Positions 1 through 64,000 of a DNA stretch of 64,000 bases are shown here, in pieces. Both the position numbers and the translations under genes were made by a program. This DNA comes from Rhodococcus sp. OK519 (GTDB lineage: Bacteria; Actinomycetota; Actinomycetes; Mycobacteriales; Mycobacteriaceae). The notes under the pieces were generated by a model. It made no database searches and was not told the DNA's origin. It saw nothing but the letters and a program-made list of their open reading frames with translations. The DNA is taken from positions 62,001-126,000 of the forward strand of contig NZ_QAOW01000002.1 of assembly GCF_003051005.1 (NCBI RefSeq), read 5' to 3'. Positions within the stretch are counted from its first letter, which is position 1, and each line of letters opens with the position of its first letter.

Positions 1-2064
1 ATGCCGCACCGTGGTCGCCTCAACGTGCTCGCGAACATCGTGGGCAAGCCGTACTCGAAGATCTTCACCGAGTTCGAGGGCAACATGAACCCGGCGGCCG
101 CGCACGGCTCCGGCGACGTGAAGTACCACTTGGGCGCCGAGGGCACCTACATCCAGATGTTCGGCGAGAACGACATCAAGGTCTCGCTCACCGCGAACCC
201 GTCGCACCTCGAAGCGGTCGACCCGGTCCTCGAGGGCTTGGTCCGCGCGAAGCAGGACATCCTGGACAAGGGCCAGGAAGGCTTCACCGTCCTGCCGCTG
301 ATGCTGCACGGCGATGCGGCGTTCGCCGGCCAGGGTGTCGTTGCCGAGACCCTGAACCTGGCGCTGCTGCGCGGCTACCGCACCGGCGGCACCGTGCACA
401 TCGTGGTCAACAACCAGGTCGGCTTCACCACCGCCCCGGAGCACTCGCGTTCGTCCGAGTACTGCACCGACGTCGCGAAGATGATCGGCGCGCCGATCTT
501 CCACGTGAACGGCGACGACCCCGAGGCATGTGTCTGGGTGGCCCAGTTGGCCGTCGACTTCCGTGAGAAGTTCGGCAAGGACGTCGTGATCGACCTCATC
601 TGCTACCGCCGTCGCGGTCACAACGAGGGCGACGACCCGTCGATGACGCAGCCGGCGATGTACGACCTGATCGACACCAAGCGCAGCGTCCGCAAGAGCT
701 ACACGGAGGCCCTGATCGGCCGCGGCGACATCTCGCTCAAGGAGGCCGAGGACGCCCTGCGCGACTACCAGGGCCAGCTGGAGCGGGTGTTCAACGAGGT
801 TCGCGAGCTCGAGAAGTTCAAGCCGGAACCGTCGGAGTCGGTCGAGCTCGACCAGACCCCGCCGGCCCGCCTCACCACCGCGGTCGACGCGGCGACACTC
901 GCCCGCATCGGCGACGCGTTCGTCAACGTCCCCGAGGGCTTCACGGTGCACCCGCGCGTCAAGCCGGTCATCGAGAAGCGCCGCGAGATGTCCCGCGAGG
1001 GCAACGTCGACTGGGCGTTCGCCGAGCTGCTCGCGTTCGGTTCGCTGGCCGAGCAGGGCGCCATGGTGCGCCTGGCCGGGCAGGACTCGCGCCGCGGCAC
1101 GTTCACGCAGCGTCACTCCGTGCTGATCGACCGCAAGAACGGCGACGAGTACAGCCCGATCGCGGATCTCGCGACGAGGGCCGACAACGGCGGCAAGTTC
1201 ATGGTCTACGACTCTGCGCTCACCGAGTTCGCGGGCCTGGGCTTCGAGTACGGCTACTCGGTCGGCAACCCCGACGCCCTGGTGCTGTGGGAAGCGCAGT
1301 TCGGCGACTTCGTCAACGGCGCGCAGACCATCATCGACGAGTTCATCTCGTCCGGTGAGGCCAAGTGGGGTCAGCTGTCCGACGTCGTGCTGCTGCTGCC
1401 GCACGGCCACGAGGGCCAGGGCCCGGACCACACGTCCGGCCGCATCGAGCGCTTCCTGCAGCTGTGCGCCGAGGGCTCGATGACGGTGTCGATGCCGTCG
1501 ACCCCGGCCAGCTACTTCCACCTGCTGCGTCGCCACCACCTGGACGGCATCCGCCGCCCGCTCGTGGTGTTCACGCCGAAGTCGATGCTGCGCAACAAGG
1601 CTGCGGTCAGCAATCTCGAAGACTTCACCACGGGCAAGTTCCGCTCGGTGTTCGAGGAGCCGTCGTACGAGTCCGACGGTGGCGACCGCACCAAGGTCAA
1701 GCGTGTGCTGCTGACCGCGGGCAAGATCTACTGGGAGCTGCTCGCCAAGAAGCAGAAGGAGAATCGCGACGACGTCGCGATCGTCCGGATCGAGCAGCTG
1801 TACCCGATCCCGCGCCGCCGCATCGCGGAGACGCTGGACCGCTACCCGAATGTCACCGAGTTCAACTGGGTGCAGGAGGAGCCGGCGAACCAGGGCGCAT
1901 GGCCGTTCCTCGGCCTGGCCCTGCCGGAGCTGCTTCCCGAGAAGCTCGCGGGCATCAAGCGCGTCTCGCGTCGTGCGATGTCGGCACCGTCGTCGGGCTC
2001 GAGCAAGGTCCACGCCGTCGAGCAGCAGGAGATCATCGACGCGGCGTTCTCGCCCACGAAGTGA
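1..2064 (+). CDS. kgd: 2-oxoglutarate decarboxylase/dehydrogenase Kgd, C-terminal part (cut by window edge)
   Basis: Thiamine-diphosphate enzyme of the TCA cycle acting on 2-oxoglutarate. In mycobacteria and relatives one polypeptide of roughly 1,220-1,270 residues joins a succinyltransferase-like N-terminus to the E1 part. Only the last 687 residues are here. The frame is open from base 1, so the ATG at base 1 is an internal Met and the true start lies upstream of the window. Within the visible part, HGDAAF (103-108), NNQVGFTT (137-144) and GDDPEA (171-176) mark the cofactor/Mg pocket, followed by a transketolase-type pyrimidine-binding region and C-terminal domain. The E1 signature and C-terminus look complete. 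A strong terminator follows at 2086-2132. Identification is secure; only the 5' end is missing. Confidence 0.95.
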
Positions 2065-2085
2065 TCCGCCTGATCGGCTGAGACA

Positions 2086-2132
2086 ACGACACCGGCCCGT
2101 CCACTCTTCCCGAGTGGGCGGGCCGGTGTCGT
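2086..2132 (+). terminator. terminator hairpin after kgd
   Basis: A 21-base stem (2086-2106 with 2112-2132, one G-T wobble) and a 5-base loop, followed by a short CT-rich stretch, 22 bases after the kgd stop. No T tract, as is usual in high-GC actinobacteria. It could also act on the opposite strand for the convergent tetR transcript. Confidence 0.8.
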
Positions 2133-2151
2133 CTCTTCGGCTCCTCTGAAA

Positions 2152-2216
2152 CCGCGATAAGTGCGCAAAGCGCGGCTTCGGGCCCTCGAGAGCCGCGATA
2201 AGTGCGCGAAACGCGA
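2152..2216 (+). repeat. 41-base-period intergenic repeat, locus 1 (two units)
   Basis: Two copies of a 24-base block (2152-2175 and 2193-2216; core CGCGATAAGTGCGC) separated by a 17-base GC-rich spacer, so the period is 41 bases. The block begins CCGCG and ends near CGCGG, so each block, and each spacer between blocks, can close into a hairpin. The same element, with the same 41-base period and orientation, occurs at 41298-41362 and 52212-52317. It lies between convergent kgd and tetR. Confidence 0.8.
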
Positions 2217-2224
2217 GAGACCGG

Positions 2225-2836
2225 TCAGCCGCCGAGCAGGGCTGCGGCCGCTCCGGCGCTGAGCGCGACCGCGGGCAGTGCCGTGACCAGCATTTCGATC
2301 AGCTCGTCGCGGGGGATCTCCGGTGTGCGCAGCCACGTGATGGTGGCCTCCTCGACGAAGGCGATCCAGCCTCGCACCGAGAGGGCGATACGGGCATCGG
2401 GTTCGATTCCGAGTGTCGGGAGTTGCTCGACAACTCGGCGGGCCATCTCGGCGCGGGTCGCCTCGAAGACCTCCCGCATCGCGGGGTCACCACTGGCCGT
2501 GCCGCGCAGCAGTGACACGTAGGTGTCGCAGTTGTCGGAAACGTAGTCGACGTACGACGCCATGACGTCGCGCAGGATGTCGATGGGCGCGAGGTCGAGG
2601 TTCGGAGCGGTGCGGGCGAGCATCTCGGCGCTCGTGTGTCGCACGATCTCGACGTGGAAGTCGTGCTTGGACGCGAAGTAGTGGAACAGCAGGCCACGCG
2701 AAACGCCGGCCTTGTCGGCGATGTCCTCGACCGAGATCTGCTCGAGTGGACGATCTGCCAGCATGCGGACGCCGAGGTCGATGAGCTGGGCCCGCCGCTC
2801 TTCCGGGCTCAGTCGTACGCGTTTGACTGCATCCAT
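2225..2836 (-). CDS. TetR-family regulator, divergent from the monooxygenase gene
   Basis: 203-residue TetR/AcrR-type repressor. The N-terminal helix-turn-helix covers about residues 30-58 (EDIADKAGVSRGLLFHYF, a typical TetR recognition region); the rest is an all-helical ligand-binding and dimer domain. It is divergent from the flavin monooxygenase at 2907, and the only symmetric site between them (2845-2867) starts 9 bases before this ATG, so self-repression and control of the monooxygenase-SDR-hydrolase operon are likely. The ligand is not predictable. The start is the ATG at 2836, in agreement with the family N-terminus. The layout resembles ethR/ethA, but orthology is not claimed. Confidence 0.9.
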   Translation of the reverse strand: MDAVKRVRLSPEERRAQLIDLGVRMLADRPLEQISVEDIADKAGVSRGLLFHYFASKHDFHVEIVRHTSAEMLARTAPNLDLAPIDILRDVMASYVDYVSDNCDTYVSLLRGTASGDPAMREVFEATRAEMARRVVEQLPTLGIEPDARIALSVRGWIAFVEEATITWLRTPEIPRDELIEMLVTALPAVALSAGAAAALLGG

Positions 2837-2844
2837 GCGACCAC

Positions 2845-2867
2845 CTTACTGAATCGCAGTCAGTAAG
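2845..2867. promoter_or_regulatory. TetR operator candidate
   Basis: Perfect inverted repeat CTTACTGA-N7-TCAGTAAG between two divergent start codons, next to the -35 box of the monooxygenase promoter (2871). Position and symmetry fit the operator of the adjacent TetR protein. Confidence 0.75.
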
Positions 2868-2870
2868 CTA

Positions 2871-2899
2871 TTGACTGTCGATCAACAAGCTCCTACGCT
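2871..2899 (+). promoter_or_regulatory. promoter of the monooxygenase operon, leaderless
   Basis: TTGACT (2871-2876), a 17-base spacer, then TACGCT (2894-2899). The ATG at 2907 is 7 bases after the -10 box, which puts the transcription start at or next to the start codon. A TTG codon at 2871 is in frame with the gene but is part of the -35 box, so it should not be used as the start. Confidence 0.65.
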
Positions 2900-2906
2900 C
2901 CCATAT

Positions 2907-4520
2907 ATGAGTCTTCCAGTCACAGATACTTCCGCCAGGGCCGCGTCCCCGCGCCAGGTCGACACCCTGATCATCGGCAGCGGCTTCGCGGGTCTCGGCG
3001 CTGCTATCAAGCTGGCACAGGCGGGCAAGAAGGACTTCCTCGTTCTCGAGCGGGGCGACGACGTCGGCGGCACGTGGCGCGATAACACGTACCCCGGTGC
3101 CGCGTGCGACGTCCCCTCCCACCTGTACTCGTACTCCTTCGCCCTGAACCCCGAGTGGACGCGATCCTTCTCGCCGCAGCCCGAGATCCAGAACTACATC
3201 TCGTCGGTCGCGCGCCGGTACAGCGTCCTCGACAAGCACGTCTTCGGGTGCGAGGTGCAGTCCGCGCACTGGAACGAGACGTCTGCGCACTGGGAGGTGC
3301 AGACGTCGAAGGGCAACTTCGTCGCCAAAATCGTCGTCGCCGCCGTCGGCGCCCTGTGCGAGCCGTCGCTGCCCGACATCGAGGGCATCGAAGGCTTCGA
3401 GGGCGAAATCTTCCACTCCGCGCAGTGGAACCACGACGCCGACCTGAGCGGCAAGCGGATCGCCGTGATCGGCACGGGCGCGTCGGCCATCCAGATCGTG
3501 CCGCAACTCGCGGCGAAGGCCGCACAGCTCGACGTCTACCAACGCACCGCGCCGTGGATCCTGCCGCGCGCCGATCGCGAGTACACCAAGGCCGAGCACC
3601 TCGCGTTCAAGTACCTGCCCGGCTTCCAGAAGCTGTGCCGCACCGGCATCTACTGGATGCGTGAGACTCAGGTCGTCGGCCTCGCGAAGGCCCCGATCTT
3701 CATGAAGCCGCTGCAGTTCGCCGCCGAGCGGCACCTTCGCCGGCAGATCAAGGACCGGGACCTGCGCCGCAAGGTCACCCCGAACTTCCAGATCGGCTGC
3801 AAGCGCATGCTGATCTCCAACAACTACTACCCCGCGCTCGCGCAGCCGAACGTCGACGTCGTCACCGACGGTATCGCCGAGGTCCGCAAGGATTCGGTCG
3901 TCGACCGGGGCGGCGTCGAGCGCAAGGTCGACGCAATCGTCGTCGCCACCGGCTTCCATGTCACCGACTCCCCCACGTTCGCAGGCATTTTCGGCAAGGA
4001 TGGGCGTTCGCTCGCACAGACCTTCGACGACGGAGGCCAGCAGGGTTACAAGGGTTCGGCGATCGCGAACTTCCCCAACATGTTCTTCCTGGTCGGCCCC
4101 AACACCGGACTCGGCCACAGCTCGATGGTGTTCATGATCGAGTCGCAGCTCAACTACGTCGTCGATGCGATCAAGGTGATCGAGCGCTACGACATCGGCA
4201 CGATCGAGGTCCGCAAGGACGCGCAGGACACGTACAACCGAGAACTGCAGAACAAGCTCTCGAAGAGTGTGTGGAACAACGGCGGTTGCGCCAGTTGGTA
4301 TCTCGACAAGCACGGCAACAACACGACGCTGTGGCCGGGTTTCACGTTCGAGTTCCGCAACATGACCAAGCAGTTCGATCTGGGGGCCTACCGCAGCGTG
4401 ACGACCGGCGATCTGCCGGTGCCCACGATCGCGGCGCAGAAGCCGGCCGTGAATACCGCCTCCATCGAAGCGGACCTGGCCGATACCGATCTCGACGACG
4501 ACAAGGTGGCAGCACAGTGA
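2907..4520 (+). CDS. FAD-dependent Baeyer-Villiger-type monooxygenase
   Basis: 537-residue class B flavoprotein monooxygenase expected to use NADPH and O2 to insert oxygen into a ketone or aldehyde. Visible motifs: FAD-binding GSGFAG (24-29), GGTWRDN (54-60), the Baeyer-Villiger fingerprint FxGxxxHxxxW as FEGEIFHSAQW (164-174), a second nucleotide-binding GTGASA (189-194), and ATGF further on. Start chosen at ATG 2907, because a longer in-frame TTG at 2871 coincides with the -35 box. The next gene overlaps its stop (GTGA at 4517), followed by an esterase: ketone to ester to hydrolysis is a coherent pathway, as in mymA- or ethA-type loci. Substrate unknown. Confidence 0.9.
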   Translation: MSLPVTDTSARAASPRQVDTLIIGSGFAGLGAAIKLAQAGKKDFLVLERGDDVGGTWRDNTYPGAACDVPSHLYSYSFALNPEWTRSFSPQPEIQNYISSVARRYSVLDKHVFGCEVQSAHWNETSAHWEVQTSKGNFVAKIVVAAVGALCEPSLPDIEGIEGFEGEIFHSAQWNHDADLSGKRIAVIGTGASAIQIVPQLAAKAAQLDVYQRTAPWILPRADREYTKAEHLAFKYLPGFQKLCRTGIYWMRETQVVGLAKAPIFMKPLQFAAERHLRRQIKDRDLRRKVTPNFQIGCKRMLISNNYYPALAQPNVDVVTDGIAEVRKDSVVDRGGVERKVDAIVVATGFHVTDSPTFAGIFGKDGRSLAQTFDDGGQQGYKGSAIANFPNMFFLVGPNTGLGHSSMVFMIESQLNYVVDAIKVIERYDIGTIEVRKDAQDTYNRELQNKLSKSVWNNGGCASWYLDKHGNNTTLWPGFTFEFRNMTKQFDLGAYRSVTTGDLPVPTIAAQKPAVNTASIEADLADTDLDDDKVAAQ

Positions 4521-5347
4521 GCGAGTTCGCAGGCAAGGTCTGCGTCATCACCGGCGCAGGATCGGGTATCGGCCGCGCCGTGGCGCTGAACCTGGCCGGG
4601 CGGGGCGCGAAAATCGCCCTGTCCGACATGGATTCGACAGGGCTGGCCGAGACGGTTCGTCAGGTGGAGGCACTCGGCGCCGACGTCAAGTCCGATCATC
4701 TCGACGTCACGCAGCGCGAGGCGGTCCTCGCGTACGCCGACGCCGTGGTCGCCCACTTCGGCAAGGTGAACCAGGTGTACAACAACGCCGGCATCGCCTT
4801 CCACGGCGAGGTGGAGCGCTCGGAGTTCAAGGACATCGAGCGCATCATGGACGTCGACTTCTGGGGTGTCGTCAACGGCACCAAGGCGTTCCTGCCCCAC
4901 GTGATCGCGTCCGGTGACGGACACATCGTGAACATCTCGAGCCTGTTCGGCCTGCTGGCGATCCCGGGCCAGAGTGCCTACAACGCAGCCAAGTTCGCGG
5001 TCCGTGGATTCACGGAGTCGCTCCGCCAGGAGATGCTCATCGCGAAACACCCGGTGAAGGTCACGTGCGTGCACCCCGGCGGCATCAAGACCGCGATCGC
5101 GCGGAACGCAACGATGCCCGACGGCGACGACCAGGTGACCTTCGCCCAGTTCTTCGACAAGCGTCTCGCGCGCACAACACCCGAGGATGCCGCGAAGACC
5201 ATCGTGAACGGCGTCCGCAAGGGCAAGGCGCGCGTGCTGATCGGCGCGGATGCCAAGTTCCTCGATGCATGGGTACGGATCGTCGGCCCGAGCTATCAGC
5301 GGGTCGTCGCGACGATCACCTCACGCGTGATGCCGAAGTCCAAGTAG
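4517..5347 (+). CDS. short-chain dehydrogenase/reductase
   Basis: 276-residue classical SDR. TGAGSGIG (12-19) binds NAD(P); NNAG is at 89-92; the catalytic Ser, Tyr and Lys fall at about 142, 155 and 159 (YNAAK). Start is the GTG at 4517, which overlaps the upstream stop as GTGA, so it is translationally coupled to the monooxygenase. It probably oxidises or reduces the alcohol/ketone partner of the monooxygenase substrate. A longer open frame upstream runs through the monooxygenase gene and is not used. Specific substrate not predictable. Confidence 0.9.
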   Translation: MSEFAGKVCVITGAGSGIGRAVALNLAGRGAKIALSDMDSTGLAETVRQVEALGADVKSDHLDVTQREAVLAYADAVVAHFGKVNQVYNNAGIAFHGEVERSEFKDIERIMDVDFWGVVNGTKAFLPHVIASGDGHIVNISSLFGLLAIPGQSAYNAAKFAVRGFTESLRQEMLIAKHPVKVTCVHPGGIKTAIARNATMPDGDDQVTFAQFFDKRLARTTPEDAAKTIVNGVRKGKARVLIGADAKFLDAWVRIVGPSYQRVVATITSRVMPKSK

Positions 5348-5360
5348 CGAAGGATCCACG

Positions 5361-6296
5361 GTGCGTTCGATCGATCTCCCACTGCCCCTCGTCGAGGCGA
5401 GCGTCAAGCCCTTCTACCGTCTGGCGCTCAATGCTCGTCTCCCGTTCCGGGTACAGCGCGCACTGTTGGACCTCGCCGCGCCGATCCAGACACTGCCCGA
5501 CGGGGCGGTCGTCGAGAAGACCACTCTCGCCGGCCGTCCCGCAGAGCGCATCACGGTCGGCGCCACCGAGCGTCGGTGCGCGGTGCTCTATCTGCACGGC
5601 GGTGCCTACACGATCGGGTCCCTCGCGACACACCGCTCGCTCGCGGCGTACCTGGCGCGCGAATCCGCCAGTGTCGTATACACGCTCGACTATCGACTCG
5701 CCCCCGAGCATCCGTTCCCTGCCGGGCTGGACGACGCGGTCGCCGCGTTCACCGAACTCGTCGCCGACCACGGATTCTCGGCCGATCGGGTTGCCATCGC
5801 CGGAGATTCGGCCGGCGGTGGACTCTCGCTCGCCACGGCTCGCCGCCTGATCGACACTCGCAGGCTGCGTCCCGCCGCGCTGGCCCTCATCTCGCCATGG
5901 GTCGATCCCGGTTCACGCACAGCGCCGTTCGATCGCGACGTCGTCGTGAACACCGCCTGGGCGTATGCGTCGGCCGGGGCGTATCTGGGCGGCGGGGATC
6001 CCACCGATCCCGGCTACGCGCCGCTGCACGGCGATCTGACCGGCCTACCGCCGACCGCCGTGCATGTGGGCGCGAAAGAGGTGCTCTATCCGCAGATCGC
6101 CGATCTGCGGGCGAAACTCGAGGCGGCGGGCAACGGCCTGCACTACGTCGAGTACCCCCGCCTGTGGCATGTCGCGCACCTGCAGGCGTCGGTGCTCGGG
6201 GAGGCCGCGGACGCCGTGGCCGACCTGGGCGCGTTCCTGCGCTCGGTGTTCCCGTCAGGTGTGTTCGCCGAGCCACTCACCGGCGACCTCGGCTGA
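5361..6296 (+). CDS. alpha/beta hydrolase, hormone-sensitive-lipase type esterase
   Basis: 311-residue esterase. HGGA (79-82) forms the oxyanion hole of the HSL family; GDSAGG (148-153) carries the nucleophile Ser150; a His near residue 272 (in HVAHLQ) would complete the triad with an Asp before it. GTG start at 5361 with an AAGGA ribosome site 7-11 bases upstream, 13 bases after the SDR stop, so third gene of the same operon. It could hydrolyse the ester made by the upstream monooxygenase. Its last 42 bases overlap the convergent binding-protein gene. Confidence 0.88.
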   Translation: MRSIDLPLPLVEASVKPFYRLALNARLPFRVQRALLDLAAPIQTLPDGAVVEKTTLAGRPAERITVGATERRCAVLYLHGGAYTIGSLATHRSLAAYLARESASVVYTLDYRLAPEHPFPAGLDDAVAAFTELVADHGFSADRVAIAGDSAGGGLSLATARRLIDTRRLRPAALALISPWVDPGSRTAPFDRDVVVNTAWAYASAGAYLGGGDPTDPGYAPLHGDLTGLPPTAVHVGAKEVLYPQIADLRAKLEAAGNGLHYVEYPRLWHVAHLQASVLGEAADAVADLGAFLRSVFPSGVFAEPLTGDLG

Positions 6297-7181
6297 CGAG
6301 ACCTCGCCGTCGCGCACCCGCGCCGCCATCGCCGTCAGGTCTCCGGTGCTCAACTGCAGGATCACACTCAGTGCCCTGACGTCGTCGGCGTTCAGCACGC
6401 CACTGCGGAAGAGCGGCACCACGTTCTGCGCCGTGAAGGCGGCCTCGTCGTCGGCGAGTACCACCAGTTCGTTCTGCGCGACAACCGGATCGGCGGTAGT
6501 GGCCCCGCCGACCGCCGAGACTCCGGCGATCAGTTCCCGTGCGACGTCGGACGTCGCACCGGCCGGGACGACCCCTCCGAAGGTGCACCCGTACCGCGAC
6601 TGCAGCCGCTCGAGCGCGTGCGTGTCCTCCGAGAAGGTGGTGGACGCGTGAAGAGTGAGCGCGGAGCACCGGTCGGCGAGGTCGGCGACCGAGCGCGCCC
6701 CCGACGACTCCGCCTGACCCGCCGTCAGCACGAGCGCCGCCCGGTCGTCCGCAGGCGCATACTCCGACACCGAAATCCCGTCCGGCAGAGACCTGTTGAG
6801 CGCCTCGTACACGTCCTCCGACTCGGTGACCTCGGACGAGGGATCGAACCGCCACAGCAGTCGACCCGTGTGCTCGGGCACGAGCGAGACGCGGTTGTCG
6901 TCCAGGGCAGCCAGGCGATCCGTCTGGTCGCCCAGACCCAGGACCAGTTCGGTGGCCCTACCGCTCGCGCCCAGCGCGCCCTCGTAGAGACGCGCGACGA
7001 GTTCGCCCTCGACGGTGTCGGCGGCACCGATCACGACCGGTGCGGGCGCGGGCGGCCCACCGGTGACGCTGCTCAGGTCGACCCCGCACCCCGCCACGAC
7101 AGCCACGGTGGGAATCACCGCGAGGCAGGCTGTGAGACCTGTCGCACGTCTGAGGATGCGCCCATTTCCGTTCGGTGCCAC
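6255..7181 (-). CDS. divergent osmoprotectant-binding-like lipoprotein
   Basis: 308-residue ProX/OpuBC-like substrate-binding protein exported as a lipoprotein (signal peptide ending VVAGC, lipidated Cys about residue 32). It is a paralogue of the binding protein at 7365: both share the QNVVPLFRS/LLRA segment near the C-terminus and the same fold order. The ligand signature differs: PEHTGRLL here, PDYTGNLL in the neighbour, so the usual aromatic Tyr is a His. GTG 7181 is chosen as start because GGAGAGG lies just upstream; ATG 7211 is an alternative adding 10 residues. Divergent from the transporter operon, and overlapping the hydrolase gene tail to tail. It may bind another ligand or be a second receptor for the same permease. 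Confidence 0.82.
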   Translation of the reverse strand: MAPNGNGRILRRATGLTACLAVIPTVAVVAGCGVDLSSVTGGPPAPAPVVIGAADTVEGELVARLYEGALGASGRATELVLGLGDQTDRLAALDDNRVSLVPEHTGRLLWRFDPSSEVTESEDVYEALNRSLPDGISVSEYAPADDRAALVLTAGQAESSGARSVADLADRCSALTLHASTTFSEDTHALERLQSRYGCTFGGVVPAGATSDVARELIAGVSAVGGATTADPVVAQNELVVLADDEAAFTAQNVVPLFRSGVLNADDVRALSVILQLSTGDLTAMAARVRDGEVSSAEVAGEWLGEHT

Positions 7182-7364
7182 CGTGTCCCTCTCCGATCGA
7201 GCGTGCTGCACACCTGCATCTGTCGTGCCGTGCGTTTGTCGTACCTATCGTTACACTGAGTCCGCGCACCATCACGAGCGGTCGAGAGATCCGGCTTGCC
7301 ACCGCGCGACGACCACTCTCGAGTTGCGGGGGTGCCGTCACGCCGGATCCGATGGAAGGACGAC

Positions 7365-8312
7365 ATGAAGGTTTTCCGGGTTCGAAATCGCGGCCGCTTC
7401 GGCGCGGGCCTCATCGCACTGCTCGCGCTGCCCCTCGCGGCGTGTGGCGGTGACCCACTCGAAAGCGGCGGGTCGAACACGGACGGCGACACCGTCGTCG
7501 TGGGCTCCGCGAACTTCCCGGAATCGGAGACGGTGGGTTTCGTATACGCCGAGGCGCTGCGGGCCAACGGGTTCGACGTGCAGACGAAGATGAACATCGG
7601 CACCCGCGAGGTGTACGTCCCGGCCCTGCGCGACGGTTCGCTCACAGTGATCCCCGACTACACCGGAAACCTGCTCGAATACCTCGAACCTGCATCGACG
7701 GCCACCACCGCCGCGGACATCGAGGCGGCACTGCCTGCCGCGCTGGCACCGGATCTCGCGATCGCGACCCCGGCTCCGGCCGAGGACAAGGACGCCGTCG
7801 TGGTGACCCGCGAGACCGCCGAGAAGTGGAACCTGACGTCGATCGCCGACCTCGCAGCGCATTCCGCGGAGGTGACCTTCGCGGCGCCGGCCGAGTTCCA
7901 GGAGCGGTCGGTGGGGTTGCCGGGCCTGCGCGAGATCTACGGCCTCGACATCTCGGCCGCCAATTTCGTTCCCATCGCCGACGGCGGCGGTCCCGCAACG
8001 GTGAAGGCACTCACGTCCGGGCAGGTGACGGCCGCGAACATCTTCACCACGTCGCCCGCGATCGAGGCCAACGACCTCGTCGTGCTGACCGATCCCAAGA
8101 GCAACTTCCCCGCCCAGAATGTGGTCCCGCTGCTGCGGGCGTCGGCGCAGACCGACCGGTTGACGCAGATCCTCGATGCCGTGTCGGCCAAGCTCACCAC
8201 CGAAGAACTGGTGGGGCTCAACGACGCAGTGTCCGGCGACAGCAAGACCGAACCTCAGGCTGCGGCGAAGCAGTGGGTCGCACGTCAGGGCCTGGACACC
8301 CCCATCTCGTGA
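7365..8312 (+). CDS. glycine betaine/choline-type substrate-binding lipoprotein (ProX-like)
   Basis: 315-residue receptor of the osmoprotectant ABC importer. The signal peptide ends in a lipobox (LAACGG). GSANFPESE near the start of the mature protein and PDYTGNLL are typical of the OpuC/ProX quaternary-amine binding family. ATG 7365 is chosen because GGAAGGA sits at 7354-7360; a longer in-frame ORF lacks a ribosome site and spoils the signal peptide. The next gene starts on its stop (GTGA), so the four transporter genes 7365-10831 form one operon. Exact ligand (betaine, choline, proline betaine) not resolved. Confidence 0.9.
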   Translation: MKVFRVRNRGRFGAGLIALLALPLAACGGDPLESGGSNTDGDTVVVGSANFPESETVGFVYAEALRANGFDVQTKMNIGTREVYVPALRDGSLTVIPDYTGNLLEYLEPASTATTAADIEAALPAALAPDLAIATPAPAEDKDAVVVTRETAEKWNLTSIADLAAHSAEVTFAAPAEFQERSVGLPGLREIYGLDISAANFVPIADGGGPATVKALTSGQVTAANIFTTSPAIEANDLVVLTDPKSNFPAQNVVPLLRASAQTDRLTQILDAVSAKLTTEELVGLNDAVSGDSKTEPQAAAKQWVARQGLDTPIS

Positions 8313-9430
8313 TCTCGTTCTCCGCTGTCTCCAAACGTTTCCCGGATGGCACGGTGGCCGTCGACGGACTCGACCTGAAGATCGACGCGGGTTCGTTCAC
8401 AGTCTTCGTCGGCCCGTCCGGCTGCGGCAAGACGACGTCGATGCGGATGGTCAACCGGATGGTGGTGCCCACGGCGGGCACCGTCACCGTCGACGGCCGC
8501 GACGTCGCCGCGACGGACGCCGTCGAACTGCGCCGCGGCATCGGGTACGTCATCCAGGGCGGCGGCCTGCTGCCGCACCGCACCGTCCTGGACAACATCG
8601 CGACGGTCCCGGTCCTGCGGGGACAGACCCGCCGGGCGGCGCGGCGCGCCGCACTCGACGTCCTCGATCGGGTGGGCCTCGACCCGATTCTGGCGGGACG
8701 GTATCCGGCGCAACTGTCCGGCGGTCAGCAGCAGCGGGTGGGCGTGGCGCGGGCGCTCGCCGCGGATCCGCCGATCCTGCTGATGGACGAGCCCTTCAGC
8801 GCGGTCGATCCGGTGGTACGCGCCGAACTCCAGGCCGAGATGCAGCGACTGCAGGCCGAACTGCGCAAGACCATCGTGTTCGTCACCCACGACATCGACG
8901 AGGCCGTCCGACTCGGTGACCGGGTCGCGGTCTTCGGCCCGCACGGCCGCCTGCAGCAACACGACACTCCGCGCATCGTGCTCGCGGCTCCCGCAACCGA
9001 TTTCGTAGCAGATTTCGTCGGCCGCGACCGCGGCTACCGCGGGTTGTCCTTCCGTGGCGCCGACGCCGTGCCCCTTCACGCCCTCCGCAGGTTGCGCGAG
9101 TCGGAGATCGCCGCCGCAGCACTTGCTCCCGGGGATTGGGCACTCGTCGTCAGCGACGCCGAGCACCCGCGAGGCTGGATCGATGCGGCGGGCCTGGACG
9201 CCGTGCGGGCGGGTCGCTCCGTCGCGGAGGCATCGGCGGCGGGCGGGTCGCTGTTCACGGTCGGCACGGATCTACGCCAAGCGCTCGACGCCGCCATCTC
9301 GTCGCCGTCGGGTGTCGGTGTGGCGGTCGATACGTCCGGCGCCGTGGTCGGCGGGATCGACGCGGCCGACGTCGTCGCACTGCTCGCCGAACAGCGTCGC
9401 GCAGAGGATCGCCTGCGGAACGGCCGGTGA
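8309..9430 (+). CDS. osmoprotectant ABC transporter ATP-binding protein (ProV-like)
   Basis: 373-residue ATPase energising the importer on the cytoplasmic face. Walker A GPSGCGKT (35-42), signature LSGGQ (136-140), Walker B LLMDEP (157-162), and an H-loop VTHDID near 190. The C-terminal third (about 240-365) looks like a degenerate CBS pair, the ionic-strength sensor module of ProV/OpuA ATPases. GTG start at 8309 overlaps the stop of the binding-protein gene. A longer frame upstream is out-of-frame shadow of that gene. Confidence 0.92.
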   Translation: MISFSAVSKRFPDGTVAVDGLDLKIDAGSFTVFVGPSGCGKTTSMRMVNRMVVPTAGTVTVDGRDVAATDAVELRRGIGYVIQGGGLLPHRTVLDNIATVPVLRGQTRRAARRAALDVLDRVGLDPILAGRYPAQLSGGQQQRVGVARALAADPPILLMDEPFSAVDPVVRAELQAEMQRLQAELRKTIVFVTHDIDEAVRLGDRVAVFGPHGRLQQHDTPRIVLAAPATDFVADFVGRDRGYRGLSFRGADAVPLHALRRLRESEIAAAALAPGDWALVVSDAEHPRGWIDAAGLDAVRAGRSVAEASAAGGSLFTVGTDLRQALDAAISSPSGVGVAVDTSGAVVGGIDAADVVALLAEQRRAEDRLRNGR

Positions 9431-9434
9431 CGGT

Positions 9435-10124
9435 GTGCGCTACCTGACCGAGAATTTCTCGTACGTGCTGGATCTGACGCGCGAGCACCTGTATCTGGCA
9501 CTGCTCCCGCTGCTGCTGGGGCTCGTGATCGCGATCCCCCTCGGCACGGCCGTCCGGGGCGTCCCGTGGCTGCGCCGCACCACGCTGGTGGTCGCGAGCA
9601 TCGCGTTCACGATTCCCTCACTCGCGCTGTTCGTCACGGTCCCCACGGTCTTCGGGCTGGCGATCCTCGATCCGACCAACGTCGTGATCGCGTTGACGAT
9701 CTACTCGACAGCCCTCCTGGTCCGCGCGGTGCCGGAGGCGCTCGACGCGGTGCCGGCCGACGTCGTGGACTCTGCGACCGCGATGGGGTTCACGCCGCTT
9801 CGACGCGCGCTCACCGTCGAACTACCGCTGGCTCTTCCGGTGCTCGTCGCGAACGTCCGCGTCGTCGCGGTCACCAACATCTCGCTCGTGTCGGTCGGTG
9901 CACTGATCGGTGTGGGCGGCCTCGGTGAACTGTTCACGAAGGGCTACCAGCGGGACTACCCGGAGCAGATCCTCGCCGGCATCATCGCGATCGTCGTGCT
10001 CGCGCTGATCTTCGACGCAGCGCTGTATCTCGTCGGCCGGTTCCTGACGCCGTGGCAGCGCGGCGGCACCCGACGGGTCCGCTCACGGGGCACGACCGTC
10101 ACGCTGTCGGAGGGTCCGGCCTGA
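9435..10124 (+). CDS. osmoprotectant ABC transporter permease 1 (ProW-like)
   Basis: 229-residue membrane protein with five or six hydrophobic helices and the permease EAA-type loop (VDSATAMGFTPLRR) that docks on the ATPase. GTG 9435 is chosen: it is the first start after the ATPase stop (9430) and gives a normal N-terminus before the first helix; a longer frame would overlap the ATPase gene by hundreds of bases. The stop overlaps the ATG of the second permease (TGATG). Confidence 0.9.
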   Translation: MRYLTENFSYVLDLTREHLYLALLPLLLGLVIAIPLGTAVRGVPWLRRTTLVVASIAFTIPSLALFVTVPTVFGLAILDPTNVVIALTIYSTALLVRAVPEALDAVPADVVDSATAMGFTPLRRALTVELPLALPVLVANVRVVAVTNISLVSVGALIGVGGLGELFTKGYQRDYPEQILAGIIAIVVLALIFDAALYLVGRFLTPWQRGGTRRVRSRGTTVTLSEGPA

Positions 10125-10831
10125 TGTTCACAAGCGCCTGGGACTTCCTCGTGGATCCGTCGAACTGGCAAGGCCCGACGGGCATCGGCACGCGGATCCT
10201 CCAGCACCTCTGGTACAGCGTGCTCGCCGTCGCGGGCGCGGCGGTGGTCGCGGTGCCGATAGGGCTGGCGATCGGGCACTCTCGCCGCGGCGAGATCGTC
10301 GTCGTCGGTATCGTCAACGCGCTGCGCTCGCTGCCGACCCTCGGTGTGCTCACGCTGCTGGTCCTGTTGCTCGGGCTGGGGCTGATCCCGCCGATCCTCG
10401 CGCTGGTGCTGCTCGGCATTCCACCACTGCTCGCCGGCACGTACGCGGGCGTCGCGAATGTCGATCGGCAGGTGGTCGACGCCGCGGAGGCGATGGGCAT
10501 GACACCGCTGCAGGTGCTGCTGCGGGTCGAGATTCCCAACGCCCTGCCGCTGATTCTCGGCGGACTACGCAGCGCAACGCTCCAGGTGATCGCGACCGCC
10601 ACGGTGGCCGCGTACGTCAACCTCGGTGGTCTGGGCCGCTACATCTTCGACGGACTCGCGCTCCGCAGCTACGACCGCGTCCTCGTGGGCGCCATCCTCG
10701 TCGCGGCACTGGCGCTCATCATCGACGGCGTTCTCGCGGCCGCGGTGTGGGCGTCCGTGCCCGGCACCGGACGCCTGCGCCGTCCGGTCGCGGTCACACC
10801 GCCGCGAGGAACTTCAGAATTCGGGCGTTGA
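10124..10831 (+). CDS. osmoprotectant ABC transporter permease 2 (ProZ-like)
   Basis: 235-residue polytopic membrane protein, paralogue of the preceding permease; the EAA loop reads VDAAEAMGMTPLQ. Two different permease chains with one ATPase match ProXVWZ/OpuC-type importers. The ATG at 10124 overlaps the previous stop by one base. Last gene of the operon; its final 38 bases overlap the convergent hydrolase gene. Confidence 0.9.
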   Translation: MFTSAWDFLVDPSNWQGPTGIGTRILQHLWYSVLAVAGAAVVAVPIGLAIGHSRRGEIVVVGIVNALRSLPTLGVLTLLVLLLGLGLIPPILALVLLGIPPLLAGTYAGVANVDRQVVDAAEAMGMTPLQVLLRVEIPNALPLILGGLRSATLQVIATATVAAYVNLGGLGRYIFDGLALRSYDRVLVGAILVAALALIIDGVLAAAVWASVPGTGRLRRPVAVTPPRGTSEFGR

Positions 10832-11669
10832 CGTCGTCGGGCTGCTCCAACTGCAGGAAGTGACCGGCATCGGCGACCACGTGCGCGTCGCTCCCCGGCG
10901 GTAGTGCGGGCGCCACGAGCGCCGCGAAACGCGCATCGAGGCACCCGTCGCGATCACCGTGCAGGTAGAGCGTCGGAGTCACCGGGAGGCGCATCTCCGC
11001 GCCTACCCACCGCCGGTAGCGCGCGGGGGGACGTGGGAACGGTCGAGCCATGTTGCGGTAGTAGCCGATCGCTGCGCGCCGGTGCTCCGGATCGGCCATC
11101 GCGGCCGCCACGGCCGGCAGATCCTCCGTCGCGTCGTAGCCGGGCGACCAGTCCGCCCACAGTATGGGGACCACCCGTTCGGCCCATCGTTCGGGCAGCA
11201 CCGGAAGCTGGTTGAATAGGATGTACCAGCTGTTGCGGACCTGCCGGGGCAGTACGCGCAGCGCGGCCGGTGTGCGCAGGGCCGGGAACGGCGGCACCGA
11301 CAGCGCGGCGACGGCAACGAACGGGTTGTCCGGATGGGCCGCAAGCGCATTCGCTGTGATCGCACCCCAGTCGTGCCCGATCAGGACCGCGTCGGCTCCC
11401 CCGTCCATGCGGGCATGGATCTCGACGGCGTCGTCCATCAGTGCGGCGACGTGGCCGCTGCGATCGTCCGGCACCGCGGACGGCGCGTAGCCGCGGGTGA
11501 ACGGGGCGACCACCCGCCAGCCTTCGGCCGCCAGGGCCGGCCCCAAGTGTCGCCAGGTGTGGGCCGTGTCCGGGAAACCGTGCAGCAGGACCGCGAGCCG
11601 GCCGGTCTCGGGACCCCAGCTCAGCGCCCGCAGTCGGACCGCGTCGAGGTCCAGGGTGATCTCACGCAT
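10794..11669 (-). CDS. alpha/beta hydrolase, epoxide-hydrolase-like
   Basis: 291-residue alpha/beta hydrolase of the epoxide hydrolase/haloalkane dehalogenase branch: HGFPDTAHTWRH gives the oxyanion-hole HGxP, IGHDWG carries the Asp nucleophile (typical of epoxide hydrolases rather than esterases), and DAGHFLQLEQP holds the catalytic His. Start at ATG 11669, preceded by AGGA at good spacing; a frame extending to 11720 adds 17 residues with no family support. Monocistronic. Substrate unknown. Confidence 0.85.
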   Translation of the reverse strand: MREITLDLDAVRLRALSWGPETGRLAVLLHGFPDTAHTWRHLGPALAAEGWRVVAPFTRGYAPSAVPDDRSGHVAALMDDAVEIHARMDGGADAVLIGHDWGAITANALAAHPDNPFVAVAALSVPPFPALRTPAALRVLPRQVRNSWYILFNQLPVLPERWAERVVPILWADWSPGYDATEDLPAVAAAMADPEHRRAAIGYYRNMARPFPRPPARYRRWVGAEMRLPVTPTLYLHGDRDGCLDARFAALVAPALPPGSDAHVVADAGHFLQLEQPDDVNARILKFLAAV

Positions 11670-11737
11670 GCCGACAATCCTGACCGAGAGCGGTCGAACG
11701 CGCGCCGGATCCGCCGACATCGGCGCACGGGGAAGAC

Positions 11738-11773
11738 AGCGGGGCCCCGTCGCTGCTGCGACGGGGCCCCGCT
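11738..11773 (-). terminator. terminator after malic enzyme gene
   Basis: Perfect 15-base stem (11738-11752 with 11759-11773) and a 6-base loop CTGCTG, starting 20 bases past the malic enzyme stop and before the hydrolase start. It separates the two minus-strand genes. Confidence 0.85.
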
Positions 11774-11792
11774 ACTGCTGTGTGTCGAGCCG

Positions 11793-12983
11793 TCAGGCGA
11801 CGCCTTCGTCCTTGGCTGCCTGCGCGACGGCGGCGGCCACGGCCGGCGCGACCCGCGGATCGAGCGGGCTCGGGACGATCATGTCGACCGACAGCTCGTC
11901 ACCGACCACCGACAGGATCGCCTCGGCAGCAGCCAACTTCATGCCCTCGGTGATCCGGCGTGCACCGGCATCCAGCGCGCCCTTGAAGACACCCGGGAAC
12001 GCGAGCACATTGTTGATCTGGTTCGGGAAATCGCTACGACCGGTCGCGACGATCGCCGCGTACTTGCGGGCGATGTCCGGGTGGATCTCCGGGTCCGGGT
12101 TCGACATCGCGAAGATGATCGACTCGGGCGCCATCGTCGCGATGATCTCCTCGGGCACCGTGCCCGCGGAGACCCCGAGGAACACGTCGGCACCGTCGAG
12201 CGCCTCGACCAGGCCGCCACTGCGGCCGGCCGGGTTGGTGCGGGACGCGAGATCGACCTTGATCTCGTTGAGGTCCTCACGATCCGAGGAGACGATGCCC
12301 TTCGAGTCGAGGACCGTCACGTCGGCGATGCCCGCGGCGAGGAGGATGTTCGCGCACGCGACACCGGCAGCACCGGCGCCCGAGATCACTACGCGCAGGG
12401 CGGTGATCTCGCGGTTCTGGACCTTCGCGGCACCACGCAGCGCGGCGAGCGCGACGATCGCGGTGCCGTGCTGATCGTCGTGCATCACCGGGCAGTCGAG
12501 TGCCTCGATGACGCGACGCTCGATCTCGAAGCAGCGCGGTGCGGAGATGTCCTCGAGGTTCACTGCGCCGAAACTCGGGCGCAGACGCACGAGGGTCTCG
12601 ACGATCTCGTCGGGGTCCTTGGTGTCGAGAACCAGCGGAATCGAGTTGAGACCGGCGAAGTTCTTGAACAGCGCCGACTTGCCCTCCATGACCGGCAGCG
12701 ACGCGCGGGGGCCGATGTCACCGAGGCCGAGCACGGCGGAACCGTCGCTCACGACCACGACGAGCCGGTTGGTCCACGTGTAGCGATCGGCCAGCGTCTC
12801 GTCCGCGTGAATTGCACGGCTGACCTGCGCAACACCGGGCGTGTACGCGATGGACAACGCGCGCTGGGAGTCGAGGGGTGCGGTCGTCTCGACCGAAAGC
12901 TTGCCACCGATGTGGCCAGCGAAAATTTCCTCGTCGGTTATTTCGACCTTTGGCGTAACGGAAGCTTCAGACACAGGGGACAC
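11793..12983 (-). CDS. NAD(P)-dependent malic enzyme
   Basis: 396-residue short bacterial malic enzyme converting malate to pyruvate and CO2. Visible: YTPGVAQVSRAI (malic N-terminal signature, catalytic Tyr), MEGKSALFKNFAG (catalytic Lys), EDISAPRCFEIE and HDDQHGTAI (metal ligands), and Rossmann GAGAAGVACANI near residue 200. No C-terminal phosphotransacetylase domain, so not the long form. GTG start at 12983 with AGGAG seven bases upstream. A GGTTACT-gaga-AGTAACC dyad 39 bases upstream (13022-13039) suggests transcriptional control. Own terminator at 11738. Cofactor preference (NAD or NADP) is not assigned. Confidence 0.92.
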   Translation of the reverse strand: MSPVSEASVTPKVEITDEEIFAGHIGGKLSVETTAPLDSQRALSIAYTPGVAQVSRAIHADETLADRYTWTNRLVVVVSDGSAVLGLGDIGPRASLPVMEGKSALFKNFAGLNSIPLVLDTKDPDEIVETLVRLRPSFGAVNLEDISAPRCFEIERRVIEALDCPVMHDDQHGTAIVALAALRGAAKVQNREITALRVVISGAGAAGVACANILLAAGIADVTVLDSKGIVSSDREDLNEIKVDLASRTNPAGRSGGLVEALDGADVFLGVSAGTVPEEIIATMAPESIIFAMSNPDPEIHPDIARKYAAIVATGRSDFPNQINNVLAFPGVFKGALDAGARRITEGMKLAAAEAILSVVGDELSVDMIVPSPLDPRVAPAVAAAVAQAAKDEGVA

Positions 12984-13351
12984 GATGACACTCCTCTTGA
13001 GACCAGACTCACTCGGGTCCTGGTTACTGAGAAGTAACCGAATCGTGAAGGTGAAAACGACGCGGCACTTGACGAACGCAGGATTGATCGGTTGCAGCTA
13101 CCGGGACGCGCGATCGTTGCACTGCTGCCGGAGCGTGATGGCGCCGGGCGGGGTGGGCCCTGGCTCGAGTTCTGCCATCTGAAAAACTCCGACGAAGGGC
13201 GGTAGCACCCGCGCGGAGTGCAATGATTTTGCACCATGGGGAGGCAGGAATCAAATCCGTCAGAACGGTCCGGAACTCACAGAAACAACCCTCTACCTGT
13301 GAGGATGCCCGGAAACGTCGAACTGTGACGCGCCCCGTGGTCGCGGCGGGG
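12984..13351. other. 368-base non-coding region upstream of malic enzyme
   Basis: No convincing gene on either strand. It holds the malic enzyme ribosome site, the dyad at 13022-13039, and a second inverted repeat GTGCAA-N5-TTGCAC at 13218-13234 of unknown role. Short frames across it lack ribosome sites and family features. Confidence 0.6.
13022..13039. promoter_or_regulatory. operator-like dyad before malic enzyme
   Basis: Perfect inverted repeat GGTTACT-gaga-AGTAACC, 39 bases before the GTG start. The core TTACT-N4-AGTAA is repeated before fadD6 (35361-35374), which suggests a shared regulator not encoded next to either gene. Confidence 0.5.
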
Positions 13352-13672
13352 TCAGGACCACCACTGGGTCCACAGCAACAGACCGGTAACCGCGAGTATC
13401 AGGATCGCAGCCATAGCCGCGACTCCCCCGCGGCGACGATCGGCAAATACCTGCAGCCCGACGACGACGCCACTCGCGGCGATGTGCGTGGCTATCGATT
13501 CCGCGCCCGGTCCCGGGAAGTCCCGATTCGATGCGAGGTACGCCGTGACGAGCACGACGGCCGTCAGCACGACGACGCCACCCGCGACGACGCCGGACAA
13601 CCCGCGCAGCAACCGGGCCGCCCACGGATCGCGGTGCCGGCGACGGACGGAGCCGAACTGGTCGTGGGTCAC
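13352..13672 (-). CDS. small two-helix membrane protein of unknown function
   Basis: 106 residues: a basic, Arg-rich N-terminus (1-22), a hydrophobic helix at about 24-45, a short polar loop, and a second helix at about 84-103 ending in WTQWWS. Its GTG start overlaps the last 4 bases of the PHP-domain gene, so the two are translationally coupled. I do not recognise a named family; the positive-inside pattern and coupling support a real gene. Confidence 0.75.
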   Translation of the reverse strand: MTHDQFGSVRRRHRDPWAARLLRGLSGVVAGGVVVLTAVVLVTAYLASNRDFPGPGAESIATHIAASGVVVGLQVFADRRRGGVAAMAAILILAVTGLLLWTQWWS

Positions 13673-14556
13673 CGACCCGCTCCACGGGTGGCGCGGGCGT
13701 CACTGCCCGTGAGGACCCGGACACCGGTCGCGCGGGCGACAATCGCTTCGTAAGCCGCCTCCGCGGTCGTGTGCTGCCCGAGTTCGATCGTCTTGTTCGT
13801 TCCGTGGTAGTCCGAGGACCCGGTGACAATCAGGTCCAGTTCGGCTGCCAGCGAACGCAGCAGGGCCTTGTCCTGGTCGACATGGTCGGGATGATCGACC
13901 TCGAGCCCGCCCAGTCCGTGCGCGGCGAGTTCACGAATGTGATCGAGCGCGAGGAGTCGACCGCGGGATCGCGCCCGCGCGTGCGCGATCACGCTGACAC
14001 CGCCCGCGTCGGCCACCATCTCGACCGCGCGCTCGAGCGGGGTGTCGGCCTTCGCCACGTAGTAGGGACTGCGTGTGGAGAGCAAGTCGGTGAATGCCTC
14101 ACCTACGGTGGCGACGACTCCCGCGCGGACCAGTGCCCGCGCCAGGTGCGGGCGCCCCACCGCCGGCCCGGCTTCGGCCAGGATCGCGTCCGGGTCGATC
14201 GGCAGTCCCGCGTCGGCCATCCGGACGGCCATGGCCCGTAGCCGGGTGATTCGTTCACCACGAAGACGCTCACGCTCGACGGCGAATTCCCGCGACTCGG
14301 GGTCGAAGAGGTACGCGAGCAGGTGCACGGCGACCGGACGCCCGTCCTCACCGCGACCCTCACACGACATCTCCATTCCGCGGACCAGGTTCAACCCCGA
14401 CGGAAGCGCCGCCGCGGCTTCCTTCCACCCCGCAGTGGTGTCGTGGTCGGTGATGGCGATGACATCGACACCGGCCGCCGCGGCCGTTCGCACCAGTTCT
14501 GCCGGTGAGTCGGTGCCGTCCGAAGCGGTCGAGTGTGTGTGGAGATCGATGCGCAC
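13669..14556 (-). CDS. PHP-domain phosphoesterase (TrpH/YciV-like)
   Basis: 295-residue metal-dependent hydrolase of the PHP family, likely a 3',5'-nucleoside bisphosphate phosphatase or 5'-3' exoribonuclease-like enzyme. Metal ligands are visible as DLHTHS (4-9), TDHDTT (about 36-41), the mid Glu in RGMEMSCEG, IAHARA, and SSDYHG near the C-terminus, in the order expected for a trinuclear site. GTG start at 14556. The small membrane protein gene is coupled downstream. Exact substrate is inferred from family only. Confidence 0.88.
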   Translation of the reverse strand: MRIDLHTHSTASDGTDSPAELVRTAAAAGVDVIAITDHDTTAGWKEAAAALPSGLNLVRGMEMSCEGRGEDGRPVAVHLLAYLFDPESREFAVERERLRGERITRLRAMAVRMADAGLPIDPDAILAEAGPAVGRPHLARALVRAGVVATVGEAFTDLLSTRSPYYVAKADTPLERAVEMVADAGGVSVIAHARARSRGRLLALDHIRELAAHGLGGLEVDHPDHVDQDKALLRSLAAELDLIVTGSSDYHGTNKTIELGQHTTAEAAYEAIVARATGVRVLTGSDARATRGAGR

Positions 14557-14660
14557 CGAACCAGTGTGTCAGGTCCACCCGGCGCCCGCCGAACGCCTTC
14601 CTCGACGCTGCCCATTCCGATTGCATTGCAATGGAATTGGACATAACGCCGACAGCACCG

Positions 14661-15248
14661 TCACAGTGCGGCGGCCCCACGACCAGGGTCTCGGACGTCG
14701 ATTCCGGCCTCCGTCCACGCCTCGCGCAGCGCTGCCGCTCCCTTGAGTCGGACCCACGCCGCTTCCGTCCCGGTGAGGGGCACCACCTCGAGGAACTGCA
14801 CCGGATCGAACGGTTCGGGCAGCACGAGATCCGGGATGTCACTCTCGCCGAGTAGGACGGCCGTGAACGGCACTCCCTTCCACAGCGGTTCCCCGAGGTC
14901 GATCAGGCCGTCCGGTCGCAGCACGACGCCCTCGACGGACGGCGCGGCCGCGAGCACGGCCAGCGTTCGGTGCACGCCCGACGCGACACCGGCGCCCCCG
15001 ACCAGACTCAGGACGAGTTCGGCGCGCGGACCGCGCGTCGGATCGGCGATCATGTCGCTCGGGTCACCCATCGGGTGTCGTGAGCACCCCAGGCTCACGT
15101 ACCGGATCGGCCTGTCGCCGTCACCCGGGTAGCGCAGGACGTCTACGGGTTCGACGCCCAGGAACGTCACCGACGCGGCAGTGGGTTCGGGCCCGCCGAT
15201 GCACTGGTCGAGATGGGCACGCACGGCGGAGACAACGCTGTCGGTCAC
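14661..15248 (-). CDS. suppressor-of-fused (SUFU) domain protein
   Basis: 195-residue protein that reads as a bacterial SUFU-domain protein: YVSLGCSRHPM is followed by a conserved segment with RAELVLSL and a C-terminal FLEVVPLTGTEAAW motif. Bacterial SUFU-like proteins have no established biochemical role; some are immunity proteins or toxin partners, but no toxin gene is adjacent. GTG 15248 is taken as start because TTAGAT lies 6 bases upstream, a leaderless-type layout; GTG 15272 would add 8 residues. It stands alone between the PHP gene and the divergent MFS gene. Confidence 0.78.
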   Translation of the reverse strand: MTDSVVSAVRAHLDQCIGGPEPTAASVTFLGVEPVDVLRYPGDGDRPIRYVSLGCSRHPMGDPSDMIADPTRGPRAELVLSLVGGAGVASGVHRTLAVLAAAPSVEGVVLRPDGLIDLGEPLWKGVPFTAVLLGESDIPDLVLPEPFDPVQFLEVVPLTGTEAAWVRLKGAAALREAWTEAGIDVRDPGRGAAAL

Positions 15249-15370
15249 ACACCCATCTAACACCCGTGCCACGCACGCCCGATCGACGCATCGAACCTCC
15301 CTGCGCCCGAGCCCATTCGACCCTCTCCCGGCTACAGGGAAGCGGACTGGACAGCGCGGCCCGGACGCAC

Positions 15371-15385
15371 TAGTTAAATGAACTA
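15371..15385. promoter_or_regulatory. operator-like dyad before the MFS exporter
   Basis: TAGTT-N5-AACTA inverted repeat in an AT-rich island (15370-15400), 80 bases before the MFS gene. The half sites resemble MarR-type operators, but no regulator gene is adjacent. Confidence 0.4.
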
Positions 15386-15465
15386 ACCAATTTGTACGTC
15401 TTTGATTTGCCTACACCATCGATTCGACTTCGCTCGATTTCGCACGGATTCACCCAGGAGCTCTC

Positions 15466-16977
15466 TTGTCTCGCCCCGACGCCCGCGCGCCCCGCGCGGG
15501 CACGCCCGGAAATCTGTTGACCGCAGCACTCTGTTTCGTCATCCTCGTCGTCTCCATTCAGCAGACCGTCGTCCTCCCACTGTCGGGCGTGATCAGCTCG
15601 CAGTTGGGCATCGGCACCACCGCGGTCGGCTGGACACTCACGGCGGGGTTCCTCGCGGCCGCCGTCATGACACCCGTCGCCGGGCGACTGGCCGACCTGC
15701 GCAGCAAGAAGATCGTGCTGCTCGCGGTGTTGGGCATCGTGCTCGCCGGGTCGGTCGTCGCGGCGGTGACCGAATCCCTACCGCTGCTGATCGTCGCCCG
15801 CATCCTCCAGGGCGTGTCGTTCGCGGCCTTCCCCGTGAGCCTGGCGATCGTGCGTGAGGAACTGGCACCGGAGAAACTCGCCTCCGCTATGGGCCTGCTG
15901 TCCGGAACTCTCGGCTTCGGCGGCGCCGTCGGCATGGTCCTGACCGGGTTGGTCGTTCCCGACGGCGCGGACTACCGGCACGCCTTCTGGCTCGCGGCGG
16001 CACTGACCGTGGTCGCGATCGTGCTCGTCATCGTCATCGTGCCGGCGCGCGCCAATCCCGCCACCGGGCGAGTGGACTGGGTCGGCGCAGCACTGCTCGG
16101 CACAGGATTGGTGCTGATCCTGCTCCCGCTGTCGGAGGGTGGCACATGGGGATGGGCGTCCGCCCGGACGCTCGGTTGCGCGCTCGTCGGCGTCGTCGTG
16201 CTCGTGTCGTGGTTCGTCCTCGAGCGGCGAATCCCCCATCCCCTGGTGCCGACCGAGATGCTGACGCACCGCCCCGTCCTGTGCACCCACCTCGCCGGAC
16301 TACTGGTCGGCGCGGGCATGTTCGTGAACATCACGACACTCACGTACTTCGTCCAAACGTCACGAGAGAACACCGGTTACGGCTTCGGCGCCAACCCGAT
16401 GGAGTCCGGGCTGGTCTACATCCTGCCCGGCGCATCGGTCGGCGTGATCGCGTCGATCTGCTCGGGCACCCTCATCACCCGCTTCGGGGCACGCAACGTC
16501 ATGGCCGCCGCCGGTGTGCTCGGCGTCGTCGGGTTCGGCTCACTCATCGTGGCGCACGACCTGTCGTGGCAGGTGATCGCGGGATCGATGGTGGCCTCGG
16601 CCTTCACGAGCCTGGCTTACGCCGCGATGCCGGCACTCCTCAACGCCGAGGTGAGCCGCGACAACACCGGCGTCGCCAACAGCGTCAACTCGATTGCGCG
16701 CACCGTCGGCAGTTCCGTCGCGAGCGCCGTGCTGGCGACGCTCCTTGCCGGCCTCACGATCGGCGACACGCACTTCGCCCGAGTCGACGCGTATTTGATC
16801 GCCTTCGGGTTCGGTGTGGTGTGCGCCGTCGTGTCGACAGTGCTGGTCTACATCGGCGGCGGAGGCCGTCGCATCCCGAGGACACGAGAGGACGGCACAT
16901 CGTCCGATCAGAGCGCGAGCTTCGCCAGCATGTCCCGGGCCGATTCGGCGGTCTTGGGGTCGCACAGCACGTCGTAG
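15466..16977 (+). CDS. MFS drug-exporter-like protein, 14-helix (DHA2) type
   Basis: 503-residue proton-coupled exporter of the inner membrane. About 14 hydrophobic helices are readable; GRLADLRSKK after helix 2 is the family motif A, and GTLGFGGAVGMVLTG in helix 5 matches the antiporter motif C type. TTG start at 15466 is supported by AGGAG at 15456-15460. The operator-like dyad at 15371 suggests inducible expression. It overlaps the convergent stress-protein-like gene by 70 bases. Substrate unknown. Confidence 0.9.
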   Translation: MSRPDARAPRAGTPGNLLTAALCFVILVVSIQQTVVLPLSGVISSQLGIGTTAVGWTLTAGFLAAAVMTPVAGRLADLRSKKIVLLAVLGIVLAGSVVAAVTESLPLLIVARILQGVSFAAFPVSLAIVREELAPEKLASAMGLLSGTLGFGGAVGMVLTGLVVPDGADYRHAFWLAAALTVVAIVLVIVIVPARANPATGRVDWVGAALLGTGLVLILLPLSEGGTWGWASARTLGCALVGVVVLVSWFVLERRIPHPLVPTEMLTHRPVLCTHLAGLLVGAGMFVNITTLTYFVQTSRENTGYGFGANPMESGLVYILPGASVGVIASICSGTLITRFGARNVMAAAGVLGVVGFGSLIVAHDLSWQVIAGSMVASAFTSLAYAAMPALLNAEVSRDNTGVANSVNSIARTVGSSVASAVLATLLAGLTIGDTHFARVDAYLIAFGFGVVCAVVSTVLVYIGGGGRRIPRTREDGTSSDQSASFASMSRADSAVLGSHSTS

Positions 16978-17396
16978 CGGCCGGCAACCAACTGCATCGT
17001 CGACGAGAAGTCCCGGGTGCCGCGGGCGGCGGCATACGGGATGGTGGTCGAGATCAGGCCGAACACGATGCCGCCGAGGATGCCTACCAACAGCGGAGCG
17101 AGGAACCCGCCGGTGAAGATGCCGAGCAGCAGGCCGAAGAACACGCCCAGCCAGGCACCCGAAAGGATGCCGCCACCAATGACTTTCGACCACGTGAGAC
17201 GTCCGAGCACCCGCTCGACCTGCATCAGGTCGACACCGACGATCGTGACGTCCTCGACGGAAAACTGTTGGTCGGACAGGTAGTCCACGGCCCGCTGCGC
17301 CTCGGCGTAGGTGGGGTACGAGCCTATCGGCCACCCGGTCGGCGGTGTCGGCAACCCTCGCCCCTGTCGGTTCGGCTGTGAGAGTGGATTCGTCAT
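16908..17396 (-). CDS. GSP17M-like (general stress protein) membrane protein
   Basis: 162 residues. Residues about 24-70 (GSYPTYAEAQRAVDYL and following VEDVTIVG) match the heat/stress YflT-GSP17M fold; residues 72-125 are a Gly-rich hydrophobic hairpin of two or three membrane segments; the C-terminus returns to the alpha/beta fold (RYDVLCDPKTAESA). ATG 17396 is preceded by AGGAGAG. Common in actinobacteria, function unknown. Tail-to-tail overlap of 70 bases with the MFS gene. Confidence 0.85.
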   Translation of the reverse strand: MTNPLSQPNRQGRGLPTPPTGWPIGSYPTYAEAQRAVDYLSDQQFSVEDVTIVGVDLMQVERVLGRLTWSKVIGGGILSGAWLGVFFGLLLGIFTGGFLAPLLVGILGGIVFGLISTTIPYAAARGTRDFSSTMQLVAGRYDVLCDPKTAESARDMLAKLAL

Positions 17397-17478
17397 CGTC
17401 TTCGTCTCTCCTGGTCGGGGCGTGCGGTATGTCCGGTTCTATCGTTCTCCGGTCCTTGATATCAATTGTGCCCGTACA

Positions 17479-17507
17479 GCCGTCCGAGTGCCTCCTCCTC
17501 GGACGGC
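17479..17507 (-). terminator. terminator-like hairpin after the CitE-like gene
   Basis: Perfect 10-base stem GCCGTCCGAG/CTCGGACGGC (17479-17488 with 17498-17507), 9-base loop. The right arm is the first unit of the 13-base tandem array 17498-17562, so later units offer alternative pairing partners. Confidence 0.6.
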
Positions 17508-17562
17508 ACACTCGGACTGCACACTCGGACTGCACACTCGGACGGCCTACTCGGACGGTGGA
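17498..17562. repeat. 13-base tandem repeat, five units
   Basis: Five consecutive 13-base units (consensus CTCGGACNGCACA, later units diverging) from 17498 to 17562. The last unit and a half lie inside the 3' end of the CitE-like gene, whose stop is at 17547-17549; the rest is downstream of it. Copy number may vary between strains and could change the C-terminal residues and the terminator. Confidence 0.8.
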
Positions 17563-18506
17563 GTGAAGGACGTCGTCCGGGCCATTCCCGCGGCGCGTCC
17601 CTTCGCCGAGATCACCAACGCCATCTTGCGACTCGCCTCGTCGATCATCTCGTCGCCGAGCATCACGGCCCCACGCCCGCCACCCGCCGCAGACGTGTGG
17701 AACTCGTACGCGTCGAGGATGAGTTCGGCCTGGTCGAAGTCGTCCTGTCGCGGACTGAACACCTCGTTGGCCGCATCGATCTGACTGGGGTGCAGCACCC
17801 ACTTGCCGTCGAATCCGAGCGCGGCCGTGCGTTGGGCCGACCTCCGGAACGCCTCGAGGTCCCGGATCGCGAGGTAGGGGCCGTCGATCGCTTGCAGGTC
17901 GTGTGCCCGGGCTGCCATCAGGATGGTCATCAGGATGTGGTGGTAGGCGTCGCCGCGGTCGTAGCCGTCGGGCTGCTCACCGACGACCAACGTGCGCATG
18001 TTGATGCTGGCCATGAAGTCCGCCGGCCCGAAGACGAGAGTCTGCACGCGAGGGCTCGCGGCCGCGATCGCATTGATGTTCGTGAGGCCGATCGCATTCT
18101 CGATCTGCGGCTCGATCCCGATCCGACCCACTTCGAGTCCGTTCGCCTTCTCGATCTGTGTGAGGAGGAGGTCGAGTGCCTGAACGTGACTGGCGTCGGG
18201 CACCTTCGGCAGCAGCACTGCATCGAGATGGGCGCCTGCACCGCCCACGACGGTCGCGATGTCGGCGTGCGTCCACTCGGTGGTCCAGTCGTTGACCCGT
18301 ACCACCTTGGTCTGGTCGCCCCAGCCGTCCTCGCCCAGCGCCTCGACGATGCGATTTCGCGCCTCGGCCTTCGCGATCGGCGCCACCGCGTCCTCGAGAT
18401 CGAGGAAGATCGCATCGGCGGGAAGACCCTTGGCCTTGTCGATCATCTTGCGGCTGGATCCCGGGACTGCGAGAACCGACCGACGCGGTCTGAAGCGAGA
18501 AGTCAT
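17547..18506 (-). CDS. CitE/HpcH-type CoA-ester lyase
   Basis: 319-residue TIM-barrel lyase acting on malyl-CoA, citramalyl-CoA or similar 3-hydroxyacyl-CoA thioesters. RRSVLAVPGSS at the N-terminus, FLDLEDAVAP (Mg ligand region), VRVNDW (catalytic Arg), a Glu-containing IGIEPQIENA and GPADFMASI are family hallmarks. ATG 18506 with GAAGGG upstream. The last residues are encoded within the 13-base tandem repeat. Physiological substrate not predictable. Confidence 0.85.
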   Translation of the reverse strand: MTSRFRPRRSVLAVPGSSRKMIDKAKGLPADAIFLDLEDAVAPIAKAEARNRIVEALGEDGWGDQTKVVRVNDWTTEWTHADIATVVGGAGAHLDAVLLPKVPDASHVQALDLLLTQIEKANGLEVGRIGIEPQIENAIGLTNINAIAAASPRVQTLVFGPADFMASINMRTLVVGEQPDGYDRGDAYHHILMTILMAARAHDLQAIDGPYLAIRDLEAFRRSAQRTAALGFDGKWVLHPSQIDAANEVFSPRQDDFDQAELILDAYEFHTSAAGGGRGAVMLGDEMIDEASRKMALVISAKGRAAGMARTTSFTPPSE

Positions 18507-18562
18507 GACCGTCGGCCCTTCGAATTCAGTGGATAACCCTGCGAGGATCTAGCCTTTTCATC

Positions 18563-19837
18563 ATGGCAGCTGTGCACAAGGTATTCGCAGCCAGGCTCGC
18601 CGGCCTGGTGGTTCTCGGACCGGACGGCGAGTCCATCGGGCGTGTCCGGGACGTGGTCCTCACGATCCGCATGGGTAGACAACCACCACGAGTACTCGGT
18701 CTCGTCATCGAGATGTTCACGCGCAAGCGAATCTTCGTGCCGATGCTCCGTGTCACCGCGATCGAGCCGGGCTCCGTCACGCTCAAGACCGGCAACGTCA
18801 GTCTGCGCCGGTTCGATCAGCGTCCGACCGAGGTTCTCGCGCTCGCCCAGGTGCTCGATTCCCATGTCACGATCGACGATCCGGAGGTCGGCGACACGAT
18901 CGGATCGGACGCGGTCGTCGTCGATCTCGGCATCGAACTCACCCGAACGCGCGATTGGGTGGTCTCCCGGGTCGCCGTGCGGGCCCACCGCGGCCGACTC
19001 GGACGCCGGTCGGCGATCCACGTCGTCGACTGGCAGCACGTCCACGGTCTGACGCCGACCGCGCTGTCGATGCCGGGGCAAGGCGTCTCGCAGTTGCTGA
19101 TGCAGTTCGAGGGCATGCGTGCCGCCGACGTCGCGCACGCGATGCGTGAACTGCCCGAAAAGCGCCGGCACGAGGTGGCGCTCGCGCTCGACGACGAGCG
19201 CCTGGCGGACGTCGTGCAGGAGTTGCCGGCCGACGACCAGACCGACCTGCTGCTCCATCTCGAGGTCGAACGCGCGGCCGACGTGCTCGAGGCGATGGAT
19301 CCCGACGATGCCGCCGACCTGCTCGGCGAGCTGCCCGAGACCGACGCCGAGTCGCTGCTGCAGTTGATGGACCCGGAGGACTCCGAACCGGTCCGACGAC
19401 TACTCGAACACTCCCCCGACACCGCCGGCGGCCTCATGACCCCCGAACCCGTCGTGCTGACTCCGTCGACGACGGTGGCCGAGGCACTCGCGCGGGCCCG
19501 CAACTCCGATCTCACCCCGGCGCTCGCGAGCATGGTGTTCGTGGCGCGACCGCCCACCGCGACACCCACCGGCCGCTACCTCGGATGCGTCCACCTGCAA
19601 CGACTGCTGCGAGAACCACCCGCGAGTCTGGTCGGTGGCGTCCTCGACGACGATCTGCCGCGGCTCGACCCCGAGGACTCGCTCGCAACGGTGACCCGGT
19701 ACTTCGCGACCTACAACCTGGTGTGCGCGCCCGTCGTCGACGACGAACACCACCTCCTCGGTGCGGTCACGGTCGACGACGTCCTCGACCACCTGCTGCC
19801 GACCGACTGGCGCGAGGAGGAGGCCGGCGATGAGTGA
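18563..19837 (+). CDS. MgtE-N/CBS-domain protein (soluble magnesium-transporter-like)
   Basis: 424 residues: PRC-barrel-like segments at about 5-75 and 90-165, an MgtE N-terminal domain of Leu/Asp-rich repeats at about 180-290 (MRELPEKRR, LPADDQTD, LLGELPETDAE), and a CBS pair at about 295-420 starting at GGLMTPEPV. It lacks the transmembrane domain of true MgtE, so it is not a channel alone. It overlaps the DUF1003 membrane-protein gene by 8 bases, as in mycobacteria (Rv1232c-Rv1231c), so the two probably work together at the membrane. ATG 18563 lies 7 bases after TAGCCT, suggesting a leaderless mRNA. Confidence 0.88.
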   Translation: MAAVHKVFAARLAGLVVLGPDGESIGRVRDVVLTIRMGRQPPRVLGLVIEMFTRKRIFVPMLRVTAIEPGSVTLKTGNVSLRRFDQRPTEVLALAQVLDSHVTIDDPEVGDTIGSDAVVVDLGIELTRTRDWVVSRVAVRAHRGRLGRRSAIHVVDWQHVHGLTPTALSMPGQGVSQLLMQFEGMRAADVAHAMRELPEKRRHEVALALDDERLADVVQELPADDQTDLLLHLEVERAADVLEAMDPDDAADLLGELPETDAESLLQLMDPEDSEPVRRLLEHSPDTAGGLMTPEPVVLTPSTTVAEALARARNSDLTPALASMVFVARPPTATPTGRYLGCVHLQRLLREPPASLVGGVLDDDLPRLDPEDSLATVTRYFATYNLVCAPVVDDEHHLLGAVTVDDVLDHLLPTDWREEEAGDE

Positions 19838-20372
19838 CCTGAGCCCGCGCCAGCGCCTCGAGACACCACGGGGCACCCGCAGCCTGCGCATGCACATCGA
19901 TGTCGAGGCCGTCGGCCGCGTCAGCGAGAACATCGCCCGCTTCCTCGGTACCGGCCGCTACCTGCTGATCCAGACGCTGATCGTGATCGTGTGGGTCCTC
20001 ATCAACATCTTCGCGGTGACGCTGCAGTGGGACCCGTATCCGTTCATCCTGCTGAATCTGGCGTTCTCGACGCAGGCCGCGTACGCCGCGCCGCTGATCC
20101 TCCTGGCGCAGAACCGGCAGGAGAATCGCGACCGCGTCTCCCTCGAGGAGGACCGGTCACGCGCAGCCCAGACCAAAGCCGACACCGAGTTCCTGGCCCG
20201 CGAACTCGCGTCGCTGCGCCTGGCGGTCGGCGAGGTCGCGACCCGCGACTACCTGCGCCGCGAACTCGACGACATCCGGCAGATGCTCACCGACCTCGGC
20301 GAACGGGAGTCCGGGCACTCCGACGACGACTCCGCGCCGCCGGTCACGAAGCCGCGGACCGGGCGGAAGTAG
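19830..20372 (+). CDS. DUF1003 membrane protein
   Basis: 180 residues. After a basic N-terminus, helices at about 45-65 (LLIQTLIVIVWVLINIF) and 75-97 form a membrane hairpin containing the DUF1003 pattern WDPYPFILLNLAFSTQAAYAAPLILLAQNRQ (split here: WDPYPFILLN, then QAAYAAPLI and NRQ), followed by a charged coiled-coil-like tail. ATG 19830 overlaps the MgtE-N gene end by 8 bases. Probably the membrane partner of that protein; no established activity. Confidence 0.87.
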   Translation: MSDLSPRQRLETPRGTRSLRMHIDVEAVGRVSENIARFLGTGRYLLIQTLIVIVWVLINIFAVTLQWDPYPFILLNLAFSTQAAYAAPLILLAQNRQENRDRVSLEEDRSRAAQTKADTEFLARELASLRLAVGEVATRDYLRRELDDIRQMLTDLGERESGHSDDDSAPPVTKPRTGRK

Positions 20373-20441
20373 CCTCCGAACCTCGTCCGCCGGACGTTCC
20401 CACCACTCGACTCCGTTCTCCGGCACGACTCGTCACCGATA

Positions 20442-20457
20442 TGTAACGTGTGTCACA
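20442..20457. promoter_or_regulatory. CRP/GlxR-like binding site
   Basis: TGTAA-CGTGTG-TCACA, one base from the TGTGA-N6-TCACA consensus of cAMP-responsive CRP proteins, inside an 18-base imperfect palindrome (20441-20458), 81 bases before the transglycosylase GTG. Position suits either activation or repression. Confidence 0.55.
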
Positions 20458-20538
20458 TCGGCCGAGATGTACCGCACGTCAGCGCTCGGTCGTGCGCTGC
20501 GAATGGATGCAGGTTTCCTGCGAGGAGGGGTCTGAAGA

Positions 20539-21627
20539 GTGCGTGTTCGTGGAATCGTCGGTGCATCGTCCCTCGTGCTCGCCGGCGTGGTGACCGCCGC
20601 CGCATCGGTCGGCGGCGTCTTCGACCCCTCGTCGCCGGAGTCCACCTCCGCAGCCTCGACGTATTCACTCGAGACGACCACCGAGGCACCCGAGGCGCAG
20701 GCGGCGCTGATCCCGACAGTGGGACTCGTGCCCCCGGCACCGCGACCCGAACGACAGCTGCGGACGGCCAAACCGGCACCCTCCCCGGTCCTTCCGGACG
20801 TGACGGCGCTGCTGCCCGGCACCGCACCGAGGTCCGTGCCCGTTCCGGTGGTGGTCGGCCCCCTCGGCATTCCGGAGATCGTGCTCAACGCCTACCGGTC
20901 GGCCGAACTGGCGATCGCGGGAGCGCAACCGGGTTGTGGCCTGCAGTGGAACCTCCTGGCCGGCATCGGCAAGATCGAATCGGGACACGCGGGTGGTGGC
21001 CAGACCGACGCGGCCGGCACCACCGTGACGCCGATCCTGGGTCCGACACTCAACGGTCACCTCGCCGGTAACGAGATCATCACCGACTCCGACCGGGGCG
21101 CTCTCGACGGCGATGCGGCCCACGATCGTGCGGTCGGTCCGATGCAGTTCATCCCGACCACCTGGGTGCGCTACGCGTCCGACGGCAACGGAGACGGCGT
21201 CGCCGACCCGAACAACGTGTTCGACGCCTCCCTCGCCGCCGCGCGGTACCTGTGCGCGGGCGGGCTGAACCTGAGCGACCCGTCGCAGCTCTCACGCGCC
21301 GTGCTCCGCTACAACAACTCGACGTCGTACATGGCGAACGTCCTGGGGTGGTCCGCCGCGTACCGGACGGGCGGCACGCCCGCCCCCGCCGTTCCGGTCG
21401 CCCCCGCGCCGCCCGAGCGGTCCACCGACTCGGAAGCGGTAACCGATCCCTCCGCAGCATCGACCCCGCCCGCACCGACATCGGCGCCGGCGGTGCCGCC
21501 CGCCGACCAGGCTGCGGCTCCGGTCCCCGCACCGATGCTGCCCACGATCCCGGGCCTGCCGCCGCTGCCGTGCCTGGTCTTCTGCCCGCCCCCGGCACCT
21601 GCCCCGGCGCCCGGCCCTGCCGCGTAG
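20539..21627 (+). CDS. secreted lytic transglycosylase (RPF/SLT-like)
   Basis: 362-residue exported muralytic enzyme. A signal peptide or anchor at 1-26, a Pro/Ala-rich linker to about 105, then a lysozyme-fold SLT domain: catalytic Glu147 in GKIESGH, RAVGPMQFIPTTWVRYASDG, AARYLCAGG and YNNS motifs, typical of MltB-type soluble transglycosylases. The C-terminal 80 residues are Pro/Ala-rich, probably spanning the wall. GTG 20539 with GAGGAGGGG upstream. Syntenic with Rv1230c. The CRP-like site upstream suggests carbon or cAMP control of peptidoglycan turnover. Confidence 0.88.
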   Translation: MRVRGIVGASSLVLAGVVTAAASVGGVFDPSSPESTSAASTYSLETTTEAPEAQAALIPTVGLVPPAPRPERQLRTAKPAPSPVLPDVTALLPGTAPRSVPVPVVVGPLGIPEIVLNAYRSAELAIAGAQPGCGLQWNLLAGIGKIESGHAGGGQTDAAGTTVTPILGPTLNGHLAGNEIITDSDRGALDGDAAHDRAVGPMQFIPTTWVRYASDGNGDGVADPNNVFDASLAAARYLCAGGLNLSDPSQLSRAVLRYNNSTSYMANVLGWSAAYRTGGTPAPAVPVAPAPPERSTDSEAVTDPSAASTPPAPTSAPAVPPADQAAAPVPAPMLPTIPGLPPLPCLVFCPPPAPAPAPGPAA

Positions 21628-21673
21628 GCAGCACCGCCGACGGCGCCGCGAGCGCGCCGCCTAACATGGGGGC

Positions 21674-22810
21674 ATGGCCGCCCTGACCGAGACCGCCGTC
21701 CGCACCGCATTGTCGAAGGTGCAGGACCCCGAAATCCGTAAACCCATCACGGAACTCGGCATGGTCAAGAGCATCGACATCGGCGCCGACGGCAGCGTCG
21801 ACGTCGGCATCTACCTGACCACGGCAGGATGCCCCCTGCGCACCGAGATCACCGAGCGGGTCACCAAGGCCATCGCGGACGTCGAGGGTGCCGGCGCCGT
21901 CCGTGTGGAACTCGACGTCATGAACGACGAGCAGCGCACCGAGCTTCGGCGCTCGCTGCGCGGCGACACCACCGAACCGGTGATCCCGTTCGCGCAGCCC
22001 GGCAACCTCACCCGCGTGTACGCGGTGGCGTCGGGCAAGGGCGGCGTCGGAAAGTCCAGCGTCACAGTGAACCTGGCGGCCGCCATGGCCGCGAAGGGCC
22101 TGTCCGTGGGTGTGCTCGACGCGGACATCTACGGCCACTCGGTGCCCCGCATGCTCGGCACGGACGCCAAGCCCACCCAGGTGGAGCGGATGATCATGCC
22201 GCCGCAGTCACACGACGTGAAGCTCATCTCCATCGCCCAGTTCACGCAGGGCAACACCCCGGTCGTGTGGCGCGGACCGATGCTGCACCGTGCGCTGCAG
22301 CAGTTCCTCGCCGACGTCTTCTGGGGCGATCTCGATGTGCTGCTGCTCGATCTGCCGCCCGGCACCGGTGACGTCGCGATCTCGGTCGCCCAGCTCATCC
22401 CGGGTGCGGAGATCCTCGTCGTGACCACGCCGCAGCAGGCCGCCGCGGAGGTGGCCGAGCGGGCCGGAGCGATCGCCCTGCAGACGCGTCAGCGCATCGC
22501 CGGTGTCGTCGAGAACATGTCGTGGATGGAGCTGCCCGACGGCAGCCGCATGGAGGTGTTCGGCTCGGGTGGCGGCCAGGCCGTCGCCGACCGGCTCACG
22601 CAGGCCGTCGGCGCCAAGGTGCCTCTGCTGGGCCAGATTCCGCTCGAGCAGGCCGTCCGTGAGGGCGGCGACGCCGGCCTCCCGATCGTGCTCAGCGCCC
22701 CCGATTCTCCCGCCGGCACCGCGCTGCGCGACATCGCCGACAAGTTGTCGGTCCGCTCGCGCGGGCTGGCCGGCATGTCGCTCGGCATCGATACCGTCCG
22801 CCACCTCTAG
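21674..22810 (+). CDS. mrp: Mrp/ApbC-type P-loop ATPase (Fe-S carrier family)
   Basis: 378 residues: DUF59/MIP18 domain (1-80, with TAGCPLR), then a Mrp/NBP35 ATPase with deviant Walker A SGKGGVGKS (120-128), DADIYGHSVPR switch I and DLPPGTGD switch II. Members normally carry a CxxC pair after ENMS that binds a bridging Fe-S cluster; here that region reads ENMSWMELPDG with no cysteines, a trait I recall also from the M. tuberculosis protein. Cluster-carrier function should therefore not be assumed. TAACAT and GGGGG just before ATG 21674. Ends in a shared terminator with tatB. Confidence 0.92.
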   Translation: MAALTETAVRTALSKVQDPEIRKPITELGMVKSIDIGADGSVDVGIYLTTAGCPLRTEITERVTKAIADVEGAGAVRVELDVMNDEQRTELRRSLRGDTTEPVIPFAQPGNLTRVYAVASGKGGVGKSSVTVNLAAAMAAKGLSVGVLDADIYGHSVPRMLGTDAKPTQVERMIMPPQSHDVKLISIAQFTQGNTPVVWRGPMLHRALQQFLADVFWGDLDVLLLDLPPGTGDVAISVAQLIPGAEILVVTTPQQAAAEVAERAGAIALQTRQRIAGVVENMSWMELPDGSRMEVFGSGGGQAVADRLTQAVGAKVPLLGQIPLEQAVREGGDAGLPIVLSAPDSPAGTALRDIADKLSVRSRGLAGMSLGIDTVRHL

Positions 22811-22837
22811 CCGGACGGCAACGACCCATACGAAACC

Positions 22838-22877
22838 GAAGGGCCGGATCGCCTCCGTGGAGGTGATCCGGCCCTTC
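22838..22877. terminator. bidirectional terminator between mrp and tatB
   Basis: 18-base stem (22838-22855 with 22860-22877, one G-T pair), loop CGTG, between convergent genes. Confidence 0.85.
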
Positions 22878-22911
22878 GATCATTTCAGGTCCGATTCGAC
22901 TGGGGTCCGGG

Positions 22912-23316
22912 TCAGGTGGCGTCCGGATCGACCGGTGGTCGCTCACCGGCCCCGAGCGGCTTCTGCTCGGGCGCGGCGGCGGCGCCGGTCGAGGCGCCCG
23001 TCCCCTTGGCGAACGGCTTGCCGTCGAACGTTCCGCTGATGACCGAGTCGTCGCCGTCGAGGAGGTGCTTGGTGATGACCGCGCGCGGCGTCATCCCGCG
23101 CAGTTCGTTGAGATCGGCGAGTGGTTTGCGGAGGTCGTCGAAGTCCGGCCCCAACTCGTCCTTCAGTTGCTGGCTGGCACCGCTGGCGTAGTCACGCACC
23201 TGCCGGATCGACTTGGTGACCCAGCTGACGGCGCCGGGCAGCCGCTCGGGACCGAGGATGACGAGCGCTGCGATGAGGAGCACCATGAACTCGCCCCAGC
23301 CGATGTTGCCAAACAC
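22912..23316 (-). CDS. tatB: Sec-independent protein translocase subunit TatB
   Basis: 134-residue component of the twin-arginine export system. The N-terminal membrane helix [20 protein letters not shown] is followed by the GPERLP hinge and an amphipathic helix, the TatB signature, and an acidic/Pro-rich tail. GTG 23316 is chosen since TatB starts right before [15 protein letters not shown] lies 6 bases upstream, suggesting a leaderless transcript. A longer frame to 23364 adds 16 residues without family support. Downstream of sigE-rseA-htrA, as in mycobacteria. Confidence 0.92.
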
Positions 23317-23388
23317 GGGTTCAGAGTACGTGCCCGAACGCGGAACCGCTCGCGCGATCCGCAAATATCACACGGACAATTGGTGAAA

Positions 23389-24966
23389 TCAGTCCGAAGT
23401 CGGGGTGACCTCGACGTCGACGAGCCGTTCGGAGCGGAACAACTGCACGGTCACCGGCTTTCCGACCGCCTGGTCGTGCACCGCCACGATCAGTTCGTCG
23501 GCGCTGGACACGGACCGGTCCCCGACCTTGACGATCACATCGCCCTCCACGATTCCGGCCTTCTGCGCCGGGCCGTCGGCCTGCACGTTCGCCACCTCGG
23601 CGCCGCTGGTCTTGTCGTTGATGACGGTCCGGGCATTGACGCCGATCTCGGGGTGGTGGACCACCCCGTTTCGGATCAGCTCCTGCGCAACCTCGGTGAC
23701 ATCGTCGATCGGGATCGCGAAACCGAGGCCCACCGAGCCGCCGCTCTCGGATCGGATCGCGGAGTTGATCCCGATGACCCGTCCGTCCATGTCGATCAGC
23801 GGGCCGCCCGAGTTGCCCGGGTTGATCGCCGCATCGGTCTGCACGGCGTCGATCACGGCGTCGGTGTCGGTGCCGGAACCGCTGAGCCGGACGGGACGGT
23901 TGAGCGCGCTGACGATGCCGCGGGTCACGGTCTTGTTCAGGCCCAGAGGCGAGCCGACCGCCACGACGTCCTGGCCGACCTGCACGTCGGACGACTTGCC
24001 GAGGTCGGCGACGGTGAGGTCGGCCACGTCGGTCTTGAGCACGGCAAGGTCGGTCTTGATGTCGCGGCCGACGATCTGCGCGGGCACCTTCGTCCCGTCG
24101 GAGAAGGTCACCCGGATGGTCGCGCCCTCCGGAGCCGTCGCGGCCATCGAGATCACGTGGTTGTTGGTGACGATGTAACCGGCGCCGTCGACCACCACTC
24201 CCGATCCGGTACCGGACTGATCGCCCTGGGTGACCTGGATGGACACCACCGACGGCAGGACGGCGTCGGCGACCGCAGCGATCTGCCCGGCAGGAGCGTC
24301 GTCCCCGTCGTCGGACTGGGACAGCGTCACGCTCCGACTGGTGAGGCTGTCACGATCAGACGTGACCGCGATTCCGATGAGCCCACCGACCAGGCCGACC
24401 GCGAGGGCGAGGGCCGCCAGCGCAGCGAGCGCTTTCCCCTCGACGTGATCGCCCAGCAGGACGTCACGGACACCGAGTTTGGGGGCGTCCGGCATCCGGG
24501 CGGGGCCGGACGGTGCTTCCGCCGGCGCGCCCAGTCGCACGGGAGCGTCAGGATCGCGCCACGGATCGGCGGGTGTGTCATCAGCGGCCACCTCGACCAC
24601 GGACTCGGGAACACGCTGGATCGAATCGGCTTCCCCGGCCGGACGACCGAAAGCCTCGGCGAGTACGGGATCGGGCCGCGCCACTCGGATGGTGGACGGC
24701 CCGGCGGCCTCCGGAGACGACACGGAGTTCGACGCGAACGAACCCGCGACATCGACCGGGCGACCGAACGCGTCTGCTGCGGCCGGATCGACGTCGGGGC
24801 GATACACCGGACGCGGGGCCAGCCGGGGCCCCTCACGTCGATCCGATTCGGCGTCCGCCGCGCCGGGCGCCCTCGAGTCAGCCGTCACGCGCGTGTAATC
24901 CCCCTCGTGTGCGTCGATCACGGATGCCAGTATCGCCGATTCGGGCGACCGCGCGGGCCGCGGCAC
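23389..24966 (-). CDS. htrA: membrane-anchored HtrA/DegP serine protease
   Basis: 525-residue envelope protease of the SigE stress pathway. Residues 1-176 are a polar, probably disordered cytosolic tail with two AFGRP motifs (66-70, 105-109) and DPWRDP; a helix at about 178-200 anchors it; the trypsin-like domain has His270 (TNNHV), Asp306 (KTDLAVLK) and Ser386 (GNSGGP); a PDZ domain follows at about 425-520. GTG 24966 starts one base after the rseA stop; GTG 24921 would give a shorter tail. Syntenic with Rv1223. Probably degrades misfolded exported proteins. Confidence 0.93.
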   Translation of the reverse strand: MPRPARSPESAILASVIDAHEGDYTRVTADSRAPGAADAESDRREGPRLAPRPVYRPDVDPAAADAFGRPVDVAGSFASNSVSSPEAAGPSTIRVARPDPVLAEAFGRPAGEADSIQRVPESVVEVAADDTPADPWRDPDAPVRLGAPAEAPSGPARMPDAPKLGVRDVLLGDHVEGKALAALAALALAVGLVGGLIGIAVTSDRDSLTSRSVTLSQSDDGDDAPAGQIAAVADAVLPSVVSIQVTQGDQSGTGSGVVVDGAGYIVTNNHVISMAATAPEGATIRVTFSDGTKVPAQIVGRDIKTDLAVLKTDVADLTVADLGKSSDVQVGQDVVAVGSPLGLNKTVTRGIVSALNRPVRLSGSGTDTDAVIDAVQTDAAINPGNSGGPLIDMDGRVIGINSAIRSESGGSVGLGFAIPIDDVTEVAQELIRNGVVHHPEIGVNARTVINDKTSGAEVANVQADGPAQKAGIVEGDVIVKVGDRSVSSADELIVAVHDQAVGKPVTVQLFRSERLVDVEVTPTSD

Positions 24967-24967
24967 G

Positions 24968-25327
24968 TCAGCGGCGACGGCGGAAAGGCCAACGCCGGGT
25001 GATGTCGCTGTCGCGATCGAAGGAGATGATGCCGTGCACGGAATCCCGCCCGGGCGCAGGATCGGGCTCGGCCGGGTGGCAGCGAGGTATCTGGCTCAGC
25101 AGGCCGAGCAGTGAACTCGGCATCGACACCTCGTCGGCGCGGCGCAACGCGATCCGGGCCTGCTGCTGGGCCTCGACCTCGGCGGCGCAGTCCGGGCACA
25201 GGGCCAGATGCTGGGAGGCGCGCAGGTAGGCATTCATGCGCAGTTCGCCGTCCACGTACGACGCGATCGCCTCGCTCGCAAGGTGTTCGGTAGAGCCGAA
25301 CTGACGAGGTCTACGCGCCTGCGTCAT
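24968..25327 (-). CDS. rseA: zinc anti-sigma factor of SigE (RseA)
   Basis: 119-residue cytosolic ZAS-type anti-sigma factor. The zinc/redox motif His40-x3-Cys44-x2-Cys47 (HLALCPDC) is intact, with the expected helices around it; the C-terminus is Arg-rich. It should bind SigE and release it under envelope or oxidative stress, or after proteolysis. ATG 25327 is chosen since GGAGGG precedes it at 5-base spacing; an ATG 15 bases upstream lacks one. 18 bases after sigE and adjacent to htrA, so one operon. Confidence 0.92.
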   Translation of the reverse strand: MTQARRPRQFGSTEHLASEAIASYVDGELRMNAYLRASQHLALCPDCAAEVEAQQQARIALRRADEVSMPSSLLGLLSQIPRCHPAEPDPAPGRDSVHGIISFDRDSDITRRWPFRRRR

Positions 25328-25345
25328 CAAACCCTCCTGCATTGC

Positions 25346-26020
25346 CTACCCGACACCGATCTGGTCGGCCTCAACCTTCCCATTCGCGGCGAGGTGCTCG
25401 CGCAGCGCCTGTCGTCCACGATGGATCCTGCTGCGAACAGTACCCAGCTTGACGCCCAGTGTCGCACCGATCTCCTCGTACGACAGGCCTTCGATGTCAC
25501 ACAGGACCACGGCGGCACGGAACTCGGGCGCGAGGGAGTCGAGCGCCGACTGCAGGTCGGGAGCCAGTCGGGCGTCGTGGTAGATCTGCTCCGGGTTGGG
25601 CGAGTCGGAGGGGACGCGGTCGTAGTCCTCCGGCAGTGCCTCCATCCGGATGCGGTTGCGGCGGCGCACCATGTCCAGGAAGAGGTTGGTGGTGATGCGG
25701 TGCAGCCAGCCCTCGAACGTGCCGGGCTGGTAATTCTGCAGCGACCGGAACACGCGGATGAACGTGTCCTGAGTCAGGTCTTCGGCGTCCTGCGCGTTGC
25801 CGGACAGACGGTAGGCCAGGCGATAAACCCGATCGCCGTGCTCCCGGACCAGCTCGTCCCACGACGGCATCGCGGACTTGTCGCCCGTCGCGTCGAAGGC
25901 AGCCGTGCCGGTCGGTTCGTCCAATCCTGATTCGATGCCGAGGACGGACACACCTGAATCTGTGCCCGCCGCGAGAGTACGGTCGGCGGTGTCGGCGTGG
26001 GTGCGTTCGGCATTGATCAT
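25346..26020 (-). CDS. sigE: ECF RNA polymerase sigma factor SigE
   Basis: 224-residue extracytoplasmic-function sigma factor for envelope stress. Region 2 at about 55-125 ([31 protein letters not shown]), region 4 at about 160-215 ([30 protein letters not shown]). The N-terminal 50 residues are an extension typical of mycobacterial SigE. ATG 26020; AGGAGG lies 10 or more bases upstream, a long spacing that may limit translation. A GGGAAC-N18-GTT element upstream suggests autoregulation. First gene of sigE-rseA-htrA. Confidence 0.94.
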
Positions 26021-26082
26021 GTGGATGGGTGGATCCTCCTACTCAGGACCGCTGATCACGAGACATCGGACTCTGCCGGTTC

Positions 26083-26109
26083 AACTCCCGAGAACGCGGA
26101 ATTGTTCCC
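26083..26109 (-). promoter_or_regulatory. ECF-type promoter candidate for sigE
   Basis: On the minus strand GGGAAC (26109-26104), 18 bases, then GTT (26085-26083), matching the GGAAC/T-N18-GTT form of actinobacterial stress sigma promoters. It lies about 60 bases before the sigE ATG. Confidence 0.5.
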
Positions 26110-26303
26110 ACCGATCCGCCGCCGACGTGATCTTCACGCCGTGCGGTCTACTCGTCCGGCGATGTGACTACCTTCCCGCACCCCGATATGTGCCGCGTGT
26201 GAGCAACCTGAGCAGGGCCTGAGAATGTTGTGCAGGTCAGCATGGGACGTCTGGCGAGCGAGCCTCGACGACGCGCCGGGGCGGCAACGCTAGCCTCTAT
26301 TGC

Positions 26304-26936
26304 GTGCTCACCAACGCCGAACGAATTCTCACTCACACCGAGGACTCGATCCTCGAGGACGAGATGCTGGCCACCGCGCGCGATCGCGCCGCGGAACTCG
26401 GCGCTGCACCGGTGCCCCCGCCCGTCGGCGCTGCACTGGCACTCTTCGCCAAGATGCTCGACGCAAAGACGGTTGTCGAGGTCGGAACGGGTGCGGGAGT
26501 CAGTGGGCTGTGGCTGCTGCGGGGCATGCGTGACGACGGCGTGCTCACGACGATCGACAGTGAGCCCGAACACCAGCGCGCCGCCAAACAGACATTTCGC
26601 GTCGCGGGGATCGCTGCGTCGCGCACCCGCCTGATCAACGGTCGTGCACTCGACGTGCTCCCTCGACTCGCCGACTCTGCCTACGACCTCGTGTTCGTCG
26701 ACAACTGCCCCGCCGACCACCCGCACTTCGTCCGTGAGGGCGTGCGCCTGCTGCGCCCCGGCGGCGTGATCGTGCTGCACAACGCGCTCCTCGGAGGTCG
26801 GGTCGCCGATCCCAGCCAGCGCGACGCGGCGACGGTTGCGGTTCGCGAGGCTGCGCGCGCGGTCGCGGAGGACGAGCGCCTCACCCGCGTGCTCTTCCCC
26901 GTCGGCGACGGCCTGCTGTGCGCCGCGCGCCTCTGA
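26304..26936 (+). CDS. O-methyltransferase (Rv1220c-like)
   Basis: 210-residue SAM-dependent methyltransferase of the caffeoyl-CoA/catechol OMT family. SAM motif I is [15 protein letters not shown] (about 58-72), acidic TIDSEPEHQ (motif II), [12 protein letters not shown] (metal/catalytic loop), and [14 protein letters not shown]. Divergent from sigE, as in mycobacteria. GTG 26304 lies 7 bases after TAGCCT (26291-26296), so probably leaderless. Acceptor substrate unknown. Confidence 0.88.
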
Positions 26937-26957
26937 CGCCTGCACCCGACGAACGCG

Positions 26958-28172
26958 TCAGATCCAGACGCCCTTCCCGATCGTCACGACGCCGCCGTTG
27001 CTGACGGCGAACCGCTGACGGTCGCGCTCGAGATCGACACCGATGATCTCGCCCTCCCCCACCACCACGTTCTTGTCCAGGATCGCGCGGCGCACCACGG
27101 CGCCCTTGCCGACTCGGACGCCGGGCATGAGGACACTGCCCTCGACGGTGGCGCCGTCCTCCACCATGACATTGGAACTGAGGACCGAGTTACGGACCGT
27201 GGCCGCGGACAGGATCGAGCCCGCACCGACTACCGATTCCTGAGCGAGTCCGCCCTTGACGAACTTGGCGGGCGCGAGGTTCTCGGCGCCGCCGCGGATG
27301 GGCCAGCGCCGGTTGTACAGGTTGAATACCGGGTGCACCGAGACCAGGTCCATGTGCGCGTCGTAGAACGCGTCTATGGTCCCGACGTCGCGCCAGTAGC
27401 CGCGGTCCCGGTCCGTCGCCCCCGGCACCACGTTGTTCTTGAAGTCGTAGACCGATGCGACGCCCGCGTCGACGAGCGCGGGGATGATGTCGCCGCCCAT
27501 GTCGTGGTCGGAGTCGGAGTTCTCGGAGTCGGCGCGGATGGCGTCGACGAGAACCTTCGTGGTGAACACATAGTTACCCATCGACGCGAACGTGACGTTG
27601 GGGTCGTCCGGGGTGCCGGGCGGATGCGCGGGCTTCTCGAGGAACTGGGTGATCCGCCCGGATTCGTCGCTGTCGATGCACCCGAACGCGTAAGCCTCGC
27701 TGCGCGGCACCCTGATGCCGGCGACCGTGACCCCGGCGCCGGAGTCGATGTGATGCTGGACCATCTGCTCGGGATCCATCCGGTACACGTGGTCGGCACC
27801 GAACACGACGATGTACTCGGGGTCCTCGTCGTACACGAGGTTGAGCGACTGGAAGATCGCGTCGGCGCTGCCGGTGTACCAGCGCGGGCCGAGGCGCTGC
27901 TGAGCCGGTACCGGGGTGATGTACTCGCCCGCGAACCCGGACAGTCGCCACGTCTGCGAGATGTGCCGATCGAGCGAATGCGACTTGTACTGGGTGAGCA
28001 CGCAGATCCGCAGGTAACCGGCGTTGACCAGGTTGCTCAGCACGAAGTCGATGAGCCGATACGCGCCGCCGAACGGCACGGCAGGCTTGGCGCGGTCAGC
28101 CGTGAGCGGGTACAAGCGTTTACCCTCGCCACCGGCGAGCACGATCCCGAGCACATGGGGCTGACTCCTCAC
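26958..28172 (-). CDS. glgC: glucose-1-phosphate adenylyltransferase
   Basis: 404 residues, the usual length. Makes ADP-glucose from ATP and glucose-1-phosphate for glycogen and maltose-1-phosphate synthesis. [13 protein letters not shown] is the nucleotide-binding loop, [10 protein letters not shown] the catalytic Asp region, FLEKP the substrate loop, and the last 120 residues form a left-handed beta helix. GTG 28172 chosen: it gives the family N-terminus, and TAGGTT lies 7 bases upstream (leaderless). A frame extending to 28502 crosses the glgA promoter and is rejected. Divergent from glgA. Confidence 0.94.
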
Positions 28173-28273
28173 ACCAGTCAACCTATCGGGCGGCCCGGGG
28201 CCGCCGCCAGCGTTGCAGGGAACACGCCCGCCGCCGCTGGCAGGAAACGGGTTCCGGCGGTTACGTTTAGCCG

Positions 28274-29446
28274 GTGCGGGTCGCGATGATGACGAAGGAG
28301 TACCCCCCGGAGATCTACGGCGGCGCGGGTGTCCACGTGACCGAACTGGTCTCGCACCTGCGCGCGCTGTGTGACGTCGACGTGCACTGCATGGGCGCGC
28401 CTCGCCCGGGCGCGACGGTGCACGGGCCCGACCCGGACCTGCTCGACGCCAACCCGGCCCTGCGCACCCTGTCGACGGAACTGCGGATGGCGAACGCCGC
28501 AATCGGCGCCGACGTCGCGCACTCGCACACGTGGTACACCGGCCTCGCCGGACATCTCGCCGGTGCCCTGTACGGCATCCCGCACGTTGTCACGGCGCAT
28601 TCGCTCGAGCCGCGGCGGCCGTGGAAGGCCGAACAATTGGGCGGCGGGTATCGGATCTCGTCGTGGTCCGAACGCAACGCGATGGAGCACGCGGACGCGG
28701 TCATCGCGGTCAGCGCGGGTATGCGCACCGATCTCCTCGATACGTATCCGGCAATCGATCCCGCGCGAGTGCACGTGGTGCACAACGGGATCGACACCGG
28801 CGTCTGGTACCCCGGTCCGCCCGGACCGGGGGTGCCCTCGATCCTGGCCGCGCACGGCGTCTCCGGTGATCGGCCGATCGCGGTTTTCGTGGGCCGGATC
28901 ACCCGGCAGAAGGGGCTCGCACACCTCGTGGCGGCGGCGCACCGGTTCGACCCCGCAATTCAGTTGGTGCTGTGCGCGGGTGCACCGGACACCGTGGAAC
29001 TTGCGGAGGAGACGGAACGCGAGGTCACTCGGCTCGCCGCAGCACGCCACGGGGTGTTCTGGATCCGGGACATGCTGCCCACCACACAGGTCCGCGAGAT
29101 CCTCTCCGCCGCGACCGTTTTCGTCTGCCCGTCGGTATACGAGCCGCTGGGGATCGTGAACCTCGAGGCGATGGCGTGCGAGACGGCGGTGGTCGCCTCC
29201 GACGTCGGCGGCATCCCGGAGGTGGTGCAGGACGGCGTCACGGGCCGTCTGGTCCACTACAACTCGTACGAGGCCGAGGCCTACGAGCACGCGCTCGCCG
29301 ACGCCGTCAACGCCGTGGCCGCGGACGCGGACGTCGCAGCGGCGATGGGGCGAGCGGGACGAGCCCGCGCGACAGCAGAGTTCTCGTGGGCCCGGGTAGC
29401 GCAGCAGACCCTGGACGTCTACCGGGACGTACTGGCGCGCCGGTAG
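28274..29446 (+). CDS. glgA: GT4 glycogen synthase-type glucosyltransferase (GlgA/GlgM)
   Basis: 390-residue GT-B fold glycosyltransferase using ADP-glucose. [14 protein letters not shown] holds the donor-loop; [10 protein letters not shown] and [20 protein letters not shown] are the GT4 nucleotide-sugar motifs with the catalytic Glu. The mycobacterial orthologue (Rv1212c) makes maltose-1-phosphate for the GlgE pathway, so GlgM is the likely role. GTG 28274 lies 7 bases after TACGTT (28262-28267): leaderless. Overlaps the convergent RlmA-like gene by 28 bases. Confidence 0.9.
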
Positions 29447-30276
29447 GTCGAGACCACGACCGACGCCGTCACCGGGAACGGTTCGGGCAGAGCGCCGATC
29501 GCTTCGGCACGGCGCTCGGCCGACAGGTGCCGGGCGGAGGGGCCCATCCCCACGAGGTGGTCGACGTCGCGGCGCGACAGCATCATGGTGACCTCGACGG
29601 GCGTCCGGTGGTCGCGCTCGAACCGCCCCGCCATCGTTTCACCGAGACGTTCGACCTTGCGGTCGTCGACCCGCACCATCCCGAGCAGCTCGACCAACTC
29701 GTACAGGTGACGGTCGGTGGGGGTGAGGACGACGAGCACACCGTCTTCGGCGAGGACCCGGTCGATCTCGGCCGCGTTGCGCGGGGCGAAGATCGACAGC
29801 ACGTGGGTGAGAACACCGCCCAGGACCGGCAGTTGCCGCCACACGTCGGCGACGACCGCAGCGGCCCGCGGGTGAGCCCGGGCCAACCGGCGCGCCGCCG
29901 GCTTGGAGACGTCCAGTCCGATGCCCTGCGCGGACGGTGATGACGCGTCCAGCACCCGGGCCAGATAGTGGCCGGTGCCGGCGCCCACCTCGAGCACGCG
30001 AGGCGCGACGTCGTCGGGAGTGGACTGCACGACCGCGTCGGAGACTGCCGCCATGAGCGGGTCGAAGTGACCTGCGTCGAGGAAATCACAGCGGGCCGCG
30101 ATCATCTCGGGACTGTCGCCCGTGAACTTGGTCGCCGTTCCGGTCAGCAGGGTGACGTAGCCCTGTCGGGCGATGTCGAAGCTGTGCCCACGCGAGCAGA
30201 CGAGGGTCCGCTCGACAGGGTCGAGTCCGTCACCACACTGAGGACACGCGAGAAGTGCACTCACATCCGCCAGCAC
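29419..30276 (-). CDS. RlmA-like 23S rRNA (guanine-N1) methyltransferase
   Basis: 285 residues. An N-terminal zinc finger with Cys11, Cys14, Cys27 and His31 (CPQC, CSRGH) and QGYVTLL match RlmA/TlrB; a SAM-binding VLEVGAGTGHYLA follows at about 93-105. Targets G745 or G748 of 23S rRNA in the family; which one, and whether it gives macrolide resistance, cannot be said. GTG 30276 is used; GTG 30264 is possible. Lies downstream of the DUF3117 gene but behind a terminator. Confidence 0.85.
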   Translation of the reverse strand: MLADVSALLACPQCGDGLDPVERTLVCSRGHSFDIARQGYVTLLTGTATKFTGDSPEMIAARCDFLDAGHFDPLMAAVSDAVVQSTPDDVAPRVLEVGAGTGHYLARVLDASSPSAQGIGLDVSKPAARRLARAHPRAAAVVADVWRQLPVLGGVLTHVLSIFAPRNAAEIDRVLAEDGVLVVLTPTDRHLYELVELLGMVRVDDRKVERLGETMAGRFERDHRTPVEVTMMLSRRDVDHLVGMGPSARHLSAERRAEAIGALPEPFPVTASVVVSTYRRASTSR

Positions 30277-30346
30277 CGGTACCGCCGTGCCCTTTCCGAA
30301 AAATCCATCGTTCGAGTAGCCGCGCGGCGCTCAGCACACAGGCATC

Positions 30347-30384
30347 GGCCGGGCTGTCTCACGAAATCGTGAGCCGACCCGGCC
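30347..30384 (-). terminator. two-tier terminator hairpin after the DUF3117 gene
   Basis: Outer stem GGCCGGG/CCCGGCC (30347-30353 with 30378-30384), a 4-by-4 internal loop, and inner stem CTCACG/CGTGAG closing on AAAT. It lies 26 bases past the DUF3117 stop. Confidence 0.7.
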
Positions 30385-30409
30385 GAGACACCGCGAAGGG
30401 GTGCACCGA

Positions 30410-30577
30410 TCAGCTGGTGACACCCTTGAGTTCGTCCCCGAGCGCCGCAGCCTCATCCGGGGTGAGTTCGACGACCAGACGTCCACCGCCCTCGAGTGGA
30501 ACCCTCATGACGATTCCTCGTCCCTCTTTGGTTGCCTCGAGGGGACCGTCCCCGGTCCGGGGCTTCATGGCCGCCAT
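30410..30577 (-). CDS. DUF3117 mini-protein
   Basis: 55-residue protein, short enough to be missed by most callers. It reads MAAMKPRTGDGPLEATKEG at the start, then a beta-rich segment (GIVMRVPLEGGGRLVVELT) and DEAAALGDEL at the end, the DUF3117 pattern conserved across actinobacteria and matching mycobacterial Rv1211. ATG 30577 has GGAGGGAG 7 bases upstream. It is flanked by its own terminator (30347-30384). Function unknown. Confidence 0.9.
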   Translation of the reverse strand: MAAMKPRTGDGPLEATKEGRGIVMRVPLEGGGRLVVELTPDEAAALGDELKGVTS

Positions 30578-30727
30578 CCTCTGCTCCCTCCAAATCTGCG
30601 CCTGACTCCGCTAGCGCCTCGGGTTACCGATTGCCCCGCCAGCACTTAGCGAGGCTCGTGGTCCATTCTTCCCTATCGAGCGGGTTGCCGGGTAGCTGAG
30701 GCGGAAAACCGCTCGAATCCGGCGCCG

Positions 30728-31300
30728 TCAGGGGCCCGGTGTCACCCAGCAGGACTCGAGGTGATCGTCGACCATCCCGGTAGCCTGCATCAGCGCATAT
30801 GCCGTGGTAGGACCCACGAAACGGAAGCCGCGACGCTTCAATTCCTTGGCCATCGCGGTCGACTCGGATGTGACGGCCGGAACGTCGCCGACTTGCTCGA
30901 ACCGCCTGGCGCGCCGCGGCGGCGCGAAAGACCAGAGGAGCGTGTCGAGGTCGGTTCCGGACAGGTCGAGGACCGCCCGAGCGTTCCCGATGACGGCCTC
31001 GATCTTCGCGCGATTGCGCACGATCCCGGTGTCGACGAGGAGTCGCTCCACATCGGCCTCGGTGAACGCCGCCACGGCCTCGGGATCGAAGTCCGCGAAC
31101 GCCTCCCGGAACGCGGGACGTTTGCGCAGGATCGTGATCCACGACAGCCCGGCTTGGAAGGCCTCGAGGCACAGGCGCTCGAACAGTTCGTCGCGTCCGT
31201 GCAGCGGCTGTCCCCACTCGAAGTCGTGGTAGTCGGTATACGTGCGCGAGCCGTCGGAGTCGACGGCCCACGGGCATCGCGCGCGGCCTGCGTCCGTCAT
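30728..31300 (-). CDS. tagA: DNA-3-methyladenine glycosylase I
   Basis: 190-residue base-excision enzyme removing 3-methyladenine. RCPWAV at the N-terminus with its zinc Cys, YHDFEWGQP (substrate-pocket Glu/Trp), LSWITILRKR, IVRNRAKIEAVIGNA and the C-terminal Cys in ESCWVTP are TagA hallmarks. ATG 31300 overlaps the DivIVA-like gene stop by 4 bases (ATGA). Confidence 0.93.
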   Translation of the reverse strand: MTDAGRARCPWAVDSDGSRTYTDYHDFEWGQPLHGRDELFERLCLEAFQAGLSWITILRKRPAFREAFADFDPEAVAAFTEADVERLLVDTGIVRNRAKIEAVIGNARAVLDLSGTDLDTLLWSFAPPRRARRFEQVGDVPAVTSESTAMAKELKRRGFRFVGPTTAYALMQATGMVDDHLESCWVTPGP

Positions 31301-31626
31301 CGCGGCGTCTCCGATTCCCCGGACACTCCGACGTCACCGATCCCCGCGCCGCGATCCGCCAATTGCGCTCGCAGCGAGTCGATTTCCTTACCGAGCCGGT
31401 CGAGCGCCCAGTCGACCTCACTGGCCTTGTAGCCGCGCAACGTCTGCTGGAAGCGCAGCGCTTTCACGTCCGCCGCCGTGACGTTCTCGGCGGGCAGCAC
31501 CGTCGCGGTGGTACCCGGCGGCAGCGGCGGCAGTTCTTCGGAACGCCCGAACACGGCACTCGCACCGAGGAACAGCAGGCCACCGACCAGCACCATGACC
31601 AACAGGTAGATCAGGACCGTCAGCAT
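31297..31626 (-). CDS. DivIVA-domain membrane protein
   Basis: 109 residues: a membrane helix at 2-25, a Pro-rich linker, and a DivIVA-like segment at about 46-90 (VTAADVKALRFQQTLRGYKASEVDWALDRL). The pattern FxxxLRGYxxxEVD is the DivIVA/Wag31 lipid-binding and coiled-coil start. Syntenic with Rv1209. Coupled to tagA by a 4-base overlap. A role near the pole or septum is inferred only from the domain. Confidence 0.85.
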   Translation of the reverse strand: MLTVLIYLLVMVLVGGLLFLGASAVFGRSEELPPLPPGTTATVLPAENVTAADVKALRFQQTLRGYKASEVDWALDRLGKEIDSLRAQLADRGAGIGDVGVSGESETPR

Positions 31627-31675
31627 GCCCCGATCCTGTCACGAACCTCCGACACGAGTCGTGCGGCGTGAGCGC

Positions 31676-32599
31676 TCAGCGGCGAACCGTGTTCATCGGC
31701 GGGCGGTCCGCGAGCGAGACGTCGGTACGGGCCGGGACGAACGAGTCGCCGTCGACGAGGAACTGCGTCAGCCCGGCACCGGTGTCCTCGACGCCGCAGC
31801 GCCGCAGCATCGTGCCGATGATCTGCCGGCTCATCACGCCGAGGTCGGACAGCGGCCGATTGCGGTGCTTGCGCACCCCCAGGTTGACCTGACCGATCGC
31901 GCCGAGGCCCAGCCTGTCGTAGGTGTCGAGCAGCAGGCCGATCTCGACGCCGTAGCCCGGCGCGAACGGCACCGACGACAGCAGCTCTCGGGTGCCCGCG
32001 TACTCGCCGCCCAGCGGCTGCAGGACGCAGGTCAACTCGGGGCGGAGCGCCGCCAGCATGGGTCGCGCCACGAGTTCGGTGACTCGGCCACCGCCGTTGG
32101 CGTCTTCGGTCCCGCTGACCCGCAGCGGCCGACGGTAGTAGCCCTTGACCAGGTGGATGCCGTCGACGGTGAGCAGCGGGCCCAGCAGCTTGGGGACGAA
32201 CGCGGGGTCGGGTTCCACGAGATCGGAGTCGACGAACGCGATCAGGTCTCCGGTGCTGGCCGCGATCGACCGCCACAGCACCTCACCCTTGCCGGGCACC
32301 GGAGGCAGCCCCGGCACGGCGGACTCCCTGCTGATCACGGTCGCGCCGGCAGCAGCGGCCCGCTCGGCCGTCGCGTCGCACGATCCCGAGTCGAGCACGA
32401 TCAGTTCGTCGACAAGTCCTCCCAGCAGTGGGTGGATGGTGTCGACGACACCGGCGACGGTCTTCTCTTCGTTGAGCGCCGGCAGCACCACGGACACGGT
32501 GCGGCCGGCCTTCGCGCGCTCGAGTTCGGCGATGCTCCAGTCGGGGTGATCCCAACTGTTCGCGTCCGTCCAGGTGCGTGACGCTTCGGTGATGCTCAT
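31676..32599 (-). CDS. gpgS: glucosyl-3-phosphoglycerate synthase
   Basis: 307-residue GT-A glycosyltransferase making glucosyl-3-phosphoglycerate from NDP-glucose, the first step to methylglucose lipopolysaccharides that regulate fatty acid synthesis. PALNEEKTV (about 40-48) binds the nucleotide; the DSD metal motif is at 124-126; the C-terminal half carries GGRVTEL and EIGLLLDTY, as in GpgS (Rv1208). ATG 32599 overlaps the folP2 stop (ATGA); a longer frame runs inside folP2 and is rejected. Confidence 0.92.
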   Translation of the reverse strand: MSITEASRTWTDANSWDHPDWSIAELERAKAGRTVSVVLPALNEEKTVAGVVDTIHPLLGGLVDELIVLDSGSCDATAERAAAAGATVISRESAVPGLPPVPGKGEVLWRSIAASTGDLIAFVDSDLVEPDPAFVPKLLGPLLTVDGIHLVKGYYRRPLRVSGTEDANGGGRVTELVARPMLAALRPELTCVLQPLGGEYAGTRELLSSVPFAPGYGVEIGLLLDTYDRLGLGAIGQVNLGVRKHRNRPLSDLGVMSRQIIGTMLRRCGVEDTGAGLTQFLVDGDSFVPARTDVSLADRPPMNTVRR

Positions 32600-33522
32600 G
32601 CCAACCCCCGTACGGTCCGGACGGGCTGCCGAGTTCCCATGATCGCGGCGACCATGTCGACCACCCGACGGGTCGAGGCAACCTCGTGGACGCGGAACAC
32701 ACGGGCTCCCCCGGCTGCCGCGAGTGCGGTAGCCGCCAGAGTGCCCTCCAACCTGTCGGCCAGTTCCACCCCTAGAGTCTCCCCGACGAAATCCTTGTTG
32801 CTCAGCGCCATCAGGACAGGCCACCCGGTGTTAACGAGATCTTCCACGCGGCGCAACAATTCGAGCCCGTGAAAGGTGTTCTTCCCGAAATCGTGGGTCG
32901 GGTCGACGAGGATCGAGTCGGGCTTCACACCCAACCTGGTCGCGTGTTCGGCTGCGCGCACCACCTCGTCGACGACGTCGGCGACCACGTCGGTGTAGCG
33001 GACCCGGTGCGGCCGGGTGCGGGGCACCGCTCCCCCGGTGTGCGAGCACACGATTCCGGCGCCCAGTTCCGCGGCTACCTCCACGAGACCCGGATCGGCG
33101 CCGGCCCACGTGTCGTTGATGAGATCGGCACCCTCACCGCACGACAACCGGGCGACCTCGCTGCGCCACGTGTCGACACTGATGATGACGTCCGCGTAGC
33201 GGGCCCGGATCGCCTCGACGAACGGAACCACCCGGCGGATCTCCTCGGCGGCGTCCACCAGCGCGCCCGGGCCCGCCTTCACCCCGCCGATGTCGATGAG
33301 GTCGGCACCCTCGGTGACCGCACGGTCGACGGCGGCCATCGCGGCCTCGTCGGAGAAGGTGGCGCCGCGGTCGTAGAAGGAGTCGGGGGTGCGGTTCACG
33401 ATCGCCATCACGAGAGCACGATCGGTCGCGACCGGCCTGCCACACAATGTGGGCAGGACGTGGCCGGGTGCCGAGTGAGCCGAGGTCACCGAAGCGTTGT
33501 CGGAGGCGGGGCGCAGTGCCAT
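32596..33522 (-). CDS. folP2: dihydropteroate synthase homologue FolP2
   Basis: 308-residue TIM-barrel protein of the DHPS family. MAIVNRTPDSFYD corresponds to the DHPS IVNVTPDSFxDGG loop, and DIGGVKAGPG to DIGGESTRPG, so both loops deviate: the Ser-Thr-Arg part of loop 2 is lost. In mycobacteria FolP2 is reported to lack DHPS activity, so a folate role should not be assumed. ATG 33522 used; a frame to 33552 adds 10 residues. Coupled to gpgS by a 4-base overlap, which points to a role with that gene. Confidence 0.88.
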   Translation of the reverse strand: MALRPASDNASVTSAHSAPGHVLPTLCGRPVATDRALVMAIVNRTPDSFYDRGATFSDEAAMAAVDRAVTEGADLIDIGGVKAGPGALVDAAEEIRRVVPFVEAIRARYADVIISVDTWRSEVARLSCGEGADLINDTWAGADPGLVEVAAELGAGIVCSHTGGAVPRTRPHRVRYTDVVADVVDEVVRAAEHATRLGVKPDSILVDPTHDFGKNTFHGLELLRRVEDLVNTGWPVLMALSNKDFVGETLGVELADRLEGTLAATALAAAGGARVFRVHEVASTRRVVDMVAAIMGTRQPVRTVRGLA

Positions 33523-33551
33523 GCCCCCATCGTCGCATGACCGACGTCTCA

Positions 33552-35327
33552 CTACGCTCCGGGAGCAGTCCCGTCGGCCACCGCGCGCGCGTATCCGTCA
33601 TAGGCGGGCCGATATCCGCCCTGCCGACCTGCCAGCACGTACAGCCGGTCGACGGTATCGGCGTACCCCTCCTCACGCAGTTCCACCTTGCGGCTCTTGA
33701 ACGTCGAGGTCGCCTCGAGTGAGTCCACGATCCGCACGAAGAGCGGCATTGCATACGACGGCAGTCGGTCGAACAGATCGACGGCGAGCCGTGCACCGTC
33801 GAACTCGTGCCCCTCCCGCACCGTGACCGCGGCCATCCCCGCCTTGCCGTCGGTACCGGGCACCGCGACGCCGTAGACCACCGCCTGCTCGATCGCCGGA
33901 TGCGCCGAGACCGCGCCCTCCACTTCGGTCGTCGCGACGTTCTCCCCCTTCCAACGGAAGGTGTCGCCGAGCCGGTCGACGAACGCGACATGCATGAACC
34001 CCTGACTCCGGACGAGGTCGCCGGTGTCGAACCAGCAGTCGCCGTCCTTGAAAGCGTCTCGCACGAGCTTGCTTTCGCTGGCATCCGGATCGGTGTAGCC
34101 GTCGAACGGCGCACGATCGGTGACCTTGGACAGCAGCAGTCCCACCCCACCGGTGCCCACCCGTCGCAGCCGCCCGTCCGCGGCCCGCCGCGCCCGACCG
34201 GTGTCGGGGTCGAACTCGACCACGGCGTACGGCAGCGGGCATATACCCGCGGTGCGCTCGACGCCCAGCGCGTTGACGAACGCGATGTTGCACTCGCTGG
34301 CTCCGTAGAACTCGGCGACGCGGTCGATGCCGAAGCGCTCGGTGAACTCGGTCCAGATCTCGGGTCGCAGTCCGTTGCCGACCATGAGCCGAATCCCGTT
34401 GTCACGGTCCGACGGTCGGGCCGGCTGGTTGAGCAGGTAGCGGCACACTTCGCCGATGTACACGAACGCGGTGGCGCCGTTGAGCTTCGCGTCGTCCCAG
34501 AAGCGCGAGGCGGAGAAGCTGCGGGCGATCGCCAACGTTGCCCCGGCCGAGAGCACCGACGACAGCGATACCGTCAGCGCGTTGTTGTGGTAGAGCGGCA
34601 GCGCGCAGTACAGGGTGTCGTTGCGGCGCAGGCGAACCCCCATCGCACCGAGTCCCGACATACTCTTGAGCCAGCGGAAGTGAGTCATCAGACTGGCCTT
34701 GGGCAGCCCCGTCGTCCCGGACGTGAAGATGTAGAACGCCCGTTCCTTCGCCTGGATACTCTCGCACACAGCGGGATTCGACGGGTTCGCGTCCGCCGCC
34801 AGCTTCTCCAGCTCGTCATCCGAGAGCACCGTCTCCGCCTGCGGATCGGCGGGCAGCGACAGGATCGCCTCGTCGCACTCCTCGCCGACGACGAGCACGC
34901 GGCCGTCGAGCAGCGACAGGCTGTGCGCCAGTACGTCGCCGCGCTGGTTGTGGTTGAGCATGCCGGCGACCGCGCCGAGCTTGACGGCCGCCAGCGTCAG
35001 CAGCAACGTCTCGGGGCGGTTCTTCATCAGGATCGCAACGACGTCGCCGCGCCGGACACCGTGCTGCACCAGCACGTCGGCGAACCGGTTCACGCGCTCG
35101 TTCGCGTCTCCGTAGCTGATCGAGGCGCCTTCGAACCGGATGAACGGCCGGTCCGGCTGTCGCCGCGCGAGTTCCTGGAAGACACTGCCGACGGAGTCTC
35201 GCGCATCGGGCTTACGGGTGAGGCCGATCGCACCGCGCACCAGGCTCGGAAGTTCGGTCGCCATCCGCGGTAGTTGCAGTGCCAACTGCACGAGACTGAT
35301 CTTCGAAGCGGCGGCGTCGGAACTCAT
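33552..35327 (-). CDS. fadD6: long-chain acyl-CoA synthetase FadD6
   Basis: 591-residue adenylate-forming enzyme activating fatty acids to acyl-CoA; likely peripheral at the membrane. TSGTTGLPK (202-210) is the P-loop; YGASE, YTDPDASESKL and WFDTGDLV, and the Lys-containing end TSTFKSRKVELREEGY complete the family motifs of the VLACS/FATP branch. ATG 35327 chosen because AAGGA sits 5 bases upstream; ATG 35333 is in the ribosome site itself. The leader carries a hairpin and TTACT-N4-AGTAA dyad (35345-35392). Followed by folP2 and gpgS. Confidence 0.92.
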   Translation of the reverse strand: MSSDAAASKISLVQLALQLPRMATELPSLVRGAIGLTRKPDARDSVGSVFQELARRQPDRPFIRFEGASISYGDANERVNRFADVLVQHGVRRGDVVAILMKNRPETLLLTLAAVKLGAVAGMLNHNQRGDVLAHSLSLLDGRVLVVGEECDEAILSLPADPQAETVLSDDELEKLAADANPSNPAVCESIQAKERAFYIFTSGTTGLPKASLMTHFRWLKSMSGLGAMGVRLRRNDTLYCALPLYHNNALTVSLSSVLSAGATLAIARSFSASRFWDDAKLNGATAFVYIGEVCRYLLNQPARPSDRDNGIRLMVGNGLRPEIWTEFTERFGIDRVAEFYGASECNIAFVNALGVERTAGICPLPYAVVEFDPDTGRARRAADGRLRRVGTGGVGLLLSKVTDRAPFDGYTDPDASESKLVRDAFKDGDCWFDTGDLVRSQGFMHVAFVDRLGDTFRWKGENVATTEVEGAVSAHPAIEQAVVYGVAVPGTDGKAGMAAVTVREGHEFDGARLAVDLFDRLPSYAMPLFVRIVDSLEATSTFKSRKVELREEGYADTVDRLYVLAGRQGGYRPAYDGYARAVADGTAPGA

Positions 35328-35344
35328 CGGCATCCTTGTCGGGA

Positions 35345-35392
35345 GGGGACGGGTCGTTTCTTACTCCACAGTAACCTTTGTGACCCGTCCCC
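35345..35392 (-). terminator. hairpin between the LOG gene and fadD6
   Basis: Outer stem GGGGACGGGTC/GACCCGTCCCC (35345-35355 with 35382-35392), asymmetric internal loop, inner stem TTACT/AGTAA. On the minus strand it is downstream of the LOG gene and upstream of fadD6, so it may end LOG transcription or structure the fadD6 leader. Confidence 0.5.
35361..35374. promoter_or_regulatory. operator-like dyad before fadD6
   Basis: TTACT-CCAC-AGTAA, 34 bases before the fadD6 start, with the same core as the dyad before malic enzyme (13024-13037). Confidence 0.45.
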
Positions 35393-35416
35393 GGAACCCC
35401 TCGAGGGGAACCACTT

Positions 35417-35977
35417 TCACCTGATGCAGGCGTCCAGTGCCGCCTCGACGTCTCCCGTCACGAACAGCCCGTCCAACGCACGCTGGGCGACGAAACCCTG
35501 ACCACGCAGCCCCTCGAGCCAGTGCAGCAGGCCGCGGAAGTGGTCGACCGGATCGAGCATCACCACCGGCTTCGCGTGCATCCCGAGGTACCCGGCGGTC
35601 CACGTCTCGAACAGTTCCTCGAGGGTGCCGATGCCGCCGGGCAGCGTAATGAACGCGTCCGCCCGGTCCTCCATGATCTTCTTTCGCTCTCGCATCGTGT
35701 CGGTGACGATCAACTCGTCCGCGTCGACGTCCGCAACCTCCTTGTGCACGAGCGCCTTCGGGATCACTCCGACTGTCCATGCACCGGCCTCGCGCGCAGC
35801 CGTGGCCACCGCCCCCATCATCGAGACGTTGCCGCCGCCCGAGACGAGTTGCCAGCCGCGACGACCGATCGCCGTCCCGACCTCCGACGCCAACTGCAGG
35901 AACTGCTGGTCCACCGGCCCCGACGCGCAGTACACGCAGACCGCGAACTTCTCCATACTCTCCTCTTCACTCACCAT
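35417..35977 (-). CDS. LOG-family protein (cytokinin riboside 5'-monophosphate phosphoribohydrolase-like), copy 2
   Basis: 186-residue Rossmann-fold nucleosidase. GGGNVSMMG (47-55) and PGGIGTLEE (113-121, the catalytic PGGxGTxxE) are intact, with RERKKIMEDRADAFI between. Orthologous in position to Rv1205, reported to act on cytokinin nucleotides in M. tuberculosis. ATG 35977 is chosen for its overlap with the upstream LOG gene and the match to the Rv1205 N-terminus; ATG 35956 has a nearer AGAGGAG and is possible. Paralogue of the preceding gene. Confidence 0.88.
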   Translation of the reverse strand: MVSEEESMEKFAVCVYCASGPVDQQFLQLASEVGTAIGRRGWQLVSGGGNVSMMGAVATAAREAGAWTVGVIPKALVHKEVADVDADELIVTDTMRERKKIMEDRADAFITLPGGIGTLEELFETWTAGYLGMHAKPVVMLDPVDHFRGLLHWLEGLRGQGFVAQRALDGLFVTGDVEAALDACIR

Positions 35978-36777
35978 TCGTCCTCGTCTCCCAGTAGTGC
36001 TGCCTCGTCCGCGCCCAGTTGCGACTGCGCGACGATCTGCACGGCTTCCTCGACACTGTCGGTCACGTGGATGAGATCGATGTCGCCGGGCGAGATCTTG
36101 CCGGTGCGCTCGAGCGTGTCGCGGAGCCAGTCGACCAGGCCGGACCAGAACTCGGTGCCCATCAGGACGATCGGGAAGCGCGTGATCTTGCGGGTCTGGA
36201 CCAGCGTGAGTGCCTCGAACAACTCGTCGAGGGTGCCGAAGCCGCCCGGCAGGCAGATGAATGCCTGCGAATACTTCACGAACATCGTCTTGCGCGCGAA
36301 GAAGTAGCGGAAGTTGATGCCGAGGTCGACCCACTCGTTGAGCCCCTGCTCGAACGGCAACTCGATGCCGAGGCCGATCGAGTAGCCACCGGACTCGCTG
36401 GCGCCACGGTTGGCGCCCTCCATGATGCCGGGGCCACCGCCCGTGATGACGGCGTAGCCCTCCTGCGCGAGCGCCGTCCCGAGCTCGCGGGCCATTTCGT
36501 ACTCCGCGGATTCCTGGGACGTGCGCGCGGAACCGAACACAGTGACCGCGCGCGGAACCTCCGCCAGAGCCCCGAAACCTTCGATGAACTCGCTCTGGAT
36601 CCGCAACACGCGCCACGGGTCGGTATGCACCCAGTCGGTGGGCCCGCGCTGATCGAGAAGGCGCCGGTCTGCGTTGGTGGACTCCGCCTTGCGCTCGCGC
36701 CGCAACATGATCGGCCCGCGGTGCTTCACCGATGAACTACCGCGCCGGGCGGCGCCGGACTTCCTCTCAGGTGCCAT
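35971..36777 (-). CDS. LOG-family Rossmann protein, copy 1 (long form)
   Basis: 268 residues. A basic N-terminal extension (1-45) precedes the LOG core: VFGSARTS, GGGPGIMEGAN (113-123) and PGGFGTLDE (177-185), all catalytic motifs present, with RKTMFVKYS between. The core is longer than in the downstream LOG protein and belongs to the larger TIGR00730-like group. ATG 36777 lies 7 bases after TAGCCT (minus strand), suggesting a leaderless mRNA. The end overlaps the next LOG gene by 7 bases. Confidence 0.88.
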   Translation of the reverse strand: MAPERKSGAARRGSSSVKHRGPIMLRRERKAESTNADRRLLDQRGPTDWVHTDPWRVLRIQSEFIEGFGALAEVPRAVTVFGSARTSQESAEYEMARELGTALAQEGYAVITGGGPGIMEGANRGASESGGYSIGLGIELPFEQGLNEWVDLGINFRYFFARKTMFVKYSQAFICLPGGFGTLDELFEALTLVQTRKITRFPIVLMGTEFWSGLVDWLRDTLERTGKISPGDIDLIHVTDSVEEAVQIVAQSQLGADEAALLGDEDEW

Positions 36778-36795
36778 GCGGCCCAGGCTAGGCGC

Positions 36796-37893
36796 TCACG
36801 CGCTCAGGTAAGCGCGCAGCACCCGGGTCACGTCGGTGATCTGGTGCACCGGCACGTGCTCGTCGCGCTTGTGCGCCAGGTTCGGGTCGCCCGGGCCGTA
36901 GTTGACCGCGGGAATACCCAGCGCCGAGAACCGCGACACGTCCGTCCAGCCGTACTTGGCCCGGAACTCTCCGCCCGCCGCAGCGATCAGCGCCGCGGCC
37001 GCGGGGTTCGCCAGTCCCGGCAGCGCGCCCGGCGAACTGTCGGTGATCTCGAAGCCGAGTTCGAGTCCGCCGAGCGCCGACGCGTCGAAAATCTCCCGTA
37101 CGTGCGCGATCGCCTGCTCGACGCTGCGGTCGGGCGCGAACCGGAAGTTGACGTCCATTTCCGCGGCGTCCGGCACGACGTTGCCGGCCACCCCGCCCGA
37201 GATCCGCACGGCCGACAAGCCCTCGCGGTAGACACAACCGTCGATGTCCACGGACCGTGCCTCGTACGACGACAGTCGCTCCAGCACCGGCGCGAACTTG
37301 TGAATCGCGTTGTCGCCCAGCCACGACCGGGCCGAGTGCGCCCGCACGCCCGACGCGGTCAGCCGCACCCGGAGCGTGCCCTGGCAGCCGGCCTCGATGA
37401 GCCCACCGGTGGGCTCGCCGAGAATCGCGACGTCGGCGCGCAGCCACTCCGGGAGTTCCCGCTCGATCCGGCCGAGGCCGTTGTACTGCGCGGCGATCTC
37501 CTCGCAGTCGTAGAACACCAGCGTCAGGTCGTGCGCGAGGTCGGCGATGGTAGCGGCGAGGTGCAGGAACACCGCATCACCCGACTTCATGTCGACGGTG
37601 CCGCAGCCGTGCAGCACGTCGCCCCGCTCGTCGACGGTGCGCCGGCTCGGGACGTTGTCGGCGATCGGCACGGTGTCGAGGTGTCCGGCGAGCATGACCC
37701 GGCTGGGCAGACCGCGATTGGTGCGCGCGAGCACGGCGTCGCCGTTGCGGATCACCTCGAATCCCGACGTCTGCTCGCGCAGCGCCGCCTCGACCGCGTC
37801 GGCGATGGCGCGCTCGTCGTGCGACACGCTGGGGATGTCCACCAGCGCGGCGGTGAGATCGATGGGATCGGCGTGCAGATCGAGAAGGCTCAC
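36796..37893 (-). CDS. dapE: succinyl-diaminopimelate desuccinylase
   Basis: 365-residue dizinc M20 amidohydrolase of lysine/meso-diaminopimelate synthesis. HLDTVP (His71, Asp73), GTVDMKSG (Asp101, bridging), and DCEEIA (Glu131 general base, Glu132 ligand) are present; the last zinc His lies in [12 protein letters not shown] 37893 has TACGCT 7 bases upstream, so probably leaderless. Divergent from dapD, whose product feeds the same pathway two steps earlier. Confidence 0.93.
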
Positions 37894-38011
37894 GGGTTCC
37901 AGCGTAGGGGCTCGCCGGCGCGGCTACCCGACCGGTCGGAACGCGCGACCTGGGTGCCAACGCCTCACCGCGTCCGGTGCCCGCACCACGACTCGCGTAA
38001 CCTTTGCACCC

Positions 38012-38965
38012 GTGAGTGCACAGGGAGCAACTGCAGTAGGCGTCGCCAACGTGACCGAGTCGGGCACGGTTCTCGACACCTGGTACCCGGCCCCCGAACT
38101 GGGCGAGTACGAGGAGAGCGGAACCGTCGCGCTCGAGGGCACCGACATTCCGTCGGACCTCGCGCTGCTCGCCGGCCACGACGAGGCCCGCGAGGTCAAG
38201 CAGGTCGTCGTCCGTACGACGATCGCCGATCTGTCTGCCGCACCGGTCGACGCGCACGACGCCTACCTGCGTCTGCACCTCTTGTCGCACCGTCTGGTCA
38301 CTCCCCACGACGTCAATCTCGACGGCGTCTTCGGCCTGCTGGCCAACGTCGTGTGGACCAACTACGGCCCGTGCGCCGTGGACGGCTTCGAGCTGGTCCG
38401 TTCCCGTCTGCGGATCCGCGGACCGGTCACGGTCTTCGGCGTCGACAAGTTCCCGCGCATGGTCGACTACGTCGTCCCGTCGGGTGTCCGGATCGCCGAC
38501 GCCGACCGCGTCCGCCTCGGCGCCCACCTGGCGAGCGGTACCACCGTCATGCACGAGGGCTTCGTGAACTTCAACGCCGGCACGCTCGGCAGCTCGATGG
38601 TCGAGGGCCGCATCTCGGCGGGCGTCGTCGTCGGTGACGGCTCCGACGTCGGCGGCGGCGCATCGATCATGGGCACGCTGTCCGGTGGCGGCAAGCAGGT
38701 CATCTCCGTCGGTGAGCGCTGCCTGCTCGGCGCCAACGCCGGCCTCGGCATCTCGCTCGGCAACGACTGCGTTGTCGAGGCGGGCCTCTACATCACCGCC
38801 GGCACCAAGGTCACCGGACCGGACGGCACGGTCGTCAAGGCCGCCGACCTCACCGGCCAGTCCAACATCCTGTTCCGTCGCAACTCCGTGTCCGGCGCCG
38901 TCGAGGTGGTGCCGTGGAAGGGCACCGGCGTGGAACTGAACGCGGCACTGCACGCCAACGACTGA
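38012..38965 (+). CDS. dapD: tetrahydrodipicolinate N-succinyltransferase
   Basis: 317-residue acyltransferase adding succinate to tetrahydrodipicolinate. The left-handed beta-helix region (about 180-290) is readable as hexapeptide repeats ([18 protein letters not shown], then [15 protein letters not shown]); the actinobacterial long form matches Rv1201c in length. GTG 38012 lies 8 bases after TAACCT (37998-38003): leaderless. A longer frame reads through the antisense of dapE and is rejected. Confidence 0.93.
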
Positions 38966-38976
38966 TTCCAAGGCTT

Positions 38977-40374
38977 GTGAGCTCCACCGAAACCCCAGTC
39001 CGATTAGGGCATGGCCTCAAGGTCCGTCATCTCACGATGATGGGCCTGGGGTCCGCCATCGGCGCCGGTCTCTTCCTCGGGACAGGCGTCGGGATCGCGA
39101 AGGCCGGCCCCGCGGTCCTCATCTCGTACCTGATCGCCGGTTTCGTCGTGGTGTGTGTCATGCGCATGCTCGGCGAGATGGGCGCCGCACTTCCTGCCAG
39201 CGGATCCTTCTCGCACTACGCGCGCATCGGTATCGGCGAATGGGCCGGCTTCGTCATGGGCTGGCTGTACTGGTTCATGCTGATCATGGTGCTGGGCGCC
39301 GAGATCACCGGCGCCTCCGCGATCGTCAACGACTGGCTGCCCGGCGTCCCCCAATGGGTGATCGCGCTGGTGTTCGTCACCTTCTTCGCCGTCGTGAACC
39401 TCGCGAAGGTCAGCAACTTCGGCGAGTTCGAATTCTGGTTCGCGGCCCTCAAGGTCGCCGCGATCATCGGCTTCCTCGTCGTCGGCGTCCTGCTCGTCTT
39501 CGGTCTGCTGCCGGACACCGACCCCGTCGGATTCACGAACCTGCTCGGTGAGGGCGGGTTCATGCCCAACGGGTTCAGCGGCATCGCGGCCGGTCTGCTG
39601 GTCGTCGCGTTCGCGTTCGGCGGCATCGAGATCGTCACCATCGCCGCGGCCGAGTCCGAGGACCCCGAGCGCTCGATCGCCACCGCCGTCCGCACCGTCA
39701 TGTGGCGGATCAGTGTCTTCTACATCGGCGCCATCGCCATCATGGTCCTCGTCCTGCCGTGGAACGATCCCGAACTGCAGGACGGCCCCTTCGTCGCCGT
39801 GCTCGAACGGGCGAACCTGCCGTACGTCTCCGGGCTGATGGAACTGGTCGTCGTGATCGCGCTGCTGTCGGCGTTCAACGCGAATGTCTACGGCACGTCG
39901 CGCATGGCGTTCTCACTGGCGCGGCGCAACGACGGCCCGAAGGCCCTCGCGAAGCTGTCGACAACCGGGGTGCCCACCAATGCGGTACTGCTGTCGGTGT
40001 TCTTCGGGTTCGTCAGTGTGCTGCTCAACTGGCTGCTGCCGAACGACCTGCTCGGCATCCTGCTCAACGCCGTCGGCGCGGCCCTGCTGGTGATCTGGGT
40101 CTTCATCGTGATCTCGCACCTGCGACTGCGCCCGAAGCTCGAGCGCGAGGGCAAACTGTCGGTGCGGATGTGGCTCTTCCCGTACCTGAGCTACGTCACG
40201 CTGGCACTGCTGGCCGGATTCGTCGTGCTCATGCTGTTCGACGCCGACGCCCGCGAACAGCTCGTCTCCACCGCGGTGCTGTTCCTGGCCATTCTCGCGC
40301 TGTCGCTACTCAATTCGCGCCGCCGCGCGCGGAAGGGCGGCAAGGACACCGCCGTCACGGAGTCTGCCTCCTAG
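38977..40374 (+). CDS. amino-acid permease, APC family
   Basis: 465-residue inner-membrane transporter with 12 helices. GLKVRHLTMMGLGSAIGAGLF at the N-terminus is the amino-acid-transporter signature of the GabP/CycA/AnsP group (first helix with GxGIGxG-type loop), and AAAESEDPERSIATAVRT lies between helices 6 and 7. GTG 38977, 11 bases after dapD, with AAGG upstream, so it may be co-transcribed with dapD. The substrate within the group is not assignable. Confidence 0.88.
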   Translation: MSSTETPVRLGHGLKVRHLTMMGLGSAIGAGLFLGTGVGIAKAGPAVLISYLIAGFVVVCVMRMLGEMGAALPASGSFSHYARIGIGEWAGFVMGWLYWFMLIMVLGAEITGASAIVNDWLPGVPQWVIALVFVTFFAVVNLAKVSNFGEFEFWFAALKVAAIIGFLVVGVLLVFGLLPDTDPVGFTNLLGEGGFMPNGFSGIAAGLLVVAFAFGGIEIVTIAAAESEDPERSIATAVRTVMWRISVFYIGAIAIMVLVLPWNDPELQDGPFVAVLERANLPYVSGLMELVVVIALLSAFNANVYGTSRMAFSLARRNDGPKALAKLSTTGVPTNAVLLSVFFGFVSVLLNWLLPNDLLGILLNAVGAALLVIWVFIVISHLRLRPKLEREGKLSVRMWLFPYLSYVTLALLAGFVVLMLFDADAREQLVSTAVLFLAILALSLLNSRRRARKGGKDTAVTESAS

Positions 40375-40393
40375 CTCGCAAGAACGGGCACAT

Positions 40394-40450
40394 GGGATCT
40401 TCCTGCGGCGTAGGGTCGGCGAAAATCGACCCCGCGCCGTAGGAGATCCC
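40394..40450 (+). promoter_or_regulatory. RNA hairpin covering the enoyl-CoA hydratase ribosome site
   Basis: Long hairpin: GGGATCT(t)CCT (40394-40404) pairs with AGGAGATCCC (40441-40450), GCGGCG with CGCCGT, then GGGTCG with CGACCC, loop about 40419-40426. The AGGAG ribosome site (40441-40445) and the bases up to the TTG start (40451) are all in the right arm. It may regulate translation, or end the permease transcript. Confidence 0.6.
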
Positions 40451-41260
40451 TTGAGTTTCATCCTCGTCGAACGGCCACGCGAGAACGTAGCGCTGGTGAC
40501 CCTCAACCGTCCGGAGCGGATGAACGCGATGGCGTTCGATGTCATGGTCCCGTTCCGCGAATCGCTCGAGGCCATCAGCAACGACAACTCGGTGCGCGCC
40601 GTCGTGATCACCGGTGCGGGGCGGGGATTCTGTTCGGGCGCCGACCAGACGTCGGCGGGCAAGCCCCCGCACATCGACGGACTCACGCGACCGACGATCG
40701 CGCTGCGTTCGATGGAGATGCTCGACGACGTCGTACTGACGCTGCGGCGCATGCACCAACCCGTCATCGCGGCCGTCAACGGCGCCGCGATCGGCGGCGG
40801 ATTCTGCCTGTCGATGGCCGCCGACATCCGCCTCGCCGCACCGGAGGCGTATTTCCGTGCGGCCGGCATCAACAACGGCCTGACCGCGAGCGAACTGGGC
40901 CTGAGCTACCTGCTGCCGCGCGCGATCGGATCGTCGCGGGCGTTCGAGATCATGCTCACCGGTCGCGACGTCGACGCCGACGAGGCCTCGCAGATCGGCC
41001 TCGTCTCCCGAATCGTCGCGCAGGAAGACCTCCTCGACGACGCCTTCGACCTGGCGGAGCGGATCGCGATGTTCTCCCGCCCCGGCGTCGAACTCACCAA
41101 GCGGACGTTGTGGTCGAGCCTCGACGCGTCCTCGATGTCGCAGCACATGAACCAGGAAGGGCTCGGCCAGTTGCTGATCCGCCTGCTCACCGACAACTTC
41201 GAGGAGTCCACCCTCGCCCGCCGCGAGAAGCGCGATCCGCTCTTCCGCGACACCCGCTAG
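40451..41260 (+). CDS. enoyl-CoA hydratase/isomerase
   Basis: 269-residue crotonase-fold enzyme of acyl-CoA metabolism. GRGFCSGAD and NGAAIGGGF form the oxyanion hole and CoA contacts; a Glu is present in ASELGL, at the second catalytic position, while the first Glu position is not obvious, so it may be an isomerase or hydratase. TTG 40451 start is supported by AGGAG at 40441-40445, which is sequestered in the hairpin 40394-40450. Followed by the 41-base repeats and the TetR-dioxygenase pair. Confidence 0.88.
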   Translation: MSFILVERPRENVALVTLNRPERMNAMAFDVMVPFRESLEAISNDNSVRAVVITGAGRGFCSGADQTSAGKPPHIDGLTRPTIALRSMEMLDDVVLTLRRMHQPVIAAVNGAAIGGGFCLSMAADIRLAAPEAYFRAAGINNGLTASELGLSYLLPRAIGSSRAFEIMLTGRDVDADEASQIGLVSRIVAQEDLLDDAFDLAERIAMFSRPGVELTKRTLWSSLDASSMSQHMNQEGLGQLLIRLLTDNFEESTLARREKRDPLFRDTR

Positions 41261-41297
41261 TCCCCCGACTCCACTGCCGCCTTCCCTCCCGTCTTCC

Positions 41298-41362
41298 CCG
41301 CGATCAGTGCGCAAAGCGCGGATTTCCGGGCCGGATTCCCGCGATAAGTGCGCAAAACGCGG
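41298..41362 (+). repeat. 41-base-period intergenic repeat, locus 2 (two units)
   Basis: Blocks at 41298-41321 and 41339-41362 (cores GATCAGTGCGC and GATAAGTGCGC), 17-base spacer, period 41. The spacer centre is the palindrome-like CCGGGCCGG. Same orientation as loci 1 and 3. It lies between the enoyl-CoA hydratase gene and the next promoter. Confidence 0.8.
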
Positions 41363-41385
41363 GGAGAACGAATCTCGGCAAACCG

Positions 41386-41414
41386 TTGACAGGTTAAGGC
41401 CGCGGCCTTAACGT
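41386..41414 (+). promoter_or_regulatory. leaderless promoter of the TetR-dioxygenase operon
   Basis: TTGACA (41386-41391), 17-base spacer, TAACGT (41409-41414), then 7 bases to the GTG start at 41422: near-consensus sigma-70-type promoter with the start codon at +1. Confidence 0.75.
41393..41412. promoter_or_regulatory. perfect 20-base palindromic operator
   Basis: GTTAAGGCCGCGGCCTTAAC, a perfect palindrome filling the spacer and overlapping the -10 box. Bound protein would block RNA polymerase directly; the adjacent TetR gene is the obvious ligand. Confidence 0.8.
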
Positions 41415-41421
41415 CGTCGTT

Positions 41422-42084
41422 GTGACTCAGACCACGTCCCGGCAGGCGATGCTCGAAGCAGCAGAGCAGATCATCGCCGAACGGGGAATGCCCGCGCTCA
41501 CGCTCAAGGACGTCCAGATCGCGGCCAACCAGTCCAACAAGTCGGCGGCGAAGTACCACTTCGGGTCCCGCGAGGGCCTCATCGAGGCACTCGTCGAACT
41601 CCGCATGGGGCCCGTGAACGCCCGCCGCCAGGAACTGCTCGACGAGATGGAACGGCTCGGCACCCCGCCGACCGTACGACAGGTCGTCGAGGCACTGGTC
41701 CGACCGCTGGCGGCGGAGACCCTCGGCCGCCCCGGCAGCAGGTATGCGCGTTTCCTGGTCCAGGCCCTGTTCGACCCGGCGCTCGCGGACACTATCCAGA
41801 AGCACCTGCGGGCCGAGACCTACCGGCACGTGCACCACCTGCTGACCGACCTCTGCCCCCTGCCGGACGAGATCGCGGCCTGGCGCACCGACAACATCGT
41901 CATGCTCGGCATCACCACGTTCGCCGCGCGAGAGGGCACCGATCGTACGCCGGCGCAGACCGCGGCAATCGTCACCGACCTCGTCGACACCTGCGTGGCC
42001 GTACTCGCGGCCCCCACCTCCGTTCCCACCAGCAGCACTCCCGATACGACGGAACAGACCGATCCCCAAGGAGTTTCGCTATGA
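41422..42084 (+). CDS. TetR-family regulator, coupled to a dioxygenase gene
   Basis: 220-residue TetR-type repressor. HTH at about 25-50 (LKDVQIAANQSNKSAAKYHFGSREGL contains the recognition helix); the rest is a ligand-binding domain with a polar, low-complexity C-terminus. GTG 41422 lies 7 bases after the -10 box (leaderless), within an operator palindrome region, so autorepression is likely. Its ATGA end overlaps the dioxygenase start, so sensor and enzyme are made together, unlike the usual divergent arrangement. Confidence 0.9.
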   Translation: MTQTTSRQAMLEAAEQIIAERGMPALTLKDVQIAANQSNKSAAKYHFGSREGLIEALVELRMGPVNARRQELLDEMERLGTPPTVRQVVEALVRPLAAETLGRPGSRYARFLVQALFDPALADTIQKHLRAETYRHVHHLLTDLCPLPDEIAAWRTDNIVMLGITTFAAREGTDRTPAQTAAIVTDLVDTCVAVLAAPTSVPTSSTPDTTEQTDPQGVSL

Positions 42085-43043
42085 CCGCATCCGCCACTCC
42101 CAACATCTTCCAGACCTTCATCGAGCCCCGCCCGACGGACCCGCTCTACGCCGTGGGCCCGCTCGTCGCACGACGAACCACCGAGACCGCCGACGATCGC
42201 CCGTACGAACTGTTCTCGCTCACGCCGAAGACCCCGACCATCGGTGCCGAGATCTCCGGGATCCGGCTGAGCGGCGACCTGTCCGACGACGTGCTGGCCG
42301 AGATTCGCCGCGCACTGCTCGAATGGAAGGTGCTGTTCTTCCGCGATCAGGAGATCGACCGCGCCGACCATCGCGCGTTCGCGGCCCGCTGGGGCGACCT
42401 GGAGCAGCACCCGTTCTTCAAGTACACCCAGCCCGGGCAGAGCGATGCGGACGTCGCCACTCTCGCGAAGGACGCGGTCGCGGCGGGCGTCGAGAACATG
42501 TGGCACAACGATGTCACCTGGCACGAATTCCCCTCGTTCGCAGCGATTCTGCGCGGTGTCGAGGTTCCGGCCGTCGGCGGTGACACGCTGTGGACCGACA
42601 CCGGTGCGGCGTACGACCTGCTCCCGGACGACCTCCGTGCCCGCATCGAGCACCTCCAGGCGGAACACGACTGGATCAACTCGTTCGGCCGCGGCATGCC
42701 GGCAGAGACCGTCGAGATGCTCCGTCCGGCCTTCCCGCCGGTCACTCACCCCGTGGTCCGAGTGATTCCCGAGACCGGACGTCGCGTCCTGTTCGTCAAC
42801 TCCGTCTTCACGCAGCGCATCGTCGGCGTGTCCGAGGAGGAGTCCAACGACATTCTCCGCATGCTCTACCGCCAGGTCCAGCGTCCCGAGTTCCAGGTGC
42901 GACTGCACTGGCGTCCCGACACGATTGCCTTCTGGGACAACCGCACGTGCCAGCACTACGCGTCCAGCGACTACTTCCCGGCCCGCCGCGTCATGGATCG
43001 CATCTCGATCGTGGGTGACAAGCCGGTCGGCATTTCGTCCTGA
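42081..43043 (+). CDS. TauD/TfdA-family 2-oxoglutarate and Fe(II)-dependent dioxygenase
   Basis: 320-residue non-haem iron dioxygenase. The iron ligands are His142 and Asp144 (WHNDVTWH) and His292 (NRTCQHYA); an Arg just after (302-303, ARRV) should bind 2-oxoglutarate. Members attack taurine, alkyl sulfates, phenoxyacids or small carboxylic acids; substrate unknown here. ATG 42081 overlaps the TetR stop (ATGA) and has AAGGAG upstream. Its repression by the coupled TetR suggests inducible catabolism. Confidence 0.9.
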   Translation: MTASATPNIFQTFIEPRPTDPLYAVGPLVARRTTETADDRPYELFSLTPKTPTIGAEISGIRLSGDLSDDVLAEIRRALLEWKVLFFRDQEIDRADHRAFAARWGDLEQHPFFKYTQPGQSDADVATLAKDAVAAGVENMWHNDVTWHEFPSFAAILRGVEVPAVGGDTLWTDTGAAYDLLPDDLRARIEHLQAEHDWINSFGRGMPAETVEMLRPAFPPVTHPVVRVIPETGRRVLFVNSVFTQRIVGVSEEESNDILRMLYRQVQRPEFQVRLHWRPDTIAFWDNRTCQHYASSDYFPARRVMDRISIVGDKPVGISS

Positions 43044-43046
43044 GAC

Positions 43047-44078
43047 TCACTCCTCGGGACCCACCCGTACGACGAGTTTCCCGAAGTTCTTGCCGCGCAA
43101 CATTCCCAGGAATGCCGGCGGCGCATTGTCCAGGCCGTGCACGACGTCCTCCCGGTACTTCAGCCGTCCTTCGGCGATCCACCGGGAGGCGTCGCGTTCG
43201 AAGTCCTCGTACATCTCCCGGACGAACTCGGACTGGATGAAGCCGCGCACGGTGAGACTCTTCGTGAGCACCAGACCCATGAACCCCGGCAGCCGGTCCG
43301 GCCCCTCGGGCGCGGTCGCCGCGTTGTACTGAGAGACCAATCCGCACACCGGAATCCGGGCGTAGAGGTTCAGCAGGGGTAGAACCGCGGCGGTGACGGA
43401 GCCGCCGACGTTCTCGAAGTAGACATCGATGCCGTCCGGCACCGCCGCCCTCAACTGTTCGGCGAAGTCCGGTGCGCGGTGGTCGATCGCGGCGTCGAAC
43501 CCCAGTTCACCCTGCACGAACGCGCACTTGTCGGGCCCACCGGCGATCCCGACGGCCCGCGCACCGTAGATCTTCGCGATCTGACCGACAGCCGAGCCCA
43601 CGGGACCCGACGCCGCCGCGACGACGACGGTCTCGCCGGGTTGCGGGCGTCCGATCTTCAGCAGGCCCGAGTAAGCGGTGAAACCGGGCATTCCCAGTAC
43701 ACCGAGCGCGGTGGACAACGGCGCCGCGGACGGGTCCAGAACCCGCACCGTGTTGTCGTCGACCACGGCGCGCGTCTGCCACCCGGAGTAGGCCAGGACG
43801 TAGGATCCTGCCGCGACCTGCGGACTACGCGACTCCAGCACCTGAGAGACCGTCGCCCCCACCATGACGTCGCCCACCTCGACCGGATCGGCATACGACT
43901 CGGCGGCACTCATGCGACCGCGCATGTACGGGTCGAGCGAGAGGTAGACGGTGCGCAACAACACCTGCCCGTCGGACAGCTCGGGCAATTCGATTGTCTC
44001 CGTACGGAAATTGTCCGTCGTGGGCTCACCGTCCGGTCGTGAGGCGAGAACGATTCGGGTGCTCGTGACAGCGCTCAT
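43047..44078 (-). CDS. NADP-dependent MDR oxidoreductase (CurA/leukotriene B4 dehydrogenase-like)
   Basis: 343-residue zinc-free medium-chain reductase reducing alkenal/one double bonds. YLSLDPYMRGRMS near residue 50 is the LTB4DH/CurA signature; the Rossmann motif is AAASGPVGSAVGQIA, and NVGG follows. ATG 44078 has TACGGT 6 bases upstream on the minus strand (leaderless layout). Convergent with the dioxygenase and divergent from the dehydrogenase gene. Confidence 0.9.
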   Translation of the reverse strand: MSAVTSTRIVLASRPDGEPTTDNFRTETIELPELSDGQVLLRTVYLSLDPYMRGRMSAAESYADPVEVGDVMVGATVSQVLESRSPQVAAGSYVLAYSGWQTRAVVDDNTVRVLDPSAAPLSTALGVLGMPGFTAYSGLLKIGRPQPGETVVVAAASGPVGSAVGQIAKIYGARAVGIAGGPDKCAFVQGELGFDAAIDHRAPDFAEQLRAAVPDGIDVYFENVGGSVTAAVLPLLNLYARIPVCGLVSQYNAATAPEGPDRLPGFMGLVLTKSLTVRGFIQSEFVREMYEDFERDASRWIAEGRLKYREDVVHGLDNAPPAFLGMLRGKNFGKLVVRVGPEE

Positions 44079-44170
44079 ACCCCGACCGTACGCCCGCTCC
44101 CACTCGGCGGGGATATGGTCGAAGGGAACCGGCCGGCGCCCGATGCGGCCGAACGCAACCGGGAGGATTC

Positions 44171-45028
44171 ATGACGGACATTCGGAAGGTCACCGTACTG
44201 GGCGCGGGAGTTCTGGGTTCCCAGATCGCATTCCAGACGGCCTTCAAGGGCTTCGACGTCACGTCCTACGACATCGACGACAAGGCCCTCGACGCCGCGC
44301 GCGGACGCTTCGACGGCCTGGTCGACACGTACCGGAGAGAGGTTCCCGGTGCCGACGACGGCAGTGCCGCGGCCACGCTGGACCGCCTGACGCTGACGTC
44401 CGATCCCGACGCGGCGGTGGCCGACGCGGATCTCGTCATCGAGGCGATTCCCGAGATCCTCTCGCTCAAGCAGGACACCTATCGCCGGATCGGCGCCGCC
44501 GCGCCGGAGCGCACGATCTTCGCGACGAATTCGTCGACACTGCTGCCCAGCGACCTCGCCGACGCCACCGGACGTCCGGACCGCTTCCTGGCGCTGCACT
44601 TCGCGAATCGGGTGTGGACCTCCAACACTGCGGAGGTCATGGGTACCGAGCGCACCGACCCCGCGGTGTACCGGGCTGTCGTCGACTTCGCGACCGCGAT
44701 CGGCATGGTGCCGATCGAACTGCACAAGGAGAAGGCCGGCTATGTGCTGAACTCTCTGCTCGTGCCGTTCCTCAACTCCGCAGCCGGTCTCGCCGCCGGA
44801 GGTTACGCCGAACCGGAGGACGTCGACAAGACCTGGAAAATCGCCACCGGCGCGCCCCTGGGCCCGTTCCAGATCTTCGACATCATCGGCCTCACCACGC
44901 CGTACAACATCATGGCCCACGGTGACGCGGCCTCCCAGAAGCTGGCGGTGTGGCTCAAGGAGAACTACATCGACAAGGGCAAGCTCGGCATCGCGTCGGG
45001 CGAGGGCTTCTACCGCTACAAGGAGTGA
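44171..45028 (+). CDS. 3-hydroxyacyl-CoA dehydrogenase
   Basis: 285-residue NAD-dependent dehydrogenase of the HCDH family, for acyl-CoA or related 3-hydroxy acid oxidation. GAGVLGSQIA (about 11-20) is the NAD site; the catalytic His is in ALHFANRVW and a Glu follows; the C-terminal domain carries KEKAGYVLNSLLVPFLN. ATG 44171 with GGAGGA upstream. Lies beside an enoyl-CoA hydratase (3 kb away) and the TauD dioxygenase. Terminated by the hairpin at 45056. Confidence 0.9.
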   Translation: MTDIRKVTVLGAGVLGSQIAFQTAFKGFDVTSYDIDDKALDAARGRFDGLVDTYRREVPGADDGSAAATLDRLTLTSDPDAAVADADLVIEAIPEILSLKQDTYRRIGAAAPERTIFATNSSTLLPSDLADATGRPDRFLALHFANRVWTSNTAEVMGTERTDPAVYRAVVDFATAIGMVPIELHKEKAGYVLNSLLVPFLNSAAGLAAGGYAEPEDVDKTWKIATGAPLGPFQIFDIIGLTTPYNIMAHGDAASQKLAVWLKENYIDKGKLGIASGEGFYRYKE

Positions 45029-45055
45029 CGGCCCTATCGCGGGTCTCGCACAGAT

Positions 45056-45085
45056 CGAGGGACGGGTGCCGGCACCCGTCCCTCG
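45056..45085. terminator. bidirectional terminator, convergent genes
   Basis: Perfect 30-base palindrome: arm 45056-45070 (starting CGAGGGACG) mirrored by 45071-45085; the four central bases would open as loop. Between the dehydrogenase and the duplicated membrane-protein gene. Confidence 0.85.
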
Positions 45086-45093
45086 ACCGCTTG

Positions 45094-47217
45094 TCAGACC
45101 GCGGCCGCCTCCCGTTCCGGCTCGAGCTCCAGCGGTTCCGTCCGGACGGGCCGGAACCGGTCGATGATCACGACGCAGAGCAGGGAGACGGCCCCCCAGA
45201 TCACGAACGTGAGCAGGTGGCTGCCGACGGTGTCACCGCCGAAGTACAAGATCGACCGCACCGATTCGACGGCCGCGGGCATCGGCAGGATGTCGTGCAG
45301 GAACCGGAAGAGCGCCGGCTCCATGTAGATCGACAGCGCACCACCCGAGGCCGGGACCCCGAGGAACATCAGGATCGCGACGACCGGCAGCACCGCCAGC
45401 AACCCCATCAGTCGGACGAACACGGTCGTGAACAGCGCCGTGGCGATGATCGCGACGATGCCGGTGCCGACCAGTGGCAGGAAGTGACCGTCGACGGCTC
45501 CGACGATCGGGCCCGCGATCAGCCAGACCACGACGGACATGAACACCGCCCACCCGGCCAGGACCGGCAGCAGCTTGCGCAGGCCCATCACCATCGGCGC
45601 GGCGTTGGCGGCCACGACGATGATCATGAAACCTGACATGATCCAGCCCATCGCGACGTACAGGCTCACCGTGCCCATCGTGTCCCCGCCGTCGAGCGAG
45701 GCGACGGTCTCACTGGACATCGGCACCTGTTGGCCCGCGGCCACCTGACCGAACACCTGGGTGACCACCTGGTGCTGGCTGACGCCCGCGGCCTGGTTGG
45801 TGATCAGTGTGGCGGAGGGGTTGTCCGCCGACGGCAGCACGTAGGCGGCCACCACGGTGCGGTCCTCGACCTGGGCGCGCGCCTCGTCGACCGAATCGGA
45901 TGCACGCAGGTCGAACAGGCCTGGCATGTTCCGGTCGAGACCGCCCACGGCCTGCTCGGCCTGCTCGGTGTTCGCGGCGACGACGGTCACCGGCATATCC
46001 TGCGGCGCAGGCTGATACATCGCGCCGAGCATGAACGTGATCATCATGGCAACCATGCCGAGCGGGAAGATCGCCAGCGTGGCGTAGCGGACCTTGGTGC
46101 TCGTAGGACGTGGACCCGCAGTCAGGGACGGCATGGACACCTGGGGTGTCCCGGCGTCGGGGTTGCGTCGGCGTTTGAGCGCGTCGACGCCGAGCGTTGC
46201 GGCCAGCGCCAGCACCGCGCCGATGCCCAGCACCGTCAGGTGGGTGCCGACTCCGTTGCCGCCGAAGTACAGCACCGAGCGCAGGGCTTCACCGGTCGCG
46301 GGCGTGGGCAGGAACTTGTGCAGCGTCGCGTAGAACGAGGGCATCGTGTAGACGGACATGCCCATGTTGGACGCCGGCACGCCGAGCACCATCAGGAACA
46401 ACATGCCTGCCAGGACCGCCATCGGGCCGAGGATCCTGGTGAGGAACAACTGCACCGTGCCGACCGCGAACACCGCGAGCCAGCTGATTCCCAGGACCGC
46501 CGCGGTGTTCCCCTCGAGCGCGCCGAGGATCGGTCCGGCGACGAACCACACCAATCCGGCGATCAACGCGGACCAGCCGGCCAGGATCGGCACGAACCTG
46601 CGGAAGCGCAGCAGTTCCGGCGAGTTCGACAGCATGACGCTCAGTGGCATGTAGCCGGCCAGCATCAGCGCCGTCGTCATGAACATCGCGGTGAGCCCGG
46701 CGGAGTCGCTCGCCGGGAGCGGTGCGAGATCCTCGGCCTCCAGCGTCAGTCCCTGTGCAAGCACCTGGGGTGCCAGAAGTCCGGTGACCGTGCCGACCTG
46801 CGACGCACCGGCCGCGGTGGCGGTCAGGACAGTCGCCGTGCCCGCCGCCTGATCCGACAGCACGACCGCTCCCGCGACCTCGCGGTCGAGGACCGACTGC
46901 CGGGCGTCGGCGTCGGTCGCGACCACCCGGATGTCGACCCCAGAAGGATTCTCGGCGGCGAGCGCTTGGGCGAACTGCTCGGCCTGCGGCGCCGGGCCCG
47001 ACACGGCGATCGGCATGTTGTGCGGGGTGGGCGCGTGCATCGTCGCCAGATAGCCCGTGATCATCATGCCGACCATGAGGAACGGCAGCAGGATCATCGC
47101 GACGTAGCGACCGATCCGCTCCTTCTTGGCACGGGATGCTTCGACCTCGACCTCGGAATCGACCTCGGAATCGTGCGCCGGTGGACCCTCGTCGGTCGCC
47201 GTAGGTGTGGATGTCAC
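45094..47217 (-). CDS. internally duplicated YhgE/ABC-2-like membrane protein
   Basis: 707-residue polytopic membrane protein made of two homologous halves (about 38-365 and 379-695). Each half starts with a helix (YVAMILLPFLMVGMMITGYL; YATLAIFPLGMVAMMITFML), then PTPHNMPIAV or PAPQDMPVTV, a periplasmic domain, then about five helices ending in LGVPAS and RSVLYFGG or RSILYFGG. Halves of this kind are usually separate YhgE/Pip- or ABC-2-like chains acting in export. The N-terminal 35 residues are acidic. GTG 47217 with GGGAG upstream. Divergent TetR gene at 47413. No ATPase gene is adjacent. Function unknown. Confidence 0.85.
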   Translation of the reverse strand: MTSTPTATDEGPPAHDSEVDSEVEVEASRAKKERIGRYVAMILLPFLMVGMMITGYLATMHAPTPHNMPIAVSGPAPQAEQFAQALAAENPSGVDIRVVATDADARQSVLDREVAGAVVLSDQAAGTATVLTATAAGASQVGTVTGLLAPQVLAQGLTLEAEDLAPLPASDSAGLTAMFMTTALMLAGYMPLSVMLSNSPELLRFRRFVPILAGWSALIAGLVWFVAGPILGALEGNTAAVLGISWLAVFAVGTVQLFLTRILGPMAVLAGMLFLMVLGVPASNMGMSVYTMPSFYATLHKFLPTPATGEALRSVLYFGGNGVGTHLTVLGIGAVLALAATLGVDALKRRRNPDAGTPQVSMPSLTAGPRPTSTKVRYATLAIFPLGMVAMMITFMLGAMYQPAPQDMPVTVVAANTEQAEQAVGGLDRNMPGLFDLRASDSVDEARAQVEDRTVVAAYVLPSADNPSATLITNQAAGVSQHQVVTQVFGQVAAGQQVPMSSETVASLDGGDTMGTVSLYVAMGWIMSGFMIIVVAANAAPMVMGLRKLLPVLAGWAVFMSVVVWLIAGPIVGAVDGHFLPLVGTGIVAIIATALFTTVFVRLMGLLAVLPVVAILMFLGVPASGGALSIYMEPALFRFLHDILPMPAAVESVRSILYFGGDTVGSHLLTFVIWGAVSLLCVVIIDRFRPVRTEPLELEPEREAAAV

Positions 47218-47300
47218 AGTCGTGCTCCCGCTGGTCGCTGATGTCTGTATATGAACGCGTCGATCCGAACCGACACCCCAAAATTACGCCGCTTGACTTA

Positions 47301-47312
47301 AATTGCACAATT
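47301..47312. promoter_or_regulatory. operator-like dyad between membrane protein and TetR
   Basis: AATTG-CA-CAATT inverted repeat in an AT-rich patch between the divergent genes; TTGACT at 47293-47298 may be a -35 box reading toward the TetR gene. Confidence 0.4.
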
Positions 47313-47412
47313 GGTTGGCGTGGTGACGTTCGTCCCACCAGCACCCCGAGGCCCGCGGCACGACCGACGGTCACGGCGTAGCGCGGAACGACACGGCACG
47401 AGGGGAAACACA

Positions 47413-48075
47413 TTGGGACAGCACAGCGACCGGGTGCGAAACGCACTGCTGGATGCAGCCGAGGAACTGTTCGCCACCGACGGCATCGACGCCGTGTCGA
47501 ACCGGCGCATCGCCGAACACGCCGGCAACTCCAACCATTCAGCGGTGAGCTACCACTTCGGTGGGCGCGACGAACTCGTGCGGGCACTGCTCGATCGCCA
47601 CACCTCGTTCGCACGGGCACGACGAGCCGAACTCGTCGCGGAACTCCGCGAGGACGCCCCCATCACCGACCTACTGGCCTGCATGATCCTGCCGTTCACG
47701 GACCTCCTGGCAGCGCGTCCCGCGCCCAGTTGGCGGGCACGGTTTCTGCAGCAGTTGCGCACGGTGCCGTCCGTGGCCGCGTCGGTCGCCGAGTCCGTGC
47801 GGGCCGATCCGCTCACCGATCAGTTGATCCTCCGGACCCGACAACACTTTTCGACGGTTCCCGACGGGGTGTTCGCCGGACGCGCTCGGATCCTCGGACA
47901 CGTGACACTCGACGCGTGCGCGGAGTACGAATCGCGCGTCCAGGCCGGGTCCGTCACCGCCGACTGGACGGGACTCGGCTACTTCCTCATCGACTCCGCC
48001 GCGGGCATGCTCGGCGCACCTGTCACCCACGCCGGGGACTTCCTCGGGGAGTCGGCTGCGACGTATCTGCTGTAG
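47413..48075 (+). CDS. TetR-family regulator, divergent from the duplicated membrane protein
   Basis: 220-residue TetR repressor. HTH at about 25-55 (NRRIAEHAGNSNHSAVSYHFGGR). TTG 47413 chosen since GAGGGG lies 7 bases upstream and it gives a normal distance to the HTH; upstream GTG codons near 47320 would add 30 residues of low-complexity sequence. Likely controls itself and the membrane-protein gene; the ligand may be what that protein exports. Confidence 0.85.
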   Translation: MGQHSDRVRNALLDAAEELFATDGIDAVSNRRIAEHAGNSNHSAVSYHFGGRDELVRALLDRHTSFARARRAELVAELREDAPITDLLACMILPFTDLLAARPAPSWRARFLQQLRTVPSVAASVAESVRADPLTDQLILRTRQHFSTVPDGVFAGRARILGHVTLDACAEYESRVQAGSVTADWTGLGYFLIDSAAGMLGAPVTHAGDFLGESAATYLL

Positions 48076-48103
48076 CGGGACCGGGGACGGCCCCTGCGCC
48101 GAT

Positions 48104-49510
48104 TCAAGCGAGCAACTTCTTCTGCACCTTGCCCATCGCGTTGCGCGGCAGTGACTCCACGATCCGCACCTCGCGCGGCCGCTTGTGCACCGACAGCTGC
48201 GACGCGACGTGGTCGATGAGCACCTGCTCGTCGACCGCATCGCCGACGACGAACGCCACGATCCGCTGACCGAGGTCGGCGTCGGGCAGTCCGACGACTG
48301 CGGCCTCCTTCACACCCGGATGCCCGAGCAGCGCGGTCTCGACCTCGCCGGCACCGATGCGGTACCCGCCGGACTTGATGAGGTCGGTGGACTCGCGTCC
48401 GACGATCCGATGGAACCCGCCCTCGTCGATCACTGCAACGTCACCGGTCTTGAACCAGCCGTCGTCGGTCCACGACTCGGCGGTCGCCTCGGGGCGGTTC
48501 AGATAGCCGTCGAACAGCGTCGCCCCACGGACCTGCAGGCCGCCGATGCTCTCGCCGTCGTGCGGCACCGGGCCCCCGTGCTCGTCGCGCAGCCGGGTCT
48601 CGACGCCACGGACCGGCAGACCCACCCAGCCGGGGCGGCGCTCGCCGTCGACGCGAGTGCTGATCGTCAGCATCGTCTCACTCATGCCGTAGCGCTCGAT
48701 CGGGGTGAGCCCGGTGAGCTCGCGCAGCCGTTCGAACACCGGCACAGGCAGCGGCGCACTGCCCGACACCAGCAGCCGGGCATCGCTGAGAGCGCGCGCC
48801 GACTCCTCGTCCAGGGCGATCCGCGACCACACCGTGGGCACGCCGAAGTACAGCGAACCGCGCGCCGCGGCATACGCCTGCGGTGTGGGCTTGACGGTGT
48901 GGATCAGTCGGCTTCCCACACGCAGCGGGCCGAGCACACCGAGGATCAAACCGTGCACATGGAACAGCGGAAGGCCGTGCACCAGAACGTCCTTGGACGT
49001 CCACTGCCATGCCTCGGCAAGCGCGTCGATGCCCGCGGCGATCGCGCGGCGGCTGAGCAACACGCCCTTCGGCGGGCCCGTCGTGCCGGACGTGTAGAGC
49101 ACGAACGCGGTCGACGACGGGTGTGGTTCGGGATGGCTGTGCCAGTCCCGCGAATGTACGCGCACCGGGACCACCGGCAGCGCGGATCCCTCGGGCGCCC
49201 GCCCGAGCCATGCCTGGGCGCCGGAATCGGACAGGATGTGATCGAGTTCGGCCGGACCCGAATCCGGCGGAACGGGAACGACGGTGACCCCGGCGAGCAG
49301 GCATCCGACGACGGCGATCACCGTCGCGGGTGTCGGATCGGCGAGCACCGCGACCACGCGGGCACCGGCGATGCGCTTGGCCAGCGCCCCGGCGGCCCCG
49401 AGGATGTCGGTGCGCGAGAGCGCGGTGTCACCGATCCGGACGGCGTCGGGCATGTCGTCGCCGCGCGCGACGGCGAGGGGGTTCAGCGAACTGAGCAGCA
49501 CGACGCCCAC
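48104..49510 (-). CDS. fadD36: acyl-CoA synthetase, FadD36-like
   Basis: 468-residue adenylate-forming ligase. YTSGTTGPPKG (P-loop), YGMSET, WFKTGD and GGYRIGAGEVE motifs, and a C-terminal Lys (MGKVQKK) for catalysis. Its short length and its place next to proline catabolism genes match Rv1193 (FadD36). The medium-chain or aryl substrate is not predictable. GTG 49510 chosen; a second in-frame GTG is 6 bases on. Confidence 0.88.
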   Translation of the reverse strand: MGVVLLSSLNPLAVARGDDMPDAVRIGDTALSRTDILGAAGALAKRIAGARVVAVLADPTPATVIAVVGCLLAGVTVVPVPPDSGPAELDHILSDSGAQAWLGRAPEGSALPVVPVRVHSRDWHSHPEPHPSSTAFVLYTSGTTGPPKGVLLSRRAIAAGIDALAEAWQWTSKDVLVHGLPLFHVHGLILGVLGPLRVGSRLIHTVKPTPQAYAAARGSLYFGVPTVWSRIALDEESARALSDARLLVSGSAPLPVPVFERLRELTGLTPIERYGMSETMLTISTRVDGERRPGWVGLPVRGVETRLRDEHGGPVPHDGESIGGLQVRGATLFDGYLNRPEATAESWTDDGWFKTGDVAVIDEGGFHRIVGRESTDLIKSGGYRIGAGEVETALLGHPGVKEAAVVGLPDADLGQRIVAFVVGDAVDEQVLIDHVASQLSVHKRPREVRIVESLPRNAMGKVQKKLLA

Positions 49511-49528
49511 TGTCTCACAAGCGCCGCG

Positions 49529-50497
49529 TCAGCCTCGCGTGAGCGTCGAGCGCAGGAAGAACTTCAAGTTCGACGGCCGCTCCGCGAGACGCCGCATGAA
49601 GTAGCCGTACCACTGCGCGCCGTACGGAACGTAGACCCGCATCCGGCGGCCCGCATCGACCACCCGCGCCTGCTCGAGATCGCGGATGCCGAACAGCATC
49701 TGATGCTCGAAATCGTCCGGACCCCTCCCGGTTTCCCGAATCATCCCGTCGACCACGTCGATGATCGCGGGATCGTGGGTGGCCAGCATCGGGTACCCTT
49801 TGCCGCGCATCAGGATCTCGAGGCACCGCAGGTACGACGCGTCGACGTCGTCCCGGGCCCGGTACGCCACCGACTCAGGTTCCCGGTACGCGCCCTTGCA
49901 CAGCCTGATCCGCGATCCCGGGCCGGCGAGGCCCCGACAGTCTCCCTCGGTGCGGCGCAGGTACGCCTGCAGCACCGTGCCGAGCCACGGGAAGTCGGCC
50001 CGCAACTCCCGCACGATCGACAGCGTGGAATCGGTGCGGGAGTGGTCCTCGGCGTCGACGGTCACCCACACGCCGTGCTCGTGCGCCGCCGCGCAGATAG
50101 TCCGCGCGTGGTCGAGGGCGATCTTGTCGCCGTCGACCGGCAACCCCTGCCCCAGCGCAGACAGCTTCACCGACACCTCGAGCGGGCGTATCCCGGAGGT
50201 GTCGGCGTGCGGCAGTCGTGCGAGTTCGGCGAGCAGTTCGAGATACGCGACGACGGTTTCCCGGGCCTGCCCGACATCGCGAGTGTCCTCGCCGAGGTAG
50301 TCGATGCTGACCGACCTGCCCGCGACGAGCAGTGTCGACGTCGCGGCCATCGCATCGGCGAGCGACTCCCCCGCCACGAAGCGGCGGACGATCGACTTGG
50401 TGACCGGTGCCCGGGTGACCGCGCTCTTCACCCGCGGCGAGCGCGCCGCAGCGAGGATCGCGGGCCGCAGCGGGTTCGACAGGACACCCGGCGTCAT
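49529..50497 (-). CDS. proline dehydrogenase
   Basis: 322-residue FAD enzyme oxidising proline to pyrroline-5-carboxylate at the membrane. The TIM-barrel is read from VSVKLSALG and DAEDH to RLCKGAYREPE, ATHDP, and EHQMLFGIRD near the C-terminus, with YGAQWYGYFMRRLAERPSN at the end, the substrate helix. ATG 50497 overlaps the pruA stop (TGATG). Works with the upstream pruA. Syntenic with Rv1188. Confidence 0.92.
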   Translation of the reverse strand: MTPGVLSNPLRPAILAAARSPRVKSAVTRAPVTKSIVRRFVAGESLADAMAATSTLLVAGRSVSIDYLGEDTRDVGQARETVVAYLELLAELARLPHADTSGIRPLEVSVKLSALGQGLPVDGDKIALDHARTICAAAHEHGVWVTVDAEDHSRTDSTLSIVRELRADFPWLGTVLQAYLRRTEGDCRGLAGPGSRIRLCKGAYREPESVAYRARDDVDASYLRCLEILMRGKGYPMLATHDPAIIDVVDGMIRETGRGPDDFEHQMLFGIRDLEQARVVDAGRRMRVYVPYGAQWYGYFMRRLAERPSNLKFFLRSTLTRG

Positions 50498-52140
50498 CAG
50501 CCGCCGTCCGGGCCCATGTGCGGGTAGCGGTGATCGGTGGGCGGGACGAACGTCTCCTTGATCGTGCGCGCCGACACCCAGCGCAGCAGGTTCAGTGGCG
50601 ACCCGGCTTTGTCGTCGGTACCCGATGCCCGCGCGCCCCCGAACGGCTGCTGACCCACCACAGCACCGGTCGGCTTGTCGTTCACATAGAAGTTGCCCGC
50701 CGCGTATCGCAGTGCGGCCGAGGCCTGTTCGATCGCGGTGCGGTCGGTGGCCACCACCGCACCGGTCAACGCGTACGGGGAGGCTGCGTCGACCGCGGCG
50801 AGCACGTCGGCGAACGAGGTCGGTGCGGAATCGTCGTAGACGTGGACCGCGAGGATGGGGCCGAAGTATTCCTTCGACAGCGCCTCGTCCCCCCGATCGT
50901 CGACCAGCAGCACCGTGGGACGGACGAAGTACCCGACGCTGTCGTCGTACTTACCGCCCACCACCACCTGTACGCCGTCGGCGCCGCGGGCACGTTCGAT
51001 CGCCGCGACGCTCTTGTCGTAGGCGCGTCGGTCGATGAGCGCGCCACCGAAGTTCTCGAGATCGCTGACGTCGCCGTAGGTCAGTGCGTCCACCTCGGCG
51101 AGGAACTGGTCTTTCATCCCGCTCCATATCGATTTCGGGATGTAGGCGCGCGACGCCGCGGAGCACTTCTGCCCCTGGTACTCGAACGCGCCGCGGATCA
51201 GCGCCGTCGACAGCACCGCCGGGTCGGCCGACGGGTGCGCGACGACGAAGTCCTTGCCACCCGTCTCGCCCACCAGTCGCGGATAGCCGCGATACTTTCC
51301 GATATTCGCCCCCACCTCGCGCCACAGGTGCTGGAACGTGGCGGTGGACCCCGTGAAATGGATGCCCGCCAGCCGCGGATCGCTCAGTGCCACATCCGAT
51401 ACGGCCAGTCCGTCGCCGGTGAGCAGGTTGATCACACCGGGGGGCAGGCCGGCCGCCTCGAGCAGTCGCATCGTCCGGTACGCGGCGAGCGTCTGGGTGG
51501 GCGACGGCTTCCAGATCACCGTGTTTCCCATCAGCGCCGGCGCGGTCGGCAGGTTCCCGGCGATCGCGGTGAAATTGAACGGCGTGATCGCGTAGACGAA
51601 CCCCTCGAGCGGGCGGTACTCGAGCCGGTTCCACACCCCCGGCGACGACGTGGGTTGCTCGGCGAGGATCCCGCGCGCGAAGTGGACGTTGAACCGCCAG
51701 AAGTCGATCAGTTCACACGGCGCGTCGATCTCGGCCTGCTGGACGGACTTGGACTGCCCCAGCATGGTCGCCGCGGCCATCTTCTCCCGCCACGGCCCGG
51801 ACAGCAGGTCCGCGGCCCGCAGCAGCACCGCGGCACGCTCGTCGAACGGCAACCCGCGCCACGCCGGCGCCGCGGCGGTCGCGGCGTCGATCGCGGCGCG
51901 CGCGTCGTCATACGTGGCGTTGGCGTAGGAGCCGAGGATCGCGGAATGCCGGTGTGGTCGAACCACTTCCATCGGTTCGCCGTTGCCGTGGCGGTCTTCG
52001 CCGCCGATGATGTGCGGGATCTCGATGGCGGACGAGCATTCCTCGAGGGCCCCGCGAAGGCGTTCGCGTTCGGGACTCCCCGGCGCGTAGGAATGGACCG
52101 GCTCGTTGTACGGCGCCGGTACGTGCGTGACGGCATCCAT
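50497..52140 (-). CDS. pruA: L-glutamate gamma-semialdehyde (pyrroline-5-carboxylate) dehydrogenase
   Basis: 547-residue NAD-dependent aldehyde dehydrogenase converting the proline-derived semialdehyde to glutamate; also called rocA. TPFNFTAIAGNL and GNTVIWKPSPTQ bind cofactor; ETGGKDF holds the Glu base; YQGQKCSAASRAY contains the catalytic Cys; KEYFGPILAV follows. ATG 52140 has GAGGAGGG upstream; a longer frame to 52164 is weaker. Operon pruA-proline dehydrogenase. Confidence 0.94.
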   Translation of the reverse strand: MDAVTHVPAPYNEPVHSYAPGSPERERLRGALEECSSAIEIPHIIGGEDRHGNGEPMEVVRPHRHSAILGSYANATYDDARAAIDAATAAAPAWRGLPFDERAAVLLRAADLLSGPWREKMAAATMLGQSKSVQQAEIDAPCELIDFWRFNVHFARGILAEQPTSSPGVWNRLEYRPLEGFVYAITPFNFTAIAGNLPTAPALMGNTVIWKPSPTQTLAAYRTMRLLEAAGLPPGVINLLTGDGLAVSDVALSDPRLAGIHFTGSTATFQHLWREVGANIGKYRGYPRLVGETGGKDFVVAHPSADPAVLSTALIRGAFEYQGQKCSAASRAYIPKSIWSGMKDQFLAEVDALTYGDVSDLENFGGALIDRRAYDKSVAAIERARGADGVQVVVGGKYDDSVGYFVRPTVLLVDDRGDEALSKEYFGPILAVHVYDDSAPTSFADVLAAVDAASPYALTGAVVATDRTAIEQASAALRYAAGNFYVNDKPTGAVVGQQPFGGARASGTDDKAGSPLNLLRWVSARTIKETFVPPTDHRYPHMGPDGG

Positions 52141-52211
52141 GCTGCCCTCCTCAGCCCGAGCCAAGTGACTGCAACCAAGCTCAGGCTACGCCCGAGACCA
52201 CCCCGAGCGCC

Positions 52212-52317
52212 GCGCAACAAGTGCGCTGAGCGTCGGAATCTTCACCCGGCCGGCGCGACAAGTGCGCAAAACGCGGGAACCCGGGCCTCACGCGCGCGAC
52301 AAGTGCGCAAAACGCGG
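52212..52317 (+). repeat. 41-base-period intergenic repeat, locus 3 (three units)
   Basis: Blocks at about 52212-52235 (diverged), 52253-52276 and 52294-52317, each 41 bases apart; core GACAAGTGCGCAAAACGCGGG in the last two (split: GACAAGTGCGC, AAAACGCGGG). Spacers are GC-rich with CCCGGCCGG or CCCGGGC centres. Between divergently placed ends of pruA (start) and dapC (stop). Confidence 0.8.
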
Positions 52318-52338
52318 GAACCCGGGCGTCCGGTGGGG

Positions 52339-53439
52339 TCAGGACAAGCGCGCTGCCGCCGCGGAGATCCGCTCGTCCGAGGCGGTCAGGGCGATCCGTA
52401 CGTGCTTCCGCCCACGCGGGCCGTAGAAGTCGCCCGGCGCGACGAGGATGCCGCGGTCGGCGAACCAGTCGACCGTCGCCCGGCAGTCCTCACCGCGAGT
52501 GGCCCACAGGTACAGCCCGGCCTCCGAGTTGTCGACCGTGAAGCCCGCACCGCGTACGGCGGCGAGCAGGATCTCGCGGCGCTTGCGGTACCGCTCGCGC
52601 TGCTCCTTCTCCTGGTCGTCGTCGGCGAGGGCGGCCGCCATCGCGGCCTGGATCGGCGTCGGCATCATCATGCCGGAGTGCTTGCGCACCTCGAGCAGTT
52701 CGGAGATGAGCGCGGGGTCGCCGGCGAGGAAACCGGCCCGGTAGCTGGCCAGGTTCGACGTCTTCGACAGCGAATGGATCGCGATCAGGCCCGTGTGGTC
52801 GCCGTCACACACCCGCGGATCGAGGATCGACACCGCGTCGTCCTCCCACGTGAGACCCAGGTAGCACTCGTCGGACGCGACGATCGCCCCGCGCTCACGC
52901 GCGAACGCGACCACCTTGCGCAGATGCTCTACGCCGAGCACCTTGCCGGTGGGGTTGGACGGCGAGTTCACGAAGATCAGTGCCGGCTTCTGCGGACCCA
53001 GCTGCGCGGTCCCGTCGGCGCGCAGCACGCGCGCACCGGCGAGCAGCGCGCCCACCTCGTACGTCGGGTACGCGACCTCGGGGATGACCACCAGATCGTC
53101 GGCGCCGAGACCGAGCAGGCTCGGCAGCCACGCGATGGCCTCCTTGGTGCCGATCACCGGCAGGATCGCGGCCGGATCGACGCCGGTCATGCCGTAGCGC
53201 CGGGCCAGCGACGCCGACGTCACCTCACGCAGCTCGTCGGTCCCGTGCGTCGTCGGGTATCCCGGTTCGGCAGAGACCGCCGCCAACGCCTCCCGGATCA
53301 CCGGTGCGACGGGGTCGACGGGCGTCCCGACGGAGAGGTTGACGATCCCGTCGGGATGCGACTGCGCCTTCTCCTTCGCGGACGCCAGCGAATCCCACGG
53401 GAAGTCGGGCAGGGTCTTGGCTACAGCGATGCGCGGCAC
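52339..53439 (-). CDS. dapC: succinyldiaminopimelate transaminase
   Basis: 366-residue PLP aminotransferase of lysine/DAP synthesis (class I fold). NSPSNPTGK and SDECYLGLTWE bind PLP; the Schiff-base Lys is in HSLSKTSNLASYR; the substrate Arg lies near KHVRIALT. Position next to fdxC matches Rv1178, assigned as DapC. GTG 53439 chosen. It works with dapD and dapE elsewhere in the window. Confidence 0.9.
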   Translation of the reverse strand: MPRIAVAKTLPDFPWDSLASAKEKAQSHPDGIVNLSVGTPVDPVAPVIREALAAVSAEPGYPTTHGTDELREVTSASLARRYGMTGVDPAAILPVIGTKEAIAWLPSLLGLGADDLVVIPEVAYPTYEVGALLAGARVLRADGTAQLGPQKPALIFVNSPSNPTGKVLGVEHLRKVVAFARERGAIVASDECYLGLTWEDDAVSILDPRVCDGDHTGLIAIHSLSKTSNLASYRAGFLAGDPALISELLEVRKHSGMMMPTPIQAAMAAALADDDQEKEQRERYRKRREILLAAVRGAGFTVDNSEAGLYLWATRGEDCRATVDWFADRGILVAPGDFYGPRGRKHVRIALTASDERISAAAARLS

Positions 53440-53463
53440 TGATCTTCCTCGAACTGCTCGTCT

Positions 53464-53787
53464 TTATTCTTCGCCCATGGGGGGCAGGGCCTTGATGAAC
53501 GGCGCGTCGTAGTCGACCTTGCCGAGCTTCGCGGCGCCGCCCGGAGAACCGAGATCGTCGAAGAAGTCGACGTTGGCGCTCACATAACCGGTCCACTGGT
53601 CCGGCACGTCGTCCTCGTAGAAGATGGCCTCGACGGGACACACAGGCTCACACGCACCGCAGTCCACGCACTCGTCCGGATGGATGTAGAGCATGCGACC
53701 ACCCTCGTAGATGCAGTCGACCGGGCACTCCTCGATACATGCCTTGTCCATCACATCGACGCACGGTTCGGCAATCGTGTAGGTCAC
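53464..53787 (-). CDS. fdxC: ferredoxin with 3Fe-4S and 4Fe-4S clusters
   Basis: 107-residue seven-iron ferredoxin for electron transfer. The first cluster binds Cys in [19 protein letters not shown]; the second in [26 protein letters not shown] is the usual N-terminus, so GTG 53787 is the start; a frame to 53919 adds unrelated residues. 24 bases upstream of dapC on the same strand. Electron partner unknown. Confidence 0.93.
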
Positions 53788-53949
53788 TGCTGCTCGCCCT
53801 GCCTTTCTGAGCCGGCGCCGAGGCGCCTTCGACGGCCCGGTCCATCGGGACCCGGCCCCGACAACATCCGGAGTGTCCAGTATGAATCGCGCCCGCCGCG
53901 AAGCTTCGGTAAGGGTCACCTCAGCTAGGTGCGGCGGGAGGGACTCCCG

Positions 53950-56556
53950 TCACACCAGCGGCAGCACCGTCGCAGGCTCGCGCAGTGCATAGCTGGTGGT
54001 CCGTTCCCGCGCCGGTCGGCCGATGCCCTCGGCGATGGCCCGCAGTTCCGCGACCGTCTTCTCCGAGCCGTGCTGCGAGCCCGCCATCCGCGAGATCGTC
54101 TCCTCCATCAGCGTGCCACCGAGATCGTTCGCACCGCCCTGCAGCATCGCCTGCGTGCCGGCGGTGCCGAGCTTGACCCAGCTGGTCTGGATGTTGCGGA
54201 TACGCCCGTGCAGCATGATCCGCGCCAGCGCGTGCGCGGCCCGGTTGTCGCGCTGAGTCGGCCCCGGGCGCGACGCGCCGGCCAGGTACAGCGGCGCGCT
54301 CTGGTGCACGAACGGCAGCAGCACGAACTCGGTGAACCCACCCGTCCGGTCCTGAATGCCGCGAATCACGTTGAGGTGCCCCACCCAGTGCTTGGGACTG
54401 TCGACGTGGCCGTACATCATCGTCGAACTCGAACGCAGGCCCACCTCGTGTGCGGTGGTGACGACGTCGATCCACGCCGACGTCGGCAGCTTGCCCTTCG
54501 TCAGCACCCAGCGGACCTCGTCGTCGAGAATCTCCGCGGCCGTCCCGGGGATGGTGTCGAGTCCCGCCTCACGCAGTTCGGTGAGCCAGTCCCGGATGCT
54601 CTGACCGCCGCGGGAGGCGCCGTTGACGATCTCCATGGGGCTGAACGCGTGCACGTGCATCGACGGCACCCGGCGCTTGACCGCGCGAACCAGGTCGGCG
54701 TACCCGGTGACCGGCAGTTCGGGGTCGATGCCGCCCTGCATGCACACCTCGGTGGCACCCGCGACGTGCGCCTCCCACGCCCGGTCGGCCACTTCCTCCG
54801 CGGACAGCGTGAACGCGTCGGCGTCGTTCTTGCGCTGCGCGAACGCGCAGAACCGGCAGCCGGTGTAGCAGATGTTGGTGAAATTGATGTTCCGGTTCAC
54901 GACATACGTGACGTCGTCGCCGACGGCGTCCCTGCGCAGGGCGTCCGCGAGGGCGACAACCGCCTCGAGACCGTCCCCTTCCGCGGTCGCGAGCGCGAGG
55001 TACGCGTCGTCGGACAGACGCGCCGGATCCTGTTCGGCGCTGCGCAGCGCGGCGAGCACGTCGGTGTCCACGCGGGTGGGCGCCGCCCGCCCCAGCTCGA
55101 GCACCTGCTCGCGCACCGTCTCCCAGTCACCGAACGCGCTGCCGAGATCGGAGCGCGTCTCGGTGTTGCGGCCGTCGGTGTCGATCTCGGTGTTGAGGTC
55201 CACGCGGCCCGACGACACCCACTCCTCGTCCGGTTCCTGCCACGGCAGGCCCGCCGGCTTCACGTCCCGGGCCAACCCGGTGACCGGGTCGGCCAGTGCC
55301 CGGACATGCGCCCCGATCCGGGGGTCGATCCACGGATGCCCGGCCAGCACGTACTGCGGCTGCGCGGCCGTCCGCTCGACGAGCGAGTATCCGGCCTCCG
55401 CGGTGATCGCGGCGAGCGTGTCCAGGTTCGGCCACGGCCGTTCCGGATTCACGTGATCCGGCGTCAGCGGCGACACGCCACCCCAGTCGTCGACGCCCGC
55501 CCCGATCAGCGAGAGACACTCCGCCTCGGACACCAGGTTGGGCGGCGACTGGATCCGCATACCCGGACCCAGCAGCAGGCGCGTGACCGCGATGGTCGCG
55601 AGGAACTCCTCGAGGTTCGCGTCGGGCGCGTCACGCATCGCGGTGTCCGGCTTGGCCAGGAAGTTCTGCACGATCACTTCCTGGACGTGCCCGAAGGCCT
55701 TGTGCACCTTGCGGATCGCCATGATGGAATCGGCGCGCTCGGCGACAGTCTCGCCGATCCCGACCAGGATGCCGGTCGTGAACGGCACCGACAGCCGGCC
55801 CGCGTCGGTGAGCGTGCGCAGCCGCACCTCGGGATCCTTGTCAGGGCTGCCGTAGTGGCACTCCCCCTTGTCGGTGAACAGGCGCTTCGACGTCGTCTCG
55901 AGCATCATCCCCATCGACGGGGCGACGGGCTTGAGGCGCGAGATCTCCTCCCAGCTCATGACACCCGGGTTCAGATGCGGCAGCAGGCCGGTCTCCTCGA
56001 GCACCCGGATCGACATCGCCCGCACGTAGTCCAGAGTGGAGTCGTAGCCCCGCTCGTCGAGCCACTGCTTCGCCTCGGGCCAACGCTCCTCCGGCCGGTC
56101 ACCGAGCGTGAACAGCGCCTCCTTGCAACCCAATTCGGCACCCTGTCGGGCGATGTCGAGAATCTCGTCCGGCTCCAGGTACATCCCCTGGCCCTCGGCG
56201 CGCAGCTTGCCGGGCACCGTCACGAAGGTGCAGTAGTGGCACTTGTCGCGGCACAGACGCGTGATGGGAACGAAAACCTTGCGCGAGTACGACACCGTCT
56301 TCGGCCGGCCCTCGGCGAGCAGACCCGCGTCGCGCACCTTCGCAGCCGACGCACACAGGTCCTCGAGGTCGGCGCCGCGCGCGTGCAGCAGCGTCGTGGC
56401 CTCGTCGACGTTCAACGTCGCGCCGTCCCGCGCTCGGCGCAGAACTCGCCGCATCGCACTCGCGGACGGAACTTCGGAGGGAACCGACGGCGTCGGCAGG
56501 ACCTTGGACCGATCGGTGTCATCGCTCGAGTGACTCACCCGACGATCATGCGCCAC
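53950..56556 (-). CDS. fbiC: 7,8-didemethyl-8-hydroxy-5-deazariboflavin (FO) synthase
   Basis: 868-residue fusion of CofG and CofH, making the deazaflavin core of coenzyme F420 from tyrosine and a pyrimidine. Two radical-SAM sites, CRDKCHYC (about 103-110, N-terminal half) and CYTGCRFC (C-terminal half), both with intact CxxxCxxC. Length matches the mycobacterial protein (856). GTG 56556 used; GTG 56538 is possible. Next to a 72-residue acidic protein gene. Confidence 0.94.
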
Positions 56557-56596
56557 GGACCGGCGTCCCTGCCACCGCGGGTCTCACCCGATCCGG

Positions 56597-56815
56597 CTAT
56601 CCGCGCGGGTAGTCCTCGTCGTCGGGGACATTTCGCCGCTGCTCCGCCGCATCTGCCTCGTTCACCTCGAGCGGTGTCGCGGCCTCGTCCCGCTCCTCCC
56701 GCTCGTCGTCGCTCCGGGCCGGCGTCATCTGTTCCACCAGATCGGCCTCGGGCACATCGGCCGCATCGGACCCCCGGATCTCGCCGGCATCCTTACCGCT
56801 GTCGGTTCGCTCCAT
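56597..56815 (-). CDS. small acidic protein, unknown function
   Basis: 72 residues, very Asp/Glu-rich, with repeated PEADLVEQ and NEADAAEQ motifs and an end DEDYPRG. Likely disordered. I recognise this EAD-x-EQ pattern as common in short actinobacterial proteins but know no role. ATG 56815 with GGAGG 10 bases upstream; GTG 56818 is better spaced and may be the start. A very long minus-strand frame to 58270 runs over the PH-domain gene and is rejected. Confidence 0.65.
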   Translation of the reverse strand: MERTDSGKDAGEIRGSDAADVPEADLVEQMTPARSDDEREERDEAATPLEVNEADAAEQRRNVPDDEDYPRG

Positions 56816-56897
56816 CACGCGACCACCTCCGTATAGGCAGACTCTCCAGTCACCTCCACCATAGGACGCCGGGCGCCGACTCGGGCAGGATGAGATC

Positions 56898-57422
56898 GTG
56901 AGCCTCCCCCCGGACCCGACGCGTTCCGTGCGAACGGTGACGATGGCCGACCCGCGGTGGCGGCCGAGCACCAAGGCGCCCGGACTGTGGGCCACGACGG
57001 CCGCGCTGGTGTGGCTCCCGGTCTTCGTCGCGCAGGTCGTGTGGGCGCTCGTGGACGGACGCGCGACGACGTGGCCACACGTGACGGTGTTCGCGGTGAC
57101 GCTCGTCGTCGCGCTCGCCGACATCCTGATCGTGCCGCAGTGGCGGTACCGCGTGCACCGCTGGGAGATCAGCGCCGACGCGGTGTACACCCGGACGGGA
57201 TGGTTCAACCAGGAGCGCCGCATCGCACCGATCACCCGGATCCAGACAGTCGACACCGAACGCGGACCGCTCGATCGACTGTTCGGCCTCGCGACAGTCA
57301 CCGTGACGACGGCGTCGTCGGCGGGCGCCGTGAAGATCACCGCACTGGATCTCGACGTCGCGGACCGCACCGTCGAGCAACTCACCGCCATCGCCGCCCG
57401 TAACGCCGGGGACGCGACGTGA
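56898..57422 (+). CDS. PH-domain (bPH2) membrane protein, YdbS-like
   Basis: 174 residues: two membrane helices (about 33-80) and a bPH2 domain after the second (RYRVHRWEISADAVYTRTGWFNQERRIAPITRIQTVDTERG contains its beta strands). Coupled by GTGA overlap to a three-domain partner at 57419, as in YdbS-YdbT pairs. Role in envelope or export is unknown. Confidence 0.86.
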   Translation: MSLPPDPTRSVRTVTMADPRWRPSTKAPGLWATTAALVWLPVFVAQVVWALVDGRATTWPHVTVFAVTLVVALADILIVPQWRYRVHRWEISADAVYTRTGWFNQERRIAPITRIQTVDTERGPLDRLFGLATVTVTTASSAGAVKITALDLDVADRTVEQLTAIAARNAGDAT

Positions 57423-58957
57423 GTGTGCCCGTCGAGAAGGCCGGGGACGCCGCCCTCGCTGCCGAGGAGGAGCAGCCGTGGCTGCGTCTCGACAGGCGGA
57501 TGCTGCTGGTCCACCCCGTCAACGAGGTCGTCAAGCTCCTCCCGGTGATCGCGGTGTCGTGGATTGTCGGCAGTTCCAGCGGCAATCACTACTGGGGACT
57601 GATCGCGGTCGCCGCGCTCGTCGCATACGGCGTGCTGCGCTGGTTCACCACGACGTACCGGATCGGTCCGGTGCACGTCCAGCTGCGTCGGGGCGTGTTC
57701 CAGAAGAAGGTGCTGTCGGTCCCCCGCAACCGGATCAGGTCCGTCGACGTCGAGGCGCGGGTGCTGCACCGACTGCTCGGGCTGGCCGTGCTGCGGATCG
57801 GCACCGGACGACAGACCGGACGCGGCGAGGAGAGGTTCGAGCTCGACGCGCTCGACGCCGCGCTCGTCCCGGGCCTGCGCGAGGCGCTGTTGTCGGGCCA
57901 CCGGCCGAATCAGCTGACGGCGGACGTCGAGGCCCAGCCGAACGTCGATCCGGTCGGCATCGAGATCGGGCACTGGTCGCCGGCATGGGTGCGGTACGCG
58001 CCGTTCTCCGTCACCGGGCTGATCGCGATCGGCGCACTCGTCGGCATCGTGTTCCAGTACGGCCTCGCCGAACGGATCGCGCGCTCCCCGGCACTGGAGG
58101 AAGGCTTCGAATCGGCCGAACAGGCGGGCACGCTGGTCCTCGCGGTACTCGGCCTGATCGCGCTGGTGGTCCTGTTCGTCGTCGCCAGCGCCCTCGCCTG
58201 CGTGCGCTACCTCGTCGTCTACGGCCGGATGACCGTGAACGACAGCGGCCGCACGCTTCACGTCAGTCACGGTCTACTGCGCACCCGACAGACCACGCTG
58301 GACCGGCAGCGGCTGCGGGGCACCACGCTCAAGGAACCGCTACTGCTGCGACTGGCGGGCGGCGCGTCCCTCGACGCGATCATGACAGGTGTGTCCGCCG
58401 AGCACAGGGAGTCGTCGCTGCTGCTGCCGCAGGGCCCCCGGTCCGAGGCCACACGCGTGATGGCCACCGTGCTCGGGGACGGCCGCCAGGCAGCGACACC
58501 GCTCGTCGAGCACGGCCCTGCCGCACGGCGACGCCGCTACACGCGCGCACTGTGGCCGATGGTCCTCGCGGCGGGTGTCGCAGCGGGCCTGACCCTCGCG
58601 GGCAGGCACGTGCCGTGGCCCGTGTGGACGGGCGTCGTTCTACTGGCCGTCGCCGGCGCCGGTCTGGCGTGGGACCGCTACCGCGGCCTCGGGCACGCCG
58701 TCCTGCCCGGATGGCTGATCACCCGCAGCGGCTCACTCGACCGCCGCCGCGACAGCCTCGAATCCGCCGGCATCATCGGCTGGACCGTGCGTCAGACGTT
58801 CTTCCAGCGACGCGCCGGGGTCGCCACAGTGATCGCCGCGACGCCCGCGGGCACCGGTCGGTACGTGGTGCACGATCTCCCTGCCGACCGGGCATGGGCC
58901 CTCGTCGACGCCGTCACCCCCGGCGCCGGGGACATCTGGCTGCGCACTCAGCCCTGA
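57419..58957 (+). CDS. multi-PH-domain membrane protein, YdbT-like
   Basis: 512 residues with three bPH2 segments (about 60-145, 245-320, 430-500) alternating with membrane helices (about 40-75, 190-215, 240-265, 370-410). GTG 57419 overlaps the YdbS-like stop (GTGA). The two proteins probably form a complex. Its end overlaps the convergent membrane-protein gene by 10 bases. Confidence 0.86.
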   Translation: MSVPVEKAGDAALAAEEEQPWLRLDRRMLLVHPVNEVVKLLPVIAVSWIVGSSSGNHYWGLIAVAALVAYGVLRWFTTTYRIGPVHVQLRRGVFQKKVLSVPRNRIRSVDVEARVLHRLLGLAVLRIGTGRQTGRGEERFELDALDAALVPGLREALLSGHRPNQLTADVEAQPNVDPVGIEIGHWSPAWVRYAPFSVTGLIAIGALVGIVFQYGLAERIARSPALEEGFESAEQAGTLVLAVLGLIALVVLFVVASALACVRYLVVYGRMTVNDSGRTLHVSHGLLRTRQTTLDRQRLRGTTLKEPLLLRLAGGASLDAIMTGVSAEHRESSLLLPQGPRSEATRVMATVLGDGRQAATPLVEHGPAARRRRYTRALWPMVLAAGVAAGLTLAGRHVPWPVWTGVVLLAVAGAGLAWDRYRGLGHAVLPGWLITRSGSLDRRRDSLESAGIIGWTVRQTFFQRRAGVATVIAATPAGTGRYVVHDLPADRAWALVDAVTPGAGDIWLRTQP

Positions 58958-59358
58958 GCGCGCGCCACCAGCGACGCGAGACGGACCTGGAACAGGTACA
59001 GGCCCGCCGGGAGCAGCGCAGCGACGAACAGCAGCAGCGTGCGCCAGTCCTCGAACACCAGCACGTCGCCGCCCGGACCACCGATCACACAGAGACCGAA
59101 ACCGAACAGCCAACCGAACAACGGCAGCGCGGCCGGCAGCGCCCGATCGGTGAACTTGCGGGCCCCGAGCACGAGCAGCAGGTTCACCACCGCCGCGATC
59201 AGCGCGGTGACGGGGAACGGCGTCGTTCCGATGTAGGCCGGCAGGAACAACACCGACAGCACCGCACAGAGGAAGCCGTCGAAGGTGAGCAGGGCGAGTG
59301 TCGTGCGCGCCTCGGTGGGCGAGGCGGGCGGTTCGACGGCGATGCTCGGGGCGGTCAT
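58948..59358 (-). CDS. four-helix membrane protein (Rv1171-like)
   Basis: 136 residues, four hydrophobic helices, no catalytic motif. Syntenic with Rv1171 between fbiC and mshB in mycobacteria. ATG 59358. Function unknown. Confidence 0.82.
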   Translation of the reverse strand: MTAPSIAVEPPASPTEARTTLALLTFDGFLCAVLSVLFLPAYIGTTPFPVTALIAAVVNLLLVLGARKFTDRALPAALPLFGWLFGFGLCVIGGPGGDVLVFEDWRTLLLFVAALLPAGLYLFQVRLASLVARAQG

Positions 59359-59407
59359 GACTTCGATGTTCCGTCATCGGCACCGTCGGTACGACGGCGG
59401 GGTCCGG

Positions 59408-59566
59408 TCACGGCACCGGTGGATACCCCATCGCCGTCAGCAGGTCGCTCATCTGATGCGCGAACGCGTGCAGCGAGCCTATGTAGAGGTCGTGGAAGTA
59501 CGGCGCCATGGGCCGCAGACTTTCCACGAACGCCGTGATCGCATTCTGGAGTTCCCAGTTGTACAT
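59408..59566 (-). CDS. small hypothetical protein
   Basis: 52 residues, MYNWELQNAITAFVES at the start, mostly amphipathic helix, ending GYPPVP. ATG 59566 has GGGAGG 9 bases upstream, which beats the longer frame to 59608. It lies just after mshB on the same strand. No family recognised; the ribosome site and typical composition support a real gene. Confidence 0.55.
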   Translation of the reverse strand: MYNWELQNAITAFVESLRPMAPYFHDLYIGSLHAFAHQMSDLLTAMGYPPVP

Positions 59567-59652
59567 CTGCCGCGACCTCCCGTTCGTCAGGGGCGGGTGC
59601 CGACGCACGGACCCCCACGAACGTGGCGTGGATCACAGCATACGGGGGTCCG

Positions 59653-60537
59653 TCAGGAGATCCCGGCGAACAGATCCTTCTCACGTCCGTCCGGTCCGAC
59701 CGGACCCGCGGCGCCCCGGACCAGCGCATAGTGCTCGACGGTGAGGATCGGCTGGACGACGTCGTTCGACAGCGCGAACTCGGTGCCCGACGGCGCGATG
59801 GTCACCTGCGTCGCGTGTGCCCGGAACGCGGCACGCTTGGCGTCGAGCACGGGCGCGACGTCCACCGCCGCGGTGACGGTCGCGTCGGACACGGTCGGAA
59901 GCTCACCCGGCTCGGGCATCCGCCATCCGGCAGGCACCTCGGCGATCGCGGCGACGCCCGCCTCGAGCGCGGACCGCTCGGTGACGGTCCAGTACAACTT
60001 CGCGACGTCCCAGGGCGCGCCGGCGTCGGGGAACGCGTCGGTGCCGGCCGCCTCGACGGCGTCCGTCGTGAACCGGTGCACCTGAACATGATCGGGGTGG
60101 CCGTAGCCACCGACCGGGTCGTACGTGACCACCACGTGCGGACGTAGTTCCCGGATCGCCGCGACGAGCGCGCCGACGGCCTCGTCCGGATCGGCGTTGA
60201 CGAACGCGCGAGGGTTCCGCGCCGAGGGGGTCCCCGCCATGCCCGAATCCCGCCAGCGGCCGGCGCCACCGAGGAACCGCGGACCCGACGCGCCCAACGC
60301 CTGCAGCGCCCGGGTGAGCTCCAGGATCCGGAAGCCGCCCAGCTGATCGGCTTCGCCCGCGACGAGCCCGGCCCACCGCTCGCCGATGACCTCGCCTTCC
60401 TCGCCGAGGGTGCAGGTCAGCACCGTCACCTCGGCGCCGTCCGCCGTGCACCGGGCGATGGTGCCGCCCGTGGTGAGGGTTTCGTCGTCGGGGTGCGCAT
60501 GCACGAACAGGATGCGTCGGCCGTTCATCTCACTCAC
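59653..60537 (-). CDS. mshB: mycothiol biosynthesis deacetylase MshB
   Basis: 294-residue zinc LmbE-type deacetylase of mycothiol synthesis, removing acetyl from GlcNAc-Ins. HAHPDDE is the zinc/Asp motif, with the third His in [20 protein letters not shown] follows. GTG 60537 begins right after the lpqW stop; ATG 60528 is possible. Together with mycothiol-linked enzymes it supports the lineage call. Confidence 0.94.
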
Positions 60538-62379
60538 TCACTTCGTCGTGCGGGTCCACACTCCGGCGTCACCGAAGATGCCGACCGGGACCGGCCCGGT
60601 CAGCGACACGCCGTCGACGCCCGGCCCGGCCACGACGATCGCGTTGTCCTGGAGGACCGGCAGCACCGCCGCCAGTTCCCACAGCTTGGGCTCCGCGTCC
60701 GCGATCACGTGGGCGGGATCGTCCAGACCGCGCAGCGCCGCGTCGATCGCAGGCTGCAGGCTCGGATCACACAGACCGGACAGATTGCTGGGCGACCGCG
60801 GGGACGGAGCCGACGTGGCCCCCGGTGTCGCGGTCGGAGCCGGGGTCGTAGTAGCCGACTCCTCGTCGGGGCCGGTGTCCGACGACGCGCTGAGCGGCAG
60901 GCAACCGAATCGGGATGCCAACGACGTCGCCGGATCCGATCCGGCACGCTCCCAGCCGACGACCGCGTCGACGGAGCCCGACGTGAGCGCCTCGCCGTAC
61001 AGGTCTTCGGCCTTCATCGGACGCACCGACGCCGCGATACCCGCGCCGCGCCACTGGTCGGCCACGGTGTTGGCGACCGCGATCGCGATGTCGTCGTTCT
61101 CCGGTGCGCCGAGAACCAGGGTCAACTGCTCGTTGTCGCGCACCATCCGACCGATGGTCACCACCTCGGGATCGTCACCCTCGGTGAGATTCGGAACCGA
61201 TTGGAAGCCGACGCTCGCGAGCAGTCCGGTCGCCTGTTCCCGGCTCGGGACCGGGGGCGCCGTCGGCGCGTACCCCGGATCGGACGGTGCCAGCACCTGC
61301 GCCCGCGCCGGCGTGGCCGACGATTCGCTGCCCGCCCCCACCGTCGCCAGCAGATTCGGATCGAGGAGCCCGAGCAAACCCTTCCGGACGCCCGCCTCGG
61401 CCAGCTCGGGAACCCGGCCGTTGAGGGTCACGGACAGCACGCGGGGCTGCAACTCTGTTCCGGTTCGCACGCCCGGAATCACCGACAGCTGTCCGAGGGT
61501 GGCGGCGCCGCCGTGCACCCGGGCCACCTGGGCGTCACCGGATCGGATCGAATCGGCCAGCTGGGCCGGCGAGCCGCCGCGGCGCATCAGGATCTGGTCC
61601 GCCTTGGCGGGCGTGCCCCAGAATCGGTCGTTGCGCTCGAGCACGATCTCGTCGCGACCGCGATCCACCGACTTGATGTGGAACTGCGCGCCCGAGACCG
61701 GGATGTTGTCGCCGAGCCCGCGGGCGAAGCCGCCCGGCGTGTCCTTGACGAGGTGCGAGGGAAGGAGATCCGTGAACAGTTCGCGCCACGCGGGGTATGC
61801 GGCAGCGAGTGTGACGGTGACGGTCTTGCCGCCCCCGGACGACTCGACATCGGCAACGAGTCCGTAGCCGGCCGGATCCACGACACCCGGCTGGGTGATC
61901 ATCTGCTGCCACAGGTAGCGGAAGTCCTCCGCGGCAATCGGAGCGCCGTCCGACCACTGGGCCTCGTTGCGCAACTGGTACTTGATCGTGGTGGGCGCCT
62001 CCACCGGGAGGGCGGTCGCGGACACCAGCACGGAGGCGTCCGGCACCCACTGGGTCGCGCCGGGCCGCGCCGGATCCGAGACCGGACGGAACGGGCTGGG
62101 CAATACCAGGGCGCTGACCGCGGAATTCACGGGCGACTGGTCCGCCAGAAGATGCGGGTTGAATCCGATGCCCACGTCGTCGATCGCAACGGCGACAGTG
62201 TTCTTGGTGGGAACCGCGGTCGTCGGCTTGGGGCTGTCGGTGCTCTCGACCGGCGGCGGCGGGTTCGCGGTGCAGGCCGTGAGGGCCAGCAGCGAGGCCG
62301 CGGCGGCGGCCCCGAATACCTGTCGGCTCGACATCGATCGACCGAGTGCACGGAAAGATCCGCGCCGTACGTGCGCCAC
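60538..62379 (-). CDS. lpqW: lipoprotein LpqW, extracellular solute-binding-like
   Basis: 613-residue exported lipoprotein of the SBP_bac_5 fold. The signal peptide ends LTAC (lipobox). In mycobacteria LpqW controls flux between PIMs and lipomannan/LAM rather than importing a solute. GTG 62379 has GGGGAGGA 6 bases upstream; frames to 62448 or ATG 62334 are alternatives. The mid-region (about 460-500) has a low-complexity Ala/Thr/Pro linker. Next to mshB by direct abutment. Confidence 0.9.
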   Translation of the reverse strand: MAHVRRGSFRALGRSMSSRQVFGAAAAASLLALTACTANPPPPVESTDSPKPTTAVPTKNTVAVAIDDVGIGFNPHLLADQSPVNSAVSALVLPSPFRPVSDPARPGATQWVPDASVLVSATALPVEAPTTIKYQLRNEAQWSDGAPIAAEDFRYLWQQMITQPGVVDPAGYGLVADVESSGGGKTVTVTLAAAYPAWRELFTDLLPSHLVKDTPGGFARGLGDNIPVSGAQFHIKSVDRGRDEIVLERNDRFWGTPAKADQILMRRGGSPAQLADSIRSGDAQVARVHGGAATLGQLSVIPGVRTGTELQPRVLSVTLNGRVPELAEAGVRKGLLGLLDPNLLATVGAGSESSATPARAQVLAPSDPGYAPTAPPVPSREQATGLLASVGFQSVPNLTEGDDPEVVTIGRMVRDNEQLTLVLGAPENDDIAIAVANTVADQWRGAGIAASVRPMKAEDLYGEALTSGSVDAVVGWERAGSDPATSLASRFGCLPLSASSDTGPDEESATTTPAPTATPGATSAPSPRSPSNLSGLCDPSLQPAIDAALRGLDDPAHVIADAEPKLWELAAVLPVLQDNAIVVAGPGVDGVSLTGPVPVGIFGDAGVWTRTTK

Positions 62380-62414
62380 TACCGGTCCTCCCCTCCGCGA
62401 GCGGCTCCCCCGCC

Positions 62415-62456
62415 CGTGCGCGTTGCGCGAGTGTTCAGACTCGCACAACGCGCACG
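62415..62456 (-). terminator. terminator after typA
   Basis: 18-base stem (62415-62432 with 62439-62456, one mismatch), loop GTTCAG, 16 bases past the typA stop. Confidence 0.75.
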
Positions 62457-62471
62457 GAACGCGTCACGCAC

Positions 62472-64000
62472 TTACAGTGCGGCCTTGTCACGCGACTTCG
62501 CACGCGAGCGCTCGCGCGCGCGGTCGGTCTGCGACAGGTGCAGCTTGCGCACGCGGATCGCCTCAGGAGTGACCTCGACGCACTCGTCGACGGCACAGAA
62601 CTCCATCGCGGCCTCGAGCGTGAGCTCGATCGGCTTGGCGAGCGTCTCGGTGACGTCGGCGTTCGCCGAGCGCATGTTGGTGAGCTTCTTCTCCTTGGTG
62701 ACATTGATGTCGAGGTCCTCGGCGCGCGGGTTGATACCCACGACCATGCCCTCGTACGTGTCGGCACCCGGGTCGACGAAGAACGTGCCACGATCCGACA
62801 GCTGGATCATCGCGAACGGAGTCACCGATCCGGTCCGGTCGGAGACGAGCGAGCCGGTGTGGCGGGCGCGGATCTCGCCGGCCCACGGCCCGTAGCCGTG
62901 CGAGACGGCGTTGGCGATGCCGGTGCCGCGGGTCTCGGTGAGGAAGTCGGTACGGAAACCGATCAGGCCACGCGACGGAACGATGAACTCCATACGGACC
63001 CAGCCGGTGCCGTGGTTCGTCATCTGGACCATCTTGCCCTTGCGGTTGGCCAGCAGCTGCGTGATCGCGCCGAGGTGCTCCTCGGGGGTGTCGATCGTCA
63101 GCTCTTCGAACGGCTCGTGCAGCTTGCCGTCGACGTGCTTGGTGACCACCTGCGGCTTGCCGACCGTGAGCTCGAAGCCCTCACGGCGCATCTGCTCGAC
63201 GAGGATCGCCAAGGCCAGCTCACCACGACCCTGCACCTCCCACGCGTCGGGACGGCCGATGTCGAGCACGCGCAGCGACACGTTGCCGACCAGCTCGGAA
63301 TCGAGGCGGGCCTTGACCATGCGGGAGGTCAGCTTGTGGCCCTTCACGCGACCCACGAGCGGGGACGTGTTGGTGCCGATGACGACGGAGATCGCGGGCT
63401 CGTCGACGGTGATCGTCGGCATGGCGACCGGGTTCTCGATGTCGGCGAGGGTGTCACCGATCATGATCTCGGGGATACCGGCGACGGCGACGATGTCACC
63501 GGCGACGGCGAACTCGCCGGGCTCGCGGCTGACGCCGACCGTCTTGAGCAGTTCGGTGATCTTGATGTTCTTGACACCGTCGGAGTGCATCCACGCGACG
63601 GTCTGGCCCTTGCGGAGCTCGCCGTTGTGAATACGAACCAGCGCGAGGCGGCCGAGGAAGTCGGACGCGTCGAGGTTGGTGACGTGCGCCTGCAGCGGTG
63701 CAGCCGAATCACCCTTCGGGGCCGGCACGTGCTCCATGAGGACGTCGAACAGGACGTCGAGGTTCTCGGTGTCGGGAGCGTGGCCGTCCTCCGGCTGGTT
63801 CATCGACGCCTTGCCCTCGCGGCCCGACGCGTACAGGACGGGCAGGTCGAGGAGCGCCTCGGCGGCCGCGGCGGCCTCGTCGTCCAGATCGGAGGCCAGG
63901 TCGAGGAGCAGGTCCTGCGACTCGGTGACGACCTCGTCGATGCGGGCGTCGGGGCGGTCCGTCTTGTTCACGACGATGATGACCGGAAGCGACGCGGACA
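62472..64000 (-). CDS. typA: ribosome-associated GTPase TypA/BipA (N-terminus cut by window edge)
   Basis: Translational GTPase binding the 70S ribosome in stress and growth control. About 509 residues are here; the frame is open to base 64000, so the start is outside. NKTDRPDARI is the G4 motif, followed by domain II, III/V EF-G-like folds, and the C-terminal RNA-binding domain (TKEKKLTNMRSANADVT; the end is Arg/Lys-rich). The G1-G3 motifs are beyond the window. Syntenic with Rv1165. Confidence 0.94.
   Translation of the reverse strand, partial: SASLPVIIVVNKTDRPDARIDEVVTESQDLLLDLASDLDDEAAAAAEALLDLPVLYASGREGKASMNQPEDGHAPDTENLDVLFDVLMEHVPAPKGDSAAPLQAHVTNLDASDFLGRLALVRIHNGELRKGQTVAWMHSDGVKNIKITELLKTVGVSREPGEFAVAGDIVAVAGIPEIMIGDTLADIENPVAMPTITVDEPAISVVIGTNTSPLVGRVKGHKLTSRMVKARLDSELVGNVSLRVLDIGRPDAWEVQGRGELALAILVEQMRREGFELTVGKPQVVTKHVDGKLHEPFEELTIDTPEEHLGAITQLLANRKGKMVQMTNHGTGWVRMEFIVPSRGLIGFRTDFLTETRGTGIANAVSHGYGPWAGEIRARHTGSLVSDRTGSVTPFAMIQLSDRGTFFVDPGADTYEGMVVGINPRAEDLDINVTKEKKLTNMRSANADVTETLAKPIELTLEAAMEFCAVDECVEVTPEAIRVRKLHLSQTDRARERSRAKSRDKAAL

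Follow-up and report, generated by a model that had tools for sequence, protein, structure and literature searches.

Palindromic doublets of fixed geometry paired with a DUF559/Vsr-type nuclease gene in Rhodococcus

The window analysed here, a stretch of 64,000 nucleotides from Rhodococcus sp. OK519, contains three intergenic arrays of a short repeat with a strictly regular period, raising the question of what kind of element they represent. The first array (2152..2216, plus strand, anchors at 2159 and 2200) is composed of two direct units. The genes on its two sides converge, the stop codon of one of them, a TetR-family regulator gene (2225..2836, minus strand, PF00440), being 8 bp away, and a separate stem-loop with 21-nt arms adjoins the array. 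The second (41298..41362, plus strand, anchors at 41305 and 41346), also with two direct units, is located 37 bp past an enoyl-CoA hydratase gene (40496..41260, plus strand, PF00378) and upstream of a TetR-family gene. The third (52212..52317, plus strand, anchors at 52219, 52260 and 52301) contains three direct units, the first of them degenerate, and ends 21 bp from the stop codon of an aminotransferase gene (52339..53439, minus strand, PF00155). The seven 24-base blocks described in the earlier note are all present at their positions, on the plus strand of the window and outside genes according to the gene calls made in this analysis, and their anchors are exactly 41 bases apart within each array. 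The core given for them is exact in five of the seven copies and differs in those at 41302 (GATCAGTGCGC) and 52216 (AACAAGTGCGC), the latter with a degenerate 3' half. Allowing up to one mismatch, the motif GAYAAGTGCGC has 12 matches in the window, compared with 3.2 expected and a maximum of 8 in 100 shuffles. The spacers do have palindromic centres, as had been claimed: in the 19-nt inner part of 29 distinct spacers taken from the genome's inverted arrays, the longest self-complementary stem averages 3.79, compared with 2.96 (sd 0.13) after shuffling within each spacer.

These arrays belong to a dispersed, extragenic, multicopy family (F1) whose 24-bp unit is quasi-palindromic. At least 46 arrays, including the three of the window, are found in this genome (G000), a minimum that refers to the fetched genome parts, with regions chosen from a list of 1-mismatch matches that is itself a lower bound. 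In 196 of 197 pairs of adjacent units, whether direct or inverted, the centres are separated by 40-42 bp, and a plus-minus order occurs in none of the 197; among the 134 inverted pairs, whose anchors are 46 or 47 apart, the centre distance is 41 or 42 in 133. An inverted pair is present in 38 of the 46 arrays of the fetched parts and 8 are purely direct, if an overlapping 2-mismatch hit in one of them is disregarded. The constant feature of the family is the centre-to-centre distance of about 41 bp, in either arrangement. The fixed period proposed from the window extends to the whole genome, but a single orientation is peculiar to the window, inverted pairs dominating elsewhere. F1 arrays favour gene ends: 17 of 44 lie between convergent genes, compared with 31 of 204 intergenic stretches of at least 60 bp in the same regions, 5 of the 44 have divergent neighbours, one (L035) overlaps a called gene end, and other arrays in G000 abut or slightly overlap stop codons. 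A chance origin of the repeats was rejected, the exact 15-mer read backwards having no match in any of the 14 genomes compared. Because the period is fixed genome-wide, a protein-binding site with a set geometry is a good reading of the repeats, which retains one half of the earlier proposal, a tandem binding site, and not the other, a processed RNA. The contrast with ordinary REP elements drawn in the same note was wrong in kind, since a dispersed, extragenic family made mostly of inverted pairs is REP/REPIN-like.

F1 is present in most species of one genus (Prescottella, the Rhodococcus equi group). A scan of an 84,980-species collection, which may leave out records of the window's own genome, returned 67 stretches with the inverted core, all titled Prescottella or Rhodococcus hoagii, and the exact 15-mer has no match in 141 genomes outside the genus. 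Exact units range from 0 to 88 per genome and are lacking in 2 of the 14; G006, G007 and G008 contain 16, 19 and 14 of them (44, 44 and 36 with a looser pattern). Orthologous sites differ in both units and arrays. Among eight aligned stretches of the 2-kb locus, the number of units is two in G000 and G002 and three in G005 and G004; G012 carries a mixed array of three, G009 a single degenerate unit and G010 a remnant at best, and G013 has none. Among four aligned stretches of the 41-kb locus, G000 and G005 contain two units, G009 a degenerate trace and G003 none. At the 52-kb locus, at least one unit with up to one mismatch is found in 10 of the 14 genomes (three units in eight of them, counting the window's degenerate first one, two in G012 and one in G010), with degenerate remnants in G009 and none in G003, G011 and G013. 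No insertion boundaries of the arrays could be defined in these orthologous comparisons and no target-site duplication was found. Among close genomes, G001 and G006 give the only clear contrast of presence and absence, and the same place, judged by eye, is occupied by the element in G000, making loss in G006 likelier than a new insertion.

The family is paired with a nuclease gene located outside the window (G000:C1:146010-146897), which has F1 arrays on both sides and co-occurs with F1 across genomes. It codes for a protein of 295 aa composed of an AbiEi-like part (residues ~3-183), whose AbiEi counterpart includes a winged-helix DNA-binding domain, followed by a Vsr/DUF559 nuclease domain (~188-289). 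The DUF559 profile (PF04480, cut-off 20.6) gives 37.8 bits for this protein and 38.2 for a 250-aa version. The N-terminal part is predicted to have the two-domain fold of AbiEi. For the nuclease domain the prediction is a Vsr/EDxHD fold in which the acidic residues are conserved and whose nearest match is a homing endonuclease; the protein is a putative DNA-cutting enzyme. The gene is under purifying selection, and its neighbours code for an AAA ATPase and a CDP-alcohol phosphatidyltransferase. Other G000 genes between two arrays (an MFS and MarR pair, among others) show no common theme, the Pfam search having covered the MFS and MarR proteins. In all four empty sites of the nuclease gene there is no F1 unit, and the genomes with an empty site are almost devoid of F1. 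G006, G007 and G008 keep the gene with few exact units, and the assembly of G012 shows no close orthologue despite its 28 exact units. In this last genome one unit stands alongside the pssA-like gene, followed by a short open frame, tentatively read as the end of an IS30-type transposase, and then by the contig start. A Pfam search of this frame gave no support for IS30, only TilS at 19.2 bits (below the cut-off of 21), which leaves gene loss indistinguishable from an assembly gap in G012.

Repeats also bracket many other DUF559 genes. A repeat common to both flanks is present in 27 of 47 paralogue rows and in none of 315 control genes, all from one genome, although the P values are optimistic, given the relatedness of the genomes and the probable orthology among several rows. 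A first version of this test had 58 rows, 36 of them scoring 17 or more; with full gene bounds, L285 (earlier score 27) was dropped for lack of a usable start. L235, at 48 in a preceding run, scores 11 in both versions, its frame running over the downstream repeat. L222 and L230 are pieces of a single broken gene. Among DUF559 loci on plasmid-collection records, from alphaproteobacteria, Deinococcus, cyanobacteria and actinobacteria (19 of 36 listed matches), 11 of 19 have a common flank repeat, against 7 of 209 control genes (0/30, 3/34 and 4/145), five of these seven directly adjoining the DUF559 gene; the count rests on an assumed gene start, and with the annotated start the Sphingomonas plasmid-1 gene drops from 48 to 9, for a total of 10 of 19. 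No common flank repeat is seen in 22 of 57 nuclease rows and 8 of 19 plasmid-collection loci. In 400 kb of G007, non-random stretches picked to include DUF559 places, a score of at least 17 is attained by 2 of 259 called genes, of which the higher-scoring (40) is a DUF559 gene and the second (19) is none; one of three known DUF559 places was tested there, as the F1 nuclease lies under another called frame and the third is near an edge. Different nuclease groups go with different repeats, and a similar repeat is found with a near relative of the F1 nuclease. Flank repeats that lie close to the ends of genes might act as operators and terminators instead of mobile ends.

The pairing might have arisen in the opposite order, with palindromic REP-like doublets spreading by other means and DUF559 homing-type nuclease genes settling within or next to them, as parasites that find suitable cutting sites there. 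The closeness of the predicted fold to homing endonucleases agrees with this, as do the DUF559 genes found inside operons, between sufB and sufC (with no common flank repeat) and between paaD and paaZ, and the DUF559-flanking repeats of Pseudanabaena and S. meliloti, which also flank neighbouring genes. It is nevertheless unlikely, given the unit-free empty sites, the near absence of F1 from the genomes that have them, the differences in repeats from one nuclease group to another, and the similar repeat of a near relative of the F1 nuclease. A selected host function, in which the doublets would be sites for a DNA-binding protein at gene ends (nucleoid organisation, gyrase, insulation) and the nuclease incidental, would account for the fixed 41-bp geometry, the preference for convergent gene ends and the retention of the 52-kb array in 10 genomes, but appears quite improbable for a repeat whose exact copies are missing from two genomes and vary so widely in number, when unrelated repeats bracket other DUF559 genes.

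An RNA element, such as a bidirectional terminator or 3'-end stabiliser, could form long hairpins from inverted doublets, and the arrays do sit past stop codons. Three variable arm columns covary (z 3.0, 3.3 and 4.3 against shuffling, relatedness not removed), which favours a strand hairpin constraint. As the main constraint, such a hairpin is contradicted by the mirror pairs of the spacer, less complementary than shuffled ones at two columns (z -3.8 and -3.0), and by the folds of two of the three window arrays, the folding being clearly better than in shuffles at one locus only (z -4.5, -1.3 and -0.8). With no Rfam match at gathering score in the window, a separate stem-loop already beside the 2-kb array, and purely direct arrays and arrays between divergent genes, an RNA role is very unlikely. 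Ordinary REPINs driven by a RAYT, since lost or missed, would explain the inverted doublets of constant spacing, extragenic and beside one enzyme gene, a likeness to the system described in parts of PMC3116915. RAYT (PF01797) was not found in G000 and is present in 4 of the 14 genomes (G006, G007, G010 and G011), none of them among the five richest in F1, and no F1 unit was found in the fetched flanks of the five Y1 loci of the genus; RAYT was rejected as the partner, and this origin is extremely improbable.

F1 is best read, with a probability of roughly 0.6, as a family of REPIN-like doublets that a homing-type nuclease recognises, and the window arrays as satellite copies. Several findings count against this reading: the 28 exact units of G012 alongside no close orthologue of the nuclease, the few exact units of G006, G007 and G008 despite the gene, the nuclease loci with no common flank repeat, the likelier loss than insertion in G006, and the failure to find a target-site duplication. 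We infer that the nuclease binds the doublet, cuts, and moves or preserves copies. One AbiEi-like part would bind each 24-bp unit, and two or more bound copies, spaced by 41 bp or roughly four turns of the helix, would share one DNA face, with their nuclease domains facing the palindromic spacer. Cutting or nicking of the spacer, followed by repair, could maintain, multiply and spread the doublets, and unequal exchange might alter the arrays in whole 41-bp steps.

Parts of PMC3116915 describe REPIN/RAYT systems that resemble F1 in their short palindromic inverted doublets at constant distance, extragenic, dispersed and beside a single-copy enzyme gene, although the partner of F1 is a DUF559/Vsr-type nuclease with an AbiEi-like part instead of a Y1 (HUH) transposase, and direct 41-bp arrays are also common. 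CGTC-tagged REPs, reported in portions of PMC3733652 as lacking a dedicated transposase, mainly inverted dimers and frequent between convergent or unidirectional genes, share these three traits with F1; their unit has a CGTC tag ending an 8-9 bp stem with a 4-5 nt loop, and no such tagged hairpin was recognised in F1 in a non-systematic look. A word search of the main text of that paper found no Actinobacteria, Rhodococcus or Mycobacterium. The EDxHD homing endonuclease I-Bth0305I and Vsr have the fold predicted for the F1 nuclease, and I-Bth0305I is said in PMC3943268 to form a dimer on its target of nearly 60 bp, which is about as long as one F1 doublet; F1 differs in that no intron or intein was seen and the target-like doublet stands on both sides of the gene and in tens of other places. 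AbiEi antitoxins (AbiE, Rv2827c), as covered in part of PMC7319586, neighbour a nucleotidyltransferase toxin, whereas the F1 gene adds a nuclease domain and a second, downstream array and has other neighbours; AbiEi binds paired repeats of ~23 bp, with which the F1 unit is compatible by size only. Caulobacter VsrA is likewise a DUF559 protein with a Vsr-like fold, read as acting in mismatch repair in the main text of PMC12907096, which has no occurrence of 'palindrom', unlike the reading given here.

A search of the open-access literature for Rhodococcus and repetitive extragenic palindromic returned nothing on F1, and none of the papers listed there for DUF559, PF04480 or Vsr connects them by title or abstract with palindromic repeats; judged by these open-access titles and abstracts, the link appears to be unpublished. 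The frequent bracketing of other genes of the family, also in distant bacteria, suggests a little-noticed partnership between nuclease and repeated DNA. It can be proposed tentatively, at somewhat less than even odds, that bacteria have a second class of REP partner, independent of RAYT and made up of Vsr/DUF559 nucleases with or without an AbiEi-like part, each of which recognises its own fixed-geometry palindromic doublet, is bracketed by it and propagates it across the genome through cutting and repair. A nuclease family often bracketed by palindromes, in a small sample from four phyla, is a concrete candidate partner for REP repeats. If this is true, it could provide the enzyme that is lacking for many repeat families without a known transposase. 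It would also give a role to DUF559, whose function Pfam lists as unknown, and offer natural nuclease-site pairs as a set for recognition studies.

The F1 family is built on a 24-bp quasi-palindromic unit with the consensus CCGCGAYAAGTGCGCAAAACGCGG, whose ends are their own reverse complement and whose centre is nearly so. Seven 24-base blocks had been described in the window, and all were found again there, in the arrays near 2152, 41298 and 52212; the core ascribed to them fits most copies, although at 41 kb and at 52 kb the first copy deviates from it. Their common strand holds inside the window but not genome-wide, as 38 of the 46 arrays counted in the fetched parts of G000, the window's own genome (5.28 Mb, at least 46 arrays), contain an inverted pair and only 8 are purely direct.

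The centre-to-centre distance is 41 bp both for direct neighbours, whose anchors (the core positions used for spacing) are 41 apart, and for inverted ones, whose anchors are 46 apart, so that the phase of the unit on the helix is a fixed feature. Among pairs within 70 bp in the loci used for this count, with identical contexts counted once, 134 were inverted (101 at 41 bp, 32 at 42 and 1 at 44) and 63 direct (53 at 41, 7 at 42 and 3 at 40), none being in plus-minus order; in each inverted pair counted, AAAACGC points outward. The 41-base period of the earlier note thus extends across the fetched loci as a unit centre distance (40-44 bp in all 197 pairs), and its palindromic spacer centre was also recovered: F1 spacers vary between loci, yet are more self-complementary than shuffles.

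The exact F1 15-mer is present in 12 of the 14 genomes of the genus (Prescottella, the Rhodococcus equi group; G000-G013); 141 genomes from elsewhere in the family contain no copy. A search of 84,980 species for the inverted core gave 67 matching stretches, every one from a record titled Prescottella or R. hoagii.

F1 arrays lie on both sides of a DUF559 (PF04480) nuclease gene of G000 (C1:146010-146897), its start set at an ATG 45 codons upstream of the initial gene call. Orthologues (at least 73% identity) are intact in eight genomes, with arrays on both sides in all eight, and broken in G010, with an array on one side only. In G003, G009, G011 and G013 the genes that neighbour the nuclease elsewhere, AAA-ATPase (PF00004) and pssA-like (PF01066), adjoin, without nuclease or F1 unit; in G012 an F1 unit lies beside the pssA-like gene, followed by the contig start. 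The eight genomes with the gene hold 14-88 exact units each, the four with the empty site 0-3, G010 5 and G012 28. All 28 pairwise comparisons of the partner gene indicate purifying selection (dN/dS 0.08-0.26).

With genes called on codon usage in this analysis, 44 arrays had a called gene on each side (17 convergent, 22 co-directional, 5 divergent), compared with 31, 106 and 67 among 204 intergenic stretches of at least 60 bp from the same regions, a set that includes the array-bearing stretches (Fisher's test: convergent P 0.001, divergent P 0.003). The orthologous place of the 52-kb array holds one to three units in 10 of the 14 genomes, degenerate remnants in one and none in three, and at the 2-kb locus unit number changes between species in steps of about 41 bp. 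Adjoining the latter array, a terminator-like stem-loop (2086-2132; 21-nt arms, 95% complementary, 5 nt between) lies downstream of a gene ending at 2064 and is similar in aligned relatives. One G001 array is absent from the closely related G006, probably by loss there, because G000 has an array at the same place (by eye). A G006 array copy (L332) shows single-base losses in short runs relative to G001, also beyond the repeat; these could be sequencing errors, in which case the exact units of G006 are undercounted.

Many other DUF559 genes are bracketed as well. When 500 bp before and after each gene were compared for a common repeat in either direction (match +1, mismatch -2, score at least 17), 35 of 57 DUF559 rows passed, namely the 8 F1 orthologues and 27 of 47 paralogue rows, the remaining 2 rows being from one broken gene (one of 58 was excluded for lack of a start); none of 315 G000 control genes reached 17. 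In 400 kb of G007, in stretches chosen to include DUF559 places, 2 of 259 called genes passed, the best being a DUF559 gene, the one covered by the test among three DUF559 places there. The flank repeats form eleven clusters. A second family, GGGCGGTT...AACCGCCC, has 59 copies over all 14 genomes; 57 are exactly 47 bp in length under a pattern permitting 40 to 66, and the reversed pattern matched nothing. In six genomes DUF559 genes lie between pairs of this family spaced 982-993 bp. In plasmid-collection records, which may include some chromosomes filed as plasmids, a flank repeat is shared at 11 of the 19 DUF559 loci fetched among 36 matches listed (400 bp flanks, assumed gene starts); for annotated genes in six of the same records the figure is 7 of 209.

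Two nuclease genes, those of L231 (G007) and L222/L230 (G010), are broken by an in-frame stop or a frameshift, with the adjoining repeats still present. In L295:6001-9449 (G007) two GGGCGGTTACTGC-family doublets, separated by about 3.4 kb, enclose a unit of another family (CGACTAACTCGCGG). In L261 (genus g9) a tandem array of the 21-bp repeat CGTTGACCGTGCGTCCCAAAC lies on one side of the DUF559 gene and its inverse on the other; bracketing repeats are therefore not always inverted doublets. Standalone DUF559 genes in L313, L317, L315 and L316 lie within gene clusters (sufB/sufC; paaD/paaZ; among hpa genes), placed as insertions would be; the 400 bp test found no repeat common to both flanks of the L313 gene.

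By anatomy the F1 system is REPIN-like, but the partner enzyme is no RAYT, the Y1 transposase of REPIN/RAYT systems. We consider the F1 doublets putative recognition sites of the bracketed nuclease (probability about 0.75), and there is perhaps an even chance that this nuclease also maintains or spreads them. The main rival explanation reverses the order of events: the palindromes would pre-exist and homing nucleases would settle in them. The pairing of REP-like doublets with an enzyme is already known; F1 would count as a new kind of system if a different enzyme class and mechanism were shown.
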